Shown here: positions 1 to 38,036 of the stretch, piece after piece
How the letters are laid out: each line of letters begins with the position of its first letter
Position numbering within the stretch: the stretch's first letter is position 1
Assembly (NCBI GenBank): GCA_938091995.1
Contig: CALKNZ010000076.1
Span: 1-38,036 of the forward strand
Reading direction: 5' to 3'
DNA from: an uncultured Luminiphilus sp.
GTDB taxonomy: Bacteria > Pseudomonadota > Gammaproteobacteria > Pseudomonadales > Halieaceae
Length of the DNA: 38,036 nt
Program-made: the position numbers and the translations under genes
Notes under the pieces: generated by a model
The model's input: the letters and a program-made list of their open reading frames with translations, nothing else
Database searches by the model: none
What the model was told of the DNA's origin: nothing

Positions 1-49
1 GACAACCGGAGTCACAGTCCGGCGCTCTACCAACTGAGCTACAGCCACC
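1..49 (-). tRNA. tRNA-His (GTG), partial, 3' part outside the window
   Basis: Read on the minus strand, this is the 5' part of a tRNA: an acceptor 5' strand beginning with the extra G typical of tRNA-His, a D-arm, and an anticodon arm whose loop carries GTG. The sequence closely resembles the start of E. coli tRNA-His. The T-arm and 3' acceptor strand lie beyond position 1. It sits 7 nt downstream of tRNA-Pro, so the two are probably processed from one transcript. Confidence 0.9.
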
Positions 50-56
50 ATAGAAA

Positions 57-133
57 TGGTCGGAGAGGAGGGATTCGAACCCCCGACATCCTGCTCCCAA
101 AGCAGGCGCGCTACCAGGCTGCGCTACACTCCG
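57..133 (-). tRNA. tRNA-Pro (TGG), CCA encoded
   Basis: A complete 77-nt minus-strand cloverleaf. The anticodon loop is TTTGGGA with anticodon TGG, the T-loop is TTCGAAT, and the 3' CCA is encoded (57-60 read ACCA on the minus strand). The acceptor stem pairs well except at the sixth pair, where both strands carry T (positions 128 and 66), giving a U6-U67 mismatch. It is transcribed away from folD, together with tRNA-His. Tandem tRNAs next to folD are known from Pseudomonas. Confidence 0.95.
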
Positions 134-319
134 AAGTCGTGTGACTCTCTAATAATACACTACCGCCAGCCGGCGGGTAGGGTCCTAGTGAGTGACCGAC
201 GGCGCGAAGGATACTGATTTGACTGGAGGTGGTCAATTAGCGACGTGCATCCTTGTTATTACCCGGCTATTTCTGGGAGACTTGCCCACGTTTTGGACAC
301 TCGTTAACTTGGGGGAAAA

Positions 320-1165
320 ATGACCGCACGCGTACTCGATGGCAAACATGTTGCAAAATTAACCGAAGAAGCGCTGCGCATTCGCGTGGATGGTCTCAAA
401 GAACGGTCTGGAGGACGGATACCCGTACTAGCGACCGTTTTGGTGGGCGATGACCCCGCCTCTGCTACCTACGTAAAAATGAAAGGTAACGCCTGTCGCC
501 GCATTGGCATGGAGTCAATGGCCATCGAACTGCCATCGACACTTAAGACCAACGAGTTACTTCGAGAGATTGAGACCCTGAACAACAATCCCGATGTGCA
601 CGGCATTCTTTTGCAGCACCCCGTGCCCAGCCAGATCGATGAGCGAGCCGCCTTTGATATGATCGATTTAGCTAAAGACGTTGACGGTGTCACCTGTCTG
701 GGTTTTGGTCGAATGGCCATGGGCGAGGAGGCCTATGGCTGCGCTACCCCTCAGGGTATTATGCGATTGCTGGAACACTACGAAATACCACTCGAAGGAA
801 AACACGCTGTAGTCGTGGGTCGCAGCCCTATTCTCGGCAAGCCGATGTCTATGATGTTGTTACAGGCTAATGCCACCGTCACCATATGCCATTCACGCAC
901 GCAGAATCTCGCCGACCATATACGCCAGGCCGATATTATTGTTGGCGCAGTTGGAAGACCCGAGTTCATTCGAGCTGATTGGGTTAAAGATGGCGCCGTC
1001 GTCGTCGATGCCGGATACCATCCAGGTGGAGTCGGCGATATTGAAATGAAGCCACTGATCGATCGCGTTGCCGCGTACACTCCGGTACCCGGGGGTGTTG
1101 GTCCCATGACCATTAACACGCTCATTCAACAAACGGTCTTATCTGGCGAGAAAGCACTGGGCTAA
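320..1165 (+). CDS. folD: FolD, methylene-THF dehydrogenase / methenyl-THF cyclohydrolase
   Basis: Cytoplasmic bifunctional enzyme of one-carbon metabolism that interconverts 5,10-methylene-THF, 5,10-methenyl-THF and 10-formyl-THF using NADP. It is 281 aa (E. coli 288). The catalytic Tyr51/Lys55 pair lies in YVKMK, with Gln99 in LLQHPVP and Asp122 in KDVDGV. The Rossmann signature [12 protein letters not shown] starts near residue 164, and the C-terminal [11 protein letters not shown] motif is intact. The start at 320 follows a purine-rich GGGGGAAAA stretch. The motif usually reading PCTP is GCATP here, and the nucleotide-site loop is SPILGKP rather than the commoner SxIVGxP, so this is a somewhat divergent FolD. 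It stands next to tRNA genes and near cysS, as in Pseudomonas and loosely as in E. coli. Confidence 0.95.
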
Positions 1166-1429
1166 TTCGCTGCACGACTGAACGCCCCTGTCGCAGTCAC
1201 CCGTTGAAGATAATGGCGAGACAGGGCCCTACCAAGAATAACGACCTCAGGTGGCCTACGGCGCCTTCGATGCATAATGGCGGACTCATCCGCGAAGCCC
1301 TTACCATCTTTGAGGGCGCTGTCCTAATAAATCCATTTAAAAGCTAGATTTAACAGCATCGGTGCACACCCTCACTGGTGACATCACAACGATTCACCTA
1401 AGGTAGGCAAAAATTATAGAGAAACCGTC

Positions 1430-2701
1430 ATGTTAACCCCAGCCCGTTGGCCCAAGCGCTTTAACGTTATAGGCCTCTCCTTCCTAGCCGTTTTTATTTG
1501 CTACATTGATCGGGTCAATATTTCGGTCGCTATTATCCCCATGGCCGCGGATCTCGGATGGGGTATGCAGCAGCAAGGTTTAGTCCTGTCCTCTTTTTTT
1601 ATTGGCTACGTCTTGCTTCAGGTCGTCGGAGGACGTTTAGCCGATCGCTACGGCGGCAAAGCTGTTTTGAGCATAGGTGTGATCCTATGGTCGCTATTCA
1701 CGATGCTGACGCCACCGGCGGCCGCGCTGGGCTTTACCTTGCTTATCCTCACCCGAATTGCCATGGGTATGGGCGAAGCCGTGACCTTTCCAGCGATTTA
1801 CAGCACATTCTCAAAATGGGTGCCGCTAACAGAACGTTCTCGCGCCGTCGGGTTAATTAACAGCGCAATCCCTCTGGGCACCATATTCGCATTGGTGACC
1901 ACCCCCATCATTGTTCAAATTTGGGGGTGGCAATGGGCGTTTTATTCCTTCGGGGCCGTAGGCATTGTTTGGTTTTTCTTTTGGCAGCGACTGGTCAGCT
2001 CAACGCCGCAACAGCATGCGGGAATTACCGAAGACGAGTTGGCCCTAATTGCAACAGGCAACGATACGCCAACCGGCGAGGAGCAGCCCTCCGTACCCTG
2101 GCACCACTTCCTGAAGTCAATGCCCGTCTGGGCCATTGTGGTTGCACATTTTTGTAACAACTGGTCGCTGTTTGTACTGTTGTCTTGGATGCCCACGTAT
2201 ATCAATAAAGGACTGGGCGTTGATTATGCCTCTGTCGGTCTCCTCGCCATTATCCCCTCCATAGGCGCCGTCTTTTTTCTCAACATCGCAGGCAACTTAG
2301 CCGATAGACTGATTAAAAACGGGATCGCGATCGGAACGGTCCGTAAATTGATGCAAACCATTGGCTTTGGCGGACTCACCGGAGCCTTACTCATTGTGGG
2401 ACACCTCGACACCGTCTGGATGGCCATCGCAACCATGACCGTGGGCTCGGCCTTGGGCGCCTTCGTAACCGGTGGATTCGCAGTAAATCACATGGATGTT
2501 GCGCCCAGACATGCGGGAACACTCATGGGAATCACCAACACGGCGGGCGCCGTGCCGGGTATCATTGGAGTGTTTGTGACCGGTTTAATCCTTGAATTAA
2601 CAGGATCCTGGGTACTCGTGTTCTCACTCGCCGGGGGTGTCACGCTATTCGGCCTGGTGTTTTATGTTGTTTTTGCGAGCGGCGAAAAATTGTTTGATTA
2701 A
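1430..2701 (+). CDS. MFS transporter, anion:cation symporter (ACS/SLC17-like) type
   Basis: Inner-membrane transporter of 423 aa with about 12 hydrophobic segments in two halves and a hydrophilic central loop near residues 190-220. The first segment contains CYIDRVNISVAI, a signature of the anion:cation symporter branch (hexuronate, phthalate and sialin/SLC17-like carriers). The MFS loop motif GGRLADRYGGKAVL follows segment 2. The substrate is probably an organic or inorganic anion but cannot be read from the sequence. The ribosome binding site before the ATG is weak. The gene stands alone between folD and cysS with 264 nt of non-coding DNA upstream and a clear hairpin downstream. It interrupts a gene order that is contiguous in Pseudomonas, so it is probably an inserted accessory gene. 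Confidence 0.85.
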   Translation: MLTPARWPKRFNVIGLSFLAVFICYIDRVNISVAIIPMAADLGWGMQQQGLVLSSFFIGYVLLQVVGGRLADRYGGKAVLSIGVILWSLFTMLTPPAAALGFTLLILTRIAMGMGEAVTFPAIYSTFSKWVPLTERSRAVGLINSAIPLGTIFALVTTPIIVQIWGWQWAFYSFGAVGIVWFFFWQRLVSSTPQQHAGITEDELALIATGNDTPTGEEQPSVPWHHFLKSMPVWAIVVAHFCNNWSLFVLLSWMPTYINKGLGVDYASVGLLAIIPSIGAVFFLNIAGNLADRLIKNGIAIGTVRKLMQTIGFGGLTGALLIVGHLDTVWMAIATMTVGSALGAFVTGGFAVNHMDVAPRHAGTLMGITNTAGAVPGIIGVFVTGLILELTGSWVLVFSLAGGVTLFGLVFYVVFASGEKLFD

Positions 2702-2730
2702 CAGGAAAACCCTAGGAACCTCAAACCAAA

Positions 2731-2755
2731 CAGCAGAGGATTGAAACCTCTGCTG
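2731..2755. terminator. Bidirectional hairpin between MFS gene and cysS
   Basis: A perfect 9-bp inverted repeat (CAGCAGAGG / CCTCTGCTG) with a 7-nt loop lies between two convergent genes. On the minus strand it is followed by the T-rich TTTGGTTTG, which suits termination of cysS. On the plus strand there is no good T-run, so efficiency in that direction is less certain. Confidence 0.7.
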
Positions 2756-2781
2756 GCTACCTCACTATAATCAATCGATGC

Positions 2782-4158
2782 TTATGCGCGTCGCCAGCTC
2801 GTGCCTTCAGGGCCATCTTCCAACTCTATACCTGCGGCCTGTAATTCATCTCGCACAGCGTCTGCTGCGGCAAAGTCTTTACGAGCTCTCGCCTCCAAAC
2901 GTGCAGCTAAGCGCTGCTCAATGTCTTCTTGTGTTAAGCCAGAATCAGAGGCAGCCTCGGTAAACCATTGCTCAGGGTCGCTACCCAGCAAGCCCATCAT
3001 CCGACCCATCGCCAAGAGATGCCCCTTGCAGGTGGCTGCTCCCTTGGCATCTGCCTTGTTCAAGGCTTTACAAGCCGAGTGCAATTCAGCAATCGCTTGG
3101 GGCGTATTTAAGTCATCCAGCAGCGCTGTAAAAGCGGCCGTGTCTTCGGCTCGGATGTCTTCCGGGTCAATATCGGCACTGTTGCGCAATGCCTGATAGA
3201 AGCCATTTAAGGCGGTTTTAGCGTTATCCAAAAGCTCTCCGGAGAAATTTAACGGAGACCTATAATGGGTGGAAAGCAGCGCGAAACGGAGCACCTCCCC
3301 CGGATACATCCCCAGCAACTCGCGCACGGCGCGAACATTACCCAGTGACTTGGACATTTTCTCCCCGTCCATATCCACATAAGCGTTGTGCATCCAATAA
3401 CGAACAAAATCACCGCCATAACCACAACAACTTTGGGCGCGCTCATTTTCATGATGGGGGAAAATAAGATCGCGCCCTCCCCCATGAATGTCGATCGCAT
3501 CGCCAAGGTGTGCACGAATCATAGCGGAACATTCAAGATGCCAACCCGGTCGCCCCCAGCCCCATGGGCTATCCCACCCAGGCTCCCCCTGTGCCGAGGG
3601 CTTCCAGAGTACAAAATCACCCGCATTACGTTTGTAATCAGCGACCTCAACTCTCGCACCAGCAAGCATATCGTCAAGGTTACGACCACTAAGCGCTCCG
3701 TAACTGGGCATAGAGGTCACATCAAAAAGGACATGCGCCTCAGCCGTATAAGCGTGCCCGCGCTCGATGAGCTGCACGATTAAATCTCGCATGGGCTCAA
3801 TGTTTTCAGTGGCACGGGGTTCAAGGTCAGGGGGCAGCGTGTGGAGCTTTGCCATGTCCTCCCGATACTTATCGGTGAATTCCTTGGTCACCGCCTCTAT
3901 ACCTTCGTTGCGCTCCCGAGCAGCAGCAATAATCTTATCGTCGATATCCGTGATGTTCCGCGCGTATCGCACCCGGGGATATAAAGCCCGCAAAACGCGG
4001 TAAAGCATATCGAATACCACCACCGGCCGAGCGTTGCCAATATGCGCCAGGTTGTAAACCGTGGGGCCACAAACATAGAGGGTTATTTGCTCAGGGTCCC
4101 GTGGCTCAAAAATCTCTTTTTTACCCGTCAGTGTATTCGTCAGGCGCAGTTCAGCCAT
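2782..4158 (-). CDS. cysS: Cysteinyl-tRNA synthetase
   Basis: Class I aminoacyl-tRNA synthetase charging tRNA-Cys in the cytoplasm; 458 aa (E. coli 461). The N-terminal CGPTVYNLAHIGNAR holds the zinc ligand Cys30 and the HIGH motif as HIGN (39-42). LECSAM and FPHHENE carry the other zinc ligands, and KMSKS lies at 267-271. I chose the ATG at 4158 because GGAG lies 8 nt upstream. An in-frame GTG at 4167 would add three residues but sits between that ribosome binding site and the ATG. The start overlaps the end of glnS (stop at 4151-4153), so the two are co-transcribed and probably translationally coupled. Confidence 0.96.
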   Translation of the reverse strand: MAELRLTNTLTGKKEIFEPRDPEQITLYVCGPTVYNLAHIGNARPVVVFDMLYRVLRALYPRVRYARNITDIDDKIIAAARERNEGIEAVTKEFTDKYREDMAKLHTLPPDLEPRATENIEPMRDLIVQLIERGHAYTAEAHVLFDVTSMPSYGALSGRNLDDMLAGARVEVADYKRNAGDFVLWKPSAQGEPGWDSPWGWGRPGWHLECSAMIRAHLGDAIDIHGGGRDLIFPHHENERAQSCCGYGGDFVRYWMHNAYVDMDGEKMSKSLGNVRAVRELLGMYPGEVLRFALLSTHYRSPLNFSGELLDNAKTALNGFYQALRNSADIDPEDIRAEDTAAFTALLDDLNTPQAIAELHSACKALNKADAKGAATCKGHLLAMGRMMGLLGSDPEQWFTEAASDSGLTQEDIEQRLAARLEARARKDFAAADAVRDELQAAGIELEDGPEGTSWRRA

Positions 4159-5809
4159 GGGGATCACTCCACGTGTCTCTCAGACCTATGGTCATATTGA
4201 AAACAGGTCTGTCGCTGCTGTGATCGTAGCGGTCGGCAACAAAGTATCCCTCTCGCTCAAACTGATAGATCGCTTCTGCTGCCGCGGTGGCAAGCACAGG
4301 TTCGATCACAGCGTGCTCAAGTCGAACTAGAGACTGGGAATTGAGAACCGTCATCACATCTTCAGTTTTGCCAGGGTTCGGGTCGGTAAAGAGACGATCG
4401 TAGCAGCGTATTTCGGCGCTCAAACCCGCCGTCGCCGATACCCAGTGAATAACGCCCTTAGCCTTAATACCGTCGGGAGGATCCTCTCCCAGCGTCCCTT
4501 CGATAACACGGGCATACACATGAGAAACCTCACCGGCGCTGTTATGGTCGCAGCGGTCAGCCTCTATAATATAACCACCTCGCAATCTTACCCGCTTGCC
4601 AATCACAAGCCGCTTATATTTTTTGTTGGCTTCCTCTCGGAAGTCTGCGGCATCAATGTATAGCTCGGGGGTGAACGGAACCGATCGGGTTCCCATAGAT
4701 TCATCGCCAGGATGATTTGCCACGGCAAGAACCTCTGCCGCCTCTCGGTTGGTAATCGTCAGGGGCAGTGGGTTGAGGACCGCCATGGCTCTGGGTGCTT
4801 CAATATTTAACTGATTGCGTACCGCGCTCTCCAGCATGGCTACGTCTACGATGCTGTCGGAGCGCGACGTTCCCACTTCCTCACAAAAGTGCCGTATTGC
4901 TGCAGGGGGATAACCTCGACGCCGAAGACCTGCAATGGTTGGCATTCGCGGATCGTCCCAACCTTCAACAACCTCAAAATCGACCAGCTGTTTGAGTTTA
5001 CGCTTGCTGGTCATCGTATAGCTCGTATTTAAACGGGCAAACTCAATCTGTCGCGGCCGAGAGGGAACAGGTAAATGCTCGATGAACCAATCATATAGCG
5101 GCCGGTGATCCTCAAATTCAAGGGTGCAAATTGAGTGTGTCACACCCTCAATGGCATCCTCTTGTCCATGAGCGAAATCGTAGGTTGGGTAAATCGGCCA
5201 AGCATCTCCGGTTTGATGATGGTGGGCCTTGCGAATTCTGTAAAGAATGGGATCTCTCAAATTAATATTAGGTGAGGCCATATCAATTTTTGCGCGCAAC
5301 ACCCGACTACCATCGGGGTACTCTCCAGCTCGCATTCGCTCGAATAGATCGCGATTCTCTGCTACGGAGCGTGTTCTATGGGGGCTGTCTCGACCTGCCT
5401 CAACCAAACTACCGCGGTATTCTCTGGCCTCATCAGCAGACAAATCACAAACATAGGCATTGCCCTCATCAATGAGGTGTAGCGCCCAGTCATAGAGCTG
5501 CTGAAAATAGCTCGAGGCATAGCGGACCTCCCCATCCCATTGATAGCCTAGCCAGCGCACATCCTCTTGGATCGCATCGATGAAAATCTGACTTTCCTTC
5601 TCTGGATTGGTGTCATCAAAACGCAAGTGACACCGACCGCCAAACTGCTTCGCCAATTCAAAATTCACGGTGATCGACTTTGCGTGACCCAAATGTAGAA
5701 ATCCGTTGGGTTCCGGAGGAAATCGGGTCACCAGATGACTCAGCTCCCCCGCATCGAGATCGGACTGAATCTGGGTTTTGAGAAAATTACTTCGGGCTTC
5801 GGTACTCAT
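4151..5809 (-). CDS. glnS: Glutaminyl-tRNA synthetase
   Basis: Class I synthetase charging tRNA-Gln; 552 aa (E. coli 554). The HIGH-type motif is in PPEPNGFLHLGHAKS (HLGH at 39-42). The second signature reads YTMTSKRKL where E. coli has YTVMSKRKL, so the MSK core is changed to TSK; the functional lysine of SKR is retained. The C-terminal anticodon-binding beta-barrels are present to full length. The ATG at 5809 is preceded by GAGG at 7 nt spacing. It is the first gene of the glnS-cysS operon and diverges from ppiB. Confidence 0.96.
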   Translation of the reverse strand: MSTEARSNFLKTQIQSDLDAGELSHLVTRFPPEPNGFLHLGHAKSITVNFELAKQFGGRCHLRFDDTNPEKESQIFIDAIQEDVRWLGYQWDGEVRYASSYFQQLYDWALHLIDEGNAYVCDLSADEAREYRGSLVEAGRDSPHRTRSVAENRDLFERMRAGEYPDGSRVLRAKIDMASPNINLRDPILYRIRKAHHHQTGDAWPIYPTYDFAHGQEDAIEGVTHSICTLEFEDHRPLYDWFIEHLPVPSRPRQIEFARLNTSYTMTSKRKLKQLVDFEVVEGWDDPRMPTIAGLRRRGYPPAAIRHFCEEVGTSRSDSIVDVAMLESAVRNQLNIEAPRAMAVLNPLPLTITNREAAEVLAVANHPGDESMGTRSVPFTPELYIDAADFREEANKKYKRLVIGKRVRLRGGYIIEADRCDHNSAGEVSHVYARVIEGTLGEDPPDGIKAKGVIHWVSATAGLSAEIRCYDRLFTDPNPGKTEDVMTVLNSQSLVRLEHAVIEPVLATAAAEAIYQFEREGYFVADRYDHSSDRPVFNMTIGLRDTWSDPHG

Positions 5810-5949
5810 GGGCGGCCTCTACATCGACGGCGCATGATACCAAGGCCCAGCGCAGATCGCAGGGGATTTGGTCGCTTTGGGCTTAGTTACGGTAAAAATT
5901 AAAATTTACAGGCTCTAAAGTTCATTAACAGCCCTAAAAATTGAGCGAG

Positions 5950-5977
5950 CTGACATATCGCACCCTTGCGCTAAAAG
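5950..5977 (+). promoter_or_regulatory. Candidate promoter for ppiB-lpxH
   Basis: CTGACA (5950-5955, five of six bases of the -35 consensus) and TAAAAG (5972-5977, four of six of the -10 consensus) are separated by 16 nt and lie about 40 nt before the ppiB ATG. Pattern match only. Confidence 0.35.
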
Positions 5978-6018
5978 GTGTAGGATGCGCGCCTTTGATC
6001 ATCGGCTCCGGAGACATC

Positions 6019-6528
6019 ATGTCGAACACAATCGTTGGAATTAAAACCACATTTGGCGTTATCACGTTAGAGCTCGATGATGAGAAAGCGCCGAAAACTG
6101 TTGCAAACTTTGTTCGCTACGCGACTGAAGGGTTTTATGACGGCACCATTTTTCACCGTGTGATCGACAACTTCATGATCCAAGGCGGTGGTTTCGACAC
6201 AGAAATGCAGCAAAAAGAAACTGCAGAACCCGTCGAGAATGAGGCAGATAATGGCCTCAAAAATGACCGTGGCACGATCGCTATGGCACGTACAATGGAT
6301 CCCCACTCAGCGACAGCGCAATTTTTCCTAAACGTTAAAGATAATGACTTCTTGAACCACTCTGGCAAGAACATGCAAGGCTGGGGTTACACCGTATTTG
6401 GCAAAATGACTGACGGTGACGCTGTGCTGGATAAAATACGTACCGTAGAGACCGGTAACAAAGCAGGTCACCAGGACGTCCCGAAAGAAAGCGTCGTGAT
6501 CGAGTCTGTCACGGTCACTACCGCCTGA
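6019..6528 (+). CDS. ppiB: Peptidyl-prolyl cis-trans isomerase B (cyclophilin)
   Basis: Cytoplasmic cyclophilin that catalyses proline cis-trans isomerisation during folding. It is 169 aa from the ATG at 6019 (E. coli PpiB 164). The catalytic-site stretch [13 protein letters not shown] starts near residue 44, followed by the conserved [17 protein letters not shown] block. The longer frame opening at 5941 is not the gene: GGAG lies 6 nt before the ATG at 6019 and the extra N-terminus resembles no cyclophilin. There is no signal peptide, which favours the cytoplasmic PpiB over PpiA. lpxH follows after 3 nt, as in E. coli and Pseudomonas. Confidence 0.95.
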
Positions 6529-6531
6529 TCC

Positions 6532-7245
6532 ATGGGCACTACGCTGTTCATCAGCGATCTACACCTCAGCGAAAGTACGCCTGAAATAGAGGCGGGGCTC
6601 TATGCTCTGCTCGAAAGAGAGCAAGATTTGGAGCGTCTCTTTATTCTGGGCGACTTCTTCGAGTACTGGATTGGCGATGATGACGACAGCGCGCTAAACC
6701 GCAGAGTCATAGCCCAGCTCAGGAAGGTGAGCGATTCGGGTACATCTGTTTTTGTCGTCAGGGGTAATCGTGACCTCGCTTTGGGCTCTGTTTTTGTTGA
6801 CCAAATCGGCGGCAAACTGCTCGGCGACACCACCGTAATCGACGTCAATGGTAAACCCGTGCTGATCCTTCACGGCGACACGCTGTGCACCGATGATGTG
6901 GAGTATCAGAAAATGCGTGCGATCCTCCACGACCCTGCGTGGCAAGCTGAGATGCTCCAAAGGCCCTTGTCTGAGCGACGTGAATTCGCGCGCGGCTTGC
7001 GAGCAGCGAGTCAAGAAAAAGCGGAAAATGACCCCGATAACATTATTGACGCCAATGAACAGACGATTGCCACGGCTTTCACTGAGCACAGGGTGGCATT
7101 AATGATTCACGGGCACACGCACAGACCTAATCGACATAGCACTGACGAAGGAGAACGCCTTGTACTTGGCGACTGGTCCAGCAAAGAGACCTGGCTTATT
7201 CGTGCAACTGATGGCGACTGTCAGCTGGAGCATTACTGCTACTGA
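6532..7245 (+). CDS. lpxH: UDP-2,3-diacylglucosamine diphosphatase LpxH
   Basis: Peripheral inner-membrane metallophosphoesterase of lipid A synthesis that cleaves UDP-2,3-diacylglucosamine to lipid X and UMP. It is 237 aa (E. coli 240). All calcineurin-type metal motifs are visible: SDLHL near the N-terminus, GDFFEYWIGDD, GNRD, HGDT and HGHTHRP. It starts 3 nt after the ppiB stop without a separate strong ribosome binding site, consistent with co-translation. Its presence shows a lipid-A-producing Gram-negative host. Confidence 0.95.
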   Translation: MGTTLFISDLHLSESTPEIEAGLYALLEREQDLERLFILGDFFEYWIGDDDDSALNRRVIAQLRKVSDSGTSVFVVRGNRDLALGSVFVDQIGGKLLGDTTVIDVNGKPVLILHGDTLCTDDVEYQKMRAILHDPAWQAEMLQRPLSERREFARGLRAASQEKAENDPDNIIDANEQTIATAFTEHRVALMIHGHTHRPNRHSTDEGERLVLGDWSSKETWLIRATDGDCQLEHYCY

Positions 7246-7249
7246 GCTC

Positions 7250-7274
7250 GGCTCCGGTCTTTACCGGGAGTGCC
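7250..7274. terminator. Imperfect hairpin between convergent lpxH and miaE
   Basis: GGCTCCGG and CCGGGAGTGCC can pair around the 6-nt loop TCTTTA, with bulges. The hairpin fills the short gap between the two convergent stop codons. There is no clear T-run on either strand, so this is a weak call. Confidence 0.3.
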
Positions 7275-7275
7275 A

Positions 7276-7908
7276 CTAGGCAGCGAGGGGCACCCCACTG
7301 TGGAAACGCAGTTCTTGATCTTCACTTTCAATCAACCCTTGCTCGCAGTCACGGAAAATACACAGGCGCTCATCAATCTCCTCAACACCGGCGTATGATC
7401 TCGCCAGTGTCAAATAATCCAAAAAGTGTCGGGACTCACTTTTCAACAAGGAAAAATAGAACTTTGATAGCTCCGCATCAAGATGGGGCGCCAACGCCGC
7501 AAAACGTTCACAAGATCTTGCCTCAATCAGGGCACCCAACAGTAGCGTATCGACTAGTCGACCTGGATCACGCTTTCTTACTAAGGCATGCAAGCTTCCC
7601 GCATACCGTGAGGCAGTGACAGGGCTGTATACAATATGACGCTTTCTCATCAGGCCTAAAACTTGCTCGAAGTGGCGTAGCTCCTCCCTTGCTAAACGTG
7701 ACATTTTGCTCATCAGATCAGGCTGATCGGTGTGCCGATGAATAAGGCTCATCGCCGTGGCCGCCGCTTTTTTCTCACAGTTAGCATGATCTATCAGCAG
7801 CAGCGACTGCTGTTTCAAGGCGGCATCAATCCAGCCTTGAGGGGTGGCACACGGTAAAAACGCTAACAGGGCTTCTAAATCGGCTGGGGCAGTCAAGGGA
7901 TCATTCAC
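7276..7908 (-). CDS. miaE: tRNA-(ms2io6A37) hydroxylase MiaE
   Basis: Non-haem di-iron monooxygenase that hydroxylates the isopentenyl group of ms2i6A at position 37 of tRNAs. It is about 210 aa. The ferritin-like iron-ligand motifs are present: EELRHFEQV, then EARSCERFAAL and SESRHFLDYL, closely matching enterobacterial MiaE, as does the C-terminal LRFHSGVP. No in-frame ATG exists near the N-terminus. I use GTG at 7908; TTG at 7914 is the alternative. Either start overlaps the end of the DUF1289 gene, indicating an operon. Confidence 0.88.
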   Translation of the reverse strand: MNDPLTAPADLEALLAFLPCATPQGWIDAALKQQSLLLIDHANCEKKAAATAMSLIHRHTDQPDLMSKMSRLAREELRHFEQVLGLMRKRHIVYSPVTASRYAGSLHALVRKRDPGRLVDTLLLGALIEARSCERFAALAPHLDAELSKFYFSLLKSESRHFLDYLTLARSYAGVEEIDERLCIFRDCEQGLIESEDQELRFHSGVPLAA

Positions 7909-8398
7909 TCTCAAATAAATCAGGGGTTGCGAGGTAGCGTTGATGATGGGCGTCGGACAAGAACCAAAACTCTTGATCCACCAACTCTCTAAGGGCTGTC
8001 AAGCTACTGCTACGCCAAGGCAGATGTACGGAAAAACCAAAGTTCTCAGGGTCTTCAATTTGGCTAGCACCCGCCTTAAGCAAGGCAAACAGGCCGCAAT
8101 ATTGATCGTGCGCGGGATTGAAGCGAATCTGTTGGGTCTGCAATTGCCAGCGCAACAGCCCCGGATCAGTCACCACAAACTTATTCTGCATACACAGGCT
8201 TAAGAATTCTGCCAACCGGCTATCAACAATAGCTTTTTCAACCTCGGTGTAAGCATTCCAATCTATGACCTCATGGCTAAAGCGCTTGCAGCCTCGACAG
8301 ACGGCGTCACCAATCCCAGTAGAGCACACGCCAATACAGGGTGTTCTCACCCGAGCAGCGCCAGAAACTGCAAATTTAGATTTTAAACCTCTCGTCAT
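7901..8398 (-). CDS. DUF1289-domain protein
   Basis: 165 aa. The N-terminal 60 residues carry the DUF1289 pattern TPCIGVCSTG, then VCRGCKRFSHEVIDWN, with four cysteines spaced as in this family (often annotated as Fe-S or zinc-binding, YdhL-like). The remaining ~100 residues have no motif I recognise. Function is unknown. It overlaps miaE downstream and is divergent from acnB. The ATG at 8398 has no strong ribosome binding site, so an internal start is possible. Confidence 0.75.
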   Translation of the reverse strand: MTRGLKSKFAVSGAARVRTPCIGVCSTGIGDAVCRGCKRFSHEVIDWNAYTEVEKAIVDSRLAEFLSLCMQNKFVVTDPGLLRWQLQTQQIRFNPAHDQYCGLFALLKAGASQIEDPENFGFSVHLPWRSSSLTALRELVDQEFWFLSDAHHQRYLATPDLFESE

Positions 8399-8519
8399 GG
8401 GCTAAGTCTAGGGTATGGATTCAATGAATGCACAGGATCATCACATACGAATGTCATGATTTCCGGTCACAAGTTATACTATGCCCCGAAAATTACCTCT
8501 CGCCCAAAGGAGTACAACC

Positions 8520-11132
8520 GTGCTGGAAGCCTATCGCGCCCATGTTGCAGAGCGCGCCCAAGAAAATATCCCTGCAAAACCCCTTAGCGCTGCTCAGGTC
8601 GCCGAGCTGGTTGAGCTACTCAAGAATCCACCCGCGGAGGAGGCAGACTTTCTACTGGAGCTTCTGGCCACTCGAGTACCCCCTGGTGTTGACGAGGCAG
8701 CCTACGTAAAAGCGGGGTTTTTATCGGCAGTCGCCAAGGGTGAGACAGCATGCGCTCTGATTAGCCCGCTGCAAGCTGTGGTGCTGCTTGGCAATATGCA
8801 CGGGGGCTACAACATTGAGACACTCGTGGGTTTACTTACCGACGGACAACTTGCTGAAGCTGCTGCACAGCAGTTGAAACATACCTTACTCATGTTTGAA
8901 GCGTTTCATGATGTTGAAGCTTTGGCCAACCAAGGCAACCCCCAGGCCTCTGCGGTGATGCAAAGCTGGGCCGATGGCGAGTGGTTCACCAATCGCGAGC
9001 CCGTGGCAGAGTCCACAAAAATGGTGGTCTTTAAAGTTACCGGTGAAACCAATACTGATGACCTGTCCCCCGCCCCTGATGCTTGGTCACGGCCGGACAT
9101 CCCCCTGCACGCCAATGCCATGTACAAAATGACCCGTGAGGGCTTAGAACCGGACGAACACGGCACCACAGGGCCCATGAAGCAAATTGCAGCGATTAAA
9201 GCCAAAGCACTGCCCGTCGCATTTGTCGGTGACGTGGTTGGAACGGGATCCTCGCGCAAGTCAGCCACCAACTCAGTGCTTTGGTTTTTTGGCGACGATA
9301 TGCCCGGAGTACCCAATAAGCGCGGTGGCGGTGTTTGTATCGGCGGCAAAGTAGCACCCATTTTTTACAACACAATGGAAGATGCCGGCGCTCTGGTTTT
9401 TGAGGCGCCTGTTGACGATCTACGCATGGGAGACATTATTGAAATTCGCCCATATGACGGAGAGATTCTTAATGATAACGGTGACTTACTGTCTGAATTT
9501 AATTTAAAATCTGAAGTTCTTTTGGATGAGGTTCGTGCCGGCGGACGTATTAATCTGATCATTGGCCGCGGGCTCACAGCCCGAGCTCGAGAGTCCCTGG
9601 GGCTCCCTGTTAGCAATCTTTTTCGCACGCCTGAGCAACCCGCAGACAGCGGCAAAGGCTTCACGCTGGCGCAGAAAATGGTCGGAAGGGCTTGCGGCAT
9701 GGCTGGCGTAAGACCCGGCACCTACTGTGAGCCCCGAATGACAACCGTCGGATCCCAGGACACAACAGGCCCTATGACCCGTGATGAACTCAAAGATCTG
9801 GCTTGTTTGGGCTTCTCAGCCGATCTGACCATGCAATCGTTCTGTCATACCGCCGCTTACCCCAAGCCGGTCGATATTTCTACGCAACACACACTTCCAG
9901 ACTTCATACAAACCCGAGGGGGTGTTTCACTGCGTCCGGGAGATGGCATTATCCACAGCTGGCTTAATCGCATGCTACTACCTGACACCGTTGGCACCGG
10001 GGGAGACTCCCACACGCGTTTCCCCATGGGAATTTCATTTCCGGCCGGGTCAGGTCTGGTTGCCTTTGCAGCAGCGACCGGCGTGATGCCTCTAGACATG
10101 CCAGAGTCCGTCTTGGTGCGCTTTAAAGGAGAAATGCAACCCGGCATAACCCTCAGAGATCTCGTGCATGCCATTCCCTACTATGCCATTCAAAGGGGGC
10201 TTCTAACCGTTGAGAAGAAAGGCAAGAAGAACATCTTCTCAGGCCAAATACTTGAGATTGAGGGGCTGGAGAACCTCACTGTTGAGCAAGCCTTTGAGCT
10301 CTCAGATGCCTCCGCCGAACGCTCGGCCGCTGGCTGCACCATTAAGCTGGGAGAGGACACGATTGCGGAGTATTTGCGCTCGAATATTATCCTGCTTCGC
10401 TCAATGATTGCTGAAGGCTATGGTGATGCAAGAACCCTAGAACGACGTGCACGGAAAATGGAAGAATGGCTGGCACAGCCTGAACTTTTATGTGCTGATA
10501 ATGATGCGGAATATCTGGAGATCATTGAAATTGATCTTGCTGATATAAAAGAGCCCATCGTATGCGCCCCCAACGATCCGGATGATGCCAGAAAACTGTC
10601 TGACGTTGCCGGCGATGCAGTCAACGAAGTTTTTATCGGCAGTTGTATGACAAACATTGGTCATTTTCGCGCCGCAGGAAAGCTTTTAGAGGCACACGGA
10701 AAACCCGTGAGCACGCGCATGTGGATCTGCCCCCCTACACGCATGGATGAACAACTGCTCATGGAAGAAGGCTATTTTTCTATCTTTGGGAAGGCCGGTG
10801 CCCGAACTGAAATGCCCGGGTGCTCACTTTGCATGGGAAATCAAGCGCGAGTGGAGCCCGGTAGCACGGTACTTTCAACATCAACCCGCAACTTCCCCAA
10901 TCGACTGGGTGATGGCGCCAATGTTTACTTAACTTCTGCCGAGTTGGCCGCCATTGGAGCGCTCTTGGGAAGGCTACCTAGCCCCGCTGAATACCTCGAG
11001 TTTGCCACCAAAATCGATTCGATGGCCGATGAAATCTATCGTTATATGAATTTCGATCGCGTTATCGAATTTCAGCAGCGCGCAGAAGAAGGACAGCGCA
11101 TAGCGGCTGTGCAGATAGACGAGGTCGCCTAA
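8520..11132 (+). CDS. acnB: Aconitate hydratase B
   Basis: TCA-cycle [4Fe-4S] aconitase interconverting citrate and isocitrate; AcnB is also able to act on 2-methyl-cis-aconitate. It is 870 aa (E. coli 865). The start is GTG at 8520 with AGGAG at 8508-8512 (7 nt spacing), giving [13 protein letters not shown], which aligns with the E. coli N-terminus; the frame from 8481 is too long. The HEAT-like N-terminal domain is followed by the swivel domain and the catalytic core. Cluster cysteines are Cys709 ([10 protein letters not shown]), Cys768 and Cys771 (PGCSLCMGN), one position off E. coli numbering. A -10-like TATACT lies at 8475-8480 without a good -35. The gene is monocistronic with a strong hairpin downstream. 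Confidence 0.96.
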
Positions 11133-11174
11133 CTGCAAATGTCAGTAAAGGGATTAGGCGATAGGTAACACGAC

Positions 11175-11203
11175 TGAGCTGAGGGGGGTTGCCCCTCAGC
11201 TCA
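11175..11203 (+). terminator. Hairpin downstream of acnB
   Basis: A 12-bp perfect stem (TGAGCTGAGGGG / CCCCTCAGCTCA) around a 5-nt loop begins about 40 nt after the acnB stop. The stem is very stable, but no T-run follows directly (only TCTTGTTTC about 15 nt on), so it may terminate or simply protect the 3' end. Confidence 0.6.
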
Positions 11204-11308
11204 ATCAGCGCCTCATCTTGTTTCTAGCCAAAGTGCTCAGAGCCGGCTGGAGACACTAAAGCGCTACCTACCCCTCCCTTGCCTGTCAATCAGAAGAGAG
11301 GGCCTCAC

Positions 11309-11860
11309 TTAATCAGCCGGTAATTTCTCAGCACCAAGCGCTCCAAAAGGCGGTGCGGCACTGTCTAGGGCCTCGATTAATTCATTTAACAGTTCGTATA
11401 GCCCGCTTAAATTCTCAGCGCCAAACTGCGTTTCTATGTATTGGTATCGCGCTTCAGATTCCGGGGCTATTTCTTGGATCAGCCTAAGGCCATAGGACGT
11501 AATGGAAACCAGTGAACGCCGGCTGTCTCGATCGCAGGGCTGACGACGCAGAATCTCGCGGCCCTCCAAGTTTTGAATGATACGACTAACACTGGGCCGC
11601 AGTAACGAGCACGCTGTCGCCAGCTCGCTGACATCGAGAGACTCACTTTCTGCTAATGCACGCATTACCCGCCATTGCTGTGTGGAAAGGTCATGAGCGC
11701 GCAGATGGGGAATGAAGGTTCTGAGTACGGCCTCGTGGGCTTTCAGCAGAGTCATCGGCAGCGACTGATCAAAGCGCCGCATTTTACTGGCTGCAGGAGC
11801 ACTACCGACTCCTGCGGCCGCTGACTTCGGTTTTTGTCTCTGAGTCATGGATTTATTCAC
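11309..11860 (-). CDS. MarR-family regulator, HpaR-like
   Basis: 183 aa, cytoplasmic. A basic, low-complexity N-terminus of about 30 residues precedes a winged-helix domain: LRAHDLSTQQWRVMRALAE, then the recognition region SVSRIIQNLEGREILRR and the wing DRDSRRSLVSIT. This matches the subgroup annotated as homoprotocatechuate operon regulator HpaR, which typically represses aromatic catabolic genes and is released by an aromatic ligand. It is divergent from the amidase/AtoE pair 215 nt away, so those genes are the most likely target. The true ligand is unknown. Confidence 0.8.
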   Translation of the reverse strand: MNKSMTQRQKPKSAAAGVGSAPAASKMRRFDQSLPMTLLKAHEAVLRTFIPHLRAHDLSTQQWRVMRALAESESLDVSELATACSLLRPSVSRIIQNLEGREILRRQPCDRDSRRSLVSITSYGLRLIQEIAPESEARYQYIETQFGAENLSGLYELLNELIEALDSAAPPFGALGAEKLPAD

Positions 11861-12075
11861 GATTTAAGATAGCCTAAGCATAACAGTGTGCCGTGGACTT
11901 TGAGGAACAGAAACATCAAAGCCAGCCATCTGGATGACGACCAGCTCATAATACCCCCAACCTTTTGGTCGCTAACCGGTTTTTCTACACAAACTGTCAA
12001 GCTTATGGCCGATAATGACAATTAAATCTGAGCGCGATCTTCTACGCTCGGTGGCTCACTTATAGAGACAAACGT

Positions 12076-13545
12076 ATGGCGAAGGATAGCCAAAATCAGA
12101 GCCAACCCGAGAGACTCCCCTATCGAGCCGTCGACTTACTCGACGCATTAACCTCTGGGGATTTATCGGCTGTCTCGCTGATGCAGCGCACCTATGACAG
12201 GATCGCCCAGGAGAATCCGAGTATTAACGCCATTTGTACGCTGGTCCCCCTCGAACAGAGTCTTGAAGCAGCGCAACGAATAGATGACGCTAGAAACACC
12301 GGGCAAAAACTTCCAAAGCTCGCCGGCCTTCCCTTAGCGATCAAAGACCTCGCCGATACCCAAGGCATTTTGACCACCCAGGGCTCGCCGATTCATGCTC
12401 AGCAAATACCTGAGAGCGACAGTCTATTTGTATCTCGGCTAAAAGCGGCGGGAGGCATCATTATCGGTAAAACTAATACCCCTGAATTTGGCGCCGGATC
12501 ACACACCTTCAACCCGTTATTTGGTGTCACCCGAAATCCTTATAACACCCAGAAAACTGCAGGCGGTAGTTCTGGAGGTGCCGCCGCTGCTTTGGCATCG
12601 GGTATGGTTGCCCTAGCCGACGGCTCTGATATGGGCGGTTCACTGCGCAACCCTGCCGCTTTTTGTAACATCGTAGGACTGCGGCCAAGCATGGGACGCA
12701 TTCCCACTATTTTGAAGACTCGAGAAACCTTTAGTCGCATGTCCGTAGAAGGCCCTATGGCAAGAACTGTCGAAGATTGCGCGATGATGCTTCGCATTAT
12801 GGCGGGTGCCGACGACCGTGATCCGCGCTCAATAGACATGGCTAGCCTCTGTACGAGCCCAGCCTTAACCGACCCACCAAAAAATCTGCGTTTAGGTTGG
12901 GCACCTAGCCCAGCAGGATTACCCATTGAGCCCGCTGTGTCGTCAGTTCTAAGTGCGGCCATGATGGACATGCAACACCTTTACCCTGACATCGATGAAA
13001 TTAATCTCTGCGAACTTGATGATGCCATGGAGGTCTTTACCGTGTTGCGGGCCGCCGCCTTTGCTGAGGGATTGGGACACCTGTATCACGACCATCAGGA
13101 TAAAATGAAGGATACGGTCATCAACAATATAAAGTTAGGTCTTGACCTTACCGGCGACACGCTTGCGCGAGCGGAGCTTCAACGCACTCGACTCTATACC
13201 GCGATGATGTCCTTATTTGACCGCTTTGATTATCTGTTGCTACCCGTCACGCAAGTTATGCCCTTTCAGGTAGAGGTTGAATTCCCCAGAACCATCAATA
13301 AAACAGTGATGAGCAGTTATATAGACTGGATGTCGAGTTGCTGCATTCTGAGCCCCTTTGATGTTCCCTGTCTGTCGATACCTGCAGGTTTCAACACGGA
13401 CGGGCTCCCGGTAGGACTACAGATCGTCGGCAAACCCGGCGACGACTGGGGGCTTCTGCGACTGGCATACGCCTTTCAACAACAGACTAGGCACTGGCAG
13501 AAAGCACCACCACAAATCACAGGGGTAAGCCATGGGATCGCTTGA
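12076..13545 (+). CDS. Amidase-signature family amidase
   Basis: 489 aa, no signal peptide, so cytoplasmic. The Ser-cisSer-Lys triad is complete: Lys90 in LPLAIKDL, cis-Ser165 in GGSSGG and nucleophile Ser189 in DMGGSLRNP. The spacings (75 and 24 residues) equal those of FAAH (Lys142, Ser217, Ser241). It therefore hydrolyses an amide to a carboxylate and an amine or ammonia; the substrate cannot be read from the sequence. It overlaps the following transporter gene by 14 nt and is divergent from the HpaR-like regulator. The start at 12076 has only a weak purine stretch upstream. Confidence 0.85.
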   Translation: MAKDSQNQSQPERLPYRAVDLLDALTSGDLSAVSLMQRTYDRIAQENPSINAICTLVPLEQSLEAAQRIDDARNTGQKLPKLAGLPLAIKDLADTQGILTTQGSPIHAQQIPESDSLFVSRLKAAGGIIIGKTNTPEFGAGSHTFNPLFGVTRNPYNTQKTAGGSSGGAAAALASGMVALADGSDMGGSLRNPAAFCNIVGLRPSMGRIPTILKTRETFSRMSVEGPMARTVEDCAMMLRIMAGADDRDPRSIDMASLCTSPALTDPPKNLRLGWAPSPAGLPIEPAVSSVLSAAMMDMQHLYPDIDEINLCELDDAMEVFTVLRAAAFAEGLGHLYHDHQDKMKDTVINNIKLGLDLTGDTLARAELQRTRLYTAMMSLFDRFDYLLLPVTQVMPFQVEVEFPRTINKTVMSSYIDWMSSCCILSPFDVPCLSIPAGFNTDGLPVGLQIVGKPGDDWGLLRLAYAFQQQTRHWQKAPPQITGVSHGIA

Positions 13546-14863
13546 ACGCCTCCAAGAGATCATCGAGCGACGACTACCCGATCCCTTAACATTTGCGCTC
13601 GCGCTAACAGCCTTGACCGCGGTGCTCGCTGTTGTTTTAACGTCCACGGCGCCCGCGACGCTGCTGATGAAATGGGGCGACTCATTGAGCACCCTGCTGA
13701 CCTTCACCATGCAAATAGGCTTGACCATTATTTTGGCCTACGTCCTCTCCCAAACACCTTTAATGCAAAGTGGGTTAAAGCGTCTCGCAAGATTGGCTTC
13801 GACGCCTACGCAGGCCTACGTCCTCGTCATACTTACCGCCGCAACCTTTTATCTAATTTCCTGGCCTTTAGGCCCCATCACAGGGGCTTTAGTCGCGCGA
13901 GAAATTGCACGGGACGCAGTCGCCCGCAATAACCCCGTACATTTTCCGCTTATGGCTGCGGGCGCCTTGAGTGGTTATGCGGTTTGGGAGATGGGCTATT
14001 CATCGTCTATTGCCCTAGCGGTAGCCACCGAGGGCAACCCAACGTATGAAATCATTGGGCGACTTATCCCTATTCAGGAAACTCTGTTAACCCATTGGAA
14101 CTTGTTATCCATAGTCACAACGCTCGCCGTCATCATCACCACCGTTTTGGTGCTGCACAAACAGTTTGATCTAAAAAAGCCCTACATACCCGAGGATCTA
14201 GTCACCCCCCTTGAAAGCGCTAATGAAGGCGCCGATGACACCCAGCTTCCTCAGGGCCGCAGGCGGTGGTCCATACTCACCGGCCTATTTCTCGCCGCTT
14301 ATATCTTTGTATGGTTTGCGCAACAGGGGGTGTCACTGCAGCTGAATATCGTCAATTGGACTTTTCTTGCTGCGGGGCTGCTGCTGGTGCGATCGCTACC
14401 TCATTACAGCGCCCTATTTGCCGATGGCGCCCGGATCGCGGCGCCAACTTTGCTGCAATATCCTTTGTATGCAGGAATTATGGGCATGGCGATTCAAAGT
14501 GGCCTAGCACAGCAATTTACGCAAGGCTTGGTTGCCATTGCGACGCAAACAACCCTACCGATTATTGCGTTTCTCTCGGCGGGACTCATTAATATTTTCA
14601 TCCCATCTGGAGGCGCGCAGTGGGCGCTACAGGGGCCTGCTTTTATCGAAGCCGCAAAATTATTGGAAGTTGATCTCGGGCTAATTGCTATGTCTGTCGC
14701 CTACGGCGATCAATGGACTAATCTTATTCAACCCTTTGTTGCCATCCCCCTATTAGCCCTTACCGGATTGCGCCTTAAACATATATTCGGCTTGGCACTG
14801 GTACTTTGCGGGGCGACCAGTCTGCCCCTGATGGCAGGACTCCTGATCGGCAATATGCAGTAG
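13532..14863 (+). CDS. atoE: Short-chain fatty acid transporter, AtoE family
   Basis: 443-aa polytopic inner-membrane protein with about 10-12 hydrophobic segments. It is recognised by ISWPLGPITGALVAREIA, the NIFIPSGGAQWALQGP block and GDQWTNLIQPF, all characteristic of the AtoE/TIGR00366 short-chain fatty acid carriers. AGGGG lies 7 nt before the ATG, inside the amidase gene. The 14-nt overlap indicates translational coupling, so the natural substrate is probably a carboxylate related to the amidase reaction. E. coli AtoE works with acetoacetate/butyrate catabolism, but no ato genes are seen here, so the symbol denotes family only. Confidence 0.8.
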   Translation: MGSLERLQEIIERRLPDPLTFALALTALTAVLAVVLTSTAPATLLMKWGDSLSTLLTFTMQIGLTIILAYVLSQTPLMQSGLKRLARLASTPTQAYVLVILTAATFYLISWPLGPITGALVAREIARDAVARNNPVHFPLMAAGALSGYAVWEMGYSSSIALAVATEGNPTYEIIGRLIPIQETLLTHWNLLSIVTTLAVIITTVLVLHKQFDLKKPYIPEDLVTPLESANEGADDTQLPQGRRRWSILTGLFLAAYIFVWFAQQGVSLQLNIVNWTFLAAGLLLVRSLPHYSALFADGARIAAPTLLQYPLYAGIMGMAIQSGLAQQFTQGLVAIATQTTLPIIAFLSAGLINIFIPSGGAQWALQGPAFIEAAKLLEVDLGLIAMSVAYGDQWTNLIQPFVAIPLLALTGLRLKHIFGLALVLCGATSLPLMAGLLIGNMQ

Positions 14864-14915
14864 CAGCGCTTGTCGCCCAAAAAGTGGCAGCGCACCAAAT
14901 TCGGAGAGACAACAT

Positions 14916-14941
14916 GGCCTTTAAAAGGGTCTTAAAAGGCC
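14916..14941. terminator. Possible hairpin between convergent atoE and deacetylase gene
   Basis: GGCCTTT (14916-14922) and AAAGGCC (14935-14941) can pair, with two further A-T pairs across a one-base bulge, in the 177-nt gap between convergent genes. There is no clear T-run. Weak call; nothing else is evident in this gap. Confidence 0.3.
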
Positions 14942-15040
14942 TAGGACAGTAGATCTAGCCATCAAACCACACAGAGTGCTCAACACATCAAAATCATGTT
15001 CAACTCGAGGCCGCTTAATCTCCGCCGCCTAAAGTCATCA

Positions 15041-16153
15041 TCATCCAAGATGCGCTAATAATGGCTTGACCTTATCAATCGCGGCCTGTTGGTGGGGTTG
15101 TAGATCCTGTCCTCCAAGGCCTGCATGCAGGGGCAAAAAAGGATCTTCGGTGCTTGTCCTGTGACCCGAGAGAGCTTCAACAACGGCGAGTCCGAAAAAA
15201 GGCACGGTCCAACTGTTATAGCCACCTTCATGGGTCATCAAAATTTTTCCCTGACAATTGCGATCCGCAGCTGCCAAAAGCTTCTCTGTCAGACTGCGGT
15301 AGCCCTCACTGTGCATCTGCATGCGGCCTAGAGGATCGTAAGCGCCGGCATCAAAACCGCTGGGTACAATAATTAATTGAGGGGCATAGGCATCGAGCGC
15401 GGGGATGACAACCTGATCAAAGGCAGCCTCATAGGCACCAACACCTGAGCCTGGGGGCAGCGGAATATTGATATTAAACCCATGACCGGCTCCCTCACCC
15501 ACTTCGTGAACATGCCCAGAATCCGGAGGGAAACAGTTATCTTGATGCACCGAAATGGTCAACGCACGCGGGTCACCATAAAACGCGCTTTGAGTCCCGT
15601 TGCCGTGATGAACATCCCAGTCCACATAGGCAATACGCGTCACATCCATGGTCTCCAACGCGTGAAGTCCAGCGATGGCTGCATTGCCAAAAATGCAGAA
15701 GCCCATGCCTTCACCGGCAATCGCATGGTGTCCTGGGGGTCTTACTAAGGCATAGGCGTTATCGATCTCTCCAGCCATTAACGCTTCGAGTGCACTGAGC
15801 ACTCCCCCTGCAGACAACATCGCTATTTCGTAGCTACCTCGACCCGCCGGGGTAAAAAAGCCGGCATCCCCACCTGTATCAGCGCTAATACGTTGGACAT
15901 TAGCGAGATGTTCGGGTGTATGAAAACGCAGTATTTCGGCTTCCGTAGCTGCACGAGGTTTGATGTGGGTGAGCACATCATTCATTCCTGAGACTTCAAG
16001 GAGATTACGAAATCGGCGTTTAGTCTCCGGGTTTTCAGCATGGGTGCCCGGCTGCACAGGGTTGCCATAGGGCATCGGCCCCGCATAGTTTCCAGTGTCG
16101 TGCCACATATACAGTTCATGGGCGACTAATCCGGTTTTCCGTGTTGCTAACAT
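15041..16153 (-). CDS. HDAH-type histone-deacetylase-like amidohydrolase
   Basis: 370-aa zinc amidohydrolase of the class II HDAC / acetylpolyamine amidohydrolase superfamily; no signal peptide. Catalytic residues are all present: His142-His143 in RPPGHHA, zinc ligands Asp180 and His182 in DWDVHHGNGTQ, Asp268 in GFDAG and Tyr312 in EGGYN. As I remember them, these are the same numbers as in the HDAH enzyme of strain FB188, which supports the ATG at 16153 (AGGA 7 nt upstream) over a longer frame from 16192. Bacterial relatives remove acetyl or other acyl groups from amines. It is the last gene of the amidohydrolase-amidase-deacetylase operon, starting 23 nt after the amidase stop. Confidence 0.88.
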   Translation of the reverse strand: MLATRKTGLVAHELYMWHDTGNYAGPMPYGNPVQPGTHAENPETKRRFRNLLEVSGMNDVLTHIKPRAATEAEILRFHTPEHLANVQRISADTGGDAGFFTPAGRGSYEIAMLSAGGVLSALEALMAGEIDNAYALVRPPGHHAIAGEGMGFCIFGNAAIAGLHALETMDVTRIAYVDWDVHHGNGTQSAFYGDPRALTISVHQDNCFPPDSGHVHEVGEGAGHGFNINIPLPPGSGVGAYEAAFDQVVIPALDAYAPQLIIVPSGFDAGAYDPLGRMQMHSEGYRSLTEKLLAAADRNCQGKILMTHEGGYNSWTVPFFGLAVVEALSGHRTSTEDPFLPLHAGLGGQDLQPHQQAAIDKVKPLLAHLG

Positions 16154-16176
16154 GTGATGATCCTGCTTCTGGTGGT

Positions 16177-17691
16177 TTAGGTTCCTGACCAAATAGATGG
16201 TCTTCGGTGACGCCAGGGGTTGGCGCGCTCAAGCTGTGCCGCCACACTGAGAAGGCCAGCATCATTGCCCATTGCTGCGGACAGCATAATACCAATAGGC
16301 AGGCCCGATTGACTCGTTTCAAAGGGCACGGCTATGGAGGGCTGTCCCGTCATATTATAGAGATGGGTAAAGGCAGAGACCGCCTTGAAGCGGCCCGTAT
16401 ACGAAGCCAGGTCGTCACCCTCTCGATAGGTAATAGCACCCAGTTTGGGCGCTGGCGTCGCGCTAACGGGCTGTAAAATTACATCAAAATGGTTGTGAAA
16501 CTGCGCCAGTTCTAGCCCAAACTGCTGCATCAAGCCCAAGGCTCCCGCCACATCCGCACCCGAATACAACGCCCCTTCCCGGCGAATCATATGGGTCATG
16601 GGCTCTAATTCTTCAGCGGTTATGTCAAACCCACGAGCACGGACAACGGCATTCAGCCAACTCGTAGTATTAGTCGCAATCAGGGTATTCTGAACCTCAT
16701 TGAGGCGTTCATAGTTTGTGCCTGGTGCCGCCTCCTCCACGGAGTGACCCAGGGTTTCGAGCATTTTTGCGGCCTTCATAACAGCATCATGAACCTCTGG
16801 ATCAATTTTAACGTCTGGCTCGCTGAGGTTAAGTGCAATTTTTAATTGCGGGGGTTCCTGTAATACGGCGTTAAAAAATCCGCTTGTTGGCAAGCCCAAT
16901 CCGTAAGGCGCACCGGGCTGGTAGCCCGCTAAGGCTTCGAGCATCAGCGCGCTATCGCGCACGGATCGCGTTACCACGTGTCCGACTGACATACCCGATC
17001 CGCGACTGCCAGGAGTTAGTCCTCGAGTTGGTTTTAAACCTAGCAGGCCGCAAAAAGCTGCAGGCACTCGAATCGAACCACCGCCGTCAGTCCCATGGGC
17101 CATCGGAATGACACCTGCTGCAACAGCCGCAGCAGATCCCCCGCTGGAGCCGCCCGTGCTGTGGCTTAAGTTCCAAGGATTCAAGCAATCGCCCAGAAAC
17201 TGGCCCTCCGTCGTCAAAGCCAGTCCAAACTCTGGAGTATTAGTTTTGCCAAAAATAACGAGGCCAGCCTTTTTAAAGCGCCGGACAATCTCTGAGTCTT
17301 TATTGGCAATCGTGTTGGCATGGAGCGCAGACCCTGAACTGGTGATTGTACCTCTCATCTGACTGCCCAAATCTTTGAGCAAAAAAGGCACGCCTGTATA
17401 AGGCCCTTGAGGTAAATCCTTTCGACTGGCCGCCAGGGCTAATTCGATATGATCCTGACTCAGCAGGTTGAGCTGGGGATTGACCTTACGCAAGCGCTTA
17501 ACCGCCTCCGCAAGAAGCTCCGGCGGACTTACATCACCTCGCGATACCCACTGAGCTAAAGTTGTGGCATCGGCTGCATCGTAATCGGTCTGATTCACCC
17601 CACCGACTGAAGCATCCTGCCCCATAACATTGCGGCTTATAGATGCGCTAAGGGCAAGACCCAGAAATTCCCGGCGGTCAAAACCATTCAT
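16177..17691 (-). CDS. Tat-exported amidase-signature amidase
   Basis: 504 aa. The N-terminus FDRREFLGLALSAS is a twin-arginine signal (RR at 6-7 followed by a hydrophobic stretch), so the enzyme probably acts in the periplasm. The amidase triad is complete: Lys106 (FLLKDLG), cis-Ser182 (GGSSGGS) and Ser206 (DGGGSIRVP). The ATG at 17691 overlaps the stop of the preceding amidohydrolase as TAATG, implying coupled translation; the longer frame to 17727 would hide the Tat signal. It differs clearly from the cytoplasmic amidase at 12076-13545. Likely substrates are amides taken up through the neighbouring TonB receptor, which is inference. Confidence 0.86.
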   Translation of the reverse strand: MNGFDRREFLGLALSASISRNVMGQDASVGGVNQTDYDAADATTLAQWVSRGDVSPPELLAEAVKRLRKVNPQLNLLSQDHIELALAASRKDLPQGPYTGVPFLLKDLGSQMRGTITSSGSALHANTIANKDSEIVRRFKKAGLVIFGKTNTPEFGLALTTEGQFLGDCLNPWNLSHSTGGSSGGSAAAVAAGVIPMAHGTDGGGSIRVPAAFCGLLGLKPTRGLTPGSRGSGMSVGHVVTRSVRDSALMLEALAGYQPGAPYGLGLPTSGFFNAVLQEPPQLKIALNLSEPDVKIDPEVHDAVMKAAKMLETLGHSVEEAAPGTNYERLNEVQNTLIATNTTSWLNAVVRARGFDITAEELEPMTHMIRREGALYSGADVAGALGLMQQFGLELAQFHNHFDVILQPVSATPAPKLGAITYREGDDLASYTGRFKAVSAFTHLYNMTGQPSIAVPFETSQSGLPIGIMLSAAMGNDAGLLSVAAQLERANPWRHRRPSIWSGT

Positions 17692-19451
17692 TACTCGGAG
17701 ACGAACACTTGACGGCCACGAAACCATGTTTGTAGTGGCGCCGTCTCGGAAACTGCCTCGATTGGGACGTTATGAATATCTTGATTGAGTATGACAAAAT
17801 CAGCCGATTTTCCGACTGCTATTGACCCTGCCTCGCTCTCGATACCCAAAATAATCGCGGGTTGGGAGGTCCACAAAACGATAGCCTCATCAAGGGATAC
17901 TCCCTGCTCCGCCCAAAATTCACTGGCGATGCCACTTGTAGGGTGGCGGCGGGTCACCAGAGATTCTATTGCCGGCCAGGGATTCATATCTGCAGCTGCA
18001 GCAGGCCAGTCCGATCCGCCATTTACCAAAGCACCGGAATCGAGCAAATCTCGGGTAGGCCAATACTGCTCGCCCCTTGGAGATCCAACCGCTTGCAACA
18101 CGGAATCAATAATGGGCCTTGGGTACCAGAGGTAAGGGGAAAAGTCAGCCACAGCATTCAACGCACTAAAGCGCGGTAGATCAGCGGGATCGATGTACCC
18201 CGCATGAGCCAGAGAAATGGGTTGGCCTGGAGCGCCGTTAATTGTCCGTGCATGCTCGATGGCGTCTAGCGCCACGCGCACAGCGCCATCACCTGCAGTA
18301 TGGATTTTAATGAGGTACCCAGCAGCATCAAACCGCAGAACCGCTTGCTTAAGCTCTTCAGTGGCAATCATTTGCATACCCAGCGTCTCGTCCGGATGCT
18401 TTGCATCGGTCGTATAGGGCGCCACCATGAGCGCCGAACGCGAAGCGGTAGGCACACCATCAAGAAAAAACTTAATAGCGTTTGTCTTTAAATTGTCTGA
18501 CCCAAACTGGGACGCACGCTGATCGTAGGTTGAAACTGGCTCCAAGGGCTCAAGCTCGCCACCATGACCATAGCTTTGCTGATACAACACTGCATGAATA
18601 TTGAGCTTCCCTGCATCATCAGCCGCCTTGTAAGCGCGCATAGCTATTTCAGATACTCGCGCATCACCAAACGCCGTCACGCCATAGCTATTGGCTATAT
18701 TTGATACCGCCGCAATTCCGGCAGCTTGCTGGGTCAATGTGTATGGGGGAATCACCGCAGAGACAACACCCGCAGCTGCCTCAAGCAGGACACCATTGGG
18801 AATGCCATTAGGGTCACGAACATAAACCCCTCCAGCTGGGTTCTCTGCTTCAGCGGTCAGTGGAATCCCTGCTAGCGTTAAAGCTTTGGTGTTCGCCCAG
18901 CCGTGGTGGGCCGAGTCATCATCTAAAAATACCGGATGATCACCACTAACAGCATCTAAAAAGGCACGTGGCGACGGAATATCATGATCCACAAAAAAAT
19001 TGCTATTCCACTGACCGCCGACAATCCACTCGGGGGCGTCCGGTGCTTGGGCGCAGCCCTCAATCGTTTGTGCTAATGCCTCAGGTGTAGCGTCAAAAGC
19101 AAAATTACACATATACAAGACTTTCTGGCCACCCATGGACGGATGCACATGAGCATCGATTAATCCGGGAAATACTGCAGCGCCCTGAGCATCAATCACC
19201 TTCGTAGCATCATCAACAAGTGCTAGCACTGCCGCAGTACTGTCTACGGCCAAAAACTTGCCACTTTGAATCGCTAACGCTTCGCGCACTTCCCCCGATG
19301 AGCCATCGATATAAACTTTGGCATTGATCAAGACGGTATCTGCCATTAACGACGCCGGGCTTTCCGTTACCGGGACATCCAGCGGCGTTTCTTGACAGGC
19401 CGCTAACGCTAGACAGCCGACCATCGTGACCCAAACCGTATATCGCTTCAT
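17691..19451 (-). CDS. Lipoprotein amidohydrolase, YtcJ/NfdA-like (amidohydrolase family 3)
   Basis: 586 aa with a lipoprotein signal: MKRY..., a hydrophobic core and lipobox LAAC with Cys19 followed by Gln, favouring outer-membrane anchoring. The metal-dependent hydrolase barrel shows His101-x-His103 in FPGLIDAHVHP and a C-terminal GSDWP aspartate motif. The family includes NfdA, which deformylases N-substituted formamides such as N-benzylformamide to the amine. The ATG at 19451 has GAGG 6 nt upstream; the frame from 19472 adds residues before the signal. It is the first gene of a three-gene operon that begins just after the terminator of the TonB receptor gene. Substrate unproven. Confidence 0.84.
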   Translation of the reverse strand: MKRYTVWVTMVGCLALAACQETPLDVPVTESPASLMADTVLINAKVYIDGSSGEVREALAIQSGKFLAVDSTAAVLALVDDATKVIDAQGAAVFPGLIDAHVHPSMGGQKVLYMCNFAFDATPEALAQTIEGCAQAPDAPEWIVGGQWNSNFFVDHDIPSPRAFLDAVSGDHPVFLDDDSAHHGWANTKALTLAGIPLTAEAENPAGGVYVRDPNGIPNGVLLEAAAGVVSAVIPPYTLTQQAAGIAAVSNIANSYGVTAFGDARVSEIAMRAYKAADDAGKLNIHAVLYQQSYGHGGELEPLEPVSTYDQRASQFGSDNLKTNAIKFFLDGVPTASRSALMVAPYTTDAKHPDETLGMQMIATEELKQAVLRFDAAGYLIKIHTAGDGAVRVALDAIEHARTINGAPGQPISLAHAGYIDPADLPRFSALNAVADFSPYLWYPRPIIDSVLQAVGSPRGEQYWPTRDLLDSGALVNGGSDWPAAAADMNPWPAIESLVTRRHPTSGIASEFWAEQGVSLDEAIVLWTSQPAIILGIESEAGSIAVGKSADFVILNQDIHNVPIEAVSETAPLQTWFRGRQVFVSE

Positions 19452-19484
19452 AGGTTGCCTCATAAAAATCACTGCATTGAAAAC

Positions 19485-19510
19485 AAAAAAAGGGGCCGCA
19501 AAAGGCCCCT
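19485..19510 (-). terminator. Rho-independent terminator of the TonB receptor gene
   Basis: On the minus strand a 7-bp GC-rich stem (AGGGGCC / GGCCCCT) with a 6-nt loop is followed at once by a run of six to seven T (plus-strand A-run 19485-19491). It lies 24 nt after the receptor stop codon. This is the best intrinsic terminator in the window and separates the receptor from the amide operon. Confidence 0.9.
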
Positions 19511-19533
19511 ACTTTAATTGGTCATCCAGTAAG

Positions 19534-21957
19534 TTACTGACCTATGAAGTAGCTGAAAGACACGCCATAAGTCCTTGGCATGCCATAAGTCCGCACATAG
19601 GGCCCATTACCTCCGGTATAGGCAGAGGGATAATAATCCTCGTCAGTGAGATTTCGCACCCAGGCCATAACCCGCCAGTTACCGCTACTCGAACCCAGAC
19701 CCACTCTTGCATTCGCAACGCCGTATTCCTCAGTGGCATCCTCAGGCCGGGGGCCTCCGGTAGTCTTCCCGGTTTGGTTGTAATCTGCCGACAGATCCAG
19801 CATCAGACTGTTGGTGATAGGCATTTCGTAGCGCGCAAACAGGGTATATGAAAAATCGGGCGTCATGGCTAGTTCCTGCCCAGACGCATCATAGTAGTTT
19901 ATGTTGTTGGGGTAAGAACTGGTCGCTCGATCCACTGCCTGCCACTTTTTGACTTCAGATTCCAACCAGGCACCATTTGCTGCCAGCGTTAAACCTTCGG
20001 TTGGCTGCCAAGTGAACTCAATTTCGGCACCATAAATTTCTGACTCATCCACGTTGGTTAGACCGGAGATATTACCCACCAGTGTGACCGCCGCGTCTTG
20101 CTCCTGCTTATCCTTATAGTCGTAATAAAACACCGCGCCGTTAACCTGCATGGTGCCCCCCGCCAGGGTTGCCTTGGTACCGATCTCATACGCCGTCAGC
20201 ACCTCTTCTTCATAAGGGATGAGCTGTGTTGTTGTGTTTGAGTTTGCACCGTTGAACCCACCGGATTTGAAACCGTTAGAGATGGAACCATAAACCAGAA
20301 GGTCGTCTGAAGGCGTCCAATCTAATCCGATCTTACCCGTGGCTCGACCGGTATCAATCTTATCTGAGTAGGGGTTAAATGAGGGGTCGAAGCCGCCGAT
20401 ATCATTGATAGTGCCGCAATCACCGGGCCCTACTTCAAAGGGCGACCCTGCAAGTCCAAAGACATTGTTTAAGAACAAGCCCAACGAGCCGTCATCGGCG
20501 ACATAAGTGCAACCGGTCCAATCACGCTTCTCGTTGGTATAGCGAGCACCGGCAATGAGCTTGAGGCTATCACTCAAATCATACTCAACGTGACCAAAAA
20601 TGGCAGCTGAGGTGGTTTCCTGGTCGTACTTGGTATCAAGCTCGAGAATAGGGTTGGGGGCAAACAGACCCACACCAAATGGAATACTGCCATACCCATA
20701 AACTGAATCAGACATGAAATAGTGATAGTACTCATCCATGTCATCCTGAGAATAGTAAAGTCCGACCACCCAATTTAACCGATCGCTCTGTCCAGCAAGT
20801 CTTAACTCCTGACTAAATACCTGCAAATCAGTCGTATTGATGTTGCTAGAGTCATTATAAAAACCGCCATCCCAGTCGTTGCTTTCTTCCCGCTGAAAGT
20901 CGCTGTATCCGCTAATTGACGTTAACGTAGCGTCGCCAATAGCCCAGTCTAAGCGGAGCATAATGTTGGTAGCCTGGTTGTCCCGCTGCGGGCGAAGGTC
21001 GAAAGTTCTACCAGTAAGAGCACTGGTATAAGTGTTGGTCCAACCCGCTTTGGTGTTGTCATCGACCGAATACCAAGGAGGCGTTTGACCAAAGGTGGCA
21101 TTACCGGGAATTACATACTGATCTAAAGGCGTATAGGGCGCTGTAAAATCGCCAATTCCGATCAAGCTGCCTGGATAAGCTGTGTTAGCCGTATTATCGG
21201 ATTGATCATCGACGTAACTCACCATCAATTTGGCAGTAAAACTATCGCTTAAGTCGCTTACTAGCGTGCCGCGAATCGCCATGACATCGTCTTCACCGAG
21301 CTTATCGTCGCCAACCGTGTTTTCTTGCCAGCCCTCCCCAGACTGGGCAATCCGCACTGCCACACGCCCGCGTGTAGAATCAGACAAACTGCCACTGACA
21401 TAACCCTCAAGATCTAGCGCTTCGTAACGACCATAACTTGCGGTAACGCCGGCAGAAAACTCTTCGGTGGGCTCTTTGCTAATAAAGTTAATTTGGCCGG
21501 CGGTTGTGTTGCGTCCATAGAGATCGCCCTGAGGACCTTTCAGTATTTCTACCCGCTCAGTGTCAAAAAGCAGCCCTCGCGTCATGACCGTGTAGGGCAT
21601 CGCCACACCATCGAAATAAATGCCTACGGTCGATGACGCTGCGGTGGAATAATCCTGAAAACCAACGCCACGGATTGTGTAAAGCGGTACGCCTGTGGCC
21701 GCTGTCTCATTGACGGTAACTCCCGGAGTGTACATCGCGATATCTTCCGCGCTCAGGATACCCAGTTCACGGATCTGCTCTCCCGTGAATGTCGTGATCG
21801 CAATACCCACATCATTAGCGCCCTGCTCGCGCTTTTGCGCTGTGACAACCACCTCTTCTAGCTGCAGCGCAGAGGCCGGCATAGTGACTGAGACCATAGC
21901 AACCGCAGCCGCTAGCGTTGTCATAGGACCGCAGTAGCTTTTTCGACAATTATTCAT
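19534..21957 (-). CDS. TonB-dependent outer-membrane receptor
   Basis: 807 aa. A signal peptide (cleavage near PASA, residue 30) precedes a TonB box LEEVVVTAQKR and a plug domain with the usual YTIRGVG...GIYFDGV and VEILKGPQGDLYGRNTTAG motifs (about 50-165). The rest is a long beta-barrel rich in aromatic and Asp/Asn loops, resembling the large marine receptor group for organic ligands rather than a defined siderophore type. It ends in SYFIGQ, lacking the usual terminal aromatic residue. GGGGAG lies 6 nt before the ATG. It has its own terminator, and its position between the amine-oxidation and amide-hydrolysis operons suggests uptake of their substrate. Confidence 0.92.
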   Translation of the reverse strand: MNNCRKSYCGPMTTLAAAVAMVSVTMPASALQLEEVVVTAQKREQGANDVGIAITTFTGEQIRELGILSAEDIAMYTPGVTVNETAATGVPLYTIRGVGFQDYSTAASSTVGIYFDGVAMPYTVMTRGLLFDTERVEILKGPQGDLYGRNTTAGQINFISKEPTEEFSAGVTASYGRYEALDLEGYVSGSLSDSTRGRVAVRIAQSGEGWQENTVGDDKLGEDDVMAIRGTLVSDLSDSFTAKLMVSYVDDQSDNTANTAYPGSLIGIGDFTAPYTPLDQYVIPGNATFGQTPPWYSVDDNTKAGWTNTYTSALTGRTFDLRPQRDNQATNIMLRLDWAIGDATLTSISGYSDFQREESNDWDGGFYNDSSNINTTDLQVFSQELRLAGQSDRLNWVVGLYYSQDDMDEYYHYFMSDSVYGYGSIPFGVGLFAPNPILELDTKYDQETTSAAIFGHVEYDLSDSLKLIAGARYTNEKRDWTGCTYVADDGSLGLFLNNVFGLAGSPFEVGPGDCGTINDIGGFDPSFNPYSDKIDTGRATGKIGLDWTPSDDLLVYGSISNGFKSGGFNGANSNTTTQLIPYEEEVLTAYEIGTKATLAGGTMQVNGAVFYYDYKDKQEQDAAVTLVGNISGLTNVDESEIYGAEIEFTWQPTEGLTLAANGAWLESEVKKWQAVDRATSSYPNNINYYDASGQELAMTPDFSYTLFARYEMPITNSLMLDLSADYNQTGKTTGGPRPEDATEEYGVANARVGLGSSSGNWRVMAWVRNLTDEDYYPSAYTGGNGPYVRTYGMPRTYGVSFSYFIGQ

Positions 21958-22108
21958 TGTGAACTCCCCTGAGTAGCGTTCTTATTTTTTGACTACGGTG
22001 TTAAAGCCGCAGACGCATCCCTATAGCTGGCACTATACCTTCAGCATTCTCTTTACGATTGACATAAGTGGCCACAGACTTGACCGTGAAATCTGGGTAA
22101 TCAGTCTT

Positions 22109-22123
22109 AACTCACAGTGAGTT
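22109..22123. promoter_or_regulatory. Palindrome in the TonB receptor upstream region
   Basis: AACTCA-CAG-TGAGTT is a perfect 6-bp inverted repeat in the 186-nt gap between the AraC gene stop and the receptor ATG, about 150 nt upstream of the receptor start. It could be an operator or a small hairpin at the end of the AraC transcript; no T-run follows. No convincing -35/-10 pair is visible in this gap. Confidence 0.3.
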
Positions 22124-22143
22124 TTAGCCTCGCTGCACAGCAC

Positions 22144-23178
22144 TCAATCGAGCAGCGCGCGCAGGTTTTCACGATAAGCTTGGGGGGATTCACCGACCCA
22201 AGATCGAAACGCTCGGCTAAAAGCGCTTAACTCTGAATAACCCAAATCAAAAGCGATTTCAGTGAGCGAGGCGCGCGAGTTAACCAGCAGGTACTTTGCT
22301 CGTCGCTCTCTCGCAAGGTTTTTTGCTTCGTTAAAAGTAAAGCCTTCCTCTGATAGCCTGCGCCGAAGCGTTCGTGTCGATAACCCCATGAGTCTCGCAA
22401 CGCTAATAGAATCGAGGTTGGCGATAGGGTCTTCCAGCATTATTTGACGACAGACCTTACCGACAAAACCACTGGTTTTATCCCCCATAGAAAAGTAGGT
22501 TTCCATGGCGTTAGCCAAAACTCGAAACATCAGTTTATTACTGGTGAGAAAGGGCTGACTCAAAAAAGATGATGGCAAGTAAATGCTGTTGTGCTCAGCA
22601 TCAAAGTCTAGCCTGCACTTAAAAAAGTCGCGCAGCGCATCGGTTGTGGCCGGCTGCTTGTGGCGGAAAGTAACCCGTATCAAAGGCACTGCCGTTCGAG
22701 TGGCAGTTAACAATGTTTGAACCAGAAATCCGACGAGATATTCATTAAGCTGGGCCATATCAGGACTGCCCATATCCATAAGATCGGAAGAGAACACCAC
22801 TGGCTCTCCATTGGGCCGAAAATGTGTTGTGATGCCCGAATCGATATAACGATCATATTGATTGAGAAACTTTAATCCACCGCCCACTGAGGGCGCTGCC
22901 AACATGGCGACGATCAGCAGGCTACTCGATTCATAATGAAAATCGCGGCCCATAGAGAGGCCCATACTCTGGTTCTTGGTGACTTCTGCCGCCTGCTCAA
23001 AAAGGGCCGCCACACTCTCTAGCGGCAGCGGCAAGTCATATTCTTGGTTGTTAGTGTAGTCAAGACCGCTGGCTTCAAAGACAGGCCCGGGATCAACCCC
23101 TCGATCCATCAGATAATCGCGTACATAGGCGGCAAAGCGCGGTGAAAGGCTCGGGGTATAGCCCTCTACAGAGCTCAT
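22144..23178 (-). CDS. AraC-family regulator with arabinose-binding-type N-terminal domain
   Basis: 344 aa. Residues about 20-210 resemble the Arabinose_bd (PF12625-like) sensor domain found in OruR/ArgR-type regulators. The C-terminal 100 residues form the double helix-turn-helix: ISVARLMGLSTRTLRRRLSEEG, then LTEIAFDLGYSELSAFSRAF. It begins 11 nt after the di-haem cytochrome stop, so it is probably transcribed with the amine operon and may also act on the TonB receptor gene just downstream. An aromatic amine or its aldehyde/acid is a reasonable ligand guess. The ribosome binding site is weak. Confidence 0.85.
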   Translation of the reverse strand: MSSVEGYTPSLSPRFAAYVRDYLMDRGVDPGPVFEASGLDYTNNQEYDLPLPLESVAALFEQAAEVTKNQSMGLSMGRDFHYESSSLLIVAMLAAPSVGGGLKFLNQYDRYIDSGITTHFRPNGEPVVFSSDLMDMGSPDMAQLNEYLVGFLVQTLLTATRTAVPLIRVTFRHKQPATTDALRDFFKCRLDFDAEHNSIYLPSSFLSQPFLTSNKLMFRVLANAMETYFSMGDKTSGFVGKVCRQIMLEDPIANLDSISVARLMGLSTRTLRRRLSEEGFTFNEAKNLARERRAKYLLVNSRASLTEIAFDLGYSELSAFSRAFRSWVGESPQAYRENLRALLD

Positions 23179-23189
23179 CGCAGTAGGAG

Positions 23190-23762
23190 TCAGTCGAGCC
23201 CGTTAAGTTGGGTGTAATACGATGCAAGGGCTGTCATGGCCGAAGGCTGAAGGTCTTTCACAACATTAACCATGAGAGGGTGATAACGGGTACCACTCTT
23301 GAAGGCCCGCAGCTGGTTATCTAGGTAGGGCGCACTTTGGCCTGCAAGGATAGGCCAGTCTTCTGTCACGGGGTAACCTTTCATGCCGTGACAAGCGTGA
23401 CAATAACCGGCTCTGTTCAAGCCCTCTTCAACCAAATTGGCGTTGCCGTTGTCTGCAACCACCCAAGCCTGCCCTGCATACCAAGCAGCGAGTTCGTCAA
23501 TATCGGTATCACTCAACCCAGCGGCCATGCCATTCATTAGAACGTTTTTACGCTCACCACTGCGAAATCCCTGAAGTTGCAGGACAAGATAAGCCCGATT
23601 TTGTCCACCCAGATTGGCGTAATCTGCACTAATACCCACTCCGTCTTTACCGTGACAACCGATGCAAGTAGCCAATGCTTTCGGTTCAGCAGCCAGCGAA
23701 GGTGTCACTACAATGACTGCAAGCGCAGCTAGAAGACCAGCGAATCTCGTTACACACTTCAT
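23190..23762 (-). CDS. Di-haem cytochrome c, c4-like
   Basis: 190 aa with a cleavable signal peptide (ending near SLAA, residue 25), so periplasmic. There are two haem-binding sites: C33-I-G-C36-H37 and C121-H-A-C124-H125, one in each of two similar halves (GGQNRAYLVLQLQGFRSGER against AGQSAPYLDNQLRAFKSGTR). Size and internal repeat match the cytochrome c4 family. AAGGAG lies 7 nt before the ATG and the gene follows the mono-haem cytochrome by 11 nt. The likely role is passing electrons from the amine dehydrogenase towards a terminal oxidase. It is much smaller than MauG and lacks an obvious peroxidase-like layout. Confidence 0.85.
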   Translation of the reverse strand: MKCVTRFAGLLAALAVIVVTPSLAAEPKALATCIGCHGKDGVGISADYANLGGQNRAYLVLQLQGFRSGERKNVLMNGMAAGLSDTDIDELAAWYAGQAWVVADNGNANLVEEGLNRAGYCHACHGMKGYPVTEDWPILAGQSAPYLDNQLRAFKSGTRYHPLMVNVVKDLQPSAMTALASYYTQLNGLD

Positions 23763-23773
23763 GACTTGACTCC

Positions 23774-24214
23774 TTACGGCTTCAATGCGGCGATTTCTGC
23801 CAACACGGATGCTCTGTGATTTTCGATTTCTTGTAATGGCTCTTTTCTAAAAATAGCCACTTCCTCAGCTGTATAGGGTGTATAACCACCCGGTGGCAGA
23901 CTGTCCCCTGCAAAACTATCGATGCTCCAATTCAGCACCTCCGCAAGTTCAGCGTCGTTTAAAGTAGACAACGCCGAGCCCGGCACCCGCACCATAAACT
24001 CTCTCCCTCTCTGGCTTCGGAGAAAGTACCCCATAAAATCTTTCAACGGTGGAATGGCATTGGCGCCCGCACCGTCGGGCGTGTGGCAACCCTGACAGAA
24101 CATTTGATAATGGTATTTTGCGCGTTCAGCATTCATCCCATCCCCAGCCGCAAAAACCGGGCCCACCAACACCAGCAACACCAGCAGAAAACCCTTGATC
24201 ATTGTGTTCGACAC
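23774..24214 (-). CDS. Mono-haem periplasmic cytochrome c of the amine dehydrogenase cluster
   Basis: 146 aa with signal peptide MSNTMIKGFLLVLLVLVGPVFAAG and a single haem site C40-Q-G-C43-H44. The start is GTG at 24214, because GAGGAG at the end of aauA lies 7 nt before it; an ATG at 24202 lacks such a site. Its place directly after aauA matches orf-2 of the Alcaligenes faecalis aau cluster, described as a small periplasmic mono-haem cytochrome. It is the most likely direct electron acceptor of the TTQ subunit. Met axial ligand candidates lie in the region around residues 74-88 but cannot be fixed by eye. Confidence 0.85.
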   Translation of the reverse strand: MSNTMIKGFLLVLLVLVGPVFAAGDGMNAERAKYHYQMFCQGCHTPDGAGANAIPPLKDFMGYFLRSQRGREFMVRVPGSALSTLNDAELAEVLNWSIDSFAGDSLPPGGYTPYTAEEVAIFRKEPLQEIENHRASVLAEIAALKP

Positions 24215-24218
24215 ACGG

Positions 24219-24740
24219 CTACTCCTCGAAAGCCACCCCGACGACCACAGCAGCAGAGCAATGGTAAGACGCACTCGATGTTCCTAGGCACCAGTTAATA
24301 TCATTGGTTTTGTCGGGACGATACGGAGGCCTGTCACCCTCATCACGTTGACACAAGCAAGCTCCACAACCGGGCTTACCACAACAATCATTATATGAAA
24401 TCACATAGTTACGGCCATCAGCGGGGTTATGGCAGGTACCGATCCATGTCACCGGCGACATTTCCGTACCCGGAGGACAGGTATTTGCACTGCCGCCACA
24501 ACAGCTGCACAAAAAGCCATCGATGGCACAATAACGCCAGTAGTCACAATCAGTATCACTACCCGTCTCTTGAGGCCTGGCGGCACCCTCTGGCCCAGCA
24601 GCACGAGCCACGGGTAACAGCGGCAGCGCGCTAGCGCCCACCAGCACTCCGCCCAAAGCTTTCAGCATGCCTCGACGTGGTGCTCGCTGGGCTACACTAC
24701 GGGCTCGCTGCTCGAGCAACCGATCGATGAAAGACATCAT
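24219..24740 (-). CDS. aauA: Aromatic amine dehydrogenase small (TTQ) subunit
   Basis: Catalytic subunit of a periplasmic quinoprotein amine dehydrogenase; 173 aa. A long leader (RAPRRGMLKALGG, Tat-like RR) precedes the cysteine-rich domain. Trp99 and Trp150 are the predicted tryptophan-tryptophylquinone pair, 51 residues apart as in methylamine dehydrogenase (57/108) and A. faecalis AADH (109/160). Asp118 corresponds to the catalytic Asp128 of AADH. The twelve disulfide cysteines of the family align, plus Cys81 and Cys125, which I recall from AADH. The Trp150-to-YHC loop is two residues shorter than in MADH, again AADH-like. The catalytic Thr172 position is Ser162 here. The ATG overlaps the aauD stop as ATGA. 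Confidence 0.92.
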   Translation of the reverse strand: MMSFIDRLLEQRARSVAQRAPRRGMLKALGGVLVGASALPLLPVARAAGPEGAARPQETGSDTDCDYWRYCAIDGFLCSCCGGSANTCPPGTEMSPVTWIGTCHNPADGRNYVISYNDCCGKPGCGACLCQRDEGDRPPYRPDKTNDINWCLGTSSASYHCSAAVVVGVAFEE

Positions 24741-25348
24741 GATTTAACCTCCACATAAGACGCATCAGTACGCTTATTCATATAGTCCTGGATCGAAGCG
24801 ACGCCTTGTTCCTTGGCTTCGAAAAGACTGTCGATGTGCTCTCGGGAATTAACGATTCCCAGAGACGCCACACGCTGCTGCTCATCAACCAAAACCGCGT
24901 AGGGTAACTTCGATACACCGTAACTTTTGCCAACAAGCTCGCTCACTACGTAAGGTAACGAAATTCCTTTGCGCGCAACATAGCCCGAATGATCTTGTTG
25001 ATCGCCATCGCTGACCAATACCACATCCATCCAAGCTGACTCAGCTCGTGCGCTCGATAGCAAAGCGGGCATGAGTTCATTGCAAACGGGACAATCGGGT
25101 GACATAAAAAATAGCAATTGAGACTTGCGGCTAACTCCTCCAATGCTTATCCGTTCATCGCTAAGGGTTAAGGCCTCAAGAGCAGGTGCCTGTGCACCGA
25201 CCTCAAGCGTGCGATTAACCATTAGAGCCCCAGCTGGAGCCACGCGTTCGTAGAGCACACCCACCTGCCGCAACAACGCATAGTTAACGACCGCCAAGCC
25301 AATGACCGCAATCCACAAAACTATGTTTGAGGCTAAAAGAAAACTCAT
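24737..25348 (-). CDS. aauD: Amine dehydrogenase accessory protein, MauD/AauD type
   Basis: 203 aa with one N-terminal membrane anchor (residues 6-26) and a periplasmic thioredoxin-like domain carrying C86-P-V-C89. MauD-type proteins form or isomerise the many disulfides of the small subunit; loss prevents its accumulation in methylotrophs and in A. faecalis. The start is the ATG at 25348, overlapping the aauE stop as ATGA; the open frame extending to 25609 lies inside aauE and is not coding there. aauA follows with another ATGA overlap. Confidence 0.9.
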   Translation of the reverse strand: MSFLLASNIVLWIAVIGLAVVNYALLRQVGVLYERVAPAGALMVNRTLEVGAQAPALEALTLSDERISIGGVSRKSQLLFFMSPDCPVCNELMPALLSSARAESAWMDVVLVSDGDQQDHSGYVARKGISLPYVVSELVGKSYGVSKLPYAVLVDEQQRVASLGIVNSREHIDSLFEAKEQGVASIQDYMNKRTDASYVEVKS

Positions 25349-25869
25349 ACCGACCACCCTACTAAGCGCTGCCGATTGGCAATGATTTGGTCCACAGACA
25401 AATAAACCAGTACTAAGAACAAGCCAAAGACCAGAGCCAAAAAAATCACCGCCCAAGACGTCACTGCGGGCTCCACAGCAACGACGCCCAGTAGCCCAGC
25501 AGCAACCAAGGCATTGCGCCAAACCAGCTCTGGGCCAACTCGAGTTTCCGCCGCAGGCCCACTGCAACCACAACGCAAATCGCTTCGGCCCGTCTGAATC
25601 TGTCGCCACATAAATAGTGCATACAGCACAAGCAGTAAGCTACAACCGAGTGCTCCTAGTGCTCGGGTGGTAGGCACGATGAGCATCAGTGCCAGCACCA
25701 TCTCCACAAAGCCCGTCGCCGATACCGCCCGGTTAGTCACTGGCCGCCCTAAATAGGCCGCCATAATATCCACGTAACCTGCAGAGTGCCGACACTTAGA
25801 GTACCCCGCATGGAAGAATATTGCGCAGACAAAAACCGCGATACCGGCTAACAAAACGGACGTCAGCAT
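25345..25869 (-). CDS. aauE: Amine dehydrogenase accessory membrane protein, MauE/AauE type
   Basis: 174 aa with four or five hydrophobic segments (about 5-22, 50-65, 70-87, 115-135, 137-157). The CGC motif in LRCGCSGPAAET is typical of the MauE/DoxX-like family. MauE is required together with MauD for export, folding or disulfide formation of the small subunit, possibly by supplying redox equivalents to MauD. The ATG directly abuts the aauB stop (TAAATG) and the 3' end overlaps aauD by 4 nt. Confidence 0.88.
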   Translation of the reverse strand: MLTSVLLAGIAVFVCAIFFHAGYSKCRHSAGYVDIMAAYLGRPVTNRAVSATGFVEMVLALMLIVPTTRALGALGCSLLLVLYALFMWRQIQTGRSDLRCGCSGPAAETRVGPELVWRNALVAAGLLGVVAVEPAVTSWAVIFLALVFGLFLVLVYLSVDQIIANRQRLVGWSV

Positions 25870-27042
25870 TTACTGAGCACCCCTGAGCAACAGTGGCGTT
25901 TCCTGACCAAACCCCGTCAGCTTCTTGATAAAACTGCCGCTCAATCCATCGTAGAGTTCAACGCTCATATCAGTGGGATTGGTCACCAGCACCTTGGGCT
26001 CTTCCCCTCGACTAACCGCCAGAGAAAGGCCCCATGCTTCTAAGGGAATGCGAAGAACACGTCGGCGAGCCTCCGGGTCAAACACCCAAATCTCACTGCC
26101 CCCTGCATTGTGCATTCCCTCAACACCGTTGGCCTCTGAGTTCATTAAAAAATAAATACGACCTAAATCATCCTCACCGTCTATGCCAATACCCGAGGGA
26201 GCCCAGGACTCCTCGCCCTTCCCAAATAGCGACCACGAAGCCATGGGTAGTGCCGCTGATCCGGTTAACGCGACTGGCTGCACACGACCATCGAACGCCG
26301 GGAAATAGGCGATATCACCGACCCTAGCAGGTCGCTCAAAAATGGGGGAGTCGTCGGAATCAAAAAACACGTCACTCAAGATTCTCGATTTTTCTGAACC
26401 GTCTTCGTTAAGCAGTACGGTCAGCATACGGCCATCAGCACACAGTGCGCTCAAACCAAGATCCCCATTGGAGTAAATAAAACTGCACCCGGGAGTCGGT
26501 ATTTCCCCCAAAACTGCACGCGTGTCCAGATCAACCAGAGTCACACTGGTCGATGGGCTCAGATTGAAAATCGCCAGCCACCGATCACCCTTTAAAAGCT
26601 GCAACGCGACGCGCTCGGGCATACCCATGAAGCGCTTACCTGCAGGTAGTATGACCTCCGCAATCGCCGAAAGATTGACCGTGTCCCAGATTGTCAGTAC
26701 ATCGATACGATCCCCTCGGGTGCCCCGGGTGTGAAAGGTTTCAATGGCCAGAATTTCCCCTCGGGAAGGCGCCTCAATGAAGCTCCCCATAAGGCTCAGG
26801 GGAAACATCCCCTGCACCTGGTCACCAATAGAATCCTTATCGGTATCCAAGACATAAACCTTGCCGTCCGACATGTGGAAAAAAGCCGCATCGTGAACCA
26901 AAAACCAATCAGCAGGATAACGCTCGGGCAGGGTTTCGATGATCCCGGTCGGCTCCACTGCGAGTGGCGGCCGGACTTCTTCTGCACTGACCAGCACACT
27001 CAAAGCGGTCAGCAACGCAACAAACAAGCCTTTTTTCATCAT
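25870..27042 (-). CDS. aauB: Aromatic amine dehydrogenase large subunit
   Basis: 390 aa with a Sec signal peptide (MMKKGLFVALLTALSVLVSA). The mature part is a seven-bladed beta-propeller of the methylamine/aromatic amine dehydrogenase heavy-chain family: YVLDTDKDSIGDQVQGMF, RGDRIDVLTIWDTVNLS, and the C-terminal IWVFDPEARRRVLRIPLEA and VLVTNPTDMSVELYDG repeats. It scaffolds and shapes the substrate channel of the TTQ subunit. I chose the ATG at 27042 because GAGGG lies 6 nt upstream; a GTG at 27057 would add five residues. It follows the aldehyde dehydrogenase by 20 nt and is followed immediately by aauE, giving the order B-E-D-A known from A. faecalis. Confidence 0.9.
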   Translation of the reverse strand: MMKKGLFVALLTALSVLVSAEEVRPPLAVEPTGIIETLPERYPADWFLVHDAAFFHMSDGKVYVLDTDKDSIGDQVQGMFPLSLMGSFIEAPSRGEILAIETFHTRGTRGDRIDVLTIWDTVNLSAIAEVILPAGKRFMGMPERVALQLLKGDRWLAIFNLSPSTSVTLVDLDTRAVLGEIPTPGCSFIYSNGDLGLSALCADGRMLTVLLNEDGSEKSRILSDVFFDSDDSPIFERPARVGDIAYFPAFDGRVQPVALTGSAALPMASWSLFGKGEESWAPSGIGIDGEDDLGRIYFLMNSEANGVEGMHNAGGSEIWVFDPEARRRVLRIPLEAWGLSLAVSRGEEPKVLVTNPTDMSVELYDGLSGSFIKKLTGFGQETPLLLRGAQ

Positions 27043-27062
27043 GATCATCCCTCGCACGCTTA

Positions 27063-28484
27063 TTAACCCTTCGCAATTTGTAAGGTTTGAATATTGGTGT
27101 ATTCAACGAGCCCATAACGACCAAACTCAACACCAACGCCAGACTGTTTAACACCGCCAAAGGGGGCGTCAGGTTGAATCATAGCGTGATTATTGACCCA
27201 GGCAGTTCCGCACTCAAGTCGCGACGCAAGCTTCTGGGCCGCCTCTGTATCACTAGACCAAACCGAGCCACCCAGTCCCACCGAAACCGCATTGGCTCTT
27301 TCCAGTGCGTCCTCGACATCTGAAAAACTCACAACAGGTAAGATAGGGCCGAAAGGCTCCTCTTGAACCAATCGACTGTTCTCAGGTATGTCCTTAACGA
27401 TAGTAACAGGGAAGAAATAGCCCGGCCCGGGTACCGGCTCGCCGCCGGTGAGAAAAGTAGCGCCATCAGCCCTTGCCGACTCGGCGAGTTCGCAAACCCG
27501 GTCGTACTGCATTTTATTTTGAATGGGACCAAAATCCGGGCTCTCTGATGCCGGACCGGTCTTCACACTCCCTGCGATGGCCGCTAGAGCCTCACACATT
27601 TCATCATAAATATCTTCATGCACGTACAGGCGCTTCAGAGCCGCACAGGTCTGACCATTGTTAATCATGGCCGTAGCAAAGATTTTACCCGCGGCCTCAG
27701 CCACATTGGTGTCGGGCAATACAATCGCCGCGTCATTTCCACCCAATTCGAGCGTCAGTCGTTTTAGGTTATCGGCAGCCGCTTCCATAATGCGCTTACC
27801 GGTACGGGTTGATCCAGTAAAGACAATTTTATCGATATCGGGATGCGATGAAATTGCCGCGCCGAGGGCGCCCTTTCCAGTCACAATATTGACAACACCC
27901 GGGGGCAGTAAATCACTAATGAGATGCATCGCCTTTAGCACTGTCAGTGGCGTGTATTCAGATGGCTTTGCGACCACGGTACAGCCGGCAAGTAGCCCAG
28001 GAATAATGTGCCAACAGGTGATTAAAAGCGGATAGTTCCAAGGTGTAATCGAACCCACGACGCCCACGGGCTTGCGATGCACTTCAATTCGAGCTTCGTC
28101 GTTGTCCTGAATAACTTCCACCGGTAAATCTAGGCTGGCGGTATAACGGATCCATGCCAAGCTTCCCCCCAACTCAAACATGGCACCTAAACCTGCAAAC
28201 CCCTCAATCGGCTTGCCCTGCTCCTCGCTCAATAATTGAGCCAGTTCACCCATATTTTCTTCCAATCGATCGGCAATTTTTAAAATAAGAGCGCGACGCT
28301 CGTCCATCGATTGCCCGCTCCAGCCCGGCAGCGCCCGTCTAGCGGCTGCAACTGCCTCGTTTAACTGCGTTAGGCTAGCCTCTGGAACCGTCGTAATCAC
28401 AGTCTCCGTAGCAGGATTTATCACTTCAAATGTATTTTCAGCCGTTACCGACTCACCGTTTATAAGCATTGAATAATCAGACAT
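27063..28484 (-). CDS. NAD(P)-dependent aldehyde dehydrogenase (probable phenylacetaldehyde dehydrogenase)
   Basis: 473-aa cytoplasmic ALDH-superfamily enzyme. Visible residues are Asn150 (PWNYPL), Lys173 (AKPSEYTPL), Glu246 (LELGGND) and nucleophile Cys280 (NNGQTC). The C-terminal FGGVKQSGVGVEFGRYGLVEYTN motif is standard. Family sequence alone does not fix the substrate. It lies directly upstream of aauBEDA and downstream of the phenylacetate genes, so oxidation of phenylacetaldehyde (or hydroxyphenylacetaldehyde) to the acid is the best inference. AGGGGG precedes the ATG by 6 nt. A promoter-like element and a palindrome lie about 140-185 nt upstream. Confidence 0.88.
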   Translation of the reverse strand: MSDYSMLINGESVTAENTFEVINPATETVITTVPEASLTQLNEAVAAARRALPGWSGQSMDERRALILKIADRLEENMGELAQLLSEEQGKPIEGFAGLGAMFELGGSLAWIRYTASLDLPVEVIQDNDEARIEVHRKPVGVVGSITPWNYPLLITCWHIIPGLLAGCTVVAKPSEYTPLTVLKAMHLISDLLPPGVVNIVTGKGALGAAISSHPDIDKIVFTGSTRTGKRIMEAAADNLKRLTLELGGNDAAIVLPDTNVAEAAGKIFATAMINNGQTCAALKRLYVHEDIYDEMCEALAAIAGSVKTGPASESPDFGPIQNKMQYDRVCELAESARADGATFLTGGEPVPGPGYFFPVTIVKDIPENSRLVQEEPFGPILPVVSFSDVEDALERANAVSVGLGGSVWSSDTEAAQKLASRLECGTAWVNNHAMIQPDAPFGGVKQSGVGVEFGRYGLVEYTNIQTLQIAKG

Positions 28485-28527
28485 AAAATCCCCCTACAAG
28501 TGTTATGTGAGCCCGCGTGTTTTCTTC

Positions 28528-28704
28528 TTATTCACGTGCGCTTTGCCCAGCATGCCCTGAGTTACCGGACCATGTTTTACATTTCACGGGCCCCACGCCA
28601 TTAGGTAACGCGTTATCTTTTTCTTGAGTATAACGTTGCGGGGCGTTGACACCAAGGCGTTCAGCCTTGGAGGTTGATAACATCAAACGGCCTACAAGGC
28701 TCAT
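28528..28704 (-). CDS. Possible small ORF (58 aa), unknown function
   Basis: An open frame of 58 codons starts at an ATG that overlaps the symporter stop as ATGA and ends in TAA 43 nt before the aldehyde dehydrogenase start. The predicted peptide begins MSLVGRLMLS and is basic, with one cysteine (VKCKTW), no membrane segment and no motif I recognise. In favour: the 4-nt overlap, a common arrangement in this operon. Against: low family recognisability and the overlap with a candidate promoter and palindrome. It could be a chance frame in a regulatory gap. Confidence 0.35.
   Translation of the reverse strand: MSLVGRLMLSTSKAERLGVNAPQRYTQEKDNALPNGVGPVKCKTWSGNSGHAGQSARE
28627..28655 (-). promoter_or_regulatory. 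Candidate promoter for the aldehyde dehydrogenase-aau operon
   Basis: On the minus strand TTGGTG (28655-28650) and TATACT (28632-28627, five of six bases of the -10 consensus) are separated by 17 nt, with the predicted start of transcription about 135 nt before the aldehyde dehydrogenase ATG. The -35 half is weak, as expected for an activated promoter. Confidence 0.35.
28652..28670. promoter_or_regulatory. Perfect palindrome next to the candidate promoter
   Basis: CCAAGGC-GTTCA-GCCTTGG is a 7-bp perfect inverted repeat with a 5-nt centre, overlapping the -35 side of the candidate promoter at 28627-28655. It could be an operator, or an RNA hairpin behind the symporter gene; no T-run follows on the minus strand. 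Confidence 0.4.
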
Positions 28705-30383
28705 GATGCCACTCCCGACTCAGCCAATTCAGTTTCTGATGCACCAAACTCAGAACGCACCAACAACCGCGCATAGTTTTCTCGATCTACCGCTCCCCTG
28801 TCGCTACGATCTCTTAACGACACTATCACCATCACTAAAACTGAAGCGGGCATGGTAAACAGCGCGGGATAATCGTAGGGAAAAATAGGCTCACCATTGC
28901 CCAGCACCGAGACCCAGACTTGGGGGCCCAAAACAATAAGAACAATGGAGGAAACAAGCCCTACCCCAGCACCGTACATCGCACCGCGCGTGGTAAAGCC
29001 TGACCAAAACAAAGAGAGGAAAAGAATAGGAAACGTCACCGAAGCAGAGACCACCATGGGAATGGTCGCAATAAAGGCAATGTTTTCATGCTGAAAAATA
29101 ATGCCCAATGACACCGCAGCAAGACCGATCAAAAAAACACTGACCCGGGTGAGTCGCAGTTCGGTTTTTGGGTCGGGCTTTCCTTTCTTGAGAACTTCAG
29201 CGTATACGTCATGAGAAATTGCTGCTGCACCCGACAGCGTCAGCCCCGCAACCACGGCTAGAATCGTGGCAAAACATACTGCAGACATAAAGCCTGTAAG
29301 CAGATCGCCACCCATAGCGCTAGCAACATGAATTGCTGCCATATTACTGCCACCAATCAGCTTACCCTCACCATCAAAAAACTCTGGAGATCCCGCAACA
29401 TAGGCAATAGAGCCAAACCCCAGCACTAACAGGGCAATGTAAAAATAGCCGATAAATAGTGACGCGTAATAGGATGACAACTTTGCCTGACGCATATCGG
29501 GAACCGTGAACAGACGCATCAGGATATGGGGCAAACCCACAGTCCCAAACAGCATCGAAACTTGAATAGTAAGAATTTGTACCGGATCGCTGAAGATCGC
29601 ACCTGCCCCAAGAATAGCCTCTCCTTTCGGGTGGTTTACCACAGCTTTACCCAGCAAGTTTGAAAAGCTAAAGCCCGAATCGGCCAGCAACAATCCCGCA
29701 ATGAGCGTTACTCCCGTCAACAACAGGGCTGCCTTTATGATCTGCACCCACGTCGTCGCCAACATGCCGCCAAAAGCGACGTAGGCCAGTACGAGTACGC
29801 TGACCAGTAATAAGGCCCATTCATAGGGCAAGCCAAACAGCAGTTGAATCAGTGTACCCGCGCCGACCATTTGTGCGATGAGATACATGATGACAATAAG
29901 AATCGTGCTAAACGCAGTGACGAGACGAATGGGGTCTCGGTCAAGTCGCTGTGAAATCACATCGATGAATGTGAAGTTACCGAGATTACGTACACGCTTG
30001 GCAAACAAAAACATAAATACTGGCCAGGCACCAAACGCGCCCAGAGACAAAATTAAGCCGTCGAAGCCCCCCACATACATCAGTCCGGTAATACCGAGAA
30101 ACGACGCCGCCGACATAAAATCGCCCGCAATCGCAAGGCCATTTTGCGCACCCGTTATTTGTCCGCCGGCGTTGTAAAAAGTTGAACTGGTTTTTGTTGC
30201 CTTTGAAGCCCACCAAGTGACATACAGGGTCAGTGCAACAAACAACAGGAACATACCAATAGCGATAGGATTTAGAGCTTGACGCTCGGCAGCTCCCTCT
30301 AGCGCCCCTGCCGCAAACATCAGGTCAGACCACAAAAGCAGTAAAGCGCTGGGCACAACCCGAAAATATCCCCGCAGCATCAT
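28701..30383 (-). CDS. Sodium:solute symporter, ActP/PaaL-like
   Basis: 560-aa SSS-family membrane protein with an N-terminal signal-like segment (MMLRGYFRVVPSALLLLW) and about 13 membrane segments, like E. coli acetate permease ActP (549 aa). Diagnostic stretches include FYNAGGQITGAQNGLAIAGDFMSAASFLG and TLSGAAAISHDVYAEVL. In Pseudomonas, phenylacetate permease PaaL belongs to this family. Placement directly after paaE suggests import of phenylacetate or a related acid. The ATG at 30383 overlaps the DUF485 stop as ATGA; the frame open to 30515 lies inside that gene and is not coding. Confidence 0.87.
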   Translation of the reverse strand: MMLRGYFRVVPSALLLLWSDLMFAAGALEGAAERQALNPIAIGMFLLFVALTLYVTWWASKATKTSSTFYNAGGQITGAQNGLAIAGDFMSAASFLGITGLMYVGGFDGLILSLGAFGAWPVFMFLFAKRVRNLGNFTFIDVISQRLDRDPIRLVTAFSTILIVIMYLIAQMVGAGTLIQLLFGLPYEWALLLVSVLVLAYVAFGGMLATTWVQIIKAALLLTGVTLIAGLLLADSGFSFSNLLGKAVVNHPKGEAILGAGAIFSDPVQILTIQVSMLFGTVGLPHILMRLFTVPDMRQAKLSSYYASLFIGYFYIALLVLGFGSIAYVAGSPEFFDGEGKLIGGSNMAAIHVASAMGGDLLTGFMSAVCFATILAVVAGLTLSGAAAISHDVYAEVLKKGKPDPKTELRLTRVSVFLIGLAAVSLGIIFQHENIAFIATIPMVVSASVTFPILFLSLFWSGFTTRGAMYGAGVGLVSSIVLIVLGPQVWVSVLGNGEPIFPYDYPALFTMPASVLVMVIVSLRDRSDRGAVDRENYARLLVRSEFGASETELAESGVAS

Positions 30384-30622
30384 CGGGCACCCCAGCGAGA
30401 CATCATCAGAAACACGGTCTCCAGTGCAATAAACGTCAGGATCAGGAGCACAAACATTAGCAGCGAACCCGTCAACCAGGTGTCCCCTACATAGGTCCCT
30501 AAAGCTGTTCCCCAACTTGTCCAGTTAAGGGTAAAGGAAAAATAAAGCACCAAATGTATGCCAGTAAACAACAGTCGCTGTCGTGTCTTACGGTGCACCG
30601 CCTCTACGTTCGCTTCCGTCAT
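30380..30622 (-). CDS. DUF485 (YjcH-like) small membrane protein
   Basis: 80 aa with two membrane segments (about 18-35 and 52-72) and the NWTSWGT loop region. Such DUF485 proteins are regularly encoded immediately before ActP-type symporters, as yjcH before actP in E. coli, and are presumed partners or stabilisers of the transporter. It overlaps the symporter by 4 nt. It starts 54 nt after paaE with a GAGAG ribosome binding site, so it is probably in the paa transcript. Confidence 0.82.
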   Translation of the reverse strand: MTEANVEAVHRKTRQRLLFTGIHLVLYFSFTLNWTSWGTALGTYVGDTWLTGSLLMFVLLILTFIALETVFLMMSRWGAR

Positions 30623-30676
30623 AGTTCTCTCTTATTTCAGCCCCGAGTTTTTAAACTGAGTGTGCCGGTACTGGGC

Positions 30677-31780
30677 TCAGCTCCCTGACCAGCGCTTATC
30701 AAAATCAATATGCACGTGCTCAGTAATAGGATGCGATTGACACGTAAGTATCATGCCCCGCGCGATTTCATCAGCCGTCAAGCCCCGCTGAATATCCATT
30801 TCAACTTCGCCCTCAACCAACAGCGCTTTGCAGGTTGAGCAAACGCCACCCTTGCAGGCGAAGGGTAAATCTAGACCTAGATTAAGACCTGCGTCCAATA
30901 AATTTTCGCCATCTGCAGCAATGCGTACTTGGCTCGCGCGGCCATCGCTAACCAGCGTGACATCGCACATTTTCCCCGAAAATGCCTCGGCACGTGCATG
31001 ATGCCTAGCCACGCGCTCTGCCGCATCCTCAGCAGAGCTGCCAAACAGCTCGTACTTGATTTTATCTTCAGGAATTCCGCTATTGCGCAGACCCCTGGAA
31101 ACCTCCGAAATCATTGACTCTGGACCACACAAGAAAAATCCGCCAAAACCCTTAAGGTCGAGTATTTTTCGACTGAGTTCAGCGCCTTTCTCATTATCAA
31201 TACGACCGTTGAGTACTGGCGCATCCTGGGTCTCTCGGCTGAGTATATTGACCCAGTTAAAACGCTCTAAATACTGATTCTTCAGAAAAGATAATTGCTG
31301 GCGAAACATAATGCTGGAGGAGCGCTGATTGCCATACAACAACGTGGCTCTCGAACTGGAGTCGGCCTCTAATACTGACATGAGCATAGACATAATGGGC
31401 GTAATGCCTGAGCCGGCCGCTATAAATAAATAATTGGTCCCGGAGGCCTGTAGCTGAGGCAAAGCAAAGTTACCCTGTGGTGCCATCACCTCAAGGGTCA
31501 TGCCACAGCGCAACTGCTCGTTAGCAAAATTACTGAATACTCCGTTCTCGACGCGTTTAATGGCCACCGTTAACTGTCCTTTAGACGGGGGCACACAGAT
31601 CGAATAAGCGCGGCTAACATGGGCATCATCAATCAGAGTTCGAAGAGTCAAATATTGCCCTGGCTTAAAATCAAAGACCTCTTCAAGGTCTGCGGGTACC
31701 TGAAAGCTTACACAGACCGCATTTGCCGTTTCAGGAACTACACGAGTCACTTTTAGCGAATGAAATATCGCGCTGGACAT
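30677..31780 (-). CDS. paaE: Phenylacetyl-CoA epoxidase reductase subunit
   Basis: 367 aa (E. coli 356). It is an NADPH-FAD oxidoreductase that feeds electrons to the di-iron PaaA. The N-terminal FAD domain carries SRAYSIC (RxYS), the NAD(P) domain FIAAGSGITPIMSM and FFLCGPESMI, and the C-terminal plant-type [2Fe-2S] domain CKGGVCSTCKA plus a later Cys in LTCQSH. The ATG at 31780 lies 1 nt after the paaD stop; the longer frame runs back into paaD and is rejected. Confidence 0.94.
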   Translation of the reverse strand: MSSAIFHSLKVTRVVPETANAVCVSFQVPADLEEVFDFKPGQYLTLRTLIDDAHVSRAYSICVPPSKGQLTVAIKRVENGVFSNFANEQLRCGMTLEVMAPQGNFALPQLQASGTNYLFIAAGSGITPIMSMLMSVLEADSSSRATLLYGNQRSSSIMFRQQLSFLKNQYLERFNWVNILSRETQDAPVLNGRIDNEKGAELSRKILDLKGFGGFFLCGPESMISEVSRGLRNSGIPEDKIKYELFGSSAEDAAERVARHHARAEAFSGKMCDVTLVSDGRASQVRIAADGENLLDAGLNLGLDLPFACKGGVCSTCKALLVEGEVEMDIQRGLTADEIARGMILTCQSHPITEHVHIDFDKRWSGS

Positions 31781-31781
31781 T

Positions 31782-32303
31782 CTATATGGCCTTAAACACG
31801 TCAAAAGGCTCCTGGCAGGCAAGACATCGAAAAAGTGCCTTGCAGGCTGTAGATCCGAATTCACTGATCACTTGGGTATTTTCACTGCCACATTGTGGGC
31901 AGCCGATGTCGCCAGCTTCTGCTGAGGCAACGCCATAGGACGTCATTTTGCGACGCGCCTCAGGGGTTAACCACGCGGTGGTCCACGCTGGCGCCAACCG
32001 GGTCTCTACCACCACCTGATCGTAGCCTCCAGCGGCGAGTGCGGCGCGGGCGTCTTCTTCCATGATACCCAGGGCGGGGCACCCAATATACGTGGGCGTC
32101 AGCACCAACTTAACCGTGTCACCCTCACAGCTGACATCTTGCAGTACACCCAACTCGTAGAGAGAGATAACAGGAATCTCAGGGTCCATAACCTCATCGA
32201 GCAGAGCCCAAATCTCGCCCACTTTAGATTCCTGCCGACGTCGTCGCCTCGCCAGTTCCTCAACCGGTAACAAGGGAATGCATTCGGCCATACGGGCAGT
32301 CAC
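31782..32303 (-). CDS. paaD: PaaD, Fe-S assembly-type accessory protein of the epoxidase
   Basis: 173 aa (E. coli 165). The N-terminal DUF59/MIP18-like domain shows DPEIPVISLYELG and PTYIGCPAL, followed by the PaaD-specific PAWTTAWLTPEARRKM. A C-terminal zinc-ribbon has CPQCG and CLACQEPFDVFK around EFGSTACKALFRC. It is required in vivo for the epoxidase, probably for maturation of an iron cofactor. No strong ATG site exists: I use GTG at 32303, which overlaps the paaC stop as GTGA; GTG at 32306 and ATG at 32291 are alternatives. Confidence 0.9.
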   Translation of the reverse strand: MTARMAECIPLLPVEELARRRRRQESKVGEIWALLDEVMDPEIPVISLYELGVLQDVSCEGDTVKLVLTPTYIGCPALGIMEEDARAALAAGGYDQVVVETRLAPAWTTAWLTPEARRKMTSYGVASAEAGDIGCPQCGSENTQVISEFGSTACKALFRCLACQEPFDVFKAI

Positions 32304-33058
32304 CACTGCAGCCCGGGATAAGCCCGCTGCATAAATTGCATCTCCGCTAAAATAAACCCCAGATCATCCGTATGGATTCCGACTCTACCACCGGTAACGC
32401 CTCCTTGAGACTCGGGTACCGCAAGGGTCGCTGTACGTAATGTTTCTGTCACTGTCTCAAGCCAGGTCGAACGTAAACTTGAGGTGTTCACGGCGACACC
32501 TGCAACCACCAAATCGTTTACCAAGTCGTCACATTCGAACATCTCATCGGTATAAATCCAGAGCTGTTCCAAGGCGTTTTGGCAACGTTCGTGACTTTCT
32601 TGGGTGCCATCGCCTAGGCGCAGCATCCAATCGCTACTGCGACGCAAGTGATACCGACTTTCTTTTTCCGCCTTGGCGGCAATAGCCGCAAGCTGGGGGT
32701 CTGTGCTGTGACACAGTGCTTGAGTAAACGGTAGGGAGAATGCGTCATACAAAAACTGGCGACACAAAGTAAAGGCGAAGTCGCCACGAGGCAGTTCACA
32801 CAGCAGTAGATTAGTAAAATCACGAACATCGCGCTGATAGGCGAAGGTATCCTCGGTAACCTCCCCGCCCATAAGCTCAGCAGCATATTGATAGAACAAC
32901 CGCGCCCGCCCTACAAAATCAAGGGCGACATTGGACAGAGCAATATCCTCCTCAAGAAATGGTGCGCGACTCATCCATTCAGATAAACGATGCCCCATAA
33001 TGAGAGCATCATCGCCTAATCGAACGACGTAGCGTGTTAACGGATCATTCAGCTTCAT
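32300..33058 (-). CDS. paaC: Phenylacetyl-CoA epoxidase structural subunit PaaC
   Basis: 252 aa (E. coli 248). Ferritin-like helical protein that forms the stable heterodimer with catalytic PaaA. LGDDALIMGHRLSEWMSRAPFLEEDIALSNVALD at the N-terminus and EKESRYHLRRSSDWMLRLGDGT are typical of the family. The start overlaps the paaB stop by 4 nt (ATGA) and the end overlaps paaD. Confidence 0.94.
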   Translation of the reverse strand: MKLNDPLTRYVVRLGDDALIMGHRLSEWMSRAPFLEEDIALSNVALDFVGRARLFYQYAAELMGGEVTEDTFAYQRDVRDFTNLLLCELPRGDFAFTLCRQFLYDAFSLPFTQALCHSTDPQLAAIAAKAEKESRYHLRRSSDWMLRLGDGTQESHERCQNALEQLWIYTDEMFECDDLVNDLVVAGVAVNTSSLRSTWLETVTETLRTATLAVPESQGGVTGGRVGIHTDDLGFILAEMQFMQRAYPGLQW

Positions 33059-33339
33059 AAACTGTCGACCCCCTCAGGCAACTCGTACATCGCCGCATGC
33101 CGATAAGGTTTGTCATCTAAAGGGTCATAAAAACTCTCACAGTCGCTTTCTTGAGATGCCGTAATATCTCGTGAGGCCACTACCCAAATACTGATGCCCT
33201 CTCCGCGACGAGTGTAGACATCGCGGGCATATTCCAGGGCTTGATGCGGGTCGTCAGCATGCAGACTGCCAACATGCTTATGATCCAGACCCCGGCTGGA
33301 GCGAATGAAAACCTCGTAAAGCTGAAGCTGATCGGACAC
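33055..33339 (-). CDS. paaB: Phenylacetyl-CoA epoxidase subunit PaaB
   Basis: 94 aa (E. coli 95). Small subunit bridging PaaA/PaaC dimers; the core LYEVFIRSSRGLDHKHVGSLHA and YTRRGEGISIWVV is strongly conserved. The start is GTG at 33339, with the excellent ribosome binding site GAGGAGGT just upstream and the right family length. The frame open to 33408 lies inside paaA. Confidence 0.94.
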   Translation of the reverse strand: MSDQLQLYEVFIRSSRGLDHKHVGSLHADDPHQALEYARDVYTRRGEGISIWVVASRDITASQESDCESFYDPLDDKPYRHAAMYELPEGVDSL

Positions 33340-33349
33340 CGATACCTCC

Positions 33350-34306
33350 TCAGGCCACTTCCGCACGGGCTGTGCGACGCTTTGCCTCGAAGGCAGCCAT
33401 AGCTTCACGGACCCACGCGCCCTCGGTATGGGCTTCTACATGATGAGCCAGGCGCTGACGATTACAGGGGCCGTTGCCAGAAACAACGCGCTGAAACTCC
33501 TGCCAATCTATGGCGCCGAAGTCGTAATGCCCCCGCTCCTCATTCCAGGACAAATCGGGGTCAGGGACTACCAGTCCAATGGCCTGTGCCTGTTGTACCG
33601 CTTGATCGACAAATTGCTGTCGCAGCTCATCATTGCTACGTCGCTTTATTTTCCACTTCATAGACTGCGCCGAATGCGCCGACTCTGCGTCGTGGGGACC
33701 GAACATCATAAGCGAAGGCCACCACCACCGGTTCAGTGCGTCTTGAGCCATATCACGTTGCAGTTCAGCACCTTGCATCAGAGTCATCATAATGTTGTAC
33801 CCCTGACGCTGATGAAAGCTCTCCTCCTTGCAGATTTTCACCATGGCACGGGCATAGGGTCCGTAAGATGTATTTTGCAACGAGACCTGATTCACAATTG
33901 CCGCACTATCAACCAGCCAACCAATAGCGCCAATGTCAGCCCAAGTTAAAGAAGGATAATTAAAGATCGAGGCGTATTTACTCGCGCCAGTATGCAGTCG
34001 ATCGATGAGCTCGTCCCGGGTGATGCCTAAGGTTTCAGCTGCGGCATACAAGTACAAACCGTGCCCTGCTTCATCTTGTACCTTAGCCATCAAAATCGCT
34101 TTTCGCTCCAAGGTTGGGGCGCGAGAAATCCAATTGCCCTCGGGTTGCTCACCGATAACCTCGGAGTGGGCGTGCTGTGATATTTGACGAATCAGGTTCT
34201 GGCGATACTTTTCTGGCATCCAGTCTTTCGGTTCGACTTTTTCCTCGGCATCGATCCTAGATTGAAATTTTTGCTCGTTGGGTACCAAAGACATATTGTC
34301 ACTCAT
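33350..34306 (-). CDS. paaA: Phenylacetyl-CoA epoxidase catalytic di-iron subunit
   Basis: 318 aa (E. coli 309). Catalyses epoxidation of the aromatic ring of phenylacetyl-CoA with O2. Iron ligands sit in the paired ExxH motifs [13 protein letters not shown] and [11 protein letters not shown], with further glutamates in [13 protein letters not shown] and the helix near [12 protein letters not shown]. The C-terminus [18 protein letters not shown] and [16 protein letters not shown] matches the family. The ATG at 34306 is preceded by an AGGTG site. It follows paaJ by 24 nt, the largest gap within the paa run. Confidence 0.95.
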
Positions 34307-34330
34307 GCTACACACCTATATTCCGTCGTT

Positions 34331-35536
34331 TTAAACACGTTCAATAATCAGAGCTATACCCTGTCCTACCCCTATGCACATAGCGCACAAGGCATAACGT
34401 TTTTTGCAGCGCTGCAGCTCATAGGCAGCGGTTGTTACCAACCTAGCGCCACTCATTCCCAGGGGGTGTCCCAATGCGATGGCACCACCATTAGGGTTGA
34501 CCTGTTCAGCATCATCGGCGAGGCCAAGCGATCGGGTAACGGCAAGCGCTTGGGCGGCAAAAGCTTCATTAAGCTCGATGACATCCATATCGGCCAGGGT
34601 TAAACCCGCCTGCGCTAGTACTTTCAAAGTCGCCTCGTAAGGACCGTGACCCATGATTCTGGGTTCAAGTCCTGAAGTTGCCATCGCAACCACTCTGGCT
34701 AGAGGCTCCAAGCCCTGCGCTGATGCAGCCGAGTCAGACGCGAGTAGCAAGGCACAGGCACCGTCATTCACGCTCGAGGCATTGCCTGCGGTTACAGTCC
34801 CATCGTCACGAAATGGGGTTGGCAAGCTTGCCAACCGCTCTAGCGAAGCATCTTTCCTAGGGCCCTCGTCACGGTTAATCCTCAGTGGCTCACCTTTACG
34901 CTGTGGAATGATCACCTCGGTGATTTCCTGTGCCAGCCTTCCCGCGTCTTGGGCCGCTACGGCCCTCTGCTGCGAACGCAGAGCAAAAGCATCCTGATCG
35001 GCTCTTGAAATTTGGAACTGTGTCACGAGATTTTCTGCTGTTTCCGGCATTGAATCCGTACCCCAGCGTTTTTTAAACGCGGGATTCACAAAGCGCCAAC
35101 CAATAGTAGTATCGAAGGTTTGCACGTTACGATCGAATGCCGAGTGAGCTTTACTCATGACAAAAGGAGCACGGCTCATTGACTCGACGCCACCGGCGAT
35201 CGCCAGGCTGATCTCACCGCTTTTGATCGCGCGGGCTGCCGAACCGACGGCATCAAGCCCGGAACCACACAAACGATTCAGCGTGACCCCAGGCACCTGC
35301 TCTGGCATACCCGCCAGCAGTGCACTCATGCGACTCACATTCCGGTTGTCTTCACCAGCCTGATTGGCACAACCCATCCATATGTCATCCACAGCTAACC
35401 AATCTGTGTTTGGGTGCCGGGCCATCAAGGCGGCGATGGGAACTGCGCCCAAATCATCTGTACGAACAGCGGATAACCCCCCTCCGTAACGCCCTATCGG
35501 TGTCCGAACAGCATCGCAAATAAAGGCATTAATCAT
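34331..35536 (-). CDS. paaJ: 3-oxoadipyl-CoA / 3-oxo-5,6-dehydrosuberyl-CoA thiolase
   Basis: 401 aa, cytoplasmic. Thiolase active-site residues are visible: Cys90 in [10 protein letters not shown], His357 in ALGHPLG and Cys387 in [10 protein letters not shown]. The length and the N-terminal [15 protein letters not shown] match the beta-ketoadipyl-CoA thiolases (PaaJ/PcaF). In this pathway it acts twice, after ring opening and at the final step to succinyl-CoA and acetyl-CoA. PcaF is an alternative name, but the paa context favours PaaJ. It overlaps paaI by 8 nt. Confidence 0.92.
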
Positions 35537-35984
35537 GGGCTATCCCTGTTGAATCAAGCCGAACAATTTCATCACCAATGGTAGCGGAGTTACCCCGGAA
35601 CTGGGCGATACAAACACCCTCTTCGTTGGTCACTACAACGTCGTAAATGCCTGTCCGCTTACCCTGATGAACGACTGAAGCCCTAGCAAGAAGCCGATCG
35701 TTCAGTTTCGCTGGCTGCAAAAAATCAATGCGAGCCCCCGCTGCAACCGTAACGAGGTTTCGACTGTTGCAGGCATAGGCAAAGGCACTATCGGCCAGGG
35801 TAAAGAGGTAGCCTCCGTGGCATATCCCGTGACCATTAACCATCTGCGCCTGAACCGTCATTGTCATTTCAGCAACACCGAGATCAACAGCCACTAGCTC
35901 CATGGCCAACGCTTGACAGGCTCGATCATTTTTCCACATCGCTTCAGCCGCAGCGGTCGCAACTGCTAAGGAATCAGCACTCAC
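35529..35984 (-). CDS. paaI: Hydroxyphenylacetyl-CoA thioesterase
   Basis: 151 aa (E. coli 140). Hotdog-fold thioesterase with HGG at 56-58 and catalytic Asp65 in GHGICHGGYLFTLADSAFAYAC. It releases CoA from ring-hydroxylated or dead-end phenylacetyl-CoA derivatives, protecting the CoA pool. It overlaps paaG by 4 nt (ATGA) and paaJ by 8 nt. Confidence 0.92.
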   Translation of the reverse strand: MSADSLAVATAAAEAMWKNDRACQALAMELVAVDLGVAEMTMTVQAQMVNGHGICHGGYLFTLADSAFAYACNSRNLVTVAAGARIDFLQPAKLNDRLLARASVVHQGKRTGIYDVVVTNEEGVCIAQFRGNSATIGDEIVRLDSTGIAHD

Positions 35985-36769
35985 TGGCCTTTGTACTCCG
36001 GCTTGCGCTTTTCCAGAAAAGCCTTCACGCCTTCAGCGTAATCTTCAGTAAAACCCGCCGTGCGCATTAAACTTTTTTCAAGCTCCAACTGATCGTCCAA
36101 ACTGTTAGTCATAGATGCGGAAAACGCTTGCTTGGTATAGGCAAACCCCAGGGTAGGCTGAGTGGCAAGATGCTCCGCTACGTCCATCACCGTTTCCATG
36201 AGCAAGGCGTCTTCTACAACTTCCCAAATCAGGCCCCATTCCTTGGCCTGCCGAGCTGACACTTTGGGCATCAGCATGGCCATTCCCTTTGCGCGAGCCA
36301 TACCAATCATTCTCGGCAGGTGCCAGGTGCCCCCTGAATCGGGTATCAGCCCGAGCATGGCAAAAGACTCTACAAACTTCGCCGACTCGGCTGCAAAAAC
36401 CAAGTCGCAAGCTAAGGCTAAATTAGCTCCAGCCCCAGCGGCGACGCCATTTACGGCACAGATAACGGGCTTTTCCATACCCGTAATCCGTCGAATAAGG
36501 GGATTGTAAAAACGATCGACTGAATCACCTAGGTCAACACGTTCACCGGGGGCAACATTACGGTCATTTAAATCCTGCCCGGCACAGAAACCGCGACCAG
36601 CTCCGGTGATGACCACAGCCCGAATTGCACGGTCTTCCGCCGCGGCTTCTAGAACCTCGGCAACTTCTGCGTGCATGGCCGCAGTAAAACTGTTTAGGCT
36701 ATCCGGCCGGTTTAACGTGAGGCAAGCTACACCACGCGCGACAACATATTCTATAGACTCATAAGCCAT
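35981..36769 (-). CDS. paaG: 1,2-epoxyphenylacetyl-CoA isomerase
   Basis: 262 aa, crotonase superfamily. Converts the ring epoxide to oxepin-CoA. The oxyanion-hole regions GAGRGFCAGQDLNDR and AVNGVAAGAGANLALACD, and the catalytic-face stretch MLGLIPDSGGTWHLPRMIG, agree with PaaG rather than the hydratase PaaF. It starts 3 nt after the paaZ stop with GAGGCG upstream. Confidence 0.93.
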   Translation of the reverse strand: MAYESIEYVVARGVACLTLNRPDSLNSFTAAMHAEVAEVLEAAAEDRAIRAVVITGAGRGFCAGQDLNDRNVAPGERVDLGDSVDRFYNPLIRRITGMEKPVICAVNGVAAGAGANLALACDLVFAAESAKFVESFAMLGLIPDSGGTWHLPRMIGMARAKGMAMLMPKVSARQAKEWGLIWEVVEDALLMETVMDVAEHLATQPTLGFAYTKQAFSASMTNSLDDQLELEKSLMRTAGFTEDYAEGVKAFLEKRKPEYKGQ

Positions 36770-36772
36770 CGC

Positions 36773-38036
36773 TTACGCCTCCCGCCGCTCGACTAGGGTA
36801 AGAATGTCGTAGACCGCAACCGCGCCTCCGTTTTGGTTAGTGACCTCGACAGCCCAGACAACAACACCATTTGGTTTTTCGTCTCCACGCTGCGCCTTTT
36901 TAATTTTTCGCTTGACCGTCAGCTTGCACTGGATCGTGGTGCCAGCAGGCACAGGCTCGACAAAGCGCAGATTTTCGAGACCGTAATTTGCAATAACCGG
37001 GCCTGGGGCCGGGTGCACAAACATCCCGGCCGCCGCCGAAATAACAAAATAACCGTGGGCAACCCGCTGACCAAAGAAAGAATCTTTCGCCGCTATTTCG
37101 TCGAAATGCGCATAAAAGTGGTCGCCGCTAACGCAGCCGAAATTAACAATATCGGCTTCTGTTACGGTTCGGCGGTGAGTCACTAAGGTCTCGCCAATTT
37201 GCAGCGCTTCAAAATATTTTTTGAACGGGTGAACGTCATCATGAATTTCTTTAGCGCCACGATGGTACTCACGAGTAATCGCCATCATTGTCGTGGGTGA
37301 ACCCTGAATGGCCGTTCTCTGCATATAGTGCTTGATGGCTCTAGCACCACCGAGTTCCTCTCCACCACCCGCTCGGCCGGGTCCACCATGGATCAAATTC
37401 GCCAACGGTGCGCCATGACCCGTTGACTCGCTGGCGCAATCTCTGTTGATGATCAGCATTCGTCCGTGCCAAGCCGCGGCGCCTAGTATGATGGCCCTAG
37501 CCTCCTCGTCGTCTGCCGTAAATAACGAGCCCACCAATGAGCCTTTACCCATCCTCGCGAGCTCGACAGCCTCATTGAGTGACTGGTAGGGCATGAGTGT
37601 TGCGACAGGGCCGAAGGCCTCGACGCTGTGCACCGCCAATGCACTGAGAGGCTGATCGCAACGTAATAATGTTGCGGGGTAAAACGCACCTGCGTTGTGT
37701 GATAACCCAGCCAAGACCATATCCCTATCGCCCCCGGCAATGATGGTCGCCTCTTCACAAAGCGCCTCTACTTTCGCACTGACGTCCTGCGCCTGCTCGG
37801 CATTGACCAATGCCCCCAAACGCACCTGTTCTAGGGTCGGATCTCCAGGGACTACTTTGGCGAGCCGAACTTTCAACGCTTCTGACACCTGCTCAATAAG
37901 CGCGTGTGGAACAATGACGCGCCGAATGGCCGTACACTTCTGCCCCGCCTTCGCGGTCATCTCCCGCACGACTTCTTTTACAAACAGCTGGAACTCTGGA
38001 TCGTCTTCGGCCACAGATTCACCGAGGATGGCGCAA
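36773..38036 (-). CDS. paaZ: PaaZ, bifunctional oxepin-CoA hydrolase / semialdehyde dehydrogenase, 5' end outside window
   Basis: The visible 420 codons are the C-terminal part of a protein of about 680 aa; the frame runs open through position 38036, so the GTG at 38014 is internal, not a start. The first visible residues (CAILGESV) and [19 protein letters not shown] hold the ALDH nucleophile cysteine. [15 protein letters not shown] and [12 protein letters not shown] mark the end of the ALDH domain. From about residue 290 a MaoC-type hydratase follows, with [12 protein letters not shown] and the catalytic Asp/His. It hydrolyses oxepin-CoA to open the ring and then oxidises the reactive aldehyde. 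It is the first visible gene of the minus-strand paa run. Confidence 0.95.

Follow-up and report, generated by a model that had tools for sequence, protein, structure and literature searches.

In Escherichia coli K-12, the arrangement feaR-feaB-tynA-paaZABCDEFGHIJKXY places an AraC-type regulator (FeaR), a phenylacetaldehyde dehydrogenase and an aromatic amine-oxidising enzyme, a copper amine oxidase, beside the phenylacetate (paa) genes. Lower paa and feaB expression upon deletion of tynA is reported in one study (PMC4640556). In the Pseudomonas pea pathway, an amine dehydrogenase of the quinohaemoprotein type and a phenylacetaldehyde dehydrogenase are followed by the phenylacetyl-CoA pathway, and the phenylethylamine pathway genes of P. 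chlororaphis GP72 and Pf-5 are described as not lying in a single operon (PMC3644233). Penicillin G acylase has also been tied to phenylacetate catabolism in E. coli, where, according to one paper, it is thought to scavenge phenylacetate esters or amides and its promoter is bound by PaaX (PMC9493321).

Here, we analysed a stretch of 38,036 nucleotides (the window) from a Luminiphilus-like (OM60/NOR5, Halieaceae) draft genome with a completeness of 80.75%, a host that agrees with the marine gammaproteobacterium supposed in an earlier sequence-only reading. The window probably belongs to a single island for arylethylamine/arylacetate catabolism that works by the steps proposed below. Its predicted TTQ dehydrogenase differs from the amine-oxidising enzymes of both E. 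coli and Pseudomonas, and the 23 features of the 23-kb E. coli stretch include no hpa (homoprotocatechuate) genes, TonB receptors or amidases. The aromatic amine dehydrogenase (AADH) of Alcaligenes faecalis (aauBEDA) has subunit similarity and TTQ residues in common with the Luminiphilus locus, whose order of large subunit, E, D and small subunit is also that of A. faecalis. We know of no linkage of aau to paa, hpa or amide hydrolases in A. faecalis, whereas the Luminiphilus locus is linked to all of them. In view of the E. coli region, it was overstated to regard a linkage of aromatic amine oxidation to paa as undescribed, although the TTQ enzyme does set this locus apart; no report of AADH-paa linkage was found in the open-access PMC literature, and one may be in print elsewhere. 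All parts are known as such; new in this locus are a dehydrogenase of the TTQ type, the hpa arm and a cluster of six predicted amide hydrolases.

In the explanation that we favour, the periplasmic dehydrogenase AauBA, matured with AauDE, would deaminate arylethylamines and pass the electrons to the adjacent cytochromes c, and the neighbouring aldehyde dehydrogenase would then oxidise the resulting aldehyde in the cytoplasm. PaaK, whose gene lies on the next contig, would activate phenylacetate that either stems from the amine or enters through the ActP-type symporter, and PaaABCDE, G, Z and J would open its ring. 3,4-Dihydroxyphenylacetate (from dopamine or the hydroxylated product of tyramine) would enter the hpa meta-cleavage route, HpaR would control the aau aldehyde dehydrogenase and hpaE via a common palindrome, and TonB receptors would probably take up amides from which amide-bond hydrolases free amines and acids.

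Gene content and extent of the island

HMM searches recovered, at the family level, all genes that had been named between 22144 and 38036 on the minus strand: paaZGIJABCDE, a symporter, an aldehyde dehydrogenase, aauBEDA, two cytochromes c and an AraC regulator (Table 1). The gaps are very short or replaced by overlaps, as had been stated, except at the aldehyde dehydrogenase gene. This gene is preceded by a gap of 216 bp with a conserved palindrome of its own, because of which the locus probably comprises two or more transcription units; a single operon for the whole locus was unsupported.

Table 1. Predicted features of the window, ordered by position
Feature	Position	Strand	Evidence
HpaR, MarR-type regulator of homoprotocatechuate degradation	11309..11860	-	TIGR02337 143.6 bits, cut-off 121.2
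Amidase	12076..13545	+	PF01425; NF005686 483.8 bits, above cut-off 465
Short-chain fatty acid transporter	13532..14863	+	PF02667
HDAC-like amidohydrolase, no leader seen	15041..16192	-	PF00850; PDB matches include HDAH, propanil hydrolase
Amidase, Tat-like leader	16177..17727	-	PF01425; leader read from sequence
Amidohydrolase, lipoprotein-like leader	17691..19472	-	PF07969; leader read from sequence
TonB-dependent receptor	19534..21957	-	PF00593/PF07715
AraC regulator	22144..23178	-	best NCBIfam match QhpR, NF049968 194.7 bits, below cut-off 250
Dihaem cytochrome c4-like protein	23190..23762	-	two CXXCH; PDB cytochrome c4 E 8.1e-24
Monohaem cytochrome c (true start probably inside)	23774..24274	-	one CXXCH
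aauA, TTQ small subunit, Tat-like leader	24219..24740	-	PF02975 (Me-amine-dh_L); best PDB matches AADH
aauD, MauD-like thioredoxin-fold protein (start inferred)	24737..25348	-	TIGR02661 MauD 176.7 bits, below cut-off 188.6
aauE, MauE family	25345..25869	-	PF07291
aauB, AADH large subunit	25870..27057	-	PF06433 (Me-amine-dh_H); best PDB matches AADH
Aldehyde dehydrogenase	27063..28484	-	PF00171; below every NCBIfam cut-off among 25 families shown
Palindrome GRTAACRYGTTAYC, candidate HpaR operator	28604..28617	.	core kept in 11/11 aligned upstream regions of the aldehyde dehydrogenase gene
SSF symporter, ActP type	28701..30383	-	PF00474; NF006903 715.9 bits, cut-off 750
Hydrophobic protein, 80 aa, before symporter	30380..30622	-	ORF; no Pfam match at E<=1e-3
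paaE (ATG start)	30677..31780	-	TIGR02160 397.1 bits, slightly below cut-off 420.8
paaD	31782..32306	-	TIGR02159 164.4 bits, above cut-off
paaC	32300..33058	-	TIGR02158 280.9 bits, above cut-off
paaB (true start probably inside)	33055..33408	-	TIGR02157 115.8 bits, above cut-off
paaA	33350..34315	-	TIGR02156 518.3 bits, above cut-off
paaJ (3-oxoadipyl-CoA thiolase)	34331..35536	-	TIGR02430 667.2 bits, above cut-off
paaI	35529..35984	-	TIGR02286 147.7 bits, above cut-off
paaG	35981..36769	-	TIGR02280 395.4 bits, above cut-off
paaZ, C-terminal part (residues 261-680 of full-length relative)	36773..38036	-	TIGR02278 600.1 bits, cut-off 562.8

The locus extends beyond these genes in both directions. 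Leftward it gains a TonB receptor, an amidohydrolase, a Tat amidase, an HDAC-like amidohydrolase, a second amidase, a short-chain fatty acid transporter and, at the left end, HpaR. Rightward the window joins contig C88, whose start is identical to the last 141 bases of the window; the contig end splits paaZ, and C88 carries its N-terminal part together with an amidase, a penicillin G acylase homologue, two TonB receptors, PaaK, PaaX and hpaEDFHI. Counted over the whole neighbourhood, there are three TonB receptors and six enzymes predicted to hydrolyse amide bonds.

The route from amine via phenylacetyl-CoA to central metabolism that had been read from the window is in part apparent there, with a predicted AADH-type enzyme bearing an export leader, an aldehyde dehydrogenase and ring opening. 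The gene set within the window is incomplete, since PaaK and PaaX (both above cut-off) lie on C88 beside the hpa genes. All of the pathway core (PaaABCDE, PaaG, PaaZ and PaaJ) scored above the NCBIfam cut-offs except PaaE. No PaaH above cut-off was detected in the 80.75% complete genome (best 218.6 versus 669.4 bits). A FadB-like protein of 699 aa on contig C36 has 50-54% identity to FadB-like genes within the paa stretches of five other genomes, and 47-49% and 39% in those of three further genomes; such a fusion enzyme, encoded elsewhere, probably takes over the steps of PaaF and PaaH.

The amine dehydrogenase and its partner proteins

Both subunits of the amine dehydrogenase carry Pfam names of methylamine dehydrogenase (MADH), and methylamine utilisation genes are listed for a Luminiphilus genome in a paper on North Sea genomes (PMC8371827). 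The enzyme could on this basis serve methylotrophy, its place beside paa being incidental, yet we consider this highly improbable. The MADH equivalog cut-offs were missed by both subunits (TIGR02659, 155.5 versus 196.85 bits; TIGR02658, 86.2 versus 454.45 bits), and in phmmer searches of PDB both were nearer AADH than MADH. For AauB, the best AADH match had an E value of 2e-36 and the best MADH match 1.9e-17; for AauA, the best AADH match reached 159.9 bits, although the MADH small chain 3c75 was close at 156.3 bits, with the leader also aligning. A methylamine dehydrogenase identity was rejected on these cut-offs and similarities. The locus also lacks mauG: the only two PF03150 proteins of the genome are unlinked, on contigs C6 and C67, and are by score closer to cytochrome c peroxidases than to MauG (132.2 versus 112.9 bits, a narrow difference, and 148.7 versus 76.5 bits), so that a linked MauG for TTQ formation was ruled out. 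Judged from its sequence, the enzyme is of the aromatic (AADH) and not the methylamine type. W99, W150 and D118 of AauA were invariant in an alignment of 14 sequences (the window and 13 of 28 found); from MADH and AADH structures, we take the former two to be the TTQ tryptophans and D118 the active-site Asp. No subunit family of quinohaemoprotein amine dehydrogenase (QHNDH) was among the matches shown for 19 window proteins.

These results suggest that marine genomes can carry TTQ genes that serve the breakdown of aromatic amines instead of the methylamine use implied by their Pfam names. The present locus is a candidate source of the methylamine utilisation genes credited to a Luminiphilus genome in that paper (PMC8371827).

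The monohaem cytochrome c is the probable electron acceptor of the amine dehydrogenase; a tblastn match to it was found in 79 of 80 aauA loci (the best 80 of at least 559, see below). For the aldehyde dehydrogenase, the best NCBIfam score was to the aminobutyraldehyde dehydrogenase subfamily (436.0 versus cut-off 615) and the second to phenylacetaldehyde dehydrogenase StyD (414.9 versus 850), and the best PDB match was 8yen (an unnamed aldehyde dehydrogenase), followed by 4o5h (a phenylacetaldehyde dehydrogenase). The product is a probable arylacetaldehyde dehydrogenase. An ActP-type symporter is present as had been predicted, and its gene position suggests that it probably takes up arylacetates; the DUF485 label given along with it is unsupported because the 80-aa protein has no Pfam match (Table 1).

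Conservation of the aau-paa junction

The co-location is not due to chance: a single contig carries the junction running from paa through the symporter and aldehyde dehydrogenase genes to aauB in 12 of the 13 genus genomes with the locus, and the thirteenth has it split between contigs. These 13 are the genomes found via PF02975, PaaA, TonB and HDAC hits, the sample containing about 54 to 57 genomes of the genus. Above cut-off, 10 genus genomes had both PF02975 and PaaA, one PF02975 only and one PaaA only, both exceptions being contig breaks. We place no weight on Fisher tests within the genus, as they presuppose 57 genomes and one of them takes the contig breaks to be resolved. Across 146 genomes, PF02975 was present in 29, PaaA in 26 and both in 21 (Fisher p 1.7e-14, kinship ignored); eight of the 29 lacked PaaA above cut-off and five of the 26 lacked PF02975. 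The named strains HTCC2080 and Luminiphilus syltensis NOR5-1B contain the aau-paa part. In G031, paaZ, PaaK, PaaX and hpaE are all on one contig, and in G053 hpaE lies about 63 kb from aauA; G003 has no paaJ match, and in G002 the matches to paaJ, I, G and Z are fragmented.

To look further afield, we used 80 named aauA loci, the best of at least 559 confirmed; since they were picked by similarity to AauA of the window, proportions among them are not unbiased. The search for aauA next to paa genes, which had been proposed as a check, succeeded: 19 of these 80 loci, 15 of them outside the genus, had one or more of paaZ, A-E, K and X near aauA. Many of the loci are cut by contig ends; 48 span at least 20,400 bases (near 10 kb on each side), of which 13 have a paa gene.

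The modules might instead be mere neighbours in an aromatic-compound island that do not feed each other, with AauBA acting on another amine, for example a diamine or an aliphatic one. Relatives of AADH without linked paa are indeed common, none of the above paa genes being found within the available DNA in 61 of the 80 best of at least 559 loci, so that aau is often unlinked to paa. The distance of AauB from the A. faecalis subunit (E 2e-36) and the aminobutyraldehyde dehydrogenase model as top score, below its cut-off, point the same way. We nevertheless regard this explanation as improbable: the same junction recurs in 12 of 13 genomes of the genus, 51 of those 80 loci have an aldehyde dehydrogenase match within the available DNA, and 13 of the 80 have a paaK match close to aauA whose best piece shows 61-70% identity.

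The hpa arm and the amide hydrolases

For tyramine and dopamine, were they used, the expected exit is hpa rather than paa. HpaR as well as HpaD and HpaE on C88 scored above cut-offs, the HpaF-like and HpaG-like matches scored below, and the HpaH and HpaI positions had Pfam FAA_hydrolase and HpcH_HpaI matches only. The palindrome GRTAACRYGTTAYC had 16 exact sites in 10 of the 13 junction genomes, all 16 before the aau aldehyde dehydrogenase gene or hpaE, and none in eight control genomes. It was not seen before the aldehyde dehydrogenase gene in the other genera scanned. Neither paaZ nor the TonB gene is preceded by it, and the idea that one of them shares the palindrome was rejected. With a looser pattern (two mismatches) in the window alone, seven sites were seen versus 2.84 expected, barely above chance as 4 of 100 shuffles reached seven. 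The palindrome common to the aldehyde dehydrogenase gene and hpaE is predicted to mark a small regulon to which HpaR would bind.

The least certain part of the proposal is its amide front end. Tentatively, TonB receptors may import N-acyl arylethylamines and N-arylacetyl amides, from which periplasmic lipoprotein and Tat amidases and penicillin G acylase, with the cytoplasmic HDAC-like deacylase, might free arylethylamines, arylacetates and short fatty acids, all consumed by aau, paa, hpa and the fatty-acid transporter. A TonB orthologue (at least 56% identity; six candidates scored per genome) was found in at least 20 of 146 genomes, and a full-length HDAC orthologue (at least 68% identity) in 15, not counting a further partial match in G080 that lies at the start of a contig (122 residues, 68% identity); these 20 and 15 genomes all have aau and paa genes. 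In G060, G085 and G098, the TonB gene sits with paa, aau being on other contigs. These observations argue against a separate uptake and hydrolysis system that handles unrelated amides, such as peptides or secondary metabolites, and is simply carried along, which we hold to be rather unlikely and which would affect the amide front end only. In its favour, substrates of hydrolases and receptors are unreadable from sequence, and G009 keeps the aau-paa junction with neither TonB nor HDAC orthologue. Both orthologues are likewise absent from G031, which shows no penicillin acylase match beyond paaZ, and G003 lacks that of HDAC.

If the amide-scavenging proposal is true, penicillin acylase would thereby acquire a concrete native role in the marine environment. 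The homologue on C88 (PF01804, 389.5 bits; PDB 7reo, E 9.7e-148) shares the island with PaaK, PaaX, paa and aau, and its place among genes that would use phenylacetate makes a native role testable. The beta chain of 1h2g aligned from residue 300, where SNYW begins, placing a Ser at the start of the beta chain.

Gene identities and extent of the locus

Open reading frames and HMM scans of the window, which is contig C76 in a draft genome of 2.88 Mb and 80.75% completeness, supported the minus-strand gene list of the sequence-only reading, with the DUF485 label as the sole item left without confirmation. NCBIfam cut-offs were exceeded by PaaZ, G, I, J, A, B, C and D, and PaaE scored slightly under its cut-off; the aldehyde dehydrogenase (aldh) reached none among the families listed. 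Both AauA and AauB missed the methylamine dehydrogenase cut-offs in NCBIfam, and their closest match in a PDB comparison was a solved aromatic amine dehydrogenase. The residues that we take to be the TTQ tryptophans and the active-site aspartate were invariant in all 14 aligned AauA sequences. Among the best 80 of at least 559 confirmed aauA loci, the top named relatives, each with 95% identity in AauA, were HTCC2080 and a Luminiphilus MAG, and further Luminiphilus records were also among the best; NCBI taxonomy places Luminiphilus in Halieaceae.

To the left of aau, the same strand carries genes for a TonB receptor, an amidohydrolase (lipoprotein-like leader), an amidase (Tat-like leader) and an HDAC-like amidohydrolase, with propanil hydrolase among the PDB relatives of the last. 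Farther left come a short-chain fatty acid transporter and an amidase, followed by HpaR, whose score was above its cut-off. The right end of the window falls inside paaZ, and its last 141 bases are the first 141 bases of contig C88 of the same genome, where paaZ starts. After paaZ, C88 carries genes for an amidase and a phenol 2-monooxygenase-like flavoprotein, then for a TonB receptor, a penicillin G acylase homologue and a second TonB receptor. Next are PaaK and PaaX, then an HpaG-like hydrolase and a Rieske oxygenase, and finally hpaE, D, F, H and I, of which D and E exceeded their cut-offs. The acylase homologue matched 7reo in the PDB (E 9.7e-148) and has SNYW from residue 300, where solved beta chains begin. 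These hydrolases may supply the pathway. Own contig C1 holds an HpaB-family gene.

Coordinates of features in the window and elsewhere
Feature	Sequence	Position
Ordinary genes (tRNA-Pro, THF dehydrogenase/cyclohydrolase, MFS transporter, two tRNA synthetases, prolyl isomerase, MiaE, aconitase B)	window	57-11132
Monohaem cytochrome c	window	23774-24274
Palindrome before aldh	window	28604-28617
Distant PaaA-like protein outside the paa locus (~75-80 bits; also in eight others of the genus)	own genome, C103	27567-28304
Second, more distant TTQ cluster (loci L031, L058, L059)	genome G053, C1	2263910

Conservation in Luminiphilus and related genomes

PF02975 was detected in 29 of 146 genomes, PaaA over cut-off in 26 and both in 21, the own genome included; the genus accounted for 11, 11 and 10, respectively. 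In G038, which had no PaaA over cut-off, the paa genes lie on a contig that stops in paaB; G031, which had no AauA, carries aauB and aauE at a contig end; and in G033, missed by both searches, one contig spans paaC to aauB. Thus, the locus is present in at least 13 genomes of the genus. The paa-symporter-aldh-aauB junction was on a single contig in 12 of these 13 and between contigs in the other.

Of the 146 genomes, 20 gave a TonB orthologue (at least 56% identity; six candidates scored per genome) and 15 an HDAC orthologue of full length (at least 68% identity); aau and paa are present in all 20 and in all 15. In G060, G085 and G098 the TonB gene, joined in G098 by HDAC, is together with paa, and aau is elsewhere on other contigs. 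G136, from another family, has in a run of ~33 kb AraC, TonB, two amidohydrolases, aldh, aauBEDA and cytochromes, followed by an amidase, a TonB receptor, a penicillin acylase homologue, PaaX and paa. Counting against full conservation, G009 and G031 kept the aau-paa part and gave no TonB or HDAC orthologue, neither the HDAC orthologue nor paaJ was found in G003, and the paaJ-Z matches of G002 were broken.

On the right, one contig of G031 carries paaZ, TonB, PaaK, PaaX and hpaE in the same order, and hpaE is ~35 kb from aauA on the same contig in G002 and ~63 kb away in G053. A penicillin acylase homologue was found beyond paaZ in G000, G002, G003, G009, G051 and G053, and not in G031; the stretches examined in G008 and G049 stop short of its position. 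The second TTQ cluster of G053 had no paa match within the surrounding 40 kb.

A shared palindrome and the predicted pathway

The gap before aldh (216 bp) contains a palindrome whose core, TAACNNGTTAC, was common to all 11 aligned aldh upstream regions, the surrounding DNA being poorly conserved. An exact scan for GRTAACRYGTTAYC covered 21 genomes, 13 with the locus and eight genus controls chosen without it, and gave 16 sites in 10 genomes, with no site in any control; three of the 21 matched the reversed pattern. Nine sites precede the aau aldehyde dehydrogenase and seven precede hpaE, several of the latter between hpaE and a divergent Rieske gene. Near matches before aldh were seen in G002, G005, G049, G051 and G053. 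The palindrome is probably bound by HpaR, itself encoded in the locus, with the AraC regulator of the same gene set as an alternative. Its presence before both aldh and hpaE suggests that products of tyramine or dopamine may be used besides phenylethylamine.

Gene families, their order, contig continuity and conservation are what the sequences show; the substrates are predicted. Electrons from the amine dehydrogenase would presumably pass to the linked cytochromes. No linked MauG that could account for TTQ formation was found in the locus. PaaH was not found over cut-off in the own genome, and the PaaF and PaaH steps might be carried out by a 699-aa FadB-like protein on contig C36, a candidate that is 50-54% identical to FadB-like genes in the paa stretches of five other genomes and less so to those of three more.

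Loci beyond the family and known systems

PF02975 was present in 13 of 369 genomes of a class sample, the own included, which implies that such enzymes are uncommon. Among the best 80 of at least 559 loci, 19 had one or more of the genes paaZ, A-E, K and X at 35% identity or more in the flanking DNA examined, and 61 had none. Fifteen of the 19 are outside the genus, including Vibrio galatheae, Shewanella corallii, two Colwellia, Pseudomaricurvus and four Alphaproteobacteria. In these same best 80, each of the 13 paaK matches had a best piece with 61-70% identity, and aldh was matched in 51. By tblastn, the most constant partner near aauA was the monohaem cytochrome c (79/80), followed by aauB (77/80), aauD (76/80) and aauE (30/80).

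In E. coli K-12, feaR, feaB, tynA and paaZ adjoin one another, and, in the excerpt of PMC4640556, loss of tynA lowered paa and feaB expression. Penicillin G acylase, whose promoter is bound by PaaX, is thought to scavenge phenylacetate esters and amides (excerpt of PMC9493321), and the amine dehydrogenase of Pseudomonas differs from that of our locus (excerpt of PMC3644233). Given these precedents, the kind of locus is known and ours is a variant. A North Sea survey credited methylamine utilisation genes to a Luminiphilus genome (excerpt of PMC8371827), and TTQ genes of the present type could be mistaken for such genes as that excerpt lists. In L133, L135, L156, L166, L174 and L179, named aauA loci of other genomes, a second aauB-aauA pair is in tandem with the aauB-D-A set, which suggests a two-enzyme arrangement.
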